Below are positions 1 through 64,000 of a stretch of 64,000 nucleotides of DNA, piece by piece. The notes below the pieces were generated by a model. It did no database searches. It was given only the letters and a program-made list of their open reading frames with translations, and had not been told where the DNA came from. Source of the DNA: Bryopsis sp. KO-2023 (lineage: Eukaryota; Chlorophyta; Ulvophyceae; Bryopsidales; Bryopsidaceae). Both the position numbers and the translations under genes were made by a program. The first letter of the stretch is position 1. Each line of letters begins with the position of its first letter. The DNA lies in the NCBI GenBank assembly GCA_030272585.1, contig BSYQ01000006.1, positions 6,638,501 through 6,702,500 on the forward strand, written 5' to 3'.

Positions 1-2
1 TA

Positions 3-428
3 TGTTAGTCTTTTAGCGCTATACGAGGTAGTTTGGGATAGAGCCGAGGGTGGCTGACGCATGTGGGTTCGCGAGTAAGACAGATTAGACCCAGAGTTTG
101 GGGCATGCGTCAGCGTACTACACTTAGGGGTACTTAAGAGGCCCACTCGTTGTTTTGACATTCTTATTCACTTTATTTTGTAAGAACTCGGGATTCGTGG
201 GATTGGTGTGTTCCCGCTTGTGTGTGTGTTTGTGTGTGTGTGTGTTAAGTGTTTGCCTGACGCAATCACTTCCCAACCCAAGTGCTCTAGTAGCGTTCAC
301 AACCGCGCTAGCTAGAGAGTTGTCTAAACCAACAAACCCCACAAGTATACTTGCGTTAGCCAGCAAGTTATCACGAATCCAATCAACACAGCCGACCACT
401 ATTGCGTCACCCACAAGCTTCACTATCA
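3..428 (+). repeat. 5' LTR of element A
   Basis: It starts TGTTAGTC and ends CACTATCA, and matches 7388-7806. It holds a near-perfect inverted repeat around TGACGCAT (53-64 and about 103-114) and a TG microsatellite near 215-244. Confidence 0.9.
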
Positions 429-429
429 G

Positions 430-933
430 GATCACCAGTATTTGCTCTTCGTGGATGGACTTAAAAGTGAAGTTCAGAAGTTAGTCGCAGCAACGGTACC
501 TCGAGATGTCGAGGCCGCCATCATATCCGCCGAACGATTGGAAGCCCTTGGAGTTGGAACACAAGGCCAAGGAGGGCAAACCAATCAGAAAAAGAAAGGA
601 GTCTGGCGTGGTGGAAGAAAGAAGAAAGGCCAGAATCAGGGTCAGCAGCAGCAGAACCCTACACCACCAGCCCAAGCACCACCACAAGCTGCCGCAGGAG
701 TGCAACAGCAGCAGCAACAGCAACAAGGACGAGGAGGAGGACGTGGTGGTGGTGGACGTGGACGCGGTGGTGGTAACCGTGGAAGAGGACAAGCCAATCA
801 GGGAAGACAGAACCCCCAGGGGGGAGGGGGATATCATTGTTATCTTTGTGGAAAGAAGGGTCATCCTGTGAGGCAATGTCCTAGATTGGAGGAGGTGAAA
901 AACCTCCCCGATGTAAAAAAAATGTTAAACTGA
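430..933 (+). pseudogene. gag: Gag of element A, N-terminally truncated
   Basis: The reading frame comes straight out of the LTR junction with no ATG. It begins at the last helix of a Retrotrans_gag-like domain (LLFVDGLKSEV), followed by a Gln/Gly/Arg-rich linker and one CCHC zinc knuckle (CYLCGKKGHPVRQC). The capsid part before this is absent and no start codon is available, so this copy would need Gag supplied in trans. The frame stops at TGA 931-933, directly after a -1 slippery heptamer that leads into pol. The basic Gly/Arg-rich region is typical of nucleic-acid binding. Confidence 0.8.
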
Positions 934-968
934 CCGCCAGGCAGGAAACTGCTTCGTCTGAGCCTGGC
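924..968 (+). promoter_or_regulatory. -1 ribosomal frameshift signal, gag/pol of A
   Basis: The heptamer G TTA AAC (924-930) is in the X XXY YYZ register of gag and sits immediately before the TGA stop. A second slippery A-run lies at 915-921. After a 5-nt spacer, GCCAGGC (936-942) can pair perfectly with GCCTGGC (962-968), a 7-bp stem with a 19-nt loop. The pol frame is -1 relative to gag and is open through the site. Confidence 0.75.
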
Positions 969-3900
969 CGACGCAAACGTCGTAAGCGAAACAGAGTTCG
1001 TAGGCGGCGTAGGAAGCATAGATCAAAAGTAGGTGCCTCGAAAAAGGTTAGTACTCACAGCGGAAAACCTGGGGCGCGGACTAGTACACCGCGTGAAGAG
1101 AGAACAGAGACACTCTCCACATCTACCCAATCGGCACATGACAACTGCGATTGGAAAAATGAACAGAAGGAAAGCACACCGGATGAGATGGACGCGCCTC
1201 ATGCGTCATCTGCATCTCTTCCCTCTGTTAGTGAATCTGTGGGCTCATTGGAGTCGCAGAGTAGTCTACAGGAGTCCCTGCCTGCAGACGTAGACGATAG
1301 TGGGTCAGAAACAACCCAGCGGTCTACCACAGAGCGAGTTAATGTGTCAGAAGTTCGATCAACTTCATCAACCAAGGGTGACACATGCCCTCTGTTAAAA
1401 ATTCAAGAAGTGCCTGTGAGAGGGTACGAAGTAAAAGCACGGATTAAGACCACGGACCTTTATGCATTCATTGATTGTGGAAGTACCGCAAACTATATCA
1501 ATGATAAGGTAGCGCGTGATCTCGGGTTGTCGATTACACCAAGCTCAAAGAGAGCAATGTTGGCAAACGGAGATATTAAAGAATTGGCTGGCAGCTGTAA
1601 CAACCTCCGAGTAAAGATAGGAGGGCTGAAGTGCAAAATGAAAGCGGATCTGTTCCCAGACCTTGGTTATGACCTAATATTGGGCATGCCTTGGTTGCAG
1701 AAAGAAAACCCCCGCATAGACTTTCAGCAGAATGAGATTTCAGTTTGCAAAAACAGCCAAGTGTTTCATCTCCCGTTGCGTCATCCAACCCAAGAGAGTA
1801 TTGAACCTGAACGAAAAGTACAGTCGATACTGCAAGAAGTGCCAGTGACTGAGTGTTCAGCTAAACGAATGATGCGTCATCTCAAAACAGAGACAGCATT
1901 CATGGTTGTAGTGCAAGAGTCTGAAGAGAAAGCTTTAGGCCAACATGAATTGCCTGACGCAATAGAGCGAACACAGCCATTCAACACTGAGGATGAGATT
2001 GGTAAACTTATTCGTTCAGACACCCCTGCCGAAATTAAAAAGGTGGTAGAAACACACCGTGGTGTGTTCCCTCGTGATTTACCCCCAGGGATCCCTCCGA
2101 AGAGAAAAGGTCATGAGTTTAAGATAGACCTGGAGGATCCAACACCTATCCATCGTCCAATATACAAGCTTTCACCAGCAGAGCTGGATGAAGTGAAAGC
2201 ACAAGTGGACTACCTTCTGGAACAGAAGAAAATCAAACCATCCGAGTCCCCTTGGGGCGCGCCAATCCTATTTGTACCGAAAAAGGATGGAGGCTTAAGG
2301 ATGTGTGTGGATTACAGGTGGATCAATAAGGTGACGGTGAAAAACCGATATCCTTTACCCCTGCCAGAAGAATTGATGGATAGAGTGTTCAAAGCCAAAG
2401 TGTTCTCGAAGTTAGATCTGCGATCAGGCTATTGGCAATTTCCAGTAAGGCCATCTGATACAGATAAAACAGCGTTCCGCACGAGATACGGTCACTTTGA
2501 GTTTTTGGTAGCGCCTTTTGGGCTAACCAATTGCCCAGCGCAATTCCAAACTCTAGTGCAAGACCTACTCGCAGAGTTTTTAGATGATTTTGTTGTTGTC
2601 TTTATCGATGACATACTCATCTTCTCTGAAAACATGGAACAGCATGCCGAACACTTAGAGAAAGTCCTGTCGCGACTAGCAGAATATCAGCTTTTTGCTA
2701 AGGCAAGTAAAAGTGAGCTGGCTGTCGCAACAGTAGACTATCTTGGCTACCGCATTAGCGGAAGTGGGTTAAAACCACAGGAACAAAAAGTGAAGGCAGT
2801 GAAGGAGTGGAAGGAACTACAGAGTGTTAGTGATGTACGTAGTTTCCTTGGAATGGTTTCATACTACAGGAAATTCATTCCCCAGTTTGCACATGTTGCT
2901 GGACCACTCCATGACTTAGTGAAAAAAGACCATCCCTGGAGATGGGGACAGGTTGAGCGTGGCGCATTCAATGAACTGAAAAAGCGTTTAAGTCAAGCTC
3001 CCGTCCTTATTTTTCCAGATGCGTCACTGCCTTACACTGTGATCACTGATGCGTCGAATGAGGCCATCGGTGCCGTGTTAACACAGGATCACGGAGAGGG
3101 GCTGCAGCCAATAGCTTACCTCTCACGTAGATTCAAGCCTGCCGAGCTTAACTATGCACCATACGACAAAGAGTTGTGTGCAATATGTTATGCGATGGTG
3201 CAGTGGAGACATTATCTAGAAGGTTGTGCGGGTGGAGTAACAGTGTTCACTGACCACCAACCTCTGACGCATATTCTGTCGCAGAGGAACCTTTCTAGAA
3301 CCCAAGCAAGATGGCTTGAGGCGGGGTACCTGACTTCGATCAACCCCAAGATCTCCTATATCAAAGGCAAGGCTAATGTGTTAGCAGATGCTCTCTCCCG
3401 CAGTGTTCCTAAGCCCGTGGAAACTGCGATGAACATTTCCACTTGGCAAGTGCATCAAGCAAGCCAAGACGAGTGGAAACAAGCCCTCCAAGCTGATAAC
3501 TCCTTGGTGAAGATATTGCGGAAGCTTGAGAGTGGCGAGGAAGTTGAGGGATATTTCCTCAGAGAGGAAATACTCTGGACGGTCCCAAAGAGAGGATTAG
3601 TCGAGAAAGTGGTGGTTCCTAAAGGCCAGCGCAATAAGATTATGAAGGAGTGCCATGAGACACCTTCAGCAGGCCATACAGGACCAGCGCGAACAGGAGA
3701 AATCCTAGCGCGGCGATATTGGTGGAAGGGGTGGATGAATGAGTTGAAGGCATTTGTGCGCGAATGCCCTGTGTGCCAACAAATAAAGGCTGACACACAG
3801 AAGCCTATGGGCTTACTTCAACCCCTGCCAATACCTGAGCGGAAGTGGGAGCAGATTACCACTGACTTGGTGACAGATCTACCAGCATCCAATGGGTTTA

Positions 3901-4928
3901 GTGCTGTAGCTGTCTTTGTCGATAGACTTACCAAGTTTGTGCATTTCGCCCCATGTACTAAAGAGATTACCGCTGCAGGATACGCCCAACTTTTTATCGA
4001 ACATGTTTACCGCAACCATGGCCTACCTAAAGTGATTGTGTCTGATAGAGACCCTCGCTTTACCAGCAAGTTCTGGCAGACGCTTTTTAAAGCTCTGGGT
4101 ACAGAGATTCGTATGAGTACAGCTTACCACCCTCAGACGGATGGGCAGAGTGAGGTTACCATACGTACTCTGGAAAATTTTCTAAGGCCATATGCTGAGA
4201 GGTATCCCCATAAGTGGGTTGAGTATTTACCTACAGCAGAGTTTGCAGCAAACAATGCAGTGAATGCGAGTACAGGGTTCGCACCTGCATATTTGATGTA
4301 TGGGTACCATCCAGAAACACCAAACATTGGTGGGACGGCAACGCAATTTCAGGTGGAAGCAGTTAAGACTATGGTAGCACGGATGGCACAGGACTTAGAT
4401 ACCGCAAAAGCATATTACTCTAGAGCACAACACAGAATGTGTGTGAGTGCAAACAAGAAGAGGAAAGATATTGCTTTTGAGAAAGGGGATAAAGTCCTGA
4501 TAAAAAGCCGTTTTATTCCGTTGGCTGCTTTGAACAAAGTGAGTCCCAAACTGCGCCGTCGATTTGTGGGTCCCTTTGAAATTGTGGAGAAAATATCAAA
4601 GGTGGCTTACAGAGTTCAACTTCCGGAAACATGGCTCATTCACCCAGTGTTTCATGTTTCTAAGTTCAAGCGTTATCACGCCTCGAGTGATAACAGCAGG
4701 CAAATACAACCTCCAGAAGGAGAGTTGATTGGTAGCGAAGTAGAGTATGAGGTCGAAAATATCCTAAGGGCTAGAGGTAAACGCAATCGTGAATACCTAG
4801 TGCTGTGGAAAGGATACGATCTACTTGACGCTACTTGGGAACCTGAAGCTAATCTGGTTAACGCACCAGATATACTTCGCGCATTTAAAGAGAAAGAAAG
4901 AAAAGAGTTGCAGAAAGGAAGAGAATAG
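930..4928 (+). CDS. pol: Pol of element A: PR-RT-RNase H-IN-chromodomain
   Basis: This frame is -1 to gag and open from the frameshift site; the first in-frame ATG is at 1188. Domains in order: an aspartic protease with DCGST (Asp at residue 96 counted from the ATG); a reverse transcriptase with RMCVDYRWIN and FIDDILIFS (about residue 472); RNase H with VITDASNEAIGAVL; an integrase with an HHCC zinc module (about 822-868) and a DDE core including VSDRDPRF; and a C-terminal chromodomain (EYLVLWKGYDLLDATWEP, about 1185-1225). Length and order are normal for a chromovirus Pol and no stops interrupt it. A chromodomain of this type usually tethers integration to modified chromatin; this is family knowledge. 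Confidence 0.93.
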   Translation: MTARQETASSEPGRRKRRKRNRVRRRRRKHRSKVGASKKVSTHSGKPGARTSTPREERTETLSTSTQSAHDNCDWKNEQKESTPDEMDAPHASSASLPSVSESVGSLESQSSLQESLPADVDDSGSETTQRSTTERVNVSEVRSTSSTKGDTCPLLKIQEVPVRGYEVKARIKTTDLYAFIDCGSTANYINDKVARDLGLSITPSSKRAMLANGDIKELAGSCNNLRVKIGGLKCKMKADLFPDLGYDLILGMPWLQKENPRIDFQQNEISVCKNSQVFHLPLRHPTQESIEPERKVQSILQEVPVTECSAKRMMRHLKTETAFMVVVQESEEKALGQHELPDAIERTQPFNTEDEIGKLIRSDTPAEIKKVVETHRGVFPRDLPPGIPPKRKGHEFKIDLEDPTPIHRPIYKLSPAELDEVKAQVDYLLEQKKIKPSESPWGAPILFVPKKDGGLRMCVDYRWINKVTVKNRYPLPLPEELMDRVFKAKVFSKLDLRSGYWQFPVRPSDTDKTAFRTRYGHFEFLVAPFGLTNCPAQFQTLVQDLLAEFLDDFVVVFIDDILIFSENMEQHAEHLEKVLSRLAEYQLFAKASKSELAVATVDYLGYRISGSGLKPQEQKVKAVKEWKELQSVSDVRSFLGMVSYYRKFIPQFAHVAGPLHDLVKKDHPWRWGQVERGAFNELKKRLSQAPVLIFPDASLPYTVITDASNEAIGAVLTQDHGEGLQPIAYLSRRFKPAELNYAPYDKELCAICYAMVQWRHYLEGCAGGVTVFTDHQPLTHILSQRNLSRTQARWLEAGYLTSINPKISYIKGKANVLADALSRSVPKPVETAMNISTWQVHQASQDEWKQALQADNSLVKILRKLESGEEVEGYFLREEILWTVPKRGLVEKVVVPKGQRNKIMKECHETPSAGHTGPARTGEILARRYWWKGWMNELKAFVRECPVCQQIKADTQKPMGLLQPLPIPERKWEQITTDLVTDLPASNGFSAVAVFVDRLTKFVHFAPCTKEITAAGYAQLFIEHVYRNHGLPKVIVSDRDPRFTSKFWQTLFKALGTEIRMSTAYHPQTDGQSEVTIRTLENFLRPYAERYPHKWVEYLPTAEFAANNAVNASTGFAPAYLMYGYHPETPNIGGTATQFQVEAVKTMVARMAQDLDTAKAYYSRAQHRMCVSANKKRKDIAFEKGDKVLIKSRFIPLAALNKVSPKLRRRFVGPFEIVEKISKVAYRVQLPETWLIHPVFHVSKFKRYHASSDNSRQIQPPEGELIGSEVEYEVENILRARGKRNREYLVLWKGYDLLDATWEPEANLVNAPDILRAFKEKERKELQKGRE

Positions 4929-5377
4929 GGAAGCAGAGTGTTTGATGGCTAAGGTGGAACTCCTTATAGCAAGGGGGCGTGAAAAAGGATACCTTAGAAA
5001 AACTCTGTCGACTTCCAAACCAACTCTTTAACTTTAATGCGTTAGGTGCCTAAGTTATTTGGCTGGCGCAGTAAGTGTAGCTTCAGTAGTACTTTAGAAA
5101 CCGGGCAAACGATGTCACATTCGAGATAGTGTGGTTGTTCCGAGAAAACCTCTATCAAGTGACGTGTTGAGGTGGTCTTGACGAGACTCCAACCGAGCAA
5201 AACGTTGGTGTCTCACCCCAATAACCCAACGAGGAAAGTGTACGAGTCACCCAGCCTTATAAGCGCAGCCCTCGAACCATTTTGCCCTAGTGTTTGTGTA
5301 AACGGAGCGAGCTCCTGAGTGAAAAAGAGTCTAAAGACGCACAAACCGTTGTTATATCTTTCTTTCCGACAAACATA
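4929..5377 (+). other. Pol-ORF3 intergenic region of A
   Basis: There is no conserved coding signal in these 449 bp. The ORF3 frame opens at 5294 without an ATG before 5378. I recognise no splice or promoter motif. Confidence 0.5.
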
Positions 5378-7192
5378 ATGGCTGCCGACACACCCGCCGC
5401 AATTATTGCGAGATTGGAAGCGGAGGTAGCTCAAAAAGAAGAGGAGCTGCAGCACTTTACGTCGACCGCAGAGGAAGTGCTGCAGAACAATGAGGCCTTA
5501 ACCCGGCAGCTCTCAGAGTTGAGTGACCGGACGAAAGCAGCTGAGGCTGCGAAGGAGGCAGCGGAGAAAGCCAAGGAAAAGGCAGAGGCGGAAAGGAAAG
5601 AAGCGGAGGACAAGACCAAGGTCTTGGAAGAAAAATTGGAAGCCATGAAGCTGAAAAAGCAAAGGTTCCAATCTCACATGATGGCTAACCATCGTGAGAA
5701 TGACCTCCGTAAGCAAGCTCTCGGGGGAATGGTGGATCGATTTACCGCGGTAGAGGAAACGCTGCAGCGAGCTGTAGCAACCGCGTGGAGTGCAGCAGCC
5801 AACAACCTTAAGAAGGAATTGGCAGAACAAGAGCTGCAGATCGATTTGCTGGGAGAGTCCCTCAGAGACGGCTCTGAAAAACTTCAAGTGCAGAGCGAAA
5901 CAACGGACAAGATGCTGCGTTTGAACCCGGCGGTACCAGCACCACGGGTACGCGAAGAACTGGATCGCCAAGTCCAAGTTCTGTTGTCAAACGCAACACT
6001 TGATCTGGAACCGTCCAAGGACGATGATGCGGGAGGCTCAAGCAAGGGCGAGGGGAAAGGGAAAAACAAACGCCCAAGCTCGCCGTGTAGGGATGAAGAT
6101 CCACACGGAAAGAGAAGGCGAGAGGACGGTGACGATGAAGGTGGTGAGCCACCGAGGGATCGTATGCCTGGAGATGCAGCAAGAGCCAACTTGTTACTCA
6201 AGTTAAAGGCTGCCGCATTAAAGACTCCAGCACCCTCACAACCAGCGCCAACAGTTCAGACTCCCGGAGATGAGGCTACCGCAATAGCACCGGGGGAGGA
6301 CTTATTCGACATGAGAGAGGAGGAGCTTTTGGACTTGGATTTTAACGAAGAAATTGACTTCGGCAGTCCACCTCCTAGGCTCGAAGGTCCTAGTTCTGAA
6401 CTGGAGGACGGGGAAATACGGAATGATGAAGGGCCAAGCCAGGTGACAGAGGTTCAGCGTGCGGTCCATCCACCGTTGGAGTTAGCTCCAACAGAAGCAG
6501 CACTTCGGGCTTTCCGAGAAAAGGTTAAGCTCAGAAGACTAAGGGCGGCTGCTCAGGACAAGGTGGATGCTGCATCCAGCGAAGTGAACCTGTCACGGGA
6601 GGATATCGAGGAGGCTTGCAACCCCATCACTGCGTCAGAGAAATGGCCGAAGGTCCAATATACTAACCCCAGGGACCGAGCCTTGCAAAATTACCGCGGC
6701 AACCGGCACTTTCACGAGTTGCCCATGTGCATTTGGTGCGGGAGAAGCCCAATGCAAGCAAGTGCTCAGCGGCTGACGCAGAAGAAGTATTCCGTCCTTC
6801 CTTGTGGGTATCACCTCGTGTGTGATGCTCATTGGTTGGCATACTCGATGCTGGGGCGCATCGTCACGGCGGTCCAAAAAGTCGCGGAAGTGGACAACAA
6901 GTCCATCGCCACCGTCTCCCCATTCTCTCTACCTGCCCATATGTTGAAGCTGACACGCTCGACGTTCGAAGAAATCCCTCCGTTCCCGGCTGAGCACGAG
7001 AAGTTGCCACACTGCAACATGTGTGTGAAGCGGCAGCTCAAGGTGTCCGGCATCACAAGGGATCTGCCATTCCTTAAGTCCAAGAGGGTGGCTGCCGCAT
7101 TTGATCCCTGTGTCCGGTATCGTGCAGTGCAGCAAGCGCATGCGCAGGAGCAGCGTGCTATTCAGCAAGCGCAAGCGCCGGAACAGCGTTAA
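5378..7192 (+). CDS. ORF3 of A: coiled coil plus RING-like Cys/His protein, 604 aa
   Basis: This is an extra ORF between pol and the 3' LTR, the place where env-like genes sit, but it has no signal peptide or membrane segment. Residues about 8-95 and 120-165 are charged heptad-rich coiled coil. Residues about 220-260 are basic and contain KRRR, a possible nuclear signal. The middle is acidic. The C-terminal part has C451-x2-C454-x21-C476-x2-H479-x2-C482-x2-H485 and later C546-x2-C549, a RING-like ligand order with a VLPCGYH core. Related ORFs lie in the same position in elements C, E and F. The start was chosen at the first ATG, 5378. The function is unknown: an E3-ligase-like, chromatin or RNA-binding role are all possible. 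Confidence 0.75.
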   Translation: MAADTPAAIIARLEAEVAQKEEELQHFTSTAEEVLQNNEALTRQLSELSDRTKAAEAAKEAAEKAKEKAEAERKEAEDKTKVLEEKLEAMKLKKQRFQSHMMANHRENDLRKQALGGMVDRFTAVEETLQRAVATAWSAAANNLKKELAEQELQIDLLGESLRDGSEKLQVQSETTDKMLRLNPAVPAPRVREELDRQVQVLLSNATLDLEPSKDDDAGGSSKGEGKGKNKRPSSPCRDEDPHGKRRREDGDDEGGEPPRDRMPGDAARANLLLKLKAAALKTPAPSQPAPTVQTPGDEATAIAPGEDLFDMREEELLDLDFNEEIDFGSPPPRLEGPSSELEDGEIRNDEGPSQVTEVQRAVHPPLELAPTEAALRAFREKVKLRRLRAAAQDKVDAASSEVNLSREDIEEACNPITASEKWPKVQYTNPRDRALQNYRGNRHFHELPMCIWCGRSPMQASAQRLTQKKYSVLPCGYHLVCDAHWLAYSMLGRIVTAVQKVAEVDNKSIATVSPFSLPAHMLKLTRSTFEEIPPFPAEHEKLPHCNMCVKRQLKVSGITRDLPFLKSKRVAAAFDPCVRYRAVQQAHAQEQRAIQQAQAPEQR

Positions 7193-7387
7193 GGAGGAGG
7201 GAAAAGGAGTTATCGTCGACCAAGTGTGTGCGTGCAGCAGCTGTCAGAGACGTCAGAGCAAGAGACAGGTCCAAGACAGTTGGGTGTGGGTATGGGAGTG
7301 GGTGAGTTTTGTGTTTGTGTTTTTGTGTTTTTGTTTTTCTTTGTGTTTTGGTGTGCGTGGGCGCCCACTTTTTGCGGGGGGGGCGTA

Positions 7388-7806
7388 TGTTAGTCTTTTA
7401 GCGCTATACGAGGTAGTTTGGGATAGAGCCGAGGGTGGCTGACGCATGCGGGTTCGCGAGTAAGACAGATTAGACCCAGAGTTTGAGGCATGCGTCAGCG
7501 TACTACACTTAGGGGTACTTAAGAGGCCCACTCGTTGTTTTGACATTCACTTTATTTTGTAAGAACTCGGGATTCGTGGGATTGGTGTGTTCCCGCTTGT
7601 GTGTGTGTTTGTGTGTGTGTGTCTAAGTGTTTGCCTGACGCAATCACTTATCCAACCAAGTGCTCTAGTAGCGTTCACAACCGCGCTAGCTAGAGAGTTG
7701 TCTAAACCAACAAACCCCACAAGTATACTTGCGTTAGCCAGCAAGTTATCACGAATCCAACCAACACAGCCGACCACTATTGCGTCACCCACAAGCTTCA
7801 CTATCA
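7388..7806 (+). repeat. 3' LTR of element A
   Basis: This copy of 3-428 is preceded by a G-run (7376-7383) that may serve as the polypurine tract. The inverted repeat GCTGACGCATGC (7438-7449) / GCATGCGTCAGC (7488-7499) is perfect here. Confidence 0.9.
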
Positions 7807-8499
7807 TCAACCTTTATGTCGCAACTTTACCCCCTTTTACGAACTCTCCTTTTCCCTTTAGGCCTAATATCCAAAATCTAAGTTTTTCCAGTCGATAACA
7901 GCGTCAGCTTCGCTATTCTCATATCCTGCTGATGCACTACAGCTTTTTGCAAGCACGATACTGTCGTCAGCTGTTGCGTTCATTTGTCTTTTAACCTTGG
8001 TGGCTAGCTTGGCGCATTTTCCTTGTTTCGCCAGCGTTCATCCTTTTTCGCGTCAACCACATACGTTCTCTTGGTTTTCGCGTCAGCCACACATGTTCTC
8101 TACTATCCTACTTGAGAACACTTAAACACAACGCTATCCCAGCCTCTTGGGATGATATTCGCCCACCGCCACCATCACCTCCGCCATCAGGCGCACCTGG
8201 AATGCGGGGGTGTGACTAAGGACGGGTTCGCCTATCGCGGTGGTCATCACCTCCATCACCATCTGGCTTATCGTCACCAGGAACACCTCCTATACCTTCT
8301 TGCTTCCTGGCGCTTGCGTTATCCCAAGCAAGTTTATCGACTTGAACGCTTTTTCCACGTTTCCTTGAATGTCCTGGCGCGTTTCGTCTTCGTTGCGCGA
8401 GACATAAATGAGAGTAGCGCATTTATATATACCTCTCTGCCTTAGGAGTTGCGAGTTTCACCTATCACAAATTTCTGTGAAGACGACCTTTGCTGCTGC

Positions 8500-8725
8500 A
8501 ACCATAGGGTGGCGCAATTCTCTTCAACCACATTTCTGTGGAACCCTTTGAAATTTGGTTGGCGCAGTTCTTTTTCCACATCTCTGTGGGAACAACGTTT
8601 TCTTCAACCATAGGTTGGCGCAGTTGTCCTTCCACACTTCTGTGGAGACAACCTTTAAAACAACAGGTTGGCGCAGTTCGGCTTTTACCACATTTCTGTG
8701 GACGAACTTTTCACAATTGCGCCAG
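8500..8725. repeat. Degenerate ~60-bp tandem repeats with TTGGCGCAGTT
   Basis: About four imperfect copies pair a CCACA-TCTGTGG inverted repeat with TTGGCGCAGTT inside the leader of element G. They could form serial hairpins. No coding. Confidence 0.55.
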
Positions 8726-9515
8726 CCGTTCCCTTAGTCGTTTCCACGCCGACCTTTTCACAATTGCGGCAGCCAATTCCCTTGGTCGTTTTCACGCTGA
8801 AGTGAACGTGCCGCGCGCTCTGGCAGTTAGATTTTTCGACTTGCAGCGCGTTTTTCTGTGGGTCACACTTTCTGGAGTGACCAAATGAGTCATGTCGACA
8901 GTTCCTGGCGCAGTTTTCTATAGTCTTCTATAGTTGGCGCAGAACTTGGCGACTTAGGCGAATGTGGTCGACAAAGCTAAGGCTTCTTCGCCTAGCAAGT
9001 CCTCAGACTTAAGTGGAGGTAAGGCTTAGTTTTGGGCTTTTAAGAACCCTTAAAAAGCCTTTCTGGAGGTTCCTGTGAAATCTAGCTCCAGGGGCTTAAA
9101 TTTCCAGGTCTACTCTCCTCAAGAAAACAGACAGAGGTCCTCTTTTCTCTTTCTGTCTCTTTTCCTCCCCTGTCGACTCTTTTCGTTTCGAGATCGAGGG
9201 TTTTTCGACCTGTCGATCTTTTCATCGACCTGGGATCTCTATCGCCCAACTTTTCACGTCGAAAATTTTTCGGCCCTCTTCTTTCCGCGACGTTGGGAAC
9301 CCGTTGGGAACCCTCTCGCCTTGGTTTCACCTCGCCTACTTCAGGAATACCCATGGAAAAACAACCTCCTCCCTGTCGACAGATCTTTTCGTCCAGATCT
9401 TTTCAAAATCGATCTTTCTATCCAATTTTTTTTCCTTTTTTTCACTCCCGTTTCGTTTTCGACCACCACGACCTCTTGAGGAGCGACGTCGATCGACCCC
9501 AGCTCCGAAACCAAT

Positions 9516-9734
9516 TGATAGTGGGGTGTGTGGTGGAAATAAATTTTCTACATACTCCCCCCTGGGAGCGTTCCCCTACAACAGCGAATCCAACCAAACA
9601 ACCACCCAACCAGTGTCTAACTGCGTGTCCCTTAAATACTACTCTAGGGCTATCACGAGTCACACTAATGATACAAGTCACCTCAACGCTCCCAGACCAG
9701 TCATTTCTAGTCATCTCGTCTAAAATCACTATCA
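9516..9734 (-). repeat. 5' LTR of element G
   Basis: Perfect 8-bp terminal inverted repeats TGATAGTG (9516-9523) and CACTATCA (9727-9734) bound the LTR. The binding site TGGTTTCGGAGC follows on the minus strand at 9513-9502, which fixes the orientation. Confidence 0.7.
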
Positions 9735-10012
9735 AGGGACATCCACTGTAAGGGACATGTCATTTTTGTTTTAGCCTTTAAAAGAGAAACAGAAACAGAA
9801 ATTACATGTTGTGACCTTTGTTTTTGTTTGTTTATTTTTGCAGGGCGGTAGGGGTATCAAGTGCCCGCTACAGTTTTGGTCGACAGAGGGCTCAGGTTTC
9901 CCGGTGCTGAAGCTCCTCGCTGCGGACTTCTTGTGTGTCCCTGCATCCTCTTCATCTTCGGAGAGGTCCTTCTCCAAAACAGGAGCTATCGTGAGGGCTC
10001 GAAGGGCAAAGC

Positions 10013-10322
10013 TGTTACAAGCGTTTTTCTATCGTTCTTTGATTGGATTAGGTAAGTTGTGGTAAGGGTTTTGAAGTGGTAGGTGCTGTGTAGTTGTGAA
10101 ACGGGTAGTCGGGGTTAGACGAGATTAGGTACGGTTATGTAAGGGGTAGTCAGGTTCCTGGGAGCTTCACCTCACTGTGAAGTTCCCAGGGAAAGAAGGT
10201 TCCAGAGAGTTCTTGGAAGGGGTTCGCCCAAGTATATAAGGGCATTGGTTTTGACACTCATTGTAACTTTTTCCGACTTCATTTATCCTTGTTCCAACGT
10301 CCTTTACGCCCCAGGCGTAACA
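10013..10322 (+). repeat. 5' LTR of element B
   Basis: It starts TGTTAC and ends GTAACA (6-bp inverted ends). A TATA box lies at 10233-10239. The primer binding site TGGTTTCGGAGC follows at about 10325-10336. Confidence 0.95.
10233..10239 (+). promoter_or_regulatory. TATA box in 5' LTR of B
   Basis: TATATAA lies about 90 bp before the LTR end, as expected for the RNA polymerase II start of an LTR element. Confidence 0.6.
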
Positions 10323-10423
10323 ATTGGTTTCGGAGCCGACGATCCTTTGGACCAACAGTGATTTGGTTTCCAAAAAGGAGTCACGGGGAAGCTATACCGT
10401 TACGGACCGTGCCGTGAGGGAAA

Positions 10424-11587
10424 ATGATGAGAATGGGCCCACTGATGCTTGTGGTGGTTTGGAGTTTGCTGTGTGTCGGAGGACGGGCACACTACGGAGC
10501 GGCCGCGCAAACACCGCTCTCCAAACCCAACGATGTGGAGTTATTGCACGATTTGAAGCGATTGAGAGATGAGAACGCGGAGATGAAAAAAGAGCGTTTG
10601 CAGTTGATGGAGTCGTTGAACCTATTGAAACGGCAAGTTCGGGAAATGAAGCAAGAGAATGGAGAGAACAAGGGTGCTTCAGCAGGAGATTGGTTCGCGA
10701 GTTTCTTTTCCGCATCGCAACCGGAAGTTACGATTGAAGGATGTTCCTCGGTGTGGTGTTGTTTCACTCTGATGAAGGATGTGAGCATGGAGCTGGGGAA
10801 AAAATTGTTTGCTTTTGGATGGAGATTCGTGAAGGACCCTATCAGTGGAGTGTATAAGTTGTGGAAAATTGCTGAGAGAGCTGAAATATCAGAGTTTTTG
10901 GGTGGAGTCCTTATTTTACTCATTCTGAATGGATTGGCTTTTTGCGTAATGGAAGTAAAAAAGGTGATGAATGCACTGGGCCGTGGATTCAAATTGTTGG
11001 GGAAATTGCCTTTGGTGGAGATGATAAAATATATGTGGAGCATCACAAAGAAGGTTTTGAGTCCTGCTTTGGCGGCAATTAAGGAGAAGGAAACCAAAGA
11101 GGAGAAAAATAAAAAGGACGAAGAGAACATGAAGCTGGTTATGGAGATGTTGACTCAAATGGGCCAGGAACTGCAAGAGCTCAAGAATGTGAAACAAGAG
11201 CCCAAGCCAGTGTACCAAAGGGCGCAAGTGGAGTGTCACCATTGTGGAAAAAAGGGTCATTACGCTTTCGCATGCCCCAGGAAGACATGTATGTTTTGTG
11301 GCAGAACCGGACATCGATCACATGAGTGTAAACAAGCCAAACCATGTGGACACTGTGGAATTAAAGGCCATTTGACGAGAGACTGTCAACGTCGAGGAAA
11401 CCAAGGTGGCCAAAGAAGGGAAAGGTCAGCCTCACCGGATAGTGGATTCGCTTTTCGTCAACGTGAGGAAAGCCCAAGGGGAAGGTCAAGGAGCCCTGTG
11501 AGAATGGACAAGGCACCTACTCTCAATGCTTTGACAGCACCTGAGCCTTCCGCCCCCCCACAGTCGGAAAACTGCCAAGCTCTCTAG
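10424..11587 (+). CDS. gag: Gag of element B with signal-peptide-like N-terminus, TM and three zinc knuckles
   Basis: The 387-aa protein starts at ATG 10424, about 90 bp after the primer site. Residues 5-19 are a hydrophobic core ([13 protein letters not shown]) ending in an Ala-rich, cleavable-looking GAAA. Residues 38-80 form a charged coiled coil. Residues 158-176 are a strong hydrophobic segment ([15 protein letters not shown]). Three CCHC knuckles follow at 271-284, 289-302 and 308-321, then an Arg/Ser-rich tail. I do not see the usual Retrotrans_gag domain of the other elements here. A membrane-targeted Gag is unusual for a Ty3/gypsy element. The zinc knuckles and the position before pol make the Gag assignment firm; membrane insertion is inference. 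Confidence 0.85.
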
Positions 11588-11610
11588 ACTGTGAAGGTTC
11601 CAGTTTGGAG
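11566..11610 (+). promoter_or_regulatory. Probable -1 frameshift site, gag/pol of B
   Basis: GGAAAAC (11566-11572) is the same heptamer, in the same register, as at the gag stops of E and F, here five codons before the TAG. Pol is in the -1 frame and is open through it. The downstream structure is weaker: CCAA/TTGG plus ACTG/CAGT with an internal loop. Confidence 0.5.
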
Positions 11611-14600
11611 GAGGAGCGGAAGCAGAACCTTTGGGATGTGCAAAAGGAGAAGTATGGAGGAGAAGTAGCCTCAGAGTATTGCTCCCCAGTGCATTCTGTG
11701 AAAGGAAAAAACAAGCTGCTGACGGTGAATGGGAAGCTGAATGATAAGACTGTTTTTGTACTTGTGGATTCTGGTTCGACTGGGAACTTTCTCGCAAAAA
11801 AGTATGTCGAAAAAAGAGGGTTTGAGTTGAAGGACACTGGGAAGTGTGGTCCTTCAAGAGTGGAATTGGCAAATGGAAAGACCCAAGAGGTTTCTTGTTT
11901 GCAAAATGCATTGGTGTTGCAGTTGGGCAAGTTTGAATGTAGGATCAAGCCACAAGTTACTGATTTGAGTACATATGATTTGATATTGGGACAGCCATGG
12001 TTGGAAAAGTTTCAACCAGATATTGGGTGGAAAGAAAAAAGAATATGGGTGGACAATGTTTGTGTCCAAGCTGGGCAGATGCCAGGAAAAGATCGAGATG
12101 TGGATGTTTTGACAGTGCTGAGTGAGACGTTGAAGGTGAAAAAGTTGTCGGAGAAGGCAAGAATGCCTACGAAAGGGAGTACAGATGCTGCAGGATATGA
12201 TCTCTACAGTTCGGAATCGTGCCAAGTGCCAGCTAAAGGGAGAATGTTGGTCAGTACAGATATATCAATGGAAATCCCAAGGAGTGCATATGGAAGAATC
12301 GCACCACGATCGGGATTGGCTGCTAAGCATTGTATTGATGTGGGAGCTGGTGTGGTGGATGCGGACTACAGAGGACCAGTAAAGGTGTTGTTAATCAATA
12401 TGGGAGAACAGGATTTCGAAGTGAAGAAAGGAGATCGAGTAGCACAACTGATTATGGAGCAGGTGTGCCCAGTAACAATTAAGGAGGTACCTGAGTTGAG
12501 GGATACCAAGCGGAGTGGTGGTGGTTTTGGGTCGACGGGGTTTCGGACACAGAGCCCAAAGCGAACGTCACCACCAGTTGTGGTTCAAAAGCGTGAGTCC
12601 CCAATCACACCGGAGTTGGAAGACGTATGTCGAGGACATGAGGATCCCGCAGTCAAAGACCAACTTTGGACAATCTTGGCGGACTACAGCGATGTGTTCG
12701 AGGAGCCGAACGAGTTGCCCCCTCATCGTGGGAAGTACGACCATGCAATTCTGGAAGAACCTGGCGCGACGCCGGCAAGCAAGGCATCGTATCGTTACTC
12801 CCCGGAAGACTACGAGGAGATGCGAAAGCAAATCAAGGAGCTCTTATCTAAACAGTTCATTGAGAGATCCACCAGTGCATATGCGGCTCCGCTGGTATTC
12901 GTGAGTAAGAAGAATGGCAAACGGCGAATGGCGGTGGATTATCGCCAATTGAATGCTCAGACGGTTCCCAACAAATACCCTCTGCCCCATCAGGATGACC
13001 TCTTTGACCAAGTAAAATCAGCGAAATGGATGTCAAAAATCGATCTTCGATCAGGTTATCACCAGCTGAGAATGAAAGAAGGTGACGAACACAAAACCGC
13101 ATTTCGATGTCGGTATGGCCATTATCAATATCAGGTCATGCCTTTTGGCCTCATTAACGCTCCTGCGAGTTTTATGGAGTTAATGAATGATATTTTGAAA
13201 GAAGAAATCGACAAATGCGTCCAGGTGTTTATTGATGATATTTTGATATACAGTGATAGCTTTGAACAACATATTGCAGATGTTCGCCGAGTTTTGGAAA
13301 ATTTGAGGGAAAATCAATTGAAAGCACGACCAGAAAAGTGCGAGTTTTTCCAAAAGAGAATCGAGTTTTTAGGCCATTTTGTGGGTCAAGGAAATTTGGA
13401 AGTGATGGATGATAAGGTGAAAACGGTCAGCGAATGGGAACGTCCTGGCTGTGTTAAAGACATCCAGTCGTTTTTGGGTCTAACGGGATATTACAGACGA
13501 TTTATCCAAAATTACAGCAAGGTCGCGTTACCGTTGACGGAGTTGACGAAAAAAGGAAACCCTTGGAAGTGGTCCAGTGATGCCGAGAAAGCTTTCCAAC
13601 AGTTGAAACGCCTACTGTGTGAAGCACCGATCCTGAAGATCCCGGATACGACGAGAGCATTTCGAGTTGAAACTGATGCCAGTGGAGTAGCATGTGGCAT
13701 GATTTTATCCCAGGAGCATGAGGGTCGATGGCACCCTGTGGCCTACGGCTCCTACAAATTCAATCGACACGAACGCAATTATCCGGTGTGGGAGCAGGAA
13801 TTATTGGCCATCATTAAAGCGATCAAGATGTGGCGGCCATACCTGTTGAATGGTCATGAACATGAGGTCATCACCGACCACAAGGGCCTCGAGCACTTCC
13901 TCAAGAAGAAAGATCTGACGGGCAGACAAGCAAGGTGGATGGAAACCTTGACTGATTATCGATTGAAGATTACTTACCGGCCCGGAAAAGCAAACAATGC
14001 AGCTGATGCGATCTCTCGAAAATCAGTTTCACCGACGGGCACTCCACCAGAGGAAAGAAGTGGTGCCTCTTTTGATGACCAAATGAGTGCACAGCTGTTC
14101 CTATTGGAGACGCAAGAGTGGGAACAATGGAAAGAGATCATTATCAGTGCATTGGAAACCGATGAGAGAGCCAAGTCAGTGAGACACAACCTGGCACAAG
14201 GTCATATGTTCGAGGAATGGAAGGACGAGCAGGGACTGCTCTTTCAGAAAAAGGGGAAACAGGAAGCAGGGCCAAAGGTGTGGAGAGTGTATGTGCCAGA
14301 AGGTGTTGGTAATGAGGTGAAGATGCAAATGATTGAAAAGCTTCACAGTGATGGACATTGGGGTGTGTGGAAAACATTGAACCAGGTGGAAAGACGTTTT
14401 TATTGGCCAAGAATGATTTCAGATGTGAGAAAGTTTGTTCATGACTGCCCTGATTGTGCAGCTCAGAAAGTGGAAAGGAAAAGATCAGGGGGAAAATTGC
14501 AACCATTGGAAATCCCAGGAAGGCTGTGGGATGTGATTACCATGGATTTTGTTTTTGGTTTACCTTTGGTGGAAGAGTTGAATGGGCTGTTAGTGGTGGT

Positions 14601-15582
14601 TGAAAAAGTCAGTAAGATGGTGAAACTAATCCCTGTGAGTGAGGTGATTACAAGTGAACAAACAGCAAGGAAAGTGTGGGAGAGAGTGGTGAGCCAGCAT
14701 GGACTTCCGTTGAGCATTGTGAGCGATCGGGATCCAAGGTTCACATCAAGATACTGGAAACAGTACTGGGGAAAGCTAGGTGTGACTCTGGCGATGTCAA
14801 GCTCCCAGCATCCCCAGACGGACGGTCAGTCAGAAAGAATGATCCAGGTGGTAGAGCAACTACTTCGTTTTGAGTGTGGAAATGAGCCAGAGAGCTGGAT
14901 CGAGAAGATACCAATGATCGAGTTTATGATCAATGACACAGTCCAGGAGTCAACCAGGAAAACTCCTTTCGAGGTCAATTTTGGGTATCATCCAAGGAGC
15001 ATGGTGGACAGTCTTATCGAAGCTCCTACAGGACCAGTTCAGAGTGTAGAAGAATGGCATGCAAAGCTGAAGAAGACCTTACAAGATACAAGAGCAAGAT
15101 TGGTGAAATCCAGGGAGAGTATGAAAAACAGAGCAGACAAAGGAAGAAGAATGGTGGAGTTTTTCCCTGGGGACAAAGTGATGGTGAAAAGTGAGAATTT
15201 GAGAATAGGTGGAAACAGTAAATTGAGACAGAAGTTTGTAGGTCCTTTTCCTGTGGAAGTAAAATATTCGACAGTCAGTTACAGGTTGAAATTACCAAGA
15301 GATTACAGAAGAATTCATCCTGTGTTCCATGTATCAGTTTTGAAACCTTGGTTTGGTGGGAACAAACAAGTTTCTTTTAGGCCAGCCCCAGTGGATTTGG
15401 AAGAAGAAATTTTTGAAGTTGAAACAATTTTACAGGAAAGATGGAATTCAAGGAAAAGGAGAAAGGAATACCTTATTAAATGGTTAGGTTATCCTGACAG
15501 TGAAAACTCTTGGGTAGGAGAAAAGGACATGGAAGGGAGTCCTGATTTGCTGCGAAAATGGAATAGAAAGAAATTGAAGTAA
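11572..15582 (+). CDS. pol: Pol of element B: PR-dUTPase-RT-RNase H-IN-chromodomain
   Basis: This frame is -1 to gag; no ATG lies at its start. Numbering from 11605: aspartic protease [10 protein letters not shown] (about 54-62); then a complete trimeric-type dUTPase at about 180-312 with all five motifs, DAAGYDL (194), PRSGLA (234), [11 protein letters not shown] (247), GDRVAQLI (276) and a Gly-rich GGGFGSTG (305-312). RT ([18 protein letters not shown]), RNase H ([11 protein letters not shown]), integrase with zinc module and VSDRDPRF, and a chromodomain ([15 protein letters not shown]) follow. The dUTPase converts dUTP to dUMP and would limit uracil in the cDNA. A dUTPase between PR and RT is known in some fungal Metaviridae, so it is rare but not unprecedented. 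The ORF is intact. Confidence 0.93.
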
Positions 15583-15621
15583 AGGAAAAATTGGGGACAA
15601 TTTTTATTAAGAGAGGGGAAT

Positions 15622-15931
15622 TGTTACAAGCGTTTTTCTATCGTTCTTTGATTGGATTAGGTAAGCTGTGGTAAGGGTTTTGAAGTGGTAGGTGCTGTGT
15701 AGTTGTGAAACGGGTAGTCGGGGTTAGACGAGATTAGGTACGGTTATGTAAGGGGTAGTCAGGTTCCTGGGAGCTTCACCTCACTGTGAAGTTCCCAGGG
15801 AAAGAAGGTTCCAGAGAGTTCTTGGAAGGGGTTCGCCCAAGTATATAAGGGCATTGGTTTTGACACTCATTGTAACTTTTTCCGACTTCATTTATCCTTG
15901 TTCCAACGTCCTTTACGCCCCAGGCGTAACA
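15622..15931 (+). repeat. 3' LTR of element B
   Basis: This copy of 10013-10322 has a single noticed change (GTAAGC for GTAAGT) and is followed by the TSD AAAGC. Confidence 0.95.
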
Positions 15932-16080
15932 AAAGCTGTCCACGAAGAACATCCGGTACCTCAGCTTCCTGTCGTGGAACGGGCATAGCATGCTTCCGAA
16001 GGCAGGAAGATTGCCCGAGATCAAGAAAGAGGACCCACACCCAGGCAGCCAGTCAGGGAGAACACCAGAGACAGCGGGTA

Positions 16081-16158
16081 GCCGGCAGGTGGAGGGTGGG
16101 GAGGTGGAGGGTGGGGAGGTAGAGGGTGGGGAGGTGGAGGCTGGGGAGGTGGAGGCTG
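16081..16158. repeat. GGTGGAGGGTGGGGA-type minisatellite
   Basis: A G-rich tandem of about 15-bp units forms the 3' coding tail of the hAT exon. It is shorter in copy 2 near 26925-26945 (inverted). Confidence 0.7.
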
Positions 16159-16189
16159 CAATGATATGAAACGAAATAACGAAATGGGA

Positions 16190-16400
16190 AGAAGGGGAAA
16201 ACAAAGGGGAAAACAATGGGGGAAAATGGGATATGGAATTTGCAGGAGTGACTGCAGTTTATAGTGGGAAAACAATGGGGAAAACAATGGGGGAAAATGG
16301 GATATGGAATTTGCAGGAGTGACTGCAGTTTATAGTGGGAAAACAAAGGGGAAAACAATGGGGGAAAAGGGGATATGGAATTTGCTGGGGGTGACTGCAG
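16190..16400. repeat. ~71-bp minisatellite in hAT 3' region
   Basis: About three copies contain GGGAAAACAA and GGATATGGAATTTGC. The inverted counterpart lies at about 26685-26885 in hAT copy 2. Confidence 0.75.
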
Positions 16401-16431
16401 TTTTTAATGAAATATTGAAAAAAACCAAGTC

Positions 16432-16492
16432 TGTGTGAACCCTGTCCATCTCTGTGTGAACCCTGTCCATCTCTGTGTGAACCCTGTCCAGA
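16432..16492. repeat. 18-20-bp tandem repeat TGTGTGAACCCTGTCCATC
   Basis: Three direct copies in the hAT subterminal region. Counterparts lie near 26615-26650 on the other strand. Confidence 0.75.
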
Positions 16493-16570
16493 CAGAACCT
16501 GCACAGACTTGGGGTCTGTGCAGTCTGTGTGTTTGTCCCCAGGCACCTGTGCACATCTGTTCTGTCCTGT

Positions 16571-17211
16571 TGTAAGGATTCGGCAGAATCAAAGGAGATT
16601 CAGGCAGACCTGCAGGCTTGCAGACTGGCAGTGATTGGGCTGACAGATTAGAGCTGCAGGTTGACTGCTATGATTCAGCAGAAGCAGGAATGGTTCAGGT
16701 CCTTTAGACCTGCAGACTAATAGGCTGGCAGTCAGCAGATTAACAGACTGACGAAGTGGCAGAGTAGTCGGGCTGGCAGGTTTGCTGACGACAGACAGGT
16801 GCTGACAGCGCTGCAGAACGTGGGCTGCAGAGCTGGCAGGCACAAAGTTCTAAAAGGTCTTAGGTGGCAGACTCAGGACCGCAGTACCGTGCAAGGTGTC
16901 TGAGGCTGCATGTCATGAAAGGGGACTGAAAGGGACTTGGTAGTTTGATGGTCTGCAACACTGATGCAGACTGATGTTATGGCTTAGGATCAGTTTGGAT
17001 CAGGGTTGGAAGAAACGGTATAAGTTGTTGGGGCTTGGACATTCTTGTAACCTTAGTTTGGAACCTGATCTCGCCCTTGAACCTTGCTAGGTTCAAGTGT
17101 CTCTCCCATGGTCGTTCAATAGAACGGCAGTTCAGACTGGCAGACCGGCAGGGTCGCAGTCTTCAGTGTATTGAAGCAGAAAAAGCGATCTGCAGGGGCA
17201 GATTCGTTACA
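16571..17211 (+). repeat. 5' LTR of element D
   Basis: It starts TGTAAGG and ends CGTTACA. A TATAAG box lies at 17019-17024, in a context shared with the E LTR (ATAAGTT-TTGGGG). TGGTTTCGGAGC follows at 17213-17224. Confidence 0.93.
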
Positions 17212-17224
17212 TTGGTTTCGGAGC

Positions 17225-20200
17225 AGGCTTGTGACAAGATCACAAACGAGTCTGGCAGGCTGCAGAGGCAGCAGTATGCGCGGCAGGCGCGCAGTGAGAA
17301 GGCGCAGAGGCGCAGGACACTAGCAGGCACACAGCACAGTGCAAAGCAGAGGTTTGCAAGGCAGACAAACGCCAGTGCTTTGCAGATTTGCAGTTATCCA
17401 TTGGAGTGTTTGAGTGTGCTGTGAGGAGGAAAGTCGCTGAATCAGCGCAAGGAGTAGAATGGGCGCAGTGTGTGTAAGAACACTGCGGCAGACAGATTTC
17501 GCAGAAGTGATGTGTAGAGCGCAGGCAATACATTAGAGTATGTAGAAGCGCAGCACACACACAGACGCGCAGCATTGTCAAGCGCAGCACGACTATGTGC
17601 AGCGTCGCAGGAAACGTTGGGTGGCGCAGCAGTTGGAGGATTGTGTCGCAGGTGTAGGATTGCGCGGCAGATGCAGAGCTGTACCGCGGATGTAGAATTA
17701 CGCTGTTGATACCAGGTTGCGCAGCGAATATGGAATTGTACCGCGTGCAGGATTGCGTCGCAGACAGAACGTGCGCAGGTTTTGCTGGAAGTGCGCAGCG
17801 AATGTTGGCACTGCGTAAGTGGATGATGTGACGCGCAGCAGCCACAGGAAAGCGCTGCACATGCGAAAATCGCGCAGTAAATGTGGCACTGCGTAAGTGG
17901 ATGATGTGACGCACAGCAGCCACAGGAAAGCGCTGCACATGCGAAATTGCACTGCAGACGACAGAGTTACGCTGCGTGCAGTGGATTGCAATGTCGATGG
18001 GACATTTCACGCAGGTGCAAGCTGGACAACCTATGCAGGATGCAGGGACTGCGCAGTGTTTATGGAACTGTGCAGCTCTTGATGGAAGTTCGCAGACGAT
18101 GTTGGGACTGCGTGTCGATTGAAGGAACAGCTGATGCAGGGATCGCGCAGCTGACGCAGGAACGTGCAGCTCTGTGCAAGGTCAGCACAAGGTGCAGGAT
18201 CTGATGGACTTGCACAGAACGTGGCAGGTTGTATGCGAGAGTGAGAATTGCGCAGCACACATTAAGTTGCTGCGACCAGGAAGAGTTGCAGTGTACGGAG
18301 TGAGTGCGACTGATGCAGGCATCGCTTAACTGACTCAGGTTGAGCGCAGGTTGAGCGTAAGTTGAGCGCAGACGTGAGATGCAAGAGTGTTACGTGCTTG
18401 CAGGGTTACATTTGAGTGATCTGATCATTTCGTTGGTTGATAGAAGTGACTTTAGAAGTGGTGAGCTGCAGAATGATTTCAGGATAAGGTGATCTATGAT
18501 CTTCTGATTGCAGTACACATTCTGGAAAGAGTCTTTGAGACAAGGCAGATTTTTCAGGAAGTTTTGATATATTCTTTCAAAAGTCTGGTGTTGATATTTG
18601 ACAGCTTTATTGGTCAGAAGTTAGGATTTCTCTGATCAGGAGTTCCTCCTTGTTTGCTTGGATTTGTGCATTTGTTAGTGGAGATTTATCCTTGGCTCAG
18701 TGGATTTGGGCAGTAGTGGTGACTTATCATTTCAGAGTGTTGAAGGTTGCAGTGGAAAAATTCTTGGCTTTAGTGGCAGGTCAGAACATGTGTCACATCA
18801 GCTTTGATGTGATTGTGCATACATATTTTGGATGTTTGTACATCAGGAACACTTGCTACATTTGTGTTGATTGTGGGAACATTTTCAGGTGTTTCAGTGA
18901 ACGCACAATAGCTTGAGGGAATTTTTCAGAGTCGTTTCTGAACTTGAAATGAGGAGAACTGAAGGTCAGAACTTATTTTAGAGTTGCTTGCAGAAAGCTA
19001 AGGCACTTTTCAGTTCTACTCTATTGGTCAGTTGAGGTATAGTGTTTGTGTTTCTGTGGAAGGGTTGTCTTGTCTTTTTCTTGATGGACCCTATGGTATA
19101 TTGCTCTGATTTCTGAATAGACCAGTGGCAGGTTATTCTCAGAAGAATGTCAATGACATGAAGTTTTCGTTCTATAATAGACTAGTGGCAGATTATTTTC
19201 TGTTGTTTGGTGGGACAAATGACAGAATATCAGTCTTTTTATAGATCAGTGGCAGATCATTTTCTGTTGTTGGCAGGGCAAATATTAGATGTATTGGCAA
19301 AGTATTTTTCTGTGGCAGCCTTGCTTTTCAGGTCAGGAAAAGATGTAGATTTTTGAAGGGACCAATAGGTCCATGGAACTCTTCTTTAGTAGGCTGAGTG
19401 ATAGTGGTGAAGTGAAGAAATGTTTGGTACAGCAGTAGCTGATCTTTTCTTCTATTATGGGTGTTCTGAAATAGGACATCTTCTATTTTCGCTAGCAGAA
19501 AATTTTCAGTCAGATACATTGATATGAGGGCAGGTTATTTTGTTCAAGGATGCCCCTTATTGAGCAGTAAACGGTTGCTAGTGATTAGAGAATTTTCTGG
19601 AAGGGAACAATACTCAATTGTGGTAGTATTGTTAGAGACTGAATTTTCAAAGATAGTGTAGGGAATTCTGGAAATTAAGCTGTTTGAAAATACTGATTGT
19701 CTTTCAAAGAGAAAAGAAATCAGATGGGGAGGTTGAAGTGATAAAGCAGCCACATCCTACCCATTGATTAAGAGGGTATTTTCTTTGGTTGATGGCAGCA
19801 TTTTCTCGGTACTAGGTTTTTATTTCAACAAGACTTTGGTGGTAGCAGAGTTGGTTGAAGAAGCTTGGTCTTAGAGAAAAGAAATTTCTGGTTACACTCT
19901 TGGTTATTTGTCTTTGAGGTGTTGGAAAATAGGTTTTCAGGATATATCTCATTCTGGAAGTTTATTCAGGTTTCCAGAAAATTTCAGGTCAGTTATTGAA
20001 CTAGCAGTGGTACTCTTGAGGCACAGAAAAAGGGCAGCAGTCTAAAGGGCAGATGGCTGAACAAAAGAGAAGTTTTCTTTGCTTGTTTGGTATAGTTCTG
20101 TTCTTCCTTTTTCATTTGGATGCAGAGTGGTTGCTGATTTTCAAAGGGAGTATATTTCTGATAGTTATTTTGGTAGAGTTTCTATCCTGTTGGCGATAGA

Positions 20201-20700
20201 AAGTATATTAGTGATATGCTGGAGTCACCTGAAGTTTTCATGCATTCTTTACACAAAGAAACTGTGGCAGATTTTTGTGTTTGGACTGCCATAATATACT
20301 TAGTGGTTTGTTGTGACAAAAGAAAGAGGTGCACTCAGTATTTTGCTGATTTATTAGGGTAAAATAGGAGGAAAAGAAAGGAAGTTAAATGTGGCAGGTT
20401 TTATATTCTTTTTGCAGCCACATTGTAGTCAGGTGCTTTTTACGAGAAGAGTACAAGTAAAAAAAAAAAAAAGAGAGTTTAAGGTGATAGCACCAGGTGG
20501 TGCTTATGGGTTGTGAAGTGAGAAAAAGAGAGCAAGACTTGCAGATATCTCTTGCAGATGAAAAGCCATGTGTAGCTACATCTGAGGAGATGGTGCATGA
20601 GTGGAGTGCCATGGGAAGCATACACTCATGTAGGACAACTGAGCGGGGAAGCTAAGATCAGCATCCCTCAAGAAAGTTGCTCAGCCCCAAGTTTTCGCGG
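17225..20700 (+). other. Long non-coding leader of D, GCGCAG-rich
   Basis: No coding domain. 17270-18380 is crowded with GCGCAG and CTGCGCAG motifs, like the leader of F. A duplication of about 79 bp (containing GTAAGTGGATGATGTGACGC) lies at about 17807-17950. Further on the strand is T/G-rich with frequent TTTTCAG. Confidence 0.6.
20157..20405 (+). repeat. ~249-bp direct repeat inside D (copy 1)
   Basis: Near-identical to 24586-24833. The two copies lie 4.4 kb apart within the same element. Confidence 0.85.
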
Positions 20701-21310
20701 GGATGGAAGTCCAGGGAGGACTTGCAGGAGTGAGAAAAGAGGCGAAGGTGGACAGAAGTGGAGTGTGAGAAGGCCGGCGTAGCCACTCACACAGGGTGTT
20801 ACCTCAGGGGAGGGTAGCCTATGGGCGCGGAGTCCATTCCGAAGTTGGAGTGCCGGTGCAGCCGCAACTACGGAGAAGAAGTAAGTCTGGTGGATGGAAT
20901 TTCTGCAGGTGGTGGTCCAGGCAGGGACACTGGTGCAGGAAATTCTGGAGGCCTTGAGGAGAAGGTGAGCAGTGCTGCAGGTGGCCCGCTAGGCGACGAG
21001 GGGGACGGTCCCCCAGGGGACTTGTAGACTGTTCAGTTAATGTGTTAGTAGATGCTGGGCGGGGAGTCGCAGCATCTGCAGATTTTCAAGGAAAAGTTCT
21101 GAGGTGCAGTGCGGGGAGTACTGACCTGCAGAATTTTTGGAGGAGGATTTCTGAGGCTGAGGGGGTTCGTAGGCCGAGAGTAGCCGCAACTGCTCAGCTC
21201 TCTGAGGCAGGGGGTGTAGGGTCATGTGGGGCCACACCTGACCTGCATGATGTGTTCTGCAGGCACATCAGATTTGTTTTTGTGAGCGAGGAGTTATGGG
21301 CTGGGTAGAC
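20700..21310 (+). pseudogene. Decayed gag-pol linker in D
   Basis: AGAAGTGGAGTGTG followed by GGCCGG, and later CTCTCTGAGGCAGG and GCCACACCTGACCTGCATG, match the linker between the Gag zinc knuckle and protease in E (39585-40070) and F (50640-51240). Stops break the frame, and the flanking gag and pol domains are gone. This ties D to the E/F lineage. Confidence 0.65.
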
Positions 21311-24300
21311 CTAATGAAGTCTACTTTAAAGGACATAGTCCAAACTTCGAAGTGAAGTGTACATGCCAGGCAGGCCGTGTGCGGCGTGCGGCTGAAATGA
21401 GAATACATGCCAGGCAGATTGTGTACGGCGTGCGATTGATGTTTTGAGAAGGAACTGAATTTTTATTGTCGGTGATTTCGTGACGTGGAGAAAATCGTAT
21501 ATCGATAGGTAGGGATGTAGAATTGGAATAGCTACATCTCGTCTATAAACTAGAAGCTAGCTGGGATTCTGAATTTGGCTGGAGAAATTTTCAGTGGATG
21601 CAGTACCATGTGAGCTGCATCTAAGAAAAATGAGAAGGTTAGGAAGGAATGTAGTTGAGTCGAAGGAAAATACAATGATCTTTTCTAGGAGTTGCAGAGT
21701 ATGCAAGACCTCAGCCCTCGAGGAAAGAAGATCAGAATATTGGTTCAGAAAAATATTTGATGCATTATGAGATTTGTCTTCGTGGTGTTAGTATTTGCTG
21801 CCTTGAGTATGGTTGATTGAAAAGGGCAGATACAGAAACCTACAGAAGAGTTTTCATTTCAGTTTTGTTGATGGAAATTAGTTTGGCAAATCAGTGGCAG
21901 AATTACAACATTTGAAAGGCTTGAAAATAAGAGATTTGGGCTCTATTTCAGACTGCAGATGGAGTTGCAGTTTTTGCTTGAAAGGAGGACTCTGATATCT
22001 ATTTTACAGGTCCATAGACTGGTTGTTGAGCTGAAAATTTTCTGAGGGAAATTCAGGGTTCCCTGTGAAAGATATGGTTGTGTCAAACTGCATCAGAGAT
22101 AGCAATTTTCAGTGACAGAAGTTGGTATTGTTGCAGTCACTTTTGGACTTAATTGGCAGTGACTGAAATCTGGAAAAATGCTTTATTTTGATTCGATACA
22201 TTAGATCTGGTTTGAGTTGCAGATTTTCAGGAGATCAAGAAAGAAAATCAGGAGTGAAGTGTATATTTCTGATTTCTTTGAGAAGTATATATATACGTGG
22301 ACCAGCGGTAGTTCAAATATTATTGTGAGAAATATAAAGCTCAGAAGGAAAAGCAAAGGATTTTCAGTTTCTGAAGATCTATCTCTGATTTGGTGTTTGA
22401 ATCAGTGGAAATCAGCAGAGTTAAAGAAAAGAAGAGAATAGTTCTTTCAGATTTTCAGGCAGGATTCAGATTTTCAGGTGGATTTCTTCTTGAGTTTATT
22501 TGCAGTGGTTAGACATGAAGTATCATGAGCTCTCTTATTTCATGACGATGTACTAGTAAACACAATGGGCTAGTGTTTGAACTTGATGCATGGATAGCAT
22601 GGTGTCAAAGATCAGGAGCTGAAGGTTATGACATTCGATGGTCAGGTTCAGCTTTACATACAAAGAAACATAAGGGACTGTGAAATTTTTTGCAGGTGAT
22701 CTGGAAATTTGTTATGGGCAGTTGATACATTGTAGGTGCAGAACCTAATAGCTGCAGAGACACTTTGCAGGGCTGCAAAATTTTCTGTGTTTTCTTTCTT
22801 TTCTATTTCTTTTCTAGTCAATGAATCAGAAATAGCTTTGATCTTTGGTGGCGTCGTTGGTGTATATTTGTGTGAGGACAAAATATATCAGAAAGGTTGA
22901 GAACTGAACATTTGGTTACAATCTGGGGCAGCAGATTATTCTGACTTTGGCAGAGCAAATTCAGGCCTTCAGTTTTTCAGGCTTGTTTTCTGAAGTAGTT
23001 TGTTCAGTTGTTTGGGGTTATTTGGCTGCTCCGAACAGCTCAACTTTCTGTAGCTGGGACAGTGATATGGTTTTGCATGGTTGCATGGTTTTGCTTGAGG
23101 ACAAGCTCCATTTCAGATGGGGAGGAGGCCTCGGTTGAACCGATGCGTTTCATTTTTGTTTTTCCAACATTGCACTTATTTCAGTAGGTGTTGCAAAGAG
23201 ACACACATCTTCATCAAGGTTCTAAGGAAAGGAAGAGGTTGTTAGTAGTACTCTTTCAGAGCTGATGGGAATTGATGGATAGTGTTTGCAATATCTTGGT
23301 GGTCAGTAAATATGTGTTTTCAGTTCCACTATTCTTGCAGAGTGGATTAAGGAACTATGCATAGTTCACTACTTTGGGACGATGCAGAATTAAAACATTT
23401 GCAGTCTAGCAAGGGTGTTTCTGGTGGACTGAAATATTCTGGTACGTGACACATATTTTGCTGTGGATTTAGTTGGTTTGGAATTTACAGAAGTTTGCAG
23501 GACCATTGATTGAGTCAGTTGGATTGGTGCTCACTTGAGGTTACTGAATTTCAGAGGGTACATTGGTATGGATTCTTTCAGCACTCAGTTGTAGGATATT
23601 TATTTGAGCAGCAGAGTTCAAAAGAAAAAGGAAATGTCACTGAGTGAAGTCTTGCTGGTTGAAAGAAAGGGTTGATTTCATTAAGTCAGGATAGGTCAAG
23701 TGGAATTTCTGGGTTTCCATATGTTCTGATTTGTATAGATTCGTATATGGGAAAACCGGAGAAGACATAGAGGAATTCGGGAACAATTAATGCAATCAAT
23801 CTGTAGGTACTCTGAACATTCATGACTCAGGAGAGAGGAAGCAGGAACAGAAGGGAGCATGCTCAAGGGAAAAATTGAGGAGCAAGCTCACTTCTTCATT
23901 GAAGAACATCTGGAGACTTGTTGTTGCAAGATCCTATCGCTCGCTTTTCATTGCTATGCGGAAGGCTAACTTGGTGGAGACATGTGGCAGCTCACTATGC
24001 AGCAAGGAGCTTCAACTCTGAGGAGCTGCTGGAGTGACTGGTGATCTCTTGGTTTTCAAAAGGTTGGAAACTTCTTTTGGGAGACAGAACTTCAGTCATT
24101 CAACCTTCTTCTTTACTCCAAGACAGTTTGCATATTGTGAAAGTGGTATTTTGCTGAGTTGCAAATTTTGGCAGCAACAGTTTGTAGAGTTCTGGATTGT
24201 GGCAGCACCAGTTTGCTGGGTTGCAGACTGTGGCAGTAGTTGCAGAGAATTTGCAGATTGTGGTAGTGGCAGTTTGCAGGTTTTCAATATGCAAATGTTG

Positions 24301-24497
24301 CTTTTGAAATTATGGGGCAACATGAAGTTTCAGAAGTTTGGGTAGTTGCAAAATATTTGAGCAGAATAGCAACATTCTTATCTTAAAGAAGGCAGAAAAG
24401 TGAATTGCTGAGACTCTGAAAGCTGCAGCAGATTTTTGCTATTTTTCTGTTGGATTTTCTTATGGTCAAAATAAAAATCTGTTGAGTTAACAGGCTG
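21311..24497 (+). other. Non-coding interior of D
   Basis: I see no domain-bearing ORF. The plus strand is T/G-rich with many TTTTCAG and GCAG motifs, resembling the 3' untranslated region of E (54022-54509). Confidence 0.5.
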
Positions 24498-24948
24498 CAG
24501 AAAGGAATTGAATTTTGTTCAGTAGCACAGTACAATTCCGAAAGAGAAGTTCATTCGGGTTTCTTGTTTGTGTTATTGGGATTTTTCTGATAGTTATTTT
24601 GGTAGAGTTTCTATCCTGTTGGCGATAGAAAGTATATTAGTGATATGCTGGAGTCACCTGAAGTTTTCATGCATTCTTTACACAAAGAAACTGTGGCAGA
24701 TTTTTGTGTTTGGACTGCCATAATATACTTAGTGGTTTGTTGTGACAAAAGAAAGAGGTGCACTCAGTATTTTGCTGATTTATTAGGGTAAAATAGGAGG
24801 AAAAGAAAGGAAGTTAAATGTGGCAGGTTTTAGATTCAGGCAGACCTGCAGGCTTGCAGAAAGGAATTGAATTTTGTTCAGTAGCACAGTACAATTCCGA
24901 AAGAGAAGTTCATTCGGGTTTCTTGTTTGTGTTATTGGGATTTTTCTG
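24498..24948 (+). repeat. Patchwork duplication with an LTR fragment in D
   Basis: A segment of about 90 bp (containing CAGTACAATTCCGAAAGAG) occurs at about 24498-24588 and again at about 24857-24948. Between the copies lie the second copy of the 249-bp repeat (24586-24833) and about 25 bp of the D LTR (GATTCAGGCAGACCTGCAGG). The joins look like template switching. Confidence 0.8.
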
Positions 24949-25171
24949 AGCAGTTTTCTAGGCAATTCAAAGGTACACATCAGAATGTTGAGAAAGAGGC
25001 TATATTTTATTTTGCAATTTTTGTCGAAAAGATATTTTCAGTGGTCAGTCCTTCCAAAAGGTGTTTGGCAGTTGGCAAGATGGGATAGCAACTTTTCAAA
25101 CTGAACTTTGAGGCAGAAGTTTTCTTTGGGTGTTTGAAATCCAAGGGACAAGGTTGTTATCGTTCTCTTAG

Positions 25172-25191
25172 GGCAGTAAGGGACTACTGCC
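25172..25191 (+). promoter_or_regulatory. Conserved hairpin before the polypurine tract of D
   Basis: GGCAGTA (25172-25178), loop AGGGAC, TACTGCC (25185-25191). It is followed by the tract GATGGGGAGGAA and then the LTR. Equivalent hairpins occur in E and F. Confidence 0.65.
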
Positions 25192-25208
25192 AACTAGATG
25201 GGGAGGAA

Positions 25209-25849
25209 TGTAAGGATTCGGCAGAATCAAAGGAGATTCAGGCAGACCTGCAGGCTTGCAGACTGGCAGTGATTGGGCTGACAGATTAGAGCTGCAGGTT
25301 GACTGCTATGATTCAGCAGAAGCAGGAATGGTTCAGGTCCTTTAGACCTGCAGACTAATAGGCTGGCAGTCAGCAGATTAACAGACTGACGAAGTGGCAG
25401 AGTAGTCGGGCTGGCAGGTTTGCTGACGACAGACAGGTGCTGACAGCGCTGCAGAACGTGGGCTGCAGAGCTGGCAGGCACAAAGTTCTAAAAGGTCTTA
25501 GGTGGCAGACTCAGGACCGCAGTACCGTGCAAGGTGTCTGAGGCTGCATGTCATGAAAGGGGACTGAAAGGGACTTGGTAGTTTGATGGTCTGCAACACT
25601 GATGCAGACTGATGTTATGGCTTAGGATCAGTTTGGATCAGGGTTGGAAGAAACGGTATAAGTTGTTGGGGCTTGGACATTCTTGTAACCTTAGTTTGGA
25701 ACCTGATCTCGCCCTTGAACCTTGCTAGGTTCAAGTGTCTCTCCCATGGTCGTTCAATAGAACGGCAGTTCAGACTGGCAGACCGGCAGGGTCGCAGTCT
25801 TCAGTGTATTGAAGCAGAAAAAGCGATCTGCAGGGGCAGAATCGTTACA
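25209..25849 (+). repeat. 3' LTR of element D
   Basis: Copy of 16571-17211 with one noticed change near its end (GCAGAATCG for GCAGATTCG), followed by the TSD CCTGT. Confidence 0.93.
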
Positions 25850-26054
25850 CCTGTGCTTCACACAGGACAGGATGAACCTGTGCTGCACAGACAGAGCACA
25901 GACATAGCACAGACCCAGCACAGACTTTGCATAGACCCTGTCTGTGCTGTGCTGTACAGGTCTGTGCACCTGTGCAGCACAGGTCCAACCCTGTGCACAG
26001 AACAGACAGTCTGTTCTGTCCTGTCCTGTGCACAGGGGTCTCAGCCCATGTCTG

Positions 26055-26326
26055 GTGGCGGTACATTGATCAATTTTGCATAGAAAACAGGCAAAACACA
26101 TTGTTGGTGTCTGTTGATGATAATGCAAAGGGATCTATAAGTGAGCCGGAGGAACCGGTTCTCATCTAAAAAAAAAACTGCAAAAAAGAGTTTAGCACAT
26201 GCTGATTTGGAGCTTGGATGTCTGGATCATGATTTTTGCGTATGCTCATTCACTCCAGCGCTCTTCTTCGCATAGATATACCAGAGGATATTAATTCGGG
26301 ATCTTTTTATCGAGGTGACTTGTTTG
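26055..26326. other. Spacer between inverted hAT copies
   Basis: This is unique-looking sequence between the ends of the two hAT copies. A short frame runs into it from copy 1 and ends near 26169; no domain is recognised. Confidence 0.5.
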
Positions 26327-29300
26327 CAGACATGGGCTGAGACCCCTGTGCACAGGACAGAACAGAACAGACTGTCTGTTCTGTGCACAGGGTTCGACCT
26401 GTGCTGCACAGGTGCATTGACCTGTACAGCACAGCATAGACAGGGTCTGTGCACTGTCTGTGCAGGGTCTATGCTATGTCTATGCCCTGTCTGTGCAGCA
26501 CAGGTTCATCCTGTCCTGTGTGAAGCACAGGACAGAGCAGATGTGCACAGGTGCCTGGGGACAAACACACAGACTGCACAGACCCCAAGTCTGTGCAGGT
26601 TCTGTCTGGACAGGGTTCGCACAGAGATGGACAGGGTTGGCACAGACTTGGGTTTTTTTCAATATTTCATTAAAAACTGCAGTCACCCCCAGCAAATTCC
26701 AGATCCCCTTTTTACCCTTAGTTTTCCCCATAGTTTTCCCACTATAAACTGTAGTCACCCCCAGCAAATTCCATATCCCCTTTTTACCCTTTGTTTTCCC
26801 CATTGTTTTCCCACTATAAACTGCAGTCACCCCTGCAAATTCCAGATCCCCTTTTTACCCTTTGTTTTCCCCATTGTTTTCCCCTTCTTCCCATTTCGTT
26901 ATCAAGATATCATTGCACCCTCCACCTCCCCACCCTCCACCTGCCGGCTGTCTCTGGTGTTCTCCCTGACTGGCTGCCTGGCCGTGGGTCCTCTTTCTTG
27001 ATCGCGGGCAATCTTTCTGCCTTCGGGAGCATGCTGTGCCCGTTCCACGCAAGGAAGCTGAGGTACCGGATATTTTTTGTGGACAGCTTTGCCCTTCGAG
27101 CCCTCACGATAGCTCCTGTTTTGGAGAAGGACCGCTCCGATGATGAAGAGGATGCAGGGACACACAAGAAGTCCGCAGCGAGGAGCTTCAGCACCGGGAA
27201 AGCTGAGCCCTCTGTCGACCAACACTGTAGCGGGCACTTCATACCCCTGGCGCCCTGCAAAAATAAACAAACAAAAACAAAGGTCACAACATGTAATTTC
27301 TGTTTTTGTTTCTCTTATAAAGGCTAAAACAAAAATGACATGTCCCTTACAGTGGATGTCCCTGAATGCGATCAAATGTGGATTTGGAAATAAACAATTG
27401 TGATTAAAAGTATTAAAAAAACAAGAATTCAAGGATACCTTTGTCTCCATGAAGCGAGTCAGCTCTGCCTCGGCAAAGTCATCGCCGATGACTCATCGGC
27501 TTGGGTTTGGGCGCCTGCTGGTGTTGCTGGTGATTGGCTGGTTGGAGTGTCCGAGTTGAGGAAACAATCCTCCATCTCGACATCGGTAGGATCGTTATCC
27601 AGCTTCATGCCGACCTCCTCCATCTTCTGCAGCAACACAGATGGGCACATGTGAGTCACATGATGTGACACAAGGAACGAAAGGAAGCACAGAAACACAG
27701 AAGCAAAGACAATTAACGAACCTCCTGCAGCAGTCTCTGCTTGGATGGAAAATCTTGTTGTGTTCTTTGGAAGTATTGCCTCCCGCTGGTGTCTTTACGC
27801 TTGTACACGTGCGCATCGAGAAAACCAAAATCCCTATAACAAGCATGTAACCCACAATTACAAACAAAGACACACAAACACCTCTGCTTCACACTTTCAG
27901 AAGTTATTGTTTTTATACTTGCCTAACGGTTGTGTCGAGGGTGGCTATGACCAGACACGCAAACACCCAATTTGGTGAGTCCATTCTAGCCCGAACATGC
28001 TCAGCAAGCATCTTCATAAGCTTCAGGAGGTCCCCATCTGCAGCCCCTTCCCCTTCAGGATTCTTAGGGCAACCAGCGTTAAGGTGCTCTATCAACTACA
28101 GGAAAACATGTCGGCATTTAGAAACAAAAGATCACAAGAAAAGGTTGACCACAGAAACACAAGGAAAGACATGAACGTTTAGAAATACGTACCCGGAAAA
28201 GGACTTTCAAAACCGAGCCTGCTGTGGGCTTTGTCTCAGATTCGAGGACTTTTGATGTCCTCATCACGGGTTCGAGGGCTGTCATCCACCCCTGGAGATG
28301 CACCCAGTGCTTTCGCTCCAGCCCGTCCACAAAGGCAGCGTAGTTCTTGTCTGTACCTTCATTTTGAGGGTCAAAAGCAAGCGAAGGGTCTTGTGGAAAC
28401 AGCCCATGCCAGAAATAGCTCTAGGAAAAGGGTAGATAGGGAAGAACTGTGAGAGAAAGTGGGTAGGAAACGCTAGGACAGTTCAGCCGAAATAGACGCT
28501 GGCAGGACTGCTGGCTTAGGAAATACTACCACCTAAGCAGTGCCACCGCAATCAGTTATAACGGTTAGGAGGGGGAATGGATTGATCTAGTGACAAAGGG
28601 CTTAGTCAAGGTTCAAAAGGGATCAGAGAAGACTAGGGTAGTGTTGGAAAAGGTTGATCCATAGGGGTGACTGATGCCTAGGATATATAAGGCAATGCTG
28701 TGGGTTAGGGTTAGGTTCCTATTCTGGTTGAGATTGTTCTTGCTAGAAGCACAGCCGATTGGCTTTGTAAAACCTTCGTTTTGGACGTGTTCTCTTGTGT
28801 TTCGACTTCGTTTCCTACTCTGCAACAGCCACAACAGCCACTACAGCCGCCAGGCTGCAGACAGTTACAGTACTGCACGACTGTGAGGGCCCATCGCCTG
28901 CCAGGCGCACCCGTTTGTTGGTCACACTTGTCTAGCCACGCCTGGCACGGGCCCTTGATCCTGAGCAATCTGTTGGGACACAAAACCAAACAATTTCAGC
29001 AAACAATTTGTACAATGACAACAACGAAACAAGATAACACACACATGATCATCACCTTTCCATCATGAAGTAGGTGGAATTCCACCTTGTGGCCTGTGGC
29101 ATTTTTAACGCCAACACGACCTTCGGGGATCCCTGAGGCAGGAGGTCATCGGCGCTTTCTTCCCCCGTGCCTTCCCTCTCCCCAGCTGCACGGATGTTCT
29201 CCCGCTGCAGGTTGTCAAGCTCTGCTTTGGATTTTGTGGATCTGTAAGGAGCATTAACAACAACAAATATAAACACTTAACAGTTAATCAACAAAATTAA

Positions 29301-29462
29301 CAAGCAAGCAGTTGTGGGAAATATAAGGGATCTTTTGCAGATCTTCCTTCTGTTTTTCACACCTGTTCATGTGCTCCACAAATTGTGAGGCGCGCCTCAG
29401 GCTTAAGTGGAACTCCGAGTTTTCGGTTTTGTGTGCCTTAAACGTGTCGCACACTGCATTGT
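26327..29462 (-). mobile_element. hAT element copy 2, 5'-truncated, intron-containing
   Basis: On the minus strand the element ends at CAGACATGGG (26327) and runs right to about 29462, where the 350-bp satellite begins. It holds palindromic CTGTGCA repeats (26340-26540), the 71-bp minisatellite and several transposase exons. It is inverted relative to copy 1. Confidence 0.75.
26910..29450 (-). pseudogene. hAT transposase, multi-exon C-terminal part
   Basis: On the minus strand, exons with GT/AG borders read: about 29450-29364 (EFHLSLRRASQFVEHMN); 29240-29060 (acceptor ..TTACAG, ends TRWNSTYFMMER); about 28972-28880 (CQAWLDKCDQQTGAPGRRW); 28410-28195 (SYFWHGLFPQDPSLAF, then WMTALEPVMRTSKVLES); 28083-27920 (DSPNWVFACLVIATLDTTVR); about 27838-27730 (DFGFLDAHVYKRK); 27631-27440 (EVGMKLDNDPTDVEMED, then AELTRFMETK); and the last exon about 27256-26910 with the hAT dimerisation motif. 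RWNSTY and the P-A-S-S..SERSFS block are hAT hallmarks. The N-terminal zinc finger and first catalytic part are missing. Exon limits are my estimates. Confidence 0.7.
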
Positions 29463-29463
29463 T

Positions 29464-30821
29464 AGCGCGGCTCTCGTCGAGACCTATCCGTGGGTACCTC
29501 TCCCGAGTCCATCCGAGCCGTGGTTGAGGAGTTATGACTCCGCGAGTGGTTTACCAAAAACGGGACGCACGCGTTCGCGCTACCTGACCACATCGCCACG
29601 ACCCCGCAACATTTGAACCTCCAATTTTTTTTTTTTTGCCTCATGAGTGACCTGATCGGCCTCAAACCAAAACCATCGTTGTTCCCTTCGAAGGCCTTCC
29701 CTCACATGCCGGTGCTTGAGAGAAGGCACGCGTGGGTGCAAGTTTTCGGAGCATGGAGGTCGCTCCTCGGCTACTCCACCAAATCTTGATTTTCAAAGCC
29801 CAAAGCGCGGCTCTTGTCGAGACCTATCCGTGGGTACCTCTCCCGAGTCCATCCGAGCCGTGGTTGAGGAGTTATGGCTCCGCGAGTGGTTTACCAAAAA
29901 CGGGACGCACGCGTTCGCGCTACCTGACCACATCGCCACGACCCCGCAACATTTGAACCTCCAATTTTTTTTTTTTTGCCTCATGAGTGACCTGATCGGC
30001 CTCAAACCAAAACCATCGTTGTTCCCTTCGAACGCCTTCCCTCACATGCCCTCTCCCAACCGGTGCTTGAGAGAAGGCACGCGTGGGTGCTAGTTTTCGG
30101 AGCATGGAGGTCGCTCCTCGGCTACTCCACCAAATCTTGATTTTCAAAGCCCGAAGCGCGGCTCTCGTCGAGACCTATCCGTGGGTACCTCTCCCGAGTC
30201 CATCCGAGCCGTGGTTGAGGAGTTATGGCTCCGCGAGTGGTTTACCAAAAACGGGACGCACGCGTTCGCGCTACCTGACCACATCGCCACGACCCCGCAA
30301 CATTTGAACCTCCAAATTTTTTTTTTTGCCTCATGAGTGACCTGATCGGCCTCAAACCAAAACCATCGTTGTTCCCTTCGAAGGCCTTCCCTCACATGCC
30401 CTCTCCCAACCGGTGCTTGAGGGAAGGCACGCGTGGGTGCAAGTTTTCGGAGCATGGAGGTCGCTCCTCGGCTACTCCACCAAATCTTGATTTTCAAATC
30501 CCAAAGCGTGGCTCTTGTCGAGACCTATCCGTGGGTACCTCTCCCGAGTCCATCCGAGCCGTGGTTGAGGAGTTATGGCTCCGCGAGTGGTTTACCAAAA
30601 ACGGGACGCACGCGTTCGCGCTACCTGACCACATCGCCACGACCCCGCAACATTTGAACCTCCAAATTTTTTTTTTTGCCTCATGAGTGACCTGATCGGC
30701 CTCAAACCAAAACCATCGTTGTTCCCTTCGAAGGCCTTCCCTCACATGCCCTCTCCCAACCGGTGCTTGAGAGAAGGCACGCGTGGGTGCTAGTTTTCGG
30801 AGCATGGAGGTCGCTCCTCGG
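29464..30821. repeat. Satellite 1: ~350-bp tandem repeat, four units
   Basis: Units start near 29466, 29810, 30159 and 30509 with GCGYGGCTCTYGTCGAGACC. Each holds GGTTGAGGAGTTATG, a poly-T run and a run ending in GGTCGCTCCTCGG. The last unit is cut by the LTR of element C. It is related to satellite 2 (TATCCGTRGGTACCTCTCCC shared). Confidence 0.9.
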
Positions 30822-31391
30822 TGAAACGGGTTTGTTTCCTGAGGCTGAATACTTCCAGCCGCCACTTAAACCGTTCTTCACACACGTTGGGAGACGACCA
30901 GAAGTTCTGTAAGAAAGGTCTGAGACACGAGAGTATACAACTGAATCTTATTTCAACAAGCTTGTTCTTTACAACGATCCCCAGCCTTTTATACTCTCAG
31001 CCCAGAGCTTCTAGAAACTCCCAGCCCATCTCCTAACCTTACAAATACTAGCTATCATCTAGCTCTCCCCAAAACGTCTCTATCATTTCTCAGCTCAGCC
31101 CTTCTAGCCAGAGCTCCGACTAACCCTTTATAACCCTTGATAACCTCTAGACTAAGGACCCAGACTGAAGCTCCTTCCAGTCTGACTCCCGACTCTCTAC
31201 CCAAACTCTCAGCCATCTGAGACCTGACACTGAATATACTGAACCTGGTTCGAACTCTTTTCACTACGTTTCAGCCTCTCATTGAGCATCACGTAACTAC
31301 CCCATTCCAGTCAGTCCGCGACTACCTGGAACTCTCAGACTGTAACCTCTGTTTTCCGCCTAGATCTTCGCCTACTAAGTCAGCCGTTTCA
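30822..31391 (-). repeat. 3' LTR of element C
   Basis: On the minus strand it begins TGAAACGG and ends CCGTTTCA (8-bp inverted ends), preceded by a G-rich tract (AGGGGGGGAGGAG). Confidence 0.93.
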
Positions 31392-31901
31392 CTCCTCCCC
31401 CCCTAGAGAGAGATCGCTGACCCAGCGATGTTCTGTACACTAAGTTCGTATTGCACGACTTCACCAGAACTGCCAAGTGACTTAACTCGCTTATTCTGAG
31501 AATACCTCTGATATAGCTGTAAGCAATATTCTCCGACGTTTTCCGTAACAACTTCCCGATTGCGACTTGAGCTGAATGTTGGTTTCTGCTTATGGTTACT
31601 TCTGCCGCTGTGACATCCCATCCCAGCCCGTTCACACATAAACCCAACCCTGTTCAATAGACTTCACAGCCCACACTGGAAATCACACAGTCTCAGCTCT
31701 AGTCAAACTGTAATTCTCACAAGTGTTTTTACACACTCAGTATGTTAATTGTTTTCCAGAAATTCCCTCTACCCTCACTTGATCCATTCACTGTTCTTTT
31801 CCTTTTTCTTCCAAAAACAAAATAAAATTCAAACACCCAATTACCAACAGAAAATCATATTCCACTCTTGATCCTATATTTTTTTTTTTTTAATATTCAA
31901 C
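31392..31901 (-). other. 3' untranslated region of C
   Basis: A/T- and C-rich non-coding stretch between the ORF3 stop and the polypurine tract. No feature recognised beyond a poly-T run near 31880. Confidence 0.5.
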
Positions 31902-32921
31902 TCAGGCTTTTCTGAGTTTCACATTTCTGGATCCCCCTGAGCTTCCAGGAGGTTTCCTTTTCTTTCCTTCTGGTCCACTGTCTCCGCCTGGCTCATTGAC
32001 GACCCAATCCCCATCGTAGTCCGTTGGTTCTGCATCGTCTTCGGCTGCCTCGAATTTTCTCAGGGGGCCCACGGTCCGCTTGGCCTTTAAATACACTCCC
32101 CGAGTATAATCCGACCCCAACTTGAAACCCAAGGCGCAGAGTTTGCAGGTTTCCGAGTGTAGCACCATTGGTGGCCCTGTTTCAGCTGGTACCCACATTC
32201 TCCGCCAGTCTCGTTTTTCCTCATCGACTTCCAGACTGATACTCAGCCACACCCGATCCCGACACCCGATATTCGAGCACACCCAGTGCCGTTGGCAGTC
32301 TTCTCCGGTCGGCTGACAGTTGCTGCTTGGGGTGCGACAAAACACGCAAGTGTGTTTTTCCCCCTCTTCGTGCTTCACTTCTCCGCTTGGTTTTCCCGAC
32401 ATGGACTCCACCATACTCTTCAACAAGTCTACCTGGCCCTTGAGCTGTTGGTTCCGCATTTGCTCTTCCCGCAGCTTGTCTTCGACCCCGTCGAGCTTGT
32501 GGCGCATTTCCTCATCTGCCCCCTCCATCAGCAGCTTTTCCGCCTCTCTTTTCGCCGCGTCCGCTGAAGTTTCCGCCATCGCCAATTTTACGCTGAGGTC
32601 CTCATTTTCCGCCAAATATTTCGCCCGGTCGTCGAGCAACCGAGTGCGTTCAGCCTCCCAGCTATCTCTTTCCGCCTGAAATCCCCCTTCTTCTTCCAGC
32701 TCGCCGATCTTTTGCTTGAGTTGTTCTTTTTCCTCCTCCAGCTTTGCCATTTTTTCCAGGGCCTCCTGCTCATCTCTTTCTTGGATTCTTTCCAGTCTGG
32801 TTCCTTCCTTCAGGTACTCCTCCAGCATTTTGTTGATCCTTTCCGACACTCCCTCGATCGCTCCAGCATTCTTTTTAATCTCCTCCAACAGTGCTTTGAC
32901 TCCTCCACCAAACTCAACCAT
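31902..32921 (-). CDS. ORF3 of C: coiled coil plus RING-like protein, 339 aa
   Basis: The start is the ATG at 32921, 95 bp after the pol stop. The frame is open further up to an ATG at 33068 inside pol, an alternative. Residues about 5-170 are an almost continuous Glu/Lys-rich coiled coil. The Cys/His module is C192-x2-C195-x13-C209-x2-H212-x2-C215-x4-C220 and C259-x2-C262, with the conserved W just after the sixth ligand. The tail is acidic then basic (KKRKPP). No signal peptide or TM. It matches the ORF3s of A, E and F in position and architecture; sequence identity outside the metal ligands is low. Function unknown. Confidence 0.75.
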   Translation of the reverse strand: MVEFGGGVKALLEEIKKNAGAIEGVSERINKMLEEYLKEGTRLERIQERDEQEALEKMAKLEEEKEQLKQKIGELEEEGGFQAERDSWEAERTRLLDDRAKYLAENEDLSVKLAMAETSADAAKREAEKLLMEGADEEMRHKLDGVEDKLREEQMRNQQLKGQVDLLKSMVESMSGKPSGEVKHEEGEKHTCVFCRTPSSNCQPTGEDCQRHWVCSNIGCRDRVWLSISLEVDEEKRDWRRMWVPAETGPPMVLHSETCKLCALGFKLGSDYTRGVYLKAKRTVGPLRKFEAAEDDAEPTDYDGDWVVNEPGGDSGPEGKKRKPPGSSGGSRNVKLRKA

Positions 32922-33015
32922 GTTGTCTGCTTTCTTTTTCTTTTTCGAACTCCAAACTGTCTCTCGCACACACTCGCACTCGCACACACTCAACCCGAAC
33001 TCAGGAAAACAGGAG

Positions 33016-36000
33016 CTAGTCCATGGAAGATTTTTGACGTAAATACTCCTGCAGCACTTGCTGCGCATTACCCAAGTGATGTGACGGGAGCCACTGGTCC
33101 TCTTCCGATCCGTATCCTTCCCAGGAAACCAAGTACTCTGTCACATTCTTCTTTTTCCGCCGTTTGGTTCGATGTGTCTTGATCTTTTCGACGATATATT
33201 CCTCGACTCCTTCCAACACCACTGGATCTGGAGGTGGAGAAATAGCCCTGGCTGGAAACTCTTCTGATCCATCTTCAAATGCTTTTAGCTTGGAAACATG
33301 AAAAACATCATGTATTTTCCAGTGATTAGGAAGTTCCAACCTGTAAGTTACTGATGTCACAATATCAATAATTCTAAAAGGTCCACAAAACTTAGATACC
33401 AACTTCCGGCCCATCATTGGCGGTAAAGGTAAATCAGCTGTCGATAAAAAGACATACTGATTTAATGCAAAACTTGCATCCCTCCGCCCTCGGTTTGCGA
33501 CAGCCCTCTGTCGCTGTTGGCTTTTCAAAATCGCTTTCCGAGCCAGCTGTAAACTTTTAGCCCAAAATGTCCACCATTCATCTGAAACTGGACCTGAGTC
33601 TAACAAATCCTGAGGGGATCTGGGATGTTGCCCATAAACCAAATAAAAAGGTGTAAAACCGGTTGATGAGTGAACGGATGAGTTATAAGCAAACTCAGCC
33701 GCCACTAATTTAGTGTCCCAATCACCCCCTATGGTCGAAATATAAATTCGCAACATGTCTCCGACTACTCGATTTGCCCTTTCAGTCATTCCATCAGTTT
33801 CAGGGTGATATCCCGATGACATGGCTAAACGAGTTCCCGCTAATTCCCACAGTTTTCGCCAAAACTGGCCTGTAAAACGAGTATCTCGATCGGAAATAAT
33901 AGCCTCTGGCAACCCATGATGTCTGAAAATTGTATCAAAGAAAATTTCAGCTACCCCACTAGCTGTAACTGCAGTAGTGGTGGCTACCAAGTGGATCATT
34001 CGACTAAAACGGTCGACCATAACCACTAAATAATCATGACCCTTTTGTGTCATAGGTAAAGGTCCCACAAAATCTAAACAAACTTCTTTCCAGCGTTCGT
34101 CTGGAACTGGAATTGGCTGATATAACCCCAATGGTTTTTGAGTGCTAGACTTGTTTTTCTGACAACCAACACAAGTCCTAACATATCGTTCGACATCCTC
34201 AGTGCATCTAGGCCAATAATATCTTTTTCGAACATTTGCGACAGTCTTGTGTCTCCCAAAATGTCCAGCCTGATCGTGACATTCAGCCAACACTGTTTGT
34301 CTAATTTCTTTGTCCTTTGGAATATACCAAACCCATTTGTCTTTCAGACTATACCACAATTTTGTGCCATCCCACCTATAACGCGGATCTTTTTCACCAG
34401 CTTCCCAATTAGCTATAACTTCTCTGCAATGTTCATCCCCTTGATACGCAAGTCTAACCTGATCCTGAAATACTACGCCTGCTCGGACTTTTGCCACAGC
34501 GTTTAATTCCATTTCCGACCTTCGACTTAATGCATCTGCAACTGTATTTTCTTTTCCAGGTTTGTATTTAATCTCAAAATCAAATTCCTGTAAAGTTTCC
34601 ATCCACCTAGCCTGTCTACTGGATAATTTAGGCTGCGTCTGAATATATTTCAGCGGAGCGTGGTCCGTGTGAACCACAAATTTCCTCGCCCCCAAATAAT
34701 GTCGCCAAGTTTTCAAACAATAGACTATCGCATACAGTTCTTTTTCGTGTGTCGGATAATTCCTCTCAGCTGAATTTAATTTCCGACTTTCAAACGCGGC
34801 TGGTTGTTGCCCCTGACCTTGATCTTGCGTCAAAACTCCTCCAATAGCAAAATCCGATGCGTCTGTAGTTACTTCAAAACTCAACTCCGGATCTGGAATT
34901 ATTAACACAGGTGCCTCCTGCATGCTCTTCTTTAGCGTCTGAAACGCTTTCTCCTGACTTTCAGTCCACTGCCATTTAACTTCCTTCCTTGTTAGTTCAT
35001 GTAACGGCGTTGCAATCCCAGAGTATCCCTTAATAAATTTCCGATAATAATTCGCTAAACCCAAAAACGACCTAATATCCCGAACTGTCTGAGGTTGTGC
35101 CCATTCCTTAATGGCTAAAACTTTCTTAGGTACCACGGAGAGTCCCTCTCTTCCGACTATGTGTCCCAAAAATTCGACTTCTGTCATCCCCAAATCACAT
35201 TTGTCCGGTGAAACGTAAAGTTTGTGTTTTTCGAGTAGCTGAAACACTTGTCTAAGATGTTCCTTGTGCTCTTCCCAGTTCCGACTGTAAACTAAGATAT
35301 CATCGAGATAAACTATAACAAACTTATCCAGATGTGGTCGAAAAACATCGTTCATCACATTCATAAAAGTTGCTGGTGCATTTGTCAAACCCATTGGCAT
35401 AACTGTGTATTCGTAAGATCCATATCTAGTTCGAAAAGCAGTTTTCGCCCAATCCTTTTTCGCCATCCTGACTTGATAGTATCCCGAACACAAATCTATT
35501 TTCGAGAAGTATTTTGCGCCATGAAGCTGATCTATCAGTTCATCTATCCTCGGAATCGGATAAGCGTTTTTCACCGTCACCTTATTCAATGCCCGATAAT
35601 CTACACACATGCGTAGTTTCCCGTTCTTCTTCGGTACAAAAATTACCGGTGCTCCCCAAGGTGATCTACTCGGTCGAATAAACCCTTTTCCCGACATGTC
35701 TGCAATCTGAGTTTTCAGTTCTGCCATTTCCTTGATGCCTAGTCGATAAGGTGCTTTACTTTGTGGAACCGTGCCTGGTTCCAACTGGATCGTGTGTTCG
35801 ATACCTCTGGAAGGGGGTATCTCACTGGGTAATTCTTCCACAAAAGTGTTAGGAAATTCCTGTCTGATTTCTGCTGTAAGTTCAGCTTGTCTGGAAACAT
35901 TTTGTTCAGAGTCAGTTCTGTTCAAACATGTTTCAAACACCATCAGCACACACTGTTCCTCGTCCTCCTCTCCGGGGTTTGCCGGAGGAATCAAATGTTC

Positions 36001-36561
36001 TTTCAGCCCGTCTGAAACCACTACCTCATTCGTTCGAAAATCAACCCGGGGATTATGCTTAGCCAGCCAAGTTTTTCCCAATATAGCATCATACTTAGCA
36101 AGAGACATTTCATGAAAAATCTCCCTACTAGCAAAATCTCCAAATCTGAGAGTAGCCCTGATCTTCCCTTTAGATTCTAAGGTACTTCCCCCAGCCAGGC
36201 TAACTTTTTCTTCTTGTGCTTCTAATTCCAGCTTATTTTTCTCGCAAAATTTCCGAGCCAAAAAGCAATCAGTTGCTCCACAGTCTATTAATATCTCAGC
36301 TGCAAAACCTGAGATTTCCCCTTTCACAGTAATCAGTTGTCTAGTTCGGTTATCAGTTTCAGCCACTGCTAGAAATCCGAACTTAGTCATGTCTAAATCT
36401 GTCCCATCAAATGAATGGACTTCTAGGTTATCTTGGTTATCAGGTCTAGTCGGTTCCTTGGACGTTTCTTCCAACGAAAAATCCCTCGAATTCCTAGAAT
36501 TCCTCGAACTCGCAGGCTTCCCCTTAACTTCACACCCTGCGAGTTTACCTAACATACTCAT
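33016..36561 (-). CDS. pol: Pol of element C: PR-RT-RNase H-IN-chromodomain
   Basis: The ATG at 36561 overlaps the gag stop as ATGA, so a 1181-aa Pol could start by termination-reinitiation; the frame is also open 54 bp upstream. Domains: protease [12 protein letters not shown] with [12 protein letters not shown] and [11 protein letters not shown], RNase [14 protein letters not shown], integrase zinc module ([13 protein letters not shown]...CVGCQKNK) with DFVGPLP and ISDRDTRF, and a C-terminal chromodomain ([18 protein letters not shown]). Intact. A 10-bp perfect hairpin follows the overlap. Confidence 0.92.
36507..36561 (-). promoter_or_regulatory. ATGA stop-start overlap and hairpin at gag/pol of C
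   Basis: The gag TGA (36560-36558) overlaps the pol ATG (36561-36559). Twelve nt later AACTCGCAGG (36545-36536) pairs perfectly with CCTGCGAGTT (36516-36507) around a 19-nt loop. No canonical slippery heptamer precedes the stop (GCGAAAATGA). Confidence 0.65.
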
Positions 36562-37553
36562 TTTCGCGAGGGGCAGTCTCGAGCGTAATGCCCTCGACGC
36601 CCACACTTGTAACACTTCACCTCTCCGTCTGCTTTTTCTTTCTTCCAGACTGGCTTATTTCTTTCTCTCTCTTTATCACCTCGCTGTTTCTGCTGTCTCT
36701 GTTGTCGCCTTCTTCCGACGTAGTCCAATTCCATGTGATCCGATCTGCGATTTCCGCCGCCGCCGCTGCTGCCGCCGCCGCCGCGATCTCGATTCAAGAT
36801 CGAACTCCCAGATTGAGCTCCTCCCCACCTTTCCGCCACTCGAATAGCTTCATCCAAGGTCTTGGGGTTTTGGAGGTCGGTCTCGATACCAACCCTCCCT
36901 CGCAAACCATCGACGAACCTGTGTATTTTCTCGCCCTCTGATGCGTCGGAAATATACAACATCAGCTGCCTAAAGCGATGCGTGTATTCCCGCACAGACA
37001 TTCCGCCTTGGCGTAAATTCGCCCATTCTGTCCGTGTGCGGCGCAAAAAATGTGGTTCTCCGAACTGGTTTTTCAGCTCCTCACAGAAGTCCTCATACGT
37101 CGGCAAAGGTCGGCCTCCATCAGTCTCCGACTCCTCCACTCTTGTCCTCCACCATGTCGCGGCTGGCCCTCTCAGTAGAGATCCTGCCAGGCGGAGTTTC
37201 GAGACTCCATCTTCGACGTGGGTGGCGTCAAAATGCACTCGGAGGCTGAACAACCAGTCCTGGATAGGAGGGTCATTCTGCCTGCCTCCCCACAGATCAG
37301 GTCGGGCTGGCTTGCTTCTCAGGTCATTACCTCGACCACCACTTCCAGCCGCCGTTCCAGCCTGTGCTGCAGTTGCCGCCCCGATTGCTGTTCCCACTTT
37401 GTCGGTTAGTTGCTCCAAAATGGAGCTTCCCACAGCCTCATTGACCGCCGTGCTCAGCATTCCCGGTACTTCTTCGACCACGCCTTGCACTCGGTTCAAC
37501 CTTCCCATTACCTCCTCATACGCCGCCCTCAACTCAGCCACCTGTTGCTCCAT
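36558..37553 (-). CDS. gag: Gag of element C
   Basis: The 331-aa protein starts at the ATG at 37553, eight nt after the stop of leader ORF L3. Residues about 1-35 are coiled coil, about 95-230 a Retrotrans_gag domain ([47 protein letters not shown]), then a Gly/Ser linker, a basic stretch and one CCHC knuckle ([14 protein letters not shown]). It forms the particle and binds RNA by family analogy. Confidence 0.9.
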
Positions 37554-37787
37554 CTCAGCCTCAAAAATCCTCGGTTAGGGTATTCCGCGGATAGGTAAAT
37601 TCGGATACCCTAACTTTCTTCGACTGCCTTTTCCGATCAAGGAGCTCCACTGACTCTCCTTCCTGATTTACGAGGGTGTCTGGAACCCTCTTCCTCTCTG
37701 GATCTCCGGTGCACGTCCTGACAATCTGCCGCTCCTCTTGAGTCAGCTGCAGAAACTTGTCGCCAAACAAACCCAGAGGTCTGATAG

Positions 37788-38260
37788 TGTAGCGAATCAG
37801 GGTTTCTGACAGCCCTGCAGTACGTCAGCAGGCTTGCTGACAGTCCTGCAGTACTTTAAGTAGGAGGCTGGCTGCCCTGAGGCAGCGTACAGTCAGTCAG
37901 GGTGTGCTGGCAGTGAAGTAGTACGTGGACTACTGAGCTGGCAGCTGGAATGTTCTAGAAGGTCGCTCAGCACCACAGGAATGGCCGTGGGGCTGAGCTG
38001 GGCTCTGATTGAAAGGACTGCAAGGTTTGATGCCTTGCAGCATTGATGCAGACTGATGTTACAGCCTATGATCAGTTAGGATCAAGGCTGCTAGGGTATT
38101 CTATAAGTTCTTGGGGTTTGAACGTTCTTGTAACCTTACTTTGGGATTGAACTCCCTTTGTCTCGCTTCCAAGTCGTCTATTCTTTCCCTCCAAGCCGTT
38201 TCAGGCTTGCAGTTCACAGCCGGCAGCCCACAATAGCGGTCTGCAGGCGGATTCACTACA
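37788..38260 (+). repeat. 5' LTR of element E
   Basis: It starts TGTAGCG and ends CACTACA. A TATAAG box lies at 38102-38107. The primer binding site TGGTTTCGGAGC is at 38262-38273. Confidence 0.95.
38102..38107 (+). promoter_or_regulatory. TATA box in 5' LTR of E
   Basis: TATAAG followed by TTCTTGGGG, the same context as the D LTR. Confidence 0.5.
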
Positions 38261-38348
38261 TTGGTTTCGGAGCAGGGGCGCAGCAAGACTGTGCAGGGTC
38301 GCTGGAGGACCTTGGAAGGCCCCACAGCCTTGAGAGAGCAGCGCAGAG

Positions 38349-39530
38349 ATGGCCGGACAGGACGAGCAACCGCAGATAGGAATGCCGGCCCCAGATCCCT
38401 TCGACGTGCAGGGATTGAGGCAGATGATTTTGGACATGCAGGAAGAGGTCCAGCACCTGAGACACGTAGCAGCCAACGTGAACGTGCAGATGGACGACGC
38501 AGTTCGGAACGCAGTGCACAACAGGATGGCACAGCAGCAACCTCCCGCAGCTTTGGGCAGAGCTAGGGCGAAAGGCCCTGACATGTGGTATGGTGATCCA
38601 CATGATGTTCCCCTCAATGAGTGGCAAGTCCAGTTGCAGACATACTTTGATGTTACTGCAACCAGGGACAGGGAACAGCAGGTACTAGTGGCTGCAGGAT
38701 GCTTGAGAGGAGCAGCAGGCACTTGGTGGAGAGGTCGGTATGAAGCTGCGATGGCAGGACAGCTGAATCTGCCACAGGACGTTCCAGCTTTGGTGACAGC
38801 ACTGAGACAGCAGTTTGGTAAAACGAATGAGAACAAAGACTTCAGGCGAGAATGGTCTCGTCTGAGGCAGGGACGATCTACTGTTGCTGAGTACGTGCAT
38901 CAGTTCAGAAGACTTATGCTGCAGATCAATGACAGCAATGCTGGAGAGCAGCTGTTTCGTTTTGTAGAGGGTCTGAATGACCGTCTGCGAACTAAGGTTG
39001 AAATGGAAGATCCTGCAGATCTGGAGCGTGCGATAGCACTCGCCGCCACTTGGGAAGGTCCACTTGAGGCGTACCGCAGAGAGGGACGCAGAGGTCACAG
39101 TCCCAGAGGCAGGCGTGAAGGATCACGCAGAGACAGATCAAAGAGCAGAGGCCGATCTTACAGCAGAGGCCGATCCTACAGCAGAGGAAGATCGCAGAAT
39201 CGAGGTCGCAGTGCTAGTCGTGGCAGAACTGACGCAGATCGTGATAGGTATACACCACACCAATATACACCACAATTAGGGGACCGCATGGAGGTTGATG
39301 GCCTCCAGCGTAACCGCGTGGGTTTTGATGTTGGTAGAAACCGAAGCGACAGTCGCAGTAAAAGCAGAGGACGCAGTGGTAGTCCTCGCAGACAGAGGCA
39401 GAACAGGAGATCTGGAGAGAGTACCTCTGCCAGAAGGAGCAGAATGGATGCAGGTCACTCTGCAGCGAATGTTGATTGTTACAACTGCGGCAAGAAAGGA
39501 CATTTTGCTGCAGACTGTCAGGAAAACTGA
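38349..39530 (+). CDS. gag: Gag of element E
   Basis: A 393-aa protein with its ATG 75 bp after the primer site. It has a short coiled coil, a Retrotrans_gag domain at about 60-235 ([51 protein letters not shown]), an SR-like Arg/Ser/Gly repeat region ([14 protein letters not shown]) and one CCHC knuckle ([14 protein letters not shown]) near the end. It is close to the Gag of F. The stop TGA 39528-39530 lies in a strong frameshift signal. Confidence 0.93.
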
Positions 39531-39560
39531 GGAGGCCAGAGTCTGGAGAGACTGCTGGCC
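39521..39560 (+). promoter_or_regulatory. -1 ribosomal frameshift signal, gag/pol of E
   Basis: GGAAAAC (39521-39527) precedes the TGA. After a 6-nt spacer, GGCCAGAGTCT (39534-39544) pairs with AGACT-G-CTGGCC (39549-39560) around a GGAG tetraloop: 11 bp with one bulged G. F has the same layout with a different stem sequence. Confidence 0.75.
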
Positions 39561-42500
39561 GAGAAATCCTGGCGGAGGAGGATAGAAGTGGAGTGTGGGA
39601 TGGCCGGTGCAGCCCACCACACAGAGAGGCTACCAATTGGGGGGTAGCAGGAATTTTAAAGCAGAACTCCAAGGTTGGAGAGCCACGTGTAGCCTCAGCC
39701 AAGGAGAAGAAGAAGAAGAAGAAGATGGAGAACCTTGCAGGTACAGAGCCATGGGTAGCCATACCTGAAGGGGATCCTGCAGTGTCAGTGTTGAATTTTG
39801 CAGGTGGAGGGCCTTGTGTAGCCACATTTGCAGAATGTCTGGTGAAGGATAAAGGGACAACGAAGGAGGGTTGTGGGCTGTGTGAAGCCACAACCGCTCT
39901 GGTCTCTGAGGCAGGAGGTGATGAGCCAAGTGAAGCCACACCCAGCCTGCAGGTGATGTCGGGCAGTGCAGGTTTGGGAGGTGTACAGCCTGAACCTGAG
40001 CTGCACAATGTTACGGAGTGTAAAAGTACTGATGGTGATCTGAGGGCAGACACATCAGATTTTTCAGTGAGAGAGGAGCTTGAACAGGGGAAACTTAGTG
40101 CAGATTCCCTTAAGAGTGTTTGTTCAAGTGTACCCCCAGTTTTGAAGTTGAGAGGAGTCCAAGTGGGGACTCAAGGATTGTTGAAGACCACAGGGGCTGT
40201 GGCAGGTTGTTTTGCAAGAATTTTGTTAGATAGTGGAGCAACCGACAATTTTGTTTCGAAAGATTGGTTGCTAGAAAATGACATTCAGGCAAAGACTTCT
40301 GAGGTGGTTACTGAAGTGCAGTTAGCAGATGGCAAGACTTCAGAGAAGGTAGAAAAAGAACTGCAGGCCAGTGTCAAGATGGGGAGGTTTGTTTCAGAGG
40401 AAAAGATGTATGCAGTGACACTAGGCAGGTATGATCTGGTGTTAGGTATGTCTTGGCTGAGTAAACACAACCCTATGATAGATTGGCAGAAGAAGAAATT
40501 GGTTTTGCAGACACCTCAGGGAGTAGTCAAACTCAGAATGCAGACTGGTAGAGTAGAGGATTGCAGTACTGAAGATTTGGATATGATGTCCGCCAAAGAG
40601 TTTGCTCGGGCAGCCCGCAAGGGTATGCCGATGTATTTGGTAAATCTTCGGGAAGTTCAGGAGGAACATTTGATTAATAATGTGGAAAGTACTGATGCAG
40701 TAAAAGGCAGTGTTGCAGAAACCTTGTCAGAGGAAGGAAAAGAGGCAGCTGAGTTAGAAAAACAGATCAGAAAGGAGTTTCAGGATTTGTTTAAAGAGGA
40801 ACTGCCGCAGGAGTTACCTCCTGACAGGGGTGTGAATCATAAGATTGAGTTGGTGGAAGGTGCAGAACCAGTAAAAAAGGGGCTTTATAGGGCCAGTTTT
40901 GCAGAAAGAGAAGAACTGAAAAAGCAGTTAGCAGAGCTGCTGAAGCAGGGATTTATCAGACCTAGCAAGTCTCCATGGGGTTCGCCGGTTTTGTTTGTTC
41001 CTAAGAAAAATGGGAAACTTAGGATGTGTGTGGATTTTCGGGCACTTAACAAACTAACGGTGAAAAATAGGTATCCTATCCCGAGGATAGAGGAGTTGCT
41101 GGATCAGATTCAGGGAGCACGCTGCTTCAGCAAGATTGACCTCTGCTCAGGCTACCATCAGGTGCGGTTGGATCCTGCAGATTGTGAGAAAACGGCCTTC
41201 CGCACCAGGTATGGCCTTTATGAGTATGTTGTTCTTCCTTTTGGGCTGACGAATGCCCCTGCCACTTTTATGAACACAATGAATCATGTGCTGCATGATT
41301 TTCTGGACGTCTTTTGCATCGTTTACTTGGATGATATTTTGATTTTTAGCAAAGATTGGGCAGAACACAAAGTTCATTTGCGGAAAGTGATGCAGAGGTT
41401 GAGGGAACAGAAGTTGTATGCATCAGCTTCAAAGTGTGAGATCTGCAGAGATCAAGTTGAGTTTCTGGGGCATGAGTTAAGTGCTGCAGGAGTACAGGTG
41501 TTGCGGAGCAAGGTGCAGGTTATCAGAGATTGGCCACCCTTGACATCAGTGAAGGATCTCAGGTCCTTTCTGGGATTGGCAAACTACTACAGGAGGTTCA
41601 TGAAGGACTTCTCTGCCAGAGCCAAGCCTTTGACTGCATTACTCAAAAAGGATGCAGAGTGGAAATGGACTGAGACAGAAGCTGCAGCCATGCAGGATAT
41701 CAAGGAGGCATTGATGTCTGCACCAGTACTATTGGTGCCTGACCCAAGTCTGAAGTTTGAAGTCACCACCGATGCTTCGGACTATGCGATAGGAGCAGTC
41801 CTAACTCAGGACAAGGGACAGGGTCAGCAGCCAGTTGCATTTGAAAGCAGGAAGCTGCAACCTGCAGAACTCAACTATGCTACTCATGAAAAGGAGCTGC
41901 TAGCAGTTGTGCATGCTCTGAAGGTCTGGAGACACTATTTGGATGCACAAGAGTTTGTGGTGCACACCGATCATGCACCCCTCAAGTTTTTGCATACTCA
42001 GCCTCACCTGTCGCAGAGGCAAGCAAGATGGATGGAGACTCTGCAATCTTTCAAGTTCGAGATCAAGTACAGACCAGGCAGAGACAATGTGGTGGCAGAT
42101 GCTCTGAGCAGGGCCACACATCAAGTGGAGGAAACAAAGTCTGAAATGAATGCTCAGGCTAGGCTGGAAGTTGCAGAAGGATTCCTGCAACAGGTGCAGA
42201 CAGCTTATTCCAAAGATCCACTGTGTCAACAGTTGATCACTGCAAGACACAGACCTGGACATGTGAAATGGGATGGCCAAAGGCTCTGGAGAAGAATTGG
42301 AAATGCTTGGAAATGGTGGATTCCTGAAGCAGATGGGCTCAGGGAGAAAATACTGCATGACTGCCATGAGTCCCCATTGGCAGGACATTTGGGCAGAAGG
42401 AAGACCCTTGTCAGGGTGCAGTTGCATTATTTCTGGCCTCACATCTCCGAGTCAGTGCACAAGTATGTCCGGAATTGCATTTCATGTCAAAGGAATAAGG

Positions 42501-43663
42501 CTTCTAATCAGAGGCCTTTGGGTAAGCTGCAGCCCCTGCCTATTCCTGATGGCAGGTGGACCAGTGTTTCACTTGACTTTGTAGGGCCTTTACCTAGAAC
42601 TCGAACTGGGTCAGATTATTTGTTGGTAGTTGTGGATAGGTTCACAAAAATGATCAGACTTATTCCTACTAAGCAGACAGTTACTGCTGCAGGGGTAGCA
42701 GATTTATTTTTCCAGAATGTGGTTCGTTTCTTTGGGTTACCTCAAGAAATTGTTTCTGATCGGGATACTCGTTTCACTAGCAATTTTTGGAGGTCTCTTT
42801 GGAAGAAGGCTGGAACAAGATTGGCAATGTCAAGCAGTTATCATCCTGAGACAGATGGTCAGACTGAAAGGGCTAACAGAACCGTGCAGGAAATTCTGCG
42901 CAGTTATGTTGAACCTGCAGGAACAGATTGGGATCAGCACTTGGCAGCTGCTGAGTTTGCTTACAACTCCAGTGTCAATGCTACTACTGGATTCTCCCCC
43001 TTCTATTTGATGAATGGGCAGAACCCAAGGACTCCTGCAAGTGCTGTGGCTGTGTCAGCCTGCCCAGCAGTGGATGATTGGTGGACTACTTGGCAATCTG
43101 ATCTGGAAAAATGCAGACACAATATTGCTGCTGCTCAGGCACGTCAACGCCAGGTGGCGGACGAAACCAGGCGGGGAGGGGGCTTTGAGCCAGGCGAAAA
43201 AGTTTTTCTGGCCACAAAAGACTTACCCCTACCTGCAGTGTTGAGCAGAAAGTTGTCAGCAAAGTACTGTGGACCATTTGAAGTCACTGAGAAGCTCTCT
43301 GAAGTTGCAGTCAGGTTGAGACTGCCAGGTCATTGGAGGATACATGATGTGTTTCATGTGTCCAAGCTCAAACCTGCATTTGAAGATCAGGTGGGCAGCT
43401 TTCCAGCAAGGGAGGCACCCAGGTGGCAACCTGAACCTGAGCTTGTGGATGGTCAAGAGGAATATCAGGTGGACAGAATTCTGGCAGACAGAACTGTCAG
43501 AGGCAGGAAGCAGTACCTTGTTCGATGGCAGGGATATGATCAGTCTGAGGACACATGGGAACCTGCAGAACATTTGCAGAATGCTCGAGATGTACTACGT
43601 GACTATCAGCAAAGGAGTGAAGGGACCGCAATGAGGCGACGTCCTAGTCGGAAAGCACAGTAA
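39527..43663 (+). CDS. pol: Pol of element E: PR-RT-RNase H-IN-chromodomain
   Basis: The frame is -1 to gag. A linker of about 210 codons with recurrent EP/GP-x2-AT motifs comes before the protease ([10 protein letters not shown]). RT ([23 protein letters not shown]), RNase H ([13 protein letters not shown]), integrase (zinc module, [33 protein letters not shown]) and chromodomain ([17 protein letters not shown]) follow. Intact, and similar to Pol of F throughout. The tail ends in a basic stretch (RRRPSRKAQ). Confidence 0.95.
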
Positions 43664-43720
43664 AAACTGAAGAAGAAAAGGGAGAGTGTTATTTTCTCTT
43701 TATCGTTCGCGTGAGCAGGA

Positions 43721-44569
43721 ATGGTAGACCACGCTCAAGAGACCGAGGATCAGGTGGAACAAGCTTTCAAGTTGTTGAGCTCCAGGGCAGCATCAGCAGC
43801 AAATCTGTCCGCACAGCTTCGGAAAGCAAGAACTGAGTTGCAAGTCGCCCGTGCTGAAAATTATCGTTGGCGCGAGTGGGCAGCGAATATACCAGAAGTG
43901 GTGCAAGGGACTCAGCTCAGAGATGCAGATGCGGATGAGATCTCAGGAAGAGTAATGGAGTGTGAAGGAAAGTCAGTTGCAGGAAAGGAAAAGGTGGCTG
44001 ATGTTAAGGAAGAAGAAGCAGGGTGGTACAGCAATTCTGTTGACATAATACTTCCAAATCAGACACTGCTACTGCCAGAAGTGCAGCTAAACCCTGTGGA
44101 AGGGCTGACAGAGTCAAGCATGGGATGCACTCTGTGTTTCAAGACCTGCAACAGACCAGTGTACACATTCCCTTGTGGACAGCACAGGGTCTGCTGCAAA
44201 TCTGTATGTTGGATGAGGATGTGGTATGCCTATGATACCACCATTCAGCAGGATGCTGAGGGAAGGATGCAGGCGAACTGTCCAATTTCCCTGAAGGTAG
44301 CAAGTCCAGGACCTGCTCAGTTTGGAGAATGTGGGCTGTGCAGGATGATAAGAAGAAATCCAGGCTTGGCAGTCCCTCCAGCAAGAGTCATGACAACACT
44401 TCGGATTGCAGGATTGGAGTTGCCTAAGAGCACTGCAGGAAGGAATCAGACAAACCGTGATGCAGCACCACACCGGATTGTTCAGTGGGAGGTTGTACCT
44501 TCTAAGAAATCTGGGTCAGCAAAAAAGAGGAGTTCAGCTGAGGTGATTTGGTCAGGTGCAGGTGACTAG
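43721..44569 (+). CDS. ORF3 of E: coiled coil plus RING-like protein, 282 aa
   Basis: The ATG lies 57 bp after the pol stop. Residues about 5-60 are a coiled coil ending in RWREWAANIP, shared with F (AWREWAKKMP). The module is C136-x2-C139-x12-C152-x2-H155-x2-C158-x4-C163, followed by WMRMWY and C204-x2-C207. The C-terminal TNRD-x-AP motif is shared with F. The tail is basic. It resembles a C3HC4 RING except for the C5-C6 spacing. No TM or signal peptide. Function unknown. Confidence 0.78.
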   Translation: MVDHAQETEDQVEQAFKLLSSRAASAANLSAQLRKARTELQVARAENYRWREWAANIPEVVQGTQLRDADADEISGRVMECEGKSVAGKEKVADVKEEEAGWYSNSVDIILPNQTLLLPEVQLNPVEGLTESSMGCTLCFKTCNRPVYTFPCGQHRVCCKSVCWMRMWYAYDTTIQQDAEGRMQANCPISLKVASPGPAQFGECGLCRMIRRNPGLAVPPARVMTTLRIAGLELPKSTAGRNQTNRDAAPHRIVQWEVVPSKKSGSAKKRSSAEVIWSGAGD

Positions 44570-44767
44570 TGCAGTTTGCTGCAGGTCATTTGAAAGAATG
44601 GTTGGTTTTTATTGAAATATGATTTGCAGTGGGAGCTGCCAGTTCAGGCAGATCATATTAGGCTGATTGAATGAAACTTGGTGTATTTCTTGATTTGGTG
44701 GAATTTGGAAAAGAACAATTTTCTGAGGGAGTTATATCATTTTGTTCCTTTTTCTTGAGTGCTTATT
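44570..44767 (+). other. 3' untranslated region of E, first part
   Basis: Non-coding; cut by F at the TTATT target (44763-44767). It resumes at 54022. Confidence 0.7.
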
Positions 44768-45117
44768 TGCAACGGCTGCGACTCTGCAAGTCTGCCAGCC
44801 AAGCTGAAGGTGAAACAAAGGGAGACCAAGGTGCAAAGCACTCCAAACAAGGTTAAAAGCTAGGTTAAAACCAAGTGTACCAATACCCTAGAGGCGCTGC
44901 CCAAATACCCTGCTGCAGCACCTCTGACAAGACCTGATCCCCTGATCAGACAACTACTGAGCTGACACAGTGAACCCATCACTGTATCAGGTCAGATCAA
45001 AGAATGTTCTGAGCTGCCAGTTCAGCAGGGACACCTGCTGAGCTGCCAGCTCGCCAACCTACAGTCAGATCTCCTGATTCAGGGCCCAGCAGGCTCTGAA
45101 TCAGGCGATTCACTACA
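44768..45117 (-). repeat. 3' LTR of element F
   Basis: On the minus strand it starts TGTAGTGAATC and ends CCGTTGCA, preceded by the tract GGTGGGGAGGAA. Confidence 0.95.
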
Positions 45118-46012
45118 TTCCTCCCCACCTGAACTGCAGTAGCCCCTACTGCAACTTAGAAAGGAAAAACCCAAGAGACTGCAAGCTAACAAAACCCATA
45201 TCAGTGAATAACTTCTTAGTCCAACTTCTGCCAATGAAAATTCATATCTGCAACTCAGACCAAACCCAATGTATCGAATTAAAATAAAACATCTTTCAGA
45301 TTTCAGTCACTGATAATCAAGTCCAAAATAAATGTAACCATACTAAGTCCTGCCACTGGAAATTGCTATCCCTTATGCACTCTGACACAACCATAACTTT
45401 CACAGGGACCAAACTTCCCACAGAAATGTTTCAGCTCAACAAACTATCCATGGACCTGTAATATAGAGAAATCAGAGCCCTTCTTTCAAGCAAACACTGC
45501 ACTCCATCTGCAGTCTGAAATAGAACCCAAATCTCTCATTTTTCCAGCCCCTCAAGTGTTGTAATTCTGCCACTGATTTGTCAAACCAATTTCCATATTC
45601 AAAACTGAAATAAAAACTCCATGCAGGTTGCTGTATCTGCCCTTTTAACCAGCCATACTCAAGTGGCAACAAATACCAACCTCACAAAGATAAAAACCCC
45701 TTTTACTGGACTTGCAATGTATCAACAGGTGAACCATTTTCATAACCAAAACAGGTTGCAAACTTCAGAGTTTTCATCTCAACCTGTCCAGAAACTGCAA
45801 AAGAGATCCTTGTCCACCTCCAACACACTGATCACCAGAAACTGGACAGCCCTAAGGGTTTAACCCTGCCTGAAAAATTCCACTTCCAACACACTGATCA
45901 CCAGAAACTGGACAGCCCTTGAAAAATTCCAACTCTTTCACTGCACCCACTGAGCAAACCACATTCAATCCTGCCACAACTCCCATGGTCACACCTCCTG
46001 TCGATTCCTGCC
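45118..46012 (-). other. 3' untranslated region of F
   Basis: Non-coding. It contains a tandem duplication of about 40 bp (containing ACACTGATCACCAGAAACTG) at about 45817-45852 and 45882-45920. Confidence 0.6.
45135..45153 (-). promoter_or_regulatory. Conserved hairpin before the polypurine tract of F
   Basis: TGCAGTA and TACTGCA pair around a 5-nt loop (GGGGC on the minus strand). Equivalent to D 25172-25191 and E 54473-54492. Confidence 0.65.
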
Positions 46013-46879
46013 TCAGGTCGCCGGACGTTTCAAGCCCCTCTTTGGCGCAAGCGCAGGCACACTCCAGCGGACCTCTCGCAGCGGCACGCAATCACGATTG
46101 GTTCGTCCCGGGGAGGCTGGTTGCGTCGGCAGGGGTGGACTGACGAGCGCGATTCGCAAGGATGTCAGCACCCTCGGCGCCATGGCCGTGTGCACCCGAA
46201 GCTGGCATAGCCCACACTCTTTCGCTGCATCCACCGAAACCCCCTTTCGCGTTTCGCTGAGTTGTCCGACCACGTCCAAGCTCCCGTCTGGGTTCGTCTT
46301 TTCCACCGTTACGTCTGGCGCGTACCAGAGTCTCTGGACACAGAGGTCTCTGCAGCATATCCTGTGCTTCCGACATGGGAGCTCCCGCACTGGTGCCCCA
46401 AGAGACCTCGCCGTCTTGAAGCAAAGCGAACAGCCACGTCCCGTTTCTTTCAGCGCCGTCTCCATCTCACTCTTTTGGTCTGCTGCAGGTTTTTCTGGTT
46501 CAGGGAGCCCTGTGTCCAGGAAGCCGAAGGACAACTCCTCTTCGGAATCCAACCGCGTTACCGGCATTTTCTTCGCCCACTCTCGCCACGCTTTCAGCTC
46601 ACTTTCGGCAGCACTCAGAGACCCTTGCAGCTTCCACTTCTCCTGCTCCACCTTTTGACACTTGCTCCTCAGCCTTTCCAACTCCGCAACGTCGACTGCC
46701 CTCTTCCGCAGAACCTGCACAGCCTCCTCAAACGCCACAACCTCATCTGCCCCCTTGCTCACGTCGGCTTTCTCCACCGCTTCTCCGCTGATAACCACAG
46801 GGGTAGTTTCTGCTGGTTCACTGCTGCTGGCGGGGGTTGAGACGATAAGGGCGGTCTGGTTTGCTGGTTGCTGATCCAT
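46013..46879 (-). CDS. ORF3 of F: coiled coil plus RING-like protein, 288 aa
   Basis: ATG at 46879, 175 bp after the pol stop; the open frame extends up to 46975 without an ATG. A coiled coil covers about 48-105 and ends in AWREWAKKMP. The module is C150-x2-C153-x15-C169-x2-H172-x2-C175-x4-C180, then VQRLWY, and C222-x2-C225. TNRD-x-VP near the C-terminus matches E. The tail is basic (KRGLKRPAT). Function unknown. Confidence 0.78.
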   Translation of the reverse strand: MDQQPANQTALIVSTPASSSEPAETTPVVISGEAVEKADVSKGADEVVAFEEAVQVLRKRAVDVAELERLRSKCQKVEQEKWKLQGSLSAAESELKAWREWAKKMPVTRLDSEEELSFGFLDTGLPEPEKPAADQKSEMETALKETGRGCSLCFKTARSLGAPVRELPCRKHRICCRDLCVQRLWYAPDVTVEKTNPDGSLDVVGQLSETRKGVSVDAAKECGLCQLRVHTAMAPRVLTSLRIALVSPPLPTQPASPGRTNRDCVPLREVRWSVPALAPKRGLKRPAT

Positions 46880-47053
46880 ATTGACTCCTTCCTTTCGAAC
46901 GATAAGCTCCTCTTTCTCTTTTCCTGCTCTGCGCACGTAACTTGCTAGACAGCTTCTTGTTCCAGTATGCTGCACTCTTTTCGCTGTTTCTGTCAGGGGT
47001 TGCTTCAGTCTGTCAGAGATATCAACCTGTCACCTCTGTTTGGTCAGGTCCTT

Positions 47054-50000
47054 TCAGCTCCTTATCTCAAACTCACGTAACTTGTCCGGTGCGTTTCGCA
47101 AGTTTCTGGCAGGCTCCCATGTATCCTCTGACTGGTCATAGCCCTGCCACCTGACAAGGTACTGCTTCCTGCCTCTGACAGTCCTTTCTGCAAGAATCCT
47201 GTCCACCAGGTATTCCTCTTGCCCCTCAACCAGCTCTGGTTCAGGCTGCAGTGTGTGTGTCCTCCTGGCTGGAAAACTGCCCTCCTGATCAATAAAGGCA
47301 GGCTTCAGCTTGGACACATGAAACACATCATGGATTCGCCAATGCCCTGGCAGCCTCAACTTGACTGTCACCTCTGACAGCCTTTCTACCACCTCAAATG
47401 GCCCACAGAACTTTGCAGTTAGTTTCCTGCTCAGTACATCAGGTAGGGGTAAGTCCTTGGTTGCCAGAAAAACTTTTTCGCCTGGCTCAAAGCCCCCTCC
47501 CCGCCTGGTTTGATCCGCCACCTGGCGATGTCGATCCTGAGCTTGAGCAATGTTGTCTCTGCCAGCAAGCAGAGCTTGTTGCCAAGTAGTCCACCAATCA
47601 TCCACCGCAGGGCAGGCTGTAGTTGCTACAGCACTTGCAGGAGTTCGGGGATTCTGCCCGTACATGAGGAAAAAGGGAGAGAATCCTGTAGTGGCATTGA
47701 TGCTGGAGTTGTAAGCAAACTCTGCAGCAGCCAAATGCTCTTCCCAATCTGCACCTGCAGGCTCAACATAACTTCGCAGAATCTCCTGCACCGTTCTGTT
47801 AGCCCTTTCTGTCTGCCCGTCTGTCTCAGGGTGGTAACTACTAGACATTGCCAATCTAGTATTTGCTCTCTTCCACAGAGCTCTCCAAAAATTACTAGTG
47901 AACCGACTGTCTCTATCCGAAACAATCTCTTGAGGCAACCCAAAGAAACGAACTACATTCTGAAAGAATAAATCTGCAACACCTGCTGCAGTTACCGTTT
48001 GTTTGGTTGGAATCAATCGCAACATCTTACTGAATCTGTCCACTACTACAAGCAAATAATCTGACCCCTTCTTGGTTTTAGGCAAAGGGCCTACAAAATC
48101 CATTGAAACACTGGACCACCTGCCATCAGGAATAGGCAGAGGCTGCAGCTTACCCAAAGGCCTCTGATTAGAAGCCTTATTTCTCTGACAGGGGATGCAA
48201 TTCTTGACATACTTCTGTACTGTGCCTGAAATGCGTGGCCAGAAGTAATGCGCCTGCACTCTGACCAGCGTTTTTCGTCTGCCCAGATGTCCTGCCAATG
48301 CTGATTCATGGCAGTCATGGAGCAACTTCTCCCTGAGCCCATCTGCATCAGGTATCCACCATTTCCAGGCATTGCAAACCCTTCTCCAAAGCCTCTGACC
48401 ATCCCATTTCACATGAGCTGGTCTGTAGTGTGCCTCAATCAATTGCTTGCACAAAGGATCCTTTTGATAGGCCTCCTTGACCTCCTCCTGAAATCCCTGG
48501 GTCAGGTCCAATCTTGCTTGTGCATTGACCTCAGGCTGCTCCCTTGCAGTCTGATGTGTGGCCCTGCTCAGTGCATCTGCCACCACATTGTCTCTTCCAG
48601 GTCTGTACTTGATCTCAAACTTGAAGGATTGCAAGGTCTCCATCCACCTTGCCTGCCTCTTGGACAACTGAGGCTGAGTCTGTAGATACTTCAGTGGTGC
48701 ATGATCAGTGTGCACCACAAACTCCTGAGCATCCAGATAGTGCCTCCACACCTTGAGTGCATGTACAATGGCCAAGAGCTCCTTCTCATGGGTAGCATAA
48801 TTCAGTTCTGCAGGTTGCAGTTTCCTGCTTTCATAGGCCACAGGTTGCTGACCCTGTCCATGGTCCTGTGTAAGGACTGCTCCAATAGCATAGTCTGAAG
48901 CATCGGTGGTGACTTCAAACTTCAATCCTGGGTCAGGCACCAACAACACTGGTGCAGACATCAATGCCTCCTTAATATCCTGCATTGACGCAGCTTCCCT
49001 TTCTGTCCATTGCCAGCTTGCTTCCTTCTTCAGCAAGGCAGTCAATGGCTTAGCCCTGGCAGAGAAGTCCTTGATGAACCTTCTGTAGTAATTTGCCAGG
49101 CCAAGGAAGGATCTGAGGTCCTTCACTGACGTTAAGGGAGGCCAGTCCCTGATGATCTGCACTTTGTTCTGCAACACCTGTATACCTGCAGCACTCACTT
49201 CATGTCCCAAAAACTCCACCTGCATCTTGCAGATGTCACATTTAGTAGCTGAAGCATACAGTTTCTGTTCCCTCAGTCTCTGCAGCACTTTCTGCAAGTG
49301 AACCTTGTGTTCAGCCCAATTCCTGCTGTAAACCAAAATGTCATCCAGATAAACTATGCAGAAAATATCCAAGAAATCATGAAGAACATGGTTCATGGTG
49401 TTCATAAAGGTGGCAGGGGCATTTGTCAGCCCAAAAGGAAGAACCACATATTCAAAAAGCCCATATCTAGTGCGGAAGGCCGTCTTTTCTGAATCTGCAG
49501 GGTCCAACCGCACTTGATGATAACCTGAGCAGAGATCTATTTTACTGAAACAACGAGCTCCCTGAATCTGATCTAGCAACTCCTCAATCCTTGGAATAGG
49601 ATACCTGTTTTTCACTGTCAGTTTATTCAGTGCCCTGAAATCGACACACATTCTCAACTTCCCATTTTTCTTTGGAACGAATAAAACTGGTGATCCCCAG
49701 GGTGACTTGCTAGGTCTGATAAAACCCTGTTTCAGCAATTCTGCCAACTGCTTTTTCAGTTCTTCTCTTTCTGCAAAACTAGCCCTGTAAAGTCCCTTCT
49801 TTACCGGTTCTGCCCCTTCCACAAGTTCTATCTTGTGGTTAACACCTCTGTCAGGAGGTAACTCCTGAGGCAGTTCTTCTTTGAACAAATCCTGAAACTC
49901 TTTTCTGATTTCTTTTTCCAACTGCAAAGCTTCTCTTTCTTCCTCTGAGACTGTATCTGCAAAACTTCCTTTTACTGCTTCAGTACTTTCTAATCCATTT

Positions 50001-51304
50001 ATTGCATGCTCAACATCCACTTCTCTCAAATGAAGTAAATATATAGGTCTGCCCTTGCGAGCAGCCTGTGCGAACTCTGCTGCAGACATCAGATCCAACT
50101 CTGCTGCACTGCAATCCTCTACTCTACCAGTCTGCATTCTGAGATTGACTGCTCCCTGAGGTGTCTGCAAGACCAACAACTTCTTTTGCCAATCTATAAC
50201 AGGGTTGTGTTTGCTTAACCAAGACATTCCTAACACCAGGTCGTACCTCCCTAGTGTTATGGCATACATCTTTTCCTCTGACACAAACTTGCCCATTTTG
50301 ACACTGGCCTGCAGTTCTTTTTCTACCTTTTCTGAGGTTTTACCATCTGCTAACTGCACCTCAGTCAGAACCTCAGCAGCTTCTGTCTGAATGCCATTTT
50401 CAAGCAACCAATCTTTTGAAACAAAATTGTCAGTTGCTCCACTATCTATCAATATTCGAGAAAAACAACCTGCCACAAAACCTGTGGTCTTCAACATTCC
50501 CTGAGTCCCCCCATGGACTCCTCTCAACTTCAAAAGTGGGGGTTCATCTAAGCTATGTCCTTGAAAGCAAACTTCATTAGGTCTGCCCAGCCCAGAGTCC
50601 TCTCTCACCGAAAACGAGTCTGCAGTGTCTGCCCTCAGATCACTGTCAGCACTCACATGCACAGAAAACTCATGCAGGTCAGGTGTGGCCCCGCCTGGCC
50701 CTGCACCTCCTGCCTCAGGGACCTGAGAGGTGGTGGTTCCACTCGACCGACCAGCCTCCTCATTCCCGGAAACCTCCTTCAAAATTCCTGCAGATGCTAC
50801 TGCCCCTGCAGCAGCACCCACTAATTCATCCACTGACCTACTCGCAGGAGACTCTGCCCCCAGCAGAGTACCCGCCAATTCATCCACTGACCTACTTGCA
50901 GGAGACTCTGCCTCCAACAGAGTACCCGCCAATTCATCCACTGACCTACTTGCAGGAGACTCTGCCTCCAGCAGAGTACCCGCCAATTCATCCACTGACC
51001 TACTTGCAGGAGACTCTGCCTCCAACAGAGTACCCGCCAGTTCATCCACTGACCTACTTGCAGGAGACTCTGCCTCCAACAGAGTACCCGCCAGTTCAAC
51101 GTTTTCCAAACGACCGACCTTCCCTTTCGGTGTGGCTTCACAAGGCACACCACCTGCCGGGTTCTGCTTCCCTGAAACAGATGCTACCCTCCCCATGGTA
51201 GCCTCCTTGTGTGGGTGGCTACGCCGGCCCTCCCACACTCCTCTTCTGTCCTCCTTCACCTTTTCATTCCGGCCAAGGGACTCTCCAGCCCTTGACCTCT
51301 TTAG
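47054..51304 (-). CDS. pol: Pol of element F: PR-RT-RNase H-IN-chromodomain
   Basis: The frame is -1 to gag. The linker before protease holds five near-identical 18-aa repeats (ELAGTLLEAESPASRSVD). Protease [12 protein letters not shown] ([11 protein letters not shown]), RNase H ([13 protein letters not shown]), integrase (MDFVGPLPKT, VSDRDSRF) and chromodomain ([17 protein letters not shown]) are intact. Very similar to Pol of E except in the linker. Confidence 0.95.
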   Translation of the reverse strand, partial: LKRSRAGESLGRNEKVKEDRRGVWEGRRSHPHKEATMGRVASVSGKQNPAGGVPCEATPKGKVGRLENVELAGTLLEAESPASRSVDELAGTLLEAESPASRSVDELAGTLLEAESPASRSVDELAGTLLEAESPASRSVDELAGTLLGAESPASRSVDELVGAAAGAVASAGILKEVSGNEEAGRSSGTTTSQVPEAGGAGPGGATPDLHEFSVHVSADSDLRADTADSFSVREDSGLGRPNEVCFQGHSLDEPPLLKLRGVHGGTQGMLKTTGFVAGCFSRILIDSGATDNFVSKDWLLENGIQTEAAEVLTEVQLADGKTSEKVEKELQASVKMGKFVSEEKMYAITLGRYDLVLGMSWLSKHNPVIDWQKKLLVLQTPQGAVNLRMQTGRVEDCSAAELDLMSAAEFAQAARKGRPIYLLHLREVDVEHAINGLESTEAVKGSFADTVSEEEREALQLEKEIRKEFQDLFKEELPQELPPDRGVNHKIELVEGAEPVKKGLYRASFAEREELKKQLAELLKQGFIRPSKSPWGSPVLFVPKKNGKLRMCVDFRALNKLTVKNRYPIPRIEELLDQIQGARCFSKIDLCSGYHQVRLDPADSEKTAFRTRYGLFEYVVLPFGLTNAPATFMNTMNHVLHDFLDIFCIVYLDDILVYSRNWAEHKVHLQKVLQRLREQKLYASATKCDICKMQVEFLGHEVSAAGIQVLQNKVQIIRDWPPLTSVKDLRSFLGLANYYRRFIKDFSARAKPLTALLKKEASWQWTEREAASMQDIKEALMSAPVLLVPDPGLKFEVTTDASDYAIGAVLTQDHGQGQQPVAYESRKLQPAELNYATHEKELLAIVHALKVWRHYLDAQEFVVHTDHAPLKYLQTQPQLSKRQARWMETLQSFKFEIKYRPGRDNVVADALSRATHQTAREQPEVNAQARLDLTQGFQEEVKEAYQKDPLCKQLIEAHYRPAHVKWDGQRLWRRVCNAWKWWIPDADGLREKLLHDCHESALAGHLGRRKTLVRVQAHYFWPRISGTVQKYVKNCIPCQRNKASNQRPLGKLQPLPIPDGRWSSVSMDFVGPLPKTKKGSDYLLVVVDRFSKMLRLIPTKQTVTAAGVADLFFQNVVRFFGLPQEIVSDRDSRFTSNFWRALWKRANTRLAMSSSYHPETDGQTERANRTVQEILRSYVEPAGADWEEHLAAAEFAYNSSINATTGFSPFFLMYGQNPRTPASAVATTACPAVDDWWTTWQQALLAGRDNIAQAQDRHRQVADQTRRGGGFEPGEKVFLATKDLPLPDVLSRKLTAKFCGPFEVVERLSEVTVKLRLPGHWRIHDVFHVSKLKPAFIDQEGSFPARRTHTLQPEPELVEGQEEYLVDRILAERTVRGRKQYLVRWQGYDQSEDTWEPARNLRNAPDKLREFEIRS
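50828..51100 (-). repeat. 54-bp in-frame tandem repeat in pol linker of F
   Basis: Five copies keep the frame and encode ELAGTLLEAESPASRSVD. Absent from E, so a recent expansion. Confidence 0.9.
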
Positions 51305-51310
51305 TTTTCC
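51271..51310 (-). promoter_or_regulatory. -1 ribosomal frameshift signal, gag/pol of F
   Basis: GGAAAAC (51310-51304), TAA stop, 6-nt spacer. Then GGTCAAGGGCT (51297-51287) pairs with AG-T-CCCTTGGCC (51282-51271) around GGAG: 11 bp including one G-U, one bulged U. Same layout as E. Confidence 0.75.
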
Positions 51311-52494
51311 GAGCAGCCAGCGGCGAAGTGGCCTTTCTTGCCACACCTGTAACAATCAACATGGGCTGCTGATCTGCCCATATCCATTCTGCTCCTCCTG
51401 TCTGAGGAACCCTCTCCAGTTCCTCCTCGTTTCTGCCTCTGGTGTCTGCGAGGACTGCCACTGCGTCCTCTGCTTTTACTGCGACTGTAACTGCGATCAC
51501 CACCGCGACTGCCGCTGCGACCTCTACTGCCGCTGCGACCTTCCCTGACATCAAACCCCACGCGGTTACGCTGGAGGCCATCAACCTCCATGCGATCACC
51601 TAAGTGTGGTGCCTGACGCTGCGGGTGGTACCTGTCGCGTTCGGTGTTATACCTTCCTCGACTGCTACTGCGACCTCTGCTCTGGGATCTGCCTCTGCTG
51701 AACGACCTGCCACGACTCTTCGATCTGTCCCTGCGCGACCTTGCACGTCTGCTGCTGGGACTGCGATCTCTGTGGTAGTTATCAAGAGGACCTTCCCAAG
51801 TAGCCGCCAGCGCAATCGCTCTTTCAAGGGTGTTGGGATCTTCCATCTCAACCTTCGTCCGCAGACGCTCATGCAGACCTTCCATGAACCTGAAGAGCTT
51901 TTCCCCAGGATTGCTGTCATGAATCTGCAGCGTGAGCCTGCGAAACTTGTGTACATACTCAGCAACCGAAAGTCGCCCCTGACGCAACCGAGACCACTCT
52001 CTCCTGAAGTCACGGTTCTCGTTCACCTTGCCAAACTCCTGTCTCAGCTGTTCAACCAAAACAACAAGTGTCTGAGGCAGTTCTTGGTGGCCTGCAAGAG
52101 CAGCCTCATATCTGCCTCTCCACCAAGTTCCTGCAGCTCCCCTGAGTGATCCTGCAGCCACTAGAACCTGCTGCTCTACATCCCTTGTGCCTGTCACATC
52201 AAAATATGTCTGTAACTGCACCTGCCACTCATTCAGTGGGATATCACCAGGGTCACCATACCAAGCATCTGGTGTCTTTGCTCTGGCCTTGCCCAGTGCT
52301 GCTGGAGCCTGTGGCTGAGGCAACCTTTCTGCCACAGCCTGCTGCACAACATCATTCATCTGATGGTTGACATTTGCAGCAACATTCCTCAGGTGAAGGA
52401 CTTCATTCTGCAGATCTGTTATCATCTGCCTCATTGCCTGCAGATCGAAAGGATCTGGGGCTGGTACCCCCATCTGCTCCTCCCCGCCTGACAT
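51301..52494 (-). CDS. gag: Gag of element F
   Basis: A 397-aa protein. It has a Retrotrans_gag domain ([51 protein letters not shown]), a long SR-type region (RSFSRGRSQSRGRSSSRGR) and one CCHC knuckle ([14 protein letters not shown]). Its start overlaps the end of leader ORF LF2 by 92 nt in another frame. Confidence 0.93.
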   Translation of the reverse strand: MSGGEEQMGVPAPDPFDLQAMRQMITDLQNEVLHLRNVAANVNHQMNDVVQQAVAERLPQPQAPAALGKARAKTPDAWYGDPGDIPLNEWQVQLQTYFDVTGTRDVEQQVLVAAGSLRGAAGTWWRGRYEAALAGHQELPQTLVVLVEQLRQEFGKVNENRDFRREWSRLRQGRLSVAEYVHKFRRLTLQIHDSNPGEKLFRFMEGLHERLRTKVEMEDPNTLERAIALAATWEGPLDNYHRDRSPSSRRARSRRDRSKSRGRSFSRGRSQSRGRSSSRGRYNTERDRYHPQRQAPHLGDRMEVDGLQRNRVGFDVREGRSGSRGRSGSRGGDRSYSRSKSRGRSGSPRRHQRQKRGGTGEGSSDRRSRMDMGRSAAHVDCYRCGKKGHFAAGCSEN

Positions 52495-52885
52495 TCCTTC
52501 TGCGTCTCAGCTCGTTCTGCTCACGCCTCTGCTCGTTCTGCTCACGCCTCTCCTGCGTTGCCCTCTGCAATCTGTAGATAGGACACTGAGGATCAGAACA
52601 GTCGTAGTATCTGATGACGTTACCACTGCGTTCTGCCTTTCTGTGGCCGTGAGGAGGCGCTCTGAGAGGAGGTGGTGGCACCACTGCCAACGGGTGTCTC
52701 ACTGGACCCAGAACCTGCACCGGTCTGGGTAACCTGTAAGGAGCTGGAACCCAGTCCCCTGCGAAAGTAAACAGATCAGGTGGCAGGTTTCCCTGAAACT
52801 CTGCCTCACCCTGAATCACAGTTTCCTCGTCTGTTTCTGCCTCACTTTCACTACTCCTCACTGCTACAGGTCTACCAAAACTCAT
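52403..52885 (-). CDS. Leader ORF LF2 of F, 160 aa
   Basis: Small ORF between the primer site and gag. It has an acidic N-terminus, Pro-rich middle, then PHGH-x4-R-x-G and DCSDPQC, then a basic, Gln/Glu/Arg-rich tail. The H-x-H and C-x4-C block matches LF1. No known family recognised. It overlaps the gag start by 92 nt. Confidence 0.5.
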   Translation of the reverse strand: MSFGRPVAVRSSESEAETDEETVIQGEAEFQGNLPPDLFTFAGDWVPAPYRLPRPVQVLGPVRHPLAVVPPPPLRAPPHGHRKAERSGNVIRYYDCSDPQCPIYRLQRATQERREQNEQRREQNELRRRRNVRRGGADGGTSPRSFRSAGNEADDNRSAE

Positions 52886-52912
52886 ACAACAACCAGAGTC
52901 AGAAGATCTCTT

Positions 52913-53233
52913 TTACAGGTTGCTAGTTCTGATCCTTTCCTTCTCAAGCCACTCTAACAAAAGAAGGCAGTTCGGATTCCTACAAGTAACAGAATATATC
53001 CAAGTACCCTGCCGAAACACCCAATAATGATCGTGCGAGGGAGCCAAAACTGAACTCTCCTCCACCTGACTCAGTGGTTCCTGCACCCTGTTTTCCCTGA
53101 TAGGTCCTGCTCTGAAAACAAAGGCAGGTAAAGTCCGAGTCTGATCTGGCTGGTTCTCACTAGGAAACCCGTCAGACGACACTTCCTCTTCGTCGGAACT
53201 AACAACTGTAAAACCTGAGCCCACACTGCTCAT
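52913..53233 (-). CDS. Leader ORF LF1 of F, 106 aa
   Basis: ATG at 53233; the stop is 27 nt before the LF2 start. Ser/Asp/Glu-rich N-terminus, then SHDH-x4-R-x-G and TCRNPNC, followed by LLLLEWLEKERIR. The block aligns with LF2 (H-x-H, R-x-G, C-x2-P-x-C, ER-x-R), suggesting tandem duplication. Possibly a small zinc-binding protein. Confidence 0.5.
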   Translation of the reverse strand: MSSVGSGFTVVSSDEEEVSSDGFPSENQPDQTRTLPAFVFRAGPIRENRVQEPLSQVEESSVLAPSHDHYWVFRQGTWIYSVTCRNPNCLLLLEWLEKERIRTSNL

Positions 53234-53658
53234 CAACTGCCAACCCTAGTTTCGCTACGCAAACTCTAACACTTCAGGCCGCGCAAATCTGCGTCTGTGC
53301 CCCCTTGCTGCTGCGCAAAACCTGCGCCTGCAAAACTCTACCACTCAAGGCTGCGCAAATCTGCGTCTGTGCCCGCACTGAACTGTGCCCCTTACTGCTG
53401 CGCAAAACCTGCGCCTGACAACGTTCTGTGCTAGGCAACGCCTGCAAACTCTACTATAACCTTGCGTACAAAACGACCTCTGTGCAGCACTGCGCCTACA
53501 CAAAACTGTGCGAAAACTGCGCCAACTATGCCTGCACTCAGCGCTACCCTGCGCCCTGATCGATTCTGCAAAAACCTTGCGCCTGAAAACTCTGCGCCTG
53601 CTGCTTCACCAGAACTCTCTACCTCTCCCAAGATCACTTGTGATCTTGCCACAAGAAT
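53234..53658 (-). other. Non-coding leader of F with GCGCAG repeats
   Basis: Rich in CTGCGC/GCGCAG. A unit of about 70 bp (containing CGCAAATCTGCGTCTGTGCC) is duplicated at about 53279-53335 and 53350-53418. Confidence 0.6.
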
Positions 53659-53670
53659 GCTCCGAAACCA
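53659..53670 (-). other. Primer binding site of F
   Basis: TGGTTTCGGAGC, two nt after the 5' LTR end. The same 12-mer follows the LTRs of B, C, D, E and G. Confidence 0.8.
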
Positions 53671-53671
53671 A

Positions 53672-54021
53672 TGCAACGGCTGCGACTCTGCAAGTCTGCC
53701 AGCCAAGCTGAAGGTGAAACAAAGGGAGACCAAGGTGCAAAGCACTCCAAACAAGGTTAAAAGCTAGGTTAAAACCAAGTGTACCAATACCCTAGAGGCG
53801 CTGCCCAAATACCCTGCTGCAGCACCTCTGACAAGACCTGATCCCCTGATCAGACAACTACTGAGCTGACACAGTGAACCCATCACTGTATCAGGTCAGA
53901 TCAAAGAATGTTCTGAGCTGCCAGTTCAGCAGGGACACCTGCTGAGCTGCCAGCTCGCCAACCTACAGTCAGATCTCCTGATTCAGGGCCCAGCAGGCTC
54001 TGAATCAGGCGATTCACTACA
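53672..54021 (-). repeat. 5' LTR of element F
   Basis: No difference noticed from 44768-45117. Confidence 0.95.
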
Positions 54022-54509
54022 TTATTGGACAGGCAGAGTATTTTTCAGAGATTCTTAATAAACCTGCCAACTAGATAAATTTTTGATAGCTGCAACAGAA
54101 TGTGGTTTATTGCTGCAGCATAATAGTATCCTTTGAGAAGGGACATTTTTACTGATTACTAGAACTTTGTGGGCTGAAAAGCAGTGTTTATTTTGGGAAA
54201 CTGTTGATCAGTCATTTGACTTGTTTCTACTGATCATGGGTTTTATATATTTGCAAGGGTTGAGACCTTGAGAAAAACACTGTTTCTTAGTTATGTTTTG
54301 CATGCCAAGGAAGTGAGAAGCTGCAGAAAACAGTTCAAGTTTGCAGCAGGGTTCTTTGGTTGTTGATGTTTTATTAGACCCACAAGGGAGTAGGGTTTGA
54401 TTTGATGATGAGTTTTCAGATCTTTATTGAGCTATGGAATTTCCCTAAAAGGTTGATTTATTTCAGTCAAAGTGCAGTAAGGGGCTACTGCAGTTCAGAT
54501 GGGGAGGAA
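54022..54509 (+). other. 3' untranslated region of E, second part
   Basis: Non-coding, T/G-rich. The conserved hairpin TGCAGTA-AGGGGC-TACTGCA lies at 54473-54492, then the tract GATGGGGAGGAA before the LTR. Confidence 0.75.
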
Positions 54510-54982
54510 TGTAGCGAATCAGGGTTTCTGACAGCCCTGCAGTACGTCAGCAGGCTTGCTGACAGTCCTGCAGTACTTTAAGTAGGAGGCTGGCTGCCCT
54601 GAGGCAGCGTACAGTCAGTCAGGGTGTGCTGGCAGTGAAGTAGTACGTGGACTACTGAGCTGGCAGCTGGAATGTTCTAGAAGGTCGCTCAGCACCACAG
54701 GAATGGCCGTGGGGCTGAGCTGGGCTCTGATTGAAAGGACTGCAAGGTTTGATGCCTTGCAGCATTGATGCAGACTGATGTTACAGCCTATGATCAGTTA
54801 GGATCAAGGCTGCTAGGGTATTCTATAAGTTCTTGGGGTTTGAACGTTCTTGTTACCTTACTTTGGGATTGAACTCCCTTTGTCTCGCTTCCAAGTCGTC
54901 TATTCTTTCCCTCCAAGCCGTTTCAGGCTTGCAGTTCACAGCCGGCAGCCCACAATAGCGGTCTGCAGGCGGATTCACTACA
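54510..54982 (+). repeat. 3' LTR of element E
   Basis: Copy of 37788-38260 with one noticed change (CTTGTTACC for CTTGTAACC), followed by TSD GATAG. Confidence 0.95.
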
Positions 54983-55116
54983 GATAGTTGGGATTTCCAG
55001 ACCCTCTGAGTTTACGACCGGCTCTTGCTCGTGCCCCCGTACGTTATGTACTCCTGGCTGCGCGAGCGTCCACTTTACTTGGTAGGTGTCGTTTAGTTCG
55101 TGGATCCTCTCCTCTT

Positions 55117-55416
55117 TCATTGGTGAAAAAGCGATGTCAGGGCCAAGGAGTTCCGTTCCTCCTCGTCGTAGCGGTAAAACCTTGATGTAGTGGGAAAGTC
55201 GAGAGGTGACTCGGTAGTTGGGGTTGGCTGATTCTCCTTGTCAGCCTGTTCTTCCAGCTCTTTCAGGAAGCAGAGTAGGTCGAGTTCTTCGTAGTTCAAC
55301 TGGACCTCGTTCCTCCTAGCTTCCCTCCGCACAATCGGTAATCCCAGCTCCTCGTCGGGATACTGCCACTCTACTCTGTAATAAAGATCGAGAAGGTGAG
55401 CCAGCCAAGGGTCCAT
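55117..55416 (-). CDS. Leader ORF L2 of C, 99 aa
   Basis: ATG at 55416, 12 nt after the L1 stop. Acidic protein with WLAHLLDLYYRVEW and a Leu/Glu-rich helix (LDLLCFLKELEEQ). The stop overlaps the L3 ATG as ATGA (55120-55117). No family recognised. Confidence 0.5.
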   Translation of the reverse strand: MDPWLAHLLDLYYRVEWQYPDEELGLPIVRREARRNEVQLNYEELDLLCFLKELEEQADKENQPTPTTESPLDFPTTSRFYRYDEEERNSLALTSLFHQ

Positions 55417-55428
55417 AGACAACAAAAC

Positions 55429-55659
55429 TCACTGATGTTGGGGTTCCTCCTGAGTTGGGGTTTCAGGGGTAAGCGGAAGATCAACTGTCGCCTCTGTCTC
55501 AGTTCTCGATTCGCTTGATCCTGTGCTTTCAGTATCACTATTGTCTTCGCCTATGTGCAGAACTTCCAACGGGTTCTCTTCCAGCCAGAGGTCTACAAGC
55601 AGTAACCTAGGATCTCCTTCTTCGCCAAACCAGTATTCTTCTTCTCTGATTATAGGCAT
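55429..55659 (-). CDS. Leader ORF L1 of C, 76 aa
   Basis: The first ATG after the primer site (55659), six nt beyond it. Very acidic; the C-terminal half is Ser/Thr/Glu/Pro-rich. WFGEEGDPRLLLVDLWLEEN is the only hydrophobic part. No family recognised. Its position makes it the first cistron of the C RNA. Confidence 0.5.
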   Translation of the reverse strand: MPIIREEEYWFGEEGDPRLLLVDLWLEENPLEVLHIGEDNSDTESTGSSESRTETEATVDLPLTPETPTQEEPQHQ

Positions 55660-55664
55660 AACTC

Positions 55665-55676
55665 GCTCCGAAACCA
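55665..55676 (-). other. Primer binding site of C
   Basis: TGGTTTCGGAGC one nt after the 5' LTR end. Confidence 0.8.
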
Positions 55677-55677
55677 G

Positions 55678-56249
55678 TGAAACGGATTTGTTTCCTGAGG
55701 CTGAATACTTCCAGCCGCCACTTGATCCGTTCTTCACACACGTTGGGAGACGACCAGAAGTTCTATAGGAAAGGTCTGAGACACGAGAGTATACAACTGA
55801 AATCTTATTTCAACAAGCTTGTTCTTTACAACGATCCCCAGCCTTTTATACTCTCAGCCCAGAGCTTCTAGAAAACTCCCAGCCCATCTCCTAACCTTAC
55901 AAATACTAGCTATCATCTAGCTCTCCTCAAAACGTCTCTATCATTTCTCAGCTCAGCCCTTCTAGCCAGAGCTCCGACTAACCCTTTATAACCCTTGATA
56001 ACCTCTAGACTAAGGACCCAGACTGAAGCTCCTTCCAGTCTGACTCCCGACTCTCTACCCAAACTCTCAGCCATCTGAGACCTGACACTGAATATACTGA
56101 ACCTGGTTCGAACTCTTTTCACTACGTTTCAGCCTCTCATTGAGCATCACGTAACTACCCCATTCCAGTCAGTCCGCGACTACCTGGAACTCTCAGACTG
56201 TAACCTCTGTTTTCCGCCTAGATCTTCGCCTACTAAGTCAGCCGTTTCA
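55678..56249 (-). repeat. 5' LTR of element C
   Basis: Same family as 30822-31391, with about eight differences. TATAAAAGG at 55850-55842 is the likely TATA box. Confidence 0.93.
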
Positions 56250-56408
56250 ATGCCAGTGAACACGTCTCGACGAGCCCTATCCGTAGGTACCTCTCTCGAG
56301 TCGATCGGATATGTGGTTGGGGAGTTATGGCGTAAAGAGCATCGTTCGTTCAAACGCAAGCACGCGTGACGCCCAGTTTTCCAATCCCCATAACTCCCTT
56401 GTTTGTTA
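56250..56408. repeat. Satellite 2, unit left of the Tigger element
   Basis: Half a 322-bp unit, from ATGCCAGTGAACACG to CTTGTTTGTTA. It continues after the Tigger element at 58761. Confidence 0.9.
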
Positions 56409-58760
56409 CAGTATAAACGCGTTTGTAAGGAACGCCGACGATTGGGCAGCCTGGCACGTTCCTTGTAATGCTACCCACGTGTTCGCTCATCCAGCCTTGT
56501 TGCTTGTGGGAGCGTTCCTTGTAGTACTGATAGCACCTTTCCCAGCCTTCGTTCCTTGTTCTCGACGCGATTTTCTGTGAGACCCTTACATAATGATGAT
56601 TCACTTTTCGTCACTCTCTGATCGCATTCACGCTTCCCAACTCATCCACGCTTACCCACACCAGCTCAAGACAACGCAGCGCGAAGCGTGAGCGGTGGGA
56701 AAGGTACGAGGTCGACTCGTCGCGCTATGAAGGTCTCTGAAGCCTTAAGCGAGCTGGGGGTCTTGTACGAAAAGGGGGTCTTGTCGAAGGAGGAGTTCGA
56801 CTGCGAAAAGGGGCGCCTGTTGCAGGAGCTAAGGAAGAATGTTGAGGAGGGCGGCCCTTCTGAAGACCCAAGACGTGGGAAGGAGCCAAAGAAATTGAAG
56901 CAGATGGACTTGGCGGCCCTGCTTAAAGGGAAGAAAAAGGTGGCGCTGCCTGCAATGCAGGAAGGAAAGACATATGCTTGCTTGGAGTGTGGAATGCAGT
57001 TTTCCCATGCCCCTGCCTTAGCTGTCCACAAACAATTCAAGCACGAAGGAGGAGCATCAAGCTCTCTCCCAAGCACAGCAATTCACGAACATTCAGGGTG
57101 TGAGAGTGAATCTTTGGAGCCTGAGACTGTTGCAAAGGTCGAAAAGAGGGGAGGTGCACCGGTTCGAAAACACTATTCTGCAGAATTCAAAAAGAAAGTC
57201 ATCGACTTTTTGCAAGAGACGGAAGGAGAAAAAAGCATGGGGAGTGTTGCTGAACGATTTGGGGTATCAAAGTCGATGGTATACCGATGGAAAGAAGGGC
57301 AAAAAAGAATTCAGGGTGGCCGGGGCAAGAGGGGGAGATATCCCATCATGGAAGAAAAACTGTTTGCAAAAATCATGGAGGGAAGGGGCAAGGGAAGAAG
57401 AATGACGTCGGCAATAGTAAAACGAATGGCTAAGGATTTGATGGTCACGGAATACCCTGGTAAAAAATTCCTTGCATCTAATGACTGGTTGTCCAAGTTT
57501 CGACGGAGGTGGTCCTTGTCTATCCGGAAGGTTTCGAATAAAAAGGCCCGGATAGAGGATGGTCTTGAGAAGGTGAAAAAATTCCACATCCAATTTCGTC
57601 GAATGTTGGAGAACACTCGTTTAGATTCTTCGGATTGTGATGAGAATTGGGGAAAATTCTCTCCGGAGGTTCGATATAACGTTGATCAAGTGCCTTGTCC
57701 TTTTATAAACGAGGGTAGGGATACCACGATTGAGCCGAGGGGGTCGACTCGAGTTTGGGTGCAAGGAACTGGAAGTGGTCTTGAGAAACGAGCCGCAACC
57801 CTTCAATTGTGTATCAGGCCGATTGGGAAGCAACCTCCTCCATGCATAATCTTTCGAGGAAAAGGTTTGCGGATCTCTCAAAAAGAAAAGAAGTCTTATG
57901 CAAGGGGAGTTCGGGTATTATTCCAGCCAAAGGCTTGGGCAGATACCAACACATCTGTGAAGTGGGCTCGAGAAATATTTGCTCCGTTTGTCAGGCACGA
58001 GCACCCGAAAAAAGATGCCTTGCTTCTATGCGACAATGTGACGAGCCAAGTTGCATCAACCTTTCGTGAGGCGATGGATTCAAATGGAGTTTTGGTTTGG
58101 CTTTTACCTCCAAATACCAGTCATCTGATACAACCAATTGATCAAGGGATTGGAGCTATGGTGAAACACCATATGATGGAGGCAATGAATCGTCAATTGG
58201 AGGAGGACAAAAAATTTGCAGCAAAGTGGGATGCGTCTTCGCTCACCGCAAGTGAGCGAAGAATAGTCATGACGCATTGGCTCAAAGATGCTTGGGATGT
58301 CCTTTTGGAGAAAAAAGAGACCTTATGGAAAGTTTTTGAGCGAACAGGAGCTCTATTGGGGATAGAAAAGGGTCATGAAAAGATAAAAATTGAGGGCTTA
58401 CCTGAGTATGCTAATATTTTGAAGGAGGCATTTGAAAATGGAAGTGATCAAATCGAAAGTGAGACTGATCACGAAAAGAGTGACACTGGAAGCGATGAGG
58501 GGGAGGTTTGGTCTGAGCTCTCCGGTAGTGGTGACTCGAGTGGTGAAGATGATGGCAATTTGCCCAGGGGAGAGAGCGTGAATGGATGAGGATATGTAAT
58601 GTTTCTTTGGATTAGTTCCTTAACTTATCGTTCCTTATTTAGTTAATAAACGAAATTCTAGCCGTTCGTTCCTTGCAATGGTGTTCCTTCTGCAATCACT
58701 AAGCCTTTTTTCTAGCCTAGCGTTGCTTCCAGGGTGTTCCTTACAAACGCGTTTATACTG
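56409..58760 (+). mobile_element. Complete pogo/Tigger-like DNA transposon
   Basis: Perfect 25-bp terminal inverted repeats (56409-56433 and 58736-58760, outer CAGTATAAACGCG) are flanked by TA (56407-56408 and 58761-58762). Neighbouring satellite units show the empty site TTGTTTGTTACTCGATCG. GTTCCTTG-type subterminal motifs lie at both ends. The single transposase ORF is intact. Confidence 0.95.
56727..58589 (+). CDS. Pogo/Tigger-family transposase with SHOCT-like and C2H2 N-terminus
   Basis: A 620-aa protein from ATG 56727 (the frame is open a little upstream). Residues 2-35 resemble a SHOCT helix-turn (LYEKGVLSKEEFDCEKGRLL). A C2H2 zinc finger follows at C85-x2-C88-x12-H101-x4-H106. A psq-type HTH spans about 150-190 (GSVAERFGVSKSMVYRWK), a CENP-B-type HTH about 205-265 (NDWLSKFRRRW), and the DDE_1 catalytic core has D320 (NVDQ), D436 (LLCDNV) and D472 (QPIDQG). 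The tail is acidic. The two HTH domains would bind the terminal repeats; the third acidic residue as Asp fits pogo elements. The zinc finger and SHOCT-like piece are unusual additions. Confidence 0.9.
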   Translation: MKVSEALSELGVLYEKGVLSKEEFDCEKGRLLQELRKNVEEGGPSEDPRRGKEPKKLKQMDLAALLKGKKKVALPAMQEGKTYACLECGMQFSHAPALAVHKQFKHEGGASSSLPSTAIHEHSGCESESLEPETVAKVEKRGGAPVRKHYSAEFKKKVIDFLQETEGEKSMGSVAERFGVSKSMVYRWKEGQKRIQGGRGKRGRYPIMEEKLFAKIMEGRGKGRRMTSAIVKRMAKDLMVTEYPGKKFLASNDWLSKFRRRWSLSIRKVSNKKARIEDGLEKVKKFHIQFRRMLENTRLDSSDCDENWGKFSPEVRYNVDQVPCPFINEGRDTTIEPRGSTRVWVQGTGSGLEKRAATLQLCIRPIGKQPPPCIIFRGKGLRISQKEKKSYARGVRVLFQPKAWADTNTSVKWAREIFAPFVRHEHPKKDALLLCDNVTSQVASTFREAMDSNGVLVWLLPPNTSHLIQPIDQGIGAMVKHHMMEAMNRQLEEDKKFAAKWDASSLTASERRIVMTHWLKDAWDVLLEKKETLWKVFERTGALLGIEKGHEKIKIEGLPEYANILKEAFENGSDQIESETDHEKSDTGSDEGEVWSELSGSGDSSGEDDGNLPRGESVNG

Positions 58761-61700
58761 TACTCGATCGACCCCAAACAAAAACCATAGCGCTCCACTC
58801 TTAAAGGCCCTTCCACACACGATTTTGGCCCTAAACCCTAAACCCTCATCGCGACTCCGCGTGAGGCCTAGTTTTCGACGAAACGAGGTCGCTCCTCGGC
58901 GAGGCACCCAAACACCTCTTCGTAGATGCCAGGGAACACGTCTCGACGAGCCCCATCCGTAGGTACCTCTCCCGAGTCGATCGGATATGTGGTTGGGGAG
59001 TTATGGCGTAAAGAGCATCGTTCGTTCAAACGCAAGCACGCGTGACGCCCAGATTTCCAACCCCCATAACTCCCTTGTTTGTTACTCGATCGACCCCAAA
59101 CAAAAACCATAGCGCTCCACTCTTAAAGGCCCTTCCACACACGATTTTGGCCCTAAACCCTAAACCCTCATCGCGACTCCGCGTGAGGCCTAGTTTTCGA
59201 CGAAACGAGGTCGCTCCTCGACGAGGCACCCAAACACCTCTTCGTAGATGCCAGGGAACACGTCTCGACGAGCCCCATCCGTAGGTACCTCTCCCGAGAC
59301 GATCGGATATGTGGTTGGGGAGTTATGGCGTAAAGAGCATCGTTCGTTCAAACGCAAGCACGCGTGACGCCCAGTTTTCCAACCCCCATAACTCCCTTGT
59401 TTGTTACTCGATCGACCCCAAACAAAAACCATAGCGCTCCACTCTTAAAGGCCCTTCCACACACGATTTTGGCCCTAAACCCTAAACCCTCATCGCGACT
59501 CCGCGTGAGGCCTAGTTTTCGACGAAACGAGGTCGCTCCTCGGCGAGGCACCCAAACACCTCTTCGTAGATGCCAGGGAACACGTCTCGACGAGCCCTAT
59601 CCGTAGGTACCTCTCCCGAGACGATCGGATATGTGGTTGGGGAGTTATGGCGTAAAGAGCATCGTTCGTTCAAACGCAAGCACGCGTGACGCCCAGTTTT
59701 TCAACCCCCATAACTCCCTTGTTTGTTACTCGATCGACCCCAAACAAAAACCATAGCGCTCCACTCTTAAAGGCCCTTCCACACACGATTTTGGCCCTAA
59801 ACCCTAAACCCTCATCGCGACTCCGCGTGAGGCCTAGTTTTCGACGAAACGAGGTCGCTCCTCGGCAAGGCACCTCTTCGTAGATGTCAGTGAATACGTC
59901 TCGACGAGCCCTATCCGTAGGTACCTCTCCTGAGTCGATCGGATATGTGGTTGGGGAGTTATGGCGTGAAGAGCATCGTTCGCTCAAACGCAAGCACGCG
60001 TGACGCCCAGTTTTCCAACCCCCATAACTCCCTTGTTTGTTACTCGATCGACCCCAAACAAAAACCATAGCGCTCCACTCTTAAAGGCCCTTCCACACAC
60101 GATTTTGGCCCTAAACCCTAAACCCTCATCGCGACTCCGCGTGAGGCCTAGTTTTCGACGAAACGAGGTCGCTCCTCGGCGAGGCACCCAAACACCTCTT
60201 CGTAGATGCCAGGGAACACGTCTCGACGAGCCCTATCCGTAGGTACCTCTCCCGAGACGATCGGATATGTGGTTGGGGAGTTATGGCGTAAAGAGCATCG
60301 TTCGTTCAAACGCAAGCACGCGTGACGCCCAGTTTTTCAACCCCCATAACTCCCTTGTTTGTTACTCGATCGACCCCAAACAAAAACCATAGCGCTCCAC
60401 TCTTAAAGGCCCTTCCACACACGATTTCGGCCCTAAACCCTAAACCCTCATCGCGACTCCGCGTGAGGCCTAGTTTTCGACGAAACGAGGTCGCTCCTCG
60501 GCGAGGCACCCAAACACCTCTTCGTAGATGCCAGGGAACACGTCTCGACGAGCCCCATCCGTAGGTACCTCTCCCGAGACGATCGGATACGTGGTTGGGG
60601 AGTTATGGCGTAAAGAGCATCGTTCGTTCAAACGCAAGCACGCGTGACGCCCAGTTTTCCACCCCCCATAACTCCCTTGTTTGTTACTCGATCGACCCCA
60701 AACAAAAACCATAGCGCTCCACTCTTAAAGGCCCTTCCACACACGATTTTGGCCCTGAACCCTAAACCCTCATCGCGACTCCGCGTGAGGCCTAGTTTTC
60801 GACGAAACGAGGTCGCTCCTCGGCGAGTCACCCAAACACCTCTTCGTAGATGCCAGGGAACACGTCTCGACGAGCCCCATCCGTAGGTACCTCTCCCGAG
60901 ACGATCGGATATGTGGTTGGGGAGTTATGGCGTAAAGAGCATCGTTCGTTCAAACGCAAGCACGCGTGACGCCCAGTTTTCCAACCCCCATAACTCCCTT
61001 GTTTGTTACTCGATCGACCCCAAACAAAAACCATAGCGCTCCACTCTTAAAGGCCCTTCCACACGCGATTTTGGCCCTAAACCCTAAACCCTCATCGCGA
61101 CTCCGCGTGAGGCCTAGTTTTCGACGAAACGAGGTCGCTCCTCGGCGAGGCACCCAAACACCTCTTCGTAGATGCCAGGGAACACGTCTCGACGAGCCCT
61201 ATCCGTAGGTACCTCTCCCGAGACGATCGGATATGTGGTTGGGGAGTTATGGCGTAAAGAGCATCGTTCGTTCAAACGCAAGCACGCGTGACGCCCAGTT
61301 TTCCAACCCCCATAACTCCCTTGTTTGTTACTCGATCGACCCCAAACAAAAACCATAGCGCTCCACTCTTAAAGGCCCTTCCACACACGATTTCGGCCCT
61401 AAACCCTAAACCCTCATCGCGACTCCGCGTGAGGCCTAGTTTTCGACGAAACGAGGTCGCTCCTCGGCGAGGCACCCAAACACCTCTTCGAAGATGCCAG
61501 GGAACACGTCTCGTTAGCCCTATCCGTAGGTACCTCTCCCGAGTCGATCGGATATGTGGTTGGGGAGTTATGGCGTAAAGAGCATCGTTCGTTCAAACGC
61601 AAGCAGTTTTCCAACCCCCATAACTCCCTTGTTTGTTACTCGATCGACCCCAAACAAAAACCATAGCGCTCCACTCTTAAAGGCCCTTCCACACACGATT

Positions 61701-62310
61701 TTGGCCCTAAACCCTAAACCCTCATCGCGACTCCGCGTGAGGCCTAGTTTTCGACGAAACGAGGTCGCTCCTCGGCAAGGCACCTCTTCGTAGATGTCAG
61801 TGAATACGTCTCGACGAGCCCTATCCGTAGGTACCTCTCCTGAGTCGATCGGATATGTGGTTGGGGAGTTATGGCGTGAAGAGCATCGTTCGCTCAAACG
61901 CAAGCACGCGTGACGCCCAGTTTTCCAACCCCCATAACTCCCTTGTTTGTTACTCGATCGACCCCAAACAAAAACCATAGCGCTCCACTCTTAAAGGCCC
62001 TTCCACACACGATTTTGGCCCTAAACCCTAAACCCTCATCGCGACTCCGCGTGAGGCCTAGTTTTCGACGAAACGAGGTCGCTCCTCGGCGAGGCACCTC
62101 TTCGTAGATGCCAGGGAACACGTCTCGACGAGCCCTATCCGTAGGTACCTCTCCCGAGTCGATCGGATATGTGGTTGGGGAGTTATGGCGTAAAGAGCAT
62201 CGTTCGTTCAAACGCAAGCAGTTTTCCAACCCCCATAACTCCCTTGTTTGTTACTCGATCGACCCCAAACAAAAACCATAGCGCTCCACTCTTAAAGGCC
62301 CTTCCACACA
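58761..62310. repeat. Satellite 2: 322-bp tandem array
   Basis: About eleven units with period 322 bp and shorter variants of about 304-314 bp. Each contains GTGGTTGGGGAGTTATG, a second CATAACTCCC in inverse orientation, and two CCCTAAA telomere-type repeats. Short frames in each unit are by-products of the repeat. Confidence 0.95.
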
Positions 62311-62352
62311 GGGTTTATGGTTTAGGGTTTAGGGTTTAGGGTTTTAGGGTTT
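62311..62352. repeat. Interstitial TTTAGGG telomere-type tract
   Basis: About six degenerate TTTAGGG units, in inverse orientation to the CCCTAAA inside the satellite units, mark the array edge. Confidence 0.85.
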
Positions 62353-63090
62353 TTAGTAGAAATCAAAACGTCAAACTAATTTTGTTGGCCTTGAGATTTT
62401 GACACCCCCCCAAATCGACCCCAAGGAACTCGATTTTTCAATCTACGTCCAAAAAAAATGATTAGTTTTTGAGTTATGGCCAAAAAAGGGCATTTTTGGA
62501 GGTTTTTTAGTCATAAAAGTTTTGGTTCTATTTTTATCTTCTGAAAAAAGTTTCGCAAATGTTGTCCCTCTATGTGGGAACATTTCCTCAAAATTTCAGG
62601 TGAAAATAATGATTCATTTGTAAGCGCTTGGGCCTTAAAGATGGCCCATTTTGGCGTTTTTATGCGTTTTTCGTAAGGGAAAAATCACAGATTGATCATA
62701 ACTCCCCAACCACTTACTTTTTTGAAATTCCGTTTTCAGATTTTGGATTTTTGGAAAAAAGTAGTTTTCGACTTTTTCGAAATTATTATGTAATTTATTA
62801 AATTCCACTTTTCATTAGGCTATAACTCCTCAAGGAGACCTCCGATTGAAATTCTGTCTGAGCGAAAATGAATTATGGAAGAAAGTAACTTTTCGATTTT
62901 TCGGATTACGTGAGCATTAGTCATGACGACTTTGACGTCTATGACTAAGGACGACTTTTGACAAAAATGCAATATTATAATCAAAAGTTCAGAAATTTTA
63001 CGTAGATTTTGAAATTTTATGTTTCGGCCGAAAAATCGTAAGAGGCAAGCTGGTAGGAACGAAAGAAGCGGAAAGAACTGCGAAAGGATA
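62353..63090. other. A/T-rich non-coding region sharing the satellite box
   Basis: No gene. CATAACTCCCCAACCAC at about 62698-62714 is the reverse complement of the box in satellite 2. GAGTTATGGC near 62471 and ATAACTCC near 62822 are partial copies. It looks like a diverged satellite or its founder. Confidence 0.5.
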
Positions 63091-63230
63091 CAAGGAAGGA
63101 TTCGAACCTTCGACACTACAAAAGTATCAAAAAACAAAGTCACAGAAAGGTTGCCCCAGGAGGGAATTGAACCCCCGACGATCCTATTGGCTAATGAGAC
63201 AAGCAGACATCTCGAACAGAGATAGGACTT
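63091..63230 (-). pseudogene. tRNA-like fragments
   Basis: Two minus-strand T-arm-like motifs, GGTTCGAATCC (about 63098-63108) and GGGGGTTCAATTCCC (about 63162-63176), resemble tRNA 3' halves (B box). I find no complete cloverleaf or paired acceptor stem. Confidence 0.4.
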
Positions 63231-63235
63231 TCCGG

Positions 63236-63420
63236 TTACGGTACCGTAAACCGTACCGTAACCCCACTCCGGTCACTTACGGTTACGGTAGTTACGGTCC
63301 GGACCGGAGTGGTTTTCGTGCTCGGAACCGGACCACCGTACCACTCCGTACTGCTCCGGTACCGGACCGTACCGACCGTAACCACCGTACCAACCGTAAA
63401 CCGTAAATAGTAACCCCCGC
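63236..63420. repeat. ACCGT/ACGGT simple palindromic repeats
   Basis: Dense GGTACCGTAACCG-type motifs on both strands can form many hairpins. A second block lies at about 63526-63660. Confidence 0.8.
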
Positions 63421-63444
63421 AGGGTCCCGAGAACCCAAAGGAAC

Positions 63445-63515
63445 CCAAGGGGATTCGAACCCACGACCTTACAGACTACAGCCTAACGCTTTAGCACTGA
63501 ACCACACTACTTCAC
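63445..63515 (-). pseudogene. tRNA-like sequence
   Basis: On the minus strand: TGGTTCAGTGCTAAAGCG (A-box/D-arm-like), CTGTAGT (anticodon-loop-like, GTA) and GTGGGTTCGAATCC (T-arm). The acceptor strands do not pair and the anticodon stem is poor, so it looks like a pseudogene or SINE head. Confidence 0.45.
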
Positions 63516-63525
63516 GATGATTTAG

Positions 63526-63660
63526 GGGCTACCGTAGCTATACCGTACCTGTTCCGTACCGTAAAAACAACATATTACTCCGGTTACGGTACGGAGTTAC
63601 GGCCGTAATACGGAACCGTAAACCGACCGTAACCGGACCGGACCGTAGCCGGACCAAAAA
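63526..63660. repeat. Second ACCGT-type repeat block
   Basis: Same motif class as 63236-63420. The two blocks alternate with the tRNA-like pieces. Confidence 0.75.
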
Positions 63661-63804
63661 TTTGGCCCAAGTCCTATCTCTGATCTCGAATACCCGCCAG
63701 GACGTCGAACCAGCACGACAACTGGGGCCCCGATATTTTGGGTCGCTCAAGGGGTATTATACGAAATTATCATTGGGTTTGAACAAGTTTGTAACTTTGT
63801 TCGC

Positions 63805-63852
63805 CTTTGGATTCGATCCCACAACCTGTACGACCGAAGACTCTAACTAATC
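63805..63852 (-). pseudogene. tRNA-like T-arm fragment
   Basis: GGGATCGAATCC on the minus strand with an upstream TCTTCGGTCGTACAGG. A partial tRNA-like end only. 63853-64000 shows nothing recognisable. Confidence 0.35.
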
Positions 63853-64000
63853 TATCTCTTCTTATCGTTTAAGCCGACTACGAAGTAAAGGATCCTAAGT
63901 GATCTTTCATAGTACGAGACGTGTGCTTGTTTTACGATCGAAGTAGTTAACTTCGATTCCTTTCTATAGTAATGTAACGATTAGGTTGAAAAGGATGGAT

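What the first reader, a model, noticed from the sequence alone, without database searches (positions are those of the whole stretch)
5378..46879. A third-ORF family shared by four chromoviruses: coiled coil plus RING-like Cys/His module
Elements A (5378-7192), C (31902-32921), E (43721-44569) and F (46013-46879) each carry an ORF after pol. All have an N-terminal coiled coil and the pattern C-x2-C-x(12-21)-C-x2-H-x2-C-x(2-4)-[CH], then usually W, then C-x2-C. Seen directly. Plant gypsy elements with a gene at this place usually carry env-like proteins with membrane segments; none is present here. The ligand order resembles a C3HC4 RING, so an E3-ligase, silencing-suppression or chromatin role is possible (inference). 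A, C and E/F differ strongly elsewhere, so keeping the module implies selection. This is my main candidate for an undescribed system.
Basis: partly seen in the sequence, partly recalled or inferred. Interest (0 to 1): 0.9.

Follow-up and report, generated by a model that had tools for sequence, protein, structure and literature searches.

The report
Algal retrotransposons sharing a zinc-finger gene
Several families of LTR retrotransposons in a seaweed genome carry an extra gene for a coiled-coil protein with a RING-like zinc-binding module; selection keeps the gene working, but what it does is still unproven.

Summary
All four ORFs lie between pol and the 3' LTR of chromodomain Ty3/gypsy elements and share C-x2-C...C-x2-H-x2-C...[CH]...C-x2-C plus a Trp. 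The host is the ulvophyte green alga Bryopsis sp. KO-2023, not a land plant. I count at least eight ORF3 families in the genome: A, C, E, F, G, H, I, and C' (no chromodomain found at its pol end). dN/dS for diverged copies of F, C, E and C' is 0.18-0.27 over ORF3 and 0.06-0.13 over the module; wrong-frame controls give 0.94-2.67. These are real, selected genes.

'RING' is plausible but unproven. Ligand order and most spacings fit C3HC4, but C5-C6 is x4 in seven of eight families, no Pfam RING model reaches its cut-off, and AlphaFold is weak: a strand-strand-helix core for F whose low-Z matches are mostly RINGs, no fold for C's module. A joins the family by pattern rather than by a strong profile score. 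No relative outside Bryopsis was found, in collections that hold few eukaryotic transposon ORFs. Best reading: a nuclear coiled-coil accessory protein with a RING-like module, perhaps an E3-type adaptor. New variant of a known kind.

The parts
5378..7192 (+). ORF3 of element A (604 aa); module residues 451-549
   Evidence: 73 of 73 scored genome matches 98-100% identical, no stop
31902..32921 (-). ORF3 of element C (339 aa from the ATG); 8 ligands and Trp
   Evidence: 49 of 107 genome matches cover the whole query without a stop
43721..44569 (+). ORF3 of element E (282 aa); module residues 136-207
46013..46879 (-). ORF3 of element F (288 aa); module residues 150-225
   Evidence: 59 of 126 genome matches cover at least 290 of 320 query residues without a stop
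6728..7024 (+). A: RING-like module, C1 to C8 (sixth ligand His)
44126..44341 (+). E: RING-like module, C1 to C8
46205..46432 (-). F: RING-like module, C1 to C8
   Evidence: weak strand-strand-helix model
32136..32348 (-). C: RING-like module, C1 to C8
   Evidence: no fold in the model
1188..4928 (+). pol of A (protease, RT, RNase H, integrase, chromodomain)
33016..36615 (-). pol of C, with chromodomain
39476..43663 (+). pol of E, with chromodomain
47054..51355 (-). pol of F, with chromodomain
7386..7806 (+). 3' LTR of A (pair of 1-428, 96.7%)
30821..31391 (-). 3' LTR of C (pair of 55677-56249, 98.6%)
54510..54982 (+). 3' LTR of E (pair of 37788-38260, 99.8%)
44768..45119 (-). 3' LTR of F (pair of 53672-54023, 100%)

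Best explanation
ORF3 is an accessory gene of Bryopsis Ty3/gypsy elements. SHOWN: its own reading frame after pol; an N-terminal coiled coil in most families; a module of eight Cys/His in RING order plus a Trp in the C-terminal half; dN/dS far below 1, lowest over the module; at least eight families in one genome. INFERRED: the coiled coil makes it a dimer or oligomer; the eight ligands hold two zinc ions in a RING-like cross-brace; basic stretches take it to the nucleus; there it acts in trans as an E3-type adaptor that brings a ubiquitin- or SUMO-loaded E2 to a host or element protein (a silencing factor, integrase or Gag), so that the element replicates better or escapes silencing.
Against: No Pfam RING at cut-off. 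C5-x4-C6 instead of x2 in seven of eight families; loop 2 is 60 in A. Pro after C7, an E2 contact in many RINGs (recalled), only in H. Foldseek: no match at E 0.001. C-based model unfolded at the module. The E/F/G/H profile finds no RING in the PDB, its best being ADAMTS-5 at 0.14, and the C/C' profile finds nothing. No assay, no RNA data.
Confidence: 0.42

Rival explanations
1. The module is another zinc fold (PHD-, LIM- or treble-clef-like) that binds chromatin, DNA or RNA; ORF3 steers integration or blocks silencing by binding, without ubiquitin transfer.
For: No Pfam RING match; non-RING C5-C6 spacing; some weak structural rows are TRASH and LIM domains; the elements already use a chromodomain.
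Against: Ligand order is C3HC4 in seven of eight families, not the PHD order C4HC3 (PHD order recalled); most weak structural rows are RINGs.
Confidence: 0.33
2. ORF3 is a structural protein of the particle: the coiled coil oligomerises and the zinc module binds RNA or Gag, as a matrix or second nucleocapsid protein.
For: Coiled coil; zinc-type module; placed like a structural gene after pol.
Against: Gag with a CCHC knuckle is present in C and E and by eye in F and, as a C-terminal part, in A; the spacing is not a CCHC knuckle.
Confidence: 0.13
3. ORF3 is an env-like gene.
For: Position after pol.
Against: Highest 19-residue hydropathy mean over eight families is 1.39, against 2.49 for the first ORF of element B.
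Confidence: 0.02
4. The shared pattern is chance in ORFs that are not under selection.
For: A joins the others mainly by pattern; no relatives outside the genome found.
Against: Pattern in 0 of 20,000 shuffles per protein; E=1.8e-6 between two groups; dN/dS 0.18-0.27 in four pairs with control frames 0.94-2.67.
Confidence: 0.02

Closest known systems
Orchid Ty3/gypsy elements (Gypsy_Pa_2799 family) with an additional ORF for a 2-ODD m6A demethylase domain (PMC9289625; two passages seen)
   Same: A Ty3/gypsy family that gained and kept an extra ORF
   Different: Enzyme domain of a known family in one element family; here an unassigned zinc module in eight families of one alga
Extra genes of Tat-clade and other LTR elements (PMC2774666; passages seen)
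   Same: Accessory genes beside gag and pol
   Different: No coiled-coil plus RING-like protein in the passages seen
Chromoviruses, and REM1 of Chlamydomonas (named in PMC2774666)
   Same: Ty3/gypsy pol with a chromodomain; a green algal host for REM1
   Different: Here a third cistron after pol; in-window element B shows that a Bryopsis chromovirus can lack it
RING-type E3 ligases such as Arkadia and RCHY1 (best weak matches)
   Same: Ligand order, several spacings, predicted strand-strand-helix core in F
   Different: C5-x4-C6, long second loop, no significant sequence or structure match
Viral nuclear RING proteins such as herpesvirus ICP0 and baculovirus IE2 (recalled, not tested)
   Same: If the reading is right, a mobile element's own RING-like protein acting in the nucleus
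   Different: No sequence comparison made

Membership tests
Chromovirus (chromodomain Ty3/gypsy) | RT, RNase H, integrase and a C-terminal chromodomain in pol | tested here: met
   A, C, E, F (and B) by Pfam. G and H: integrase and chromodomain in the piece held. C': no Pfam match in the 193-residue pol end held, so not shown for C'. I: pol not held.
Chromovirus (chromodomain Ty3/gypsy) | Paired LTRs around the ORFs | tested here: met
   A, B, C, E, F by self-comparison; not tested for G, H, I, C'
RING finger (C3HC4) | Ligand order C-C-C-H-C-C-C-C | tested here: met
   Seven of eight families; A has His at the sixth place
RING finger (C3HC4) | C5-x2-C6 spacing (definition recalled) | tested here: not met
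   x4 in seven of eight families; x2 only in A, to a His
RING finger (C3HC4) | Match to a curated RING profile | tested here: not met
   Best Prok-RING_4 E=0.59 (H) and zf-C3HC4_2 E=9.2 (E), both below cut-off
RING finger (C3HC4) | Cross-brace fold with two zinc ions | tested here: inconclusive
   F-based model mean pLDDT 51, weak RING matches; C-based model unfolded there
RING E3 ligase | E2 binding and ubiquitin or SUMO transfer | not testable with these tools
   Needs an assay. Contact positions (recalled): hydrophobic before C2 in 10 of 10, Pro after C7 in 1 of 10, Arg or Lys after C8 in 3 of 10 sequences
Env-like third ORF | Membrane segments | tested here: not met
   Highest 19-residue hydropathy mean 1.39 in eight families

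The most novel reading that the evidence does not exclude
Bryopsis LTR retrotransposons encode their own RING-type E3 ligase: a coiled-coil nuclear protein with an undescribed RING variant (C5-x4-C6), kept in at least eight element families and passed between chromodomain and non-chromodomain lineages (C and C') as a tool against host silencing.
Probability: 0.27. Interest if true: 0.82.

Novelty: new variant of a known kind. Interest (0 to 1): 0.56.

Why it matters
Extra genes in LTR retrotransposons are held to be rare (so the abstract of PMC9289625). Here one gene type is kept by selection in at least eight element families of one genome while the parts outside the module diverged strongly. 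If it is an E3 or a silencing antagonist, it would make the contest between retroelements and host chromatin in a giant coenocytic alga testable, and give a handle on how chlorophytes silence transposons.

Tried and rejected
Env-like gene: disfavoured, no membrane segment. Plain read-through from pol: in eight copies checked (A, C, E, F, G, H, L071, L074) there are 2-9 pol-frame stops, pol's own included, before the ORF3 start, and the phase varies; splicing, reinitiation and internal initiation could not be told apart. An A-rich stretch before the start in C, C' and F, and pyrimidine-rich stretches in E and L074, are not shared by all.

Relatives elsewhere: protein database with F (only BSKO_12552), with the 9-row alignment (the same protein at E=0.11; only the 7992 candidates sharing most words were scored), with the G module (none of 98 candidates); IMG/VR with alignment A4 (12 pattern matches, none confirmed). 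Other ulvophyte genomes, metagenome contigs and transcriptomes could not be searched; genome contigs (prokaryotes) was not searched. Absence outside Bryopsis is therefore weak evidence.

PDB by sequence: A alone gave only histone and tropomyosin matches at E 0.39 or worse; A3, A4, A5 as told under Best explanation. Foldseek: 25 matches, none at 0.001. VIA rows are a second look at 114 chains; families not listed are not excluded.

Trees: in the ORF3 module tree 1 of 7 inner branches is starred (F with L074) and 4 are open; A and I are long branches and the tool warns of long-branch joins; in the pol-end tree 0 of 4 is starred. No firm claim drawn. The C' reverse transcriptase was sought once and missed, so C' is unplaced.

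A first dN/dS run read only loci in one orientation, and a second dropped 13 of 32 F-type loci because my start rule missed them; one search repeats F with 32 of 32 (30 with pol). This changed the F pol median from 0.41 to 0.12 and the ORF3 median from 0.28 to 0.26.

Papers: eight searches gave no listing that describes this ORF; only listings with abstract starts, and passages of three papers, were seen. The Bryopsis KO-2023 genome paper did not appear.
Full report
HOST. The window is G000:C6:6638501-6702500 of a 91.09 Mb, 28-contig genome. F's ORF3 finds one database protein, BSKO_12552 of Bryopsis sp. KO-2023, on a contig of 3,628,164 bases, the exact length of G000:C12. So the host is this ulvophyte green alga. 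BSKO_12552 is 221 residues and by eye joins integrase and ORF3-like pieces.

ANATOMY. Self-comparison gives LTR pairs for five elements. F sits inside E, between E's ORF3 and its 3' LTR; E sits inside C. A, C, E and F have the order LTR, gag, pol, ORF3, LTR; gag of C and E is a Pfam match, gag of F has the same layout by eye, and the window's A copy keeps only a C-terminal gag part with a CCHC knuckle beside its 5' LTR. All four pols carry a chromodomain. Element B has a chromodomain pol but no room for ORF3: pol ends at 15582, the LTR starts at 15622.

OBSERVATION. The four ORFs are as described. The pattern occurs in 0 of 20,000 shuffles of each of nine ORF3 proteins. Nine aligned full-length ORF3s have nine invariant columns: C1, C2, C3, H4, C5, C7, C8, a Trp and a Pro; in the module-only alignment the same without the Pro. 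The sixth ligand is Cys in all but A. Profile comparison joins E/F/G/H with C/C' at E=1.8e-6. A joins weakly (0.0054 over the last stretch, 0.035 over 17 columns); of A's 9 Cys in 604 residues, 6 lie in the module. A's membership is thus by pattern, Trp, position and coiled coil. In the 4-row alignment used for AlphaFold, A is misaligned at the Trp.

FAMILY IN THE GENOME. Counts are lower bounds, because only the best candidates are scored. With F: 126 matches, 59 covering at least 290 of 320 residues without a stop; the rest include E-type and remoter ones, some broken. With A: 73 scored of 301 candidates, all 98-100% identical and open. With C: 107 matches, 49 full-length and open, and a C' group at about 36%. 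C': 96 matches, 25 full-length and open, one near-full-length with a stop. G: 105 matches, 7 full-length. H: 112 matches, 2 full-length. I: 6 rows at 24-29% identity, one read in full (L077). G and H follow a chromodomain pol. C' follows a pol end without a Pfam match, and has a further 153-codon ORF between pol and ORF3. C' ORF3 is closest to C's (38-39% over the module, E about 1e-15), though C's pol is about 50% identical to E/F pol and the C' pol end shares one significant stretch of 17-18 residues with the C, E and F pols. Inference: ORF3 has moved between element lineages; the C' pol core was not seen.

SELECTION. Nei-Gojobori dN/dS for four pairs of diverged copies: ORF3 0.20 (F-L074), 0.18 (C-L072), 0.27 (E-L071), 0.24 (C' L063-L066); module 0.11, 0.06, 0.07, 0.13; pol 3' end of the first three 0.13, 0.07, 0.07. 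The C-L072 module value rests on 5 changes. The same alignments in the two other frames and antisense give 0.94-2.67; Fisher p for ORF3 3.6e-5 to 9.8e-27. A fifth pair, C' L063-L064, gives 0.48, driven by a diverged end of L064. F with 32 of 32 loci: ORF3 median 0.26 in 410 of 496 pairs with dS above 0.03; pol 3' end 0.12 in 297 of 435, so ORF3 as a whole is less constrained than pol. All eight ligands are kept in 32 of 32 F-type copies picked by start and first Cys pair. For A only 5 pairs pass dS 0.03 (median 0.04): too few for a firm value. dS varies along elements (C-L072: 0.52 before the module, 0.09 in it, 0.09 in pol; E-L071: 0 before, 0.28 in it), which points to recombination between subfamilies.

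RING COMPARISON (10 sequences, 8 families). C1-x2-C2 with a hydrophobic residue before C2; loop 12-21; C3-x2-H4-x2-C5; C5-x4-C6 (A: C5-x2-H); Trp five residues after C6 (A: one after; the script prints the first Trp, and E, G, H, I have a further Trp right after C6); loop 38-43 (A: 60); C7-x-[LM]-C8. So RING-like in order and several contact positions, not a canonical RING. PDB profile searches do not settle it: Arkadia RING at 1.2 (A3), ADAMTS-5 at 0.14 (A4), nothing (A5).

EXPRESSION. Spacer from pol to ORF3: A 449, C 94, E 57, F 174, G 274, H 181 nt. Six of seven families checked start ATGG. Two E-type copies show open frames of 1698 and 1049 residues when matched with G, as if ORF3 were in one frame with pol there; not examined.

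VERDICT. Real and selected. A nuclear RING-like, perhaps E3-type, adaptor is my first reading (0.42); a chromatin- or nucleic-acid-binding zinc fold is next (0.33).

Noticed in passing
window 10013-15932: Element B: chromovirus without ORF3 whose pol carries a dUTPase domain between protease and RT and whose first ORF (10424-11587) has a strong membrane-like segment (hydropathy 2.49) and CCHC knuckles.
   Followed up: partly
window 1-930 and G000:C6:6636493-6645689: Two A copies in tandem 7385 bp apart, apparently sharing an LTR; the window copy has gag cut at the LTR edge. Other tandem A pairs are about 9.66-9.68 kb apart (C3:7826135/7835797, C14:71238/80916), so this unit looks shortened by about 2.3 kb.
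   Followed up: partly
window 50816-51098: In-frame 54-bp tandem repeat, 5.2 copies, in the N-terminal part of F pol.
   Followed up: no
window 58761-62310: 322-bp tandem array, 11.2 copies, whose unit contains CCCTAAA repeats like plant-type telomere sequence (name recalled), about 24-27 kb from the contig end; a 160-bp piece of it recurs at 56250-56409.
   Followed up: no
window 56688-58589: Transposase ORF with DDE_1 and HTH_Tnp_Tc5 domains next to the telomere-like array.
   Followed up: partly
window 29464-30821: 350-bp tandem array, 3.9 copies, ending at the 3' LTR of C.
   Followed up: no
G000:C11:4241105-4241776 and C11:1129987-1130682: E-type ORF3 copies reported with open frames of 1698 and 1049 residues, as if in one frame with pol.
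   Followed up: no
L063:406-867 and L066:1715-2176: C' elements carry a further 153-codon ORF between pol and ORF3 with no Pfam match for L063.
   Followed up: partly
G000:C14:31463-46718: Three C-type ORF3 copies at an exact 7046-bp spacing, a tandem array of C elements.
   Followed up: no
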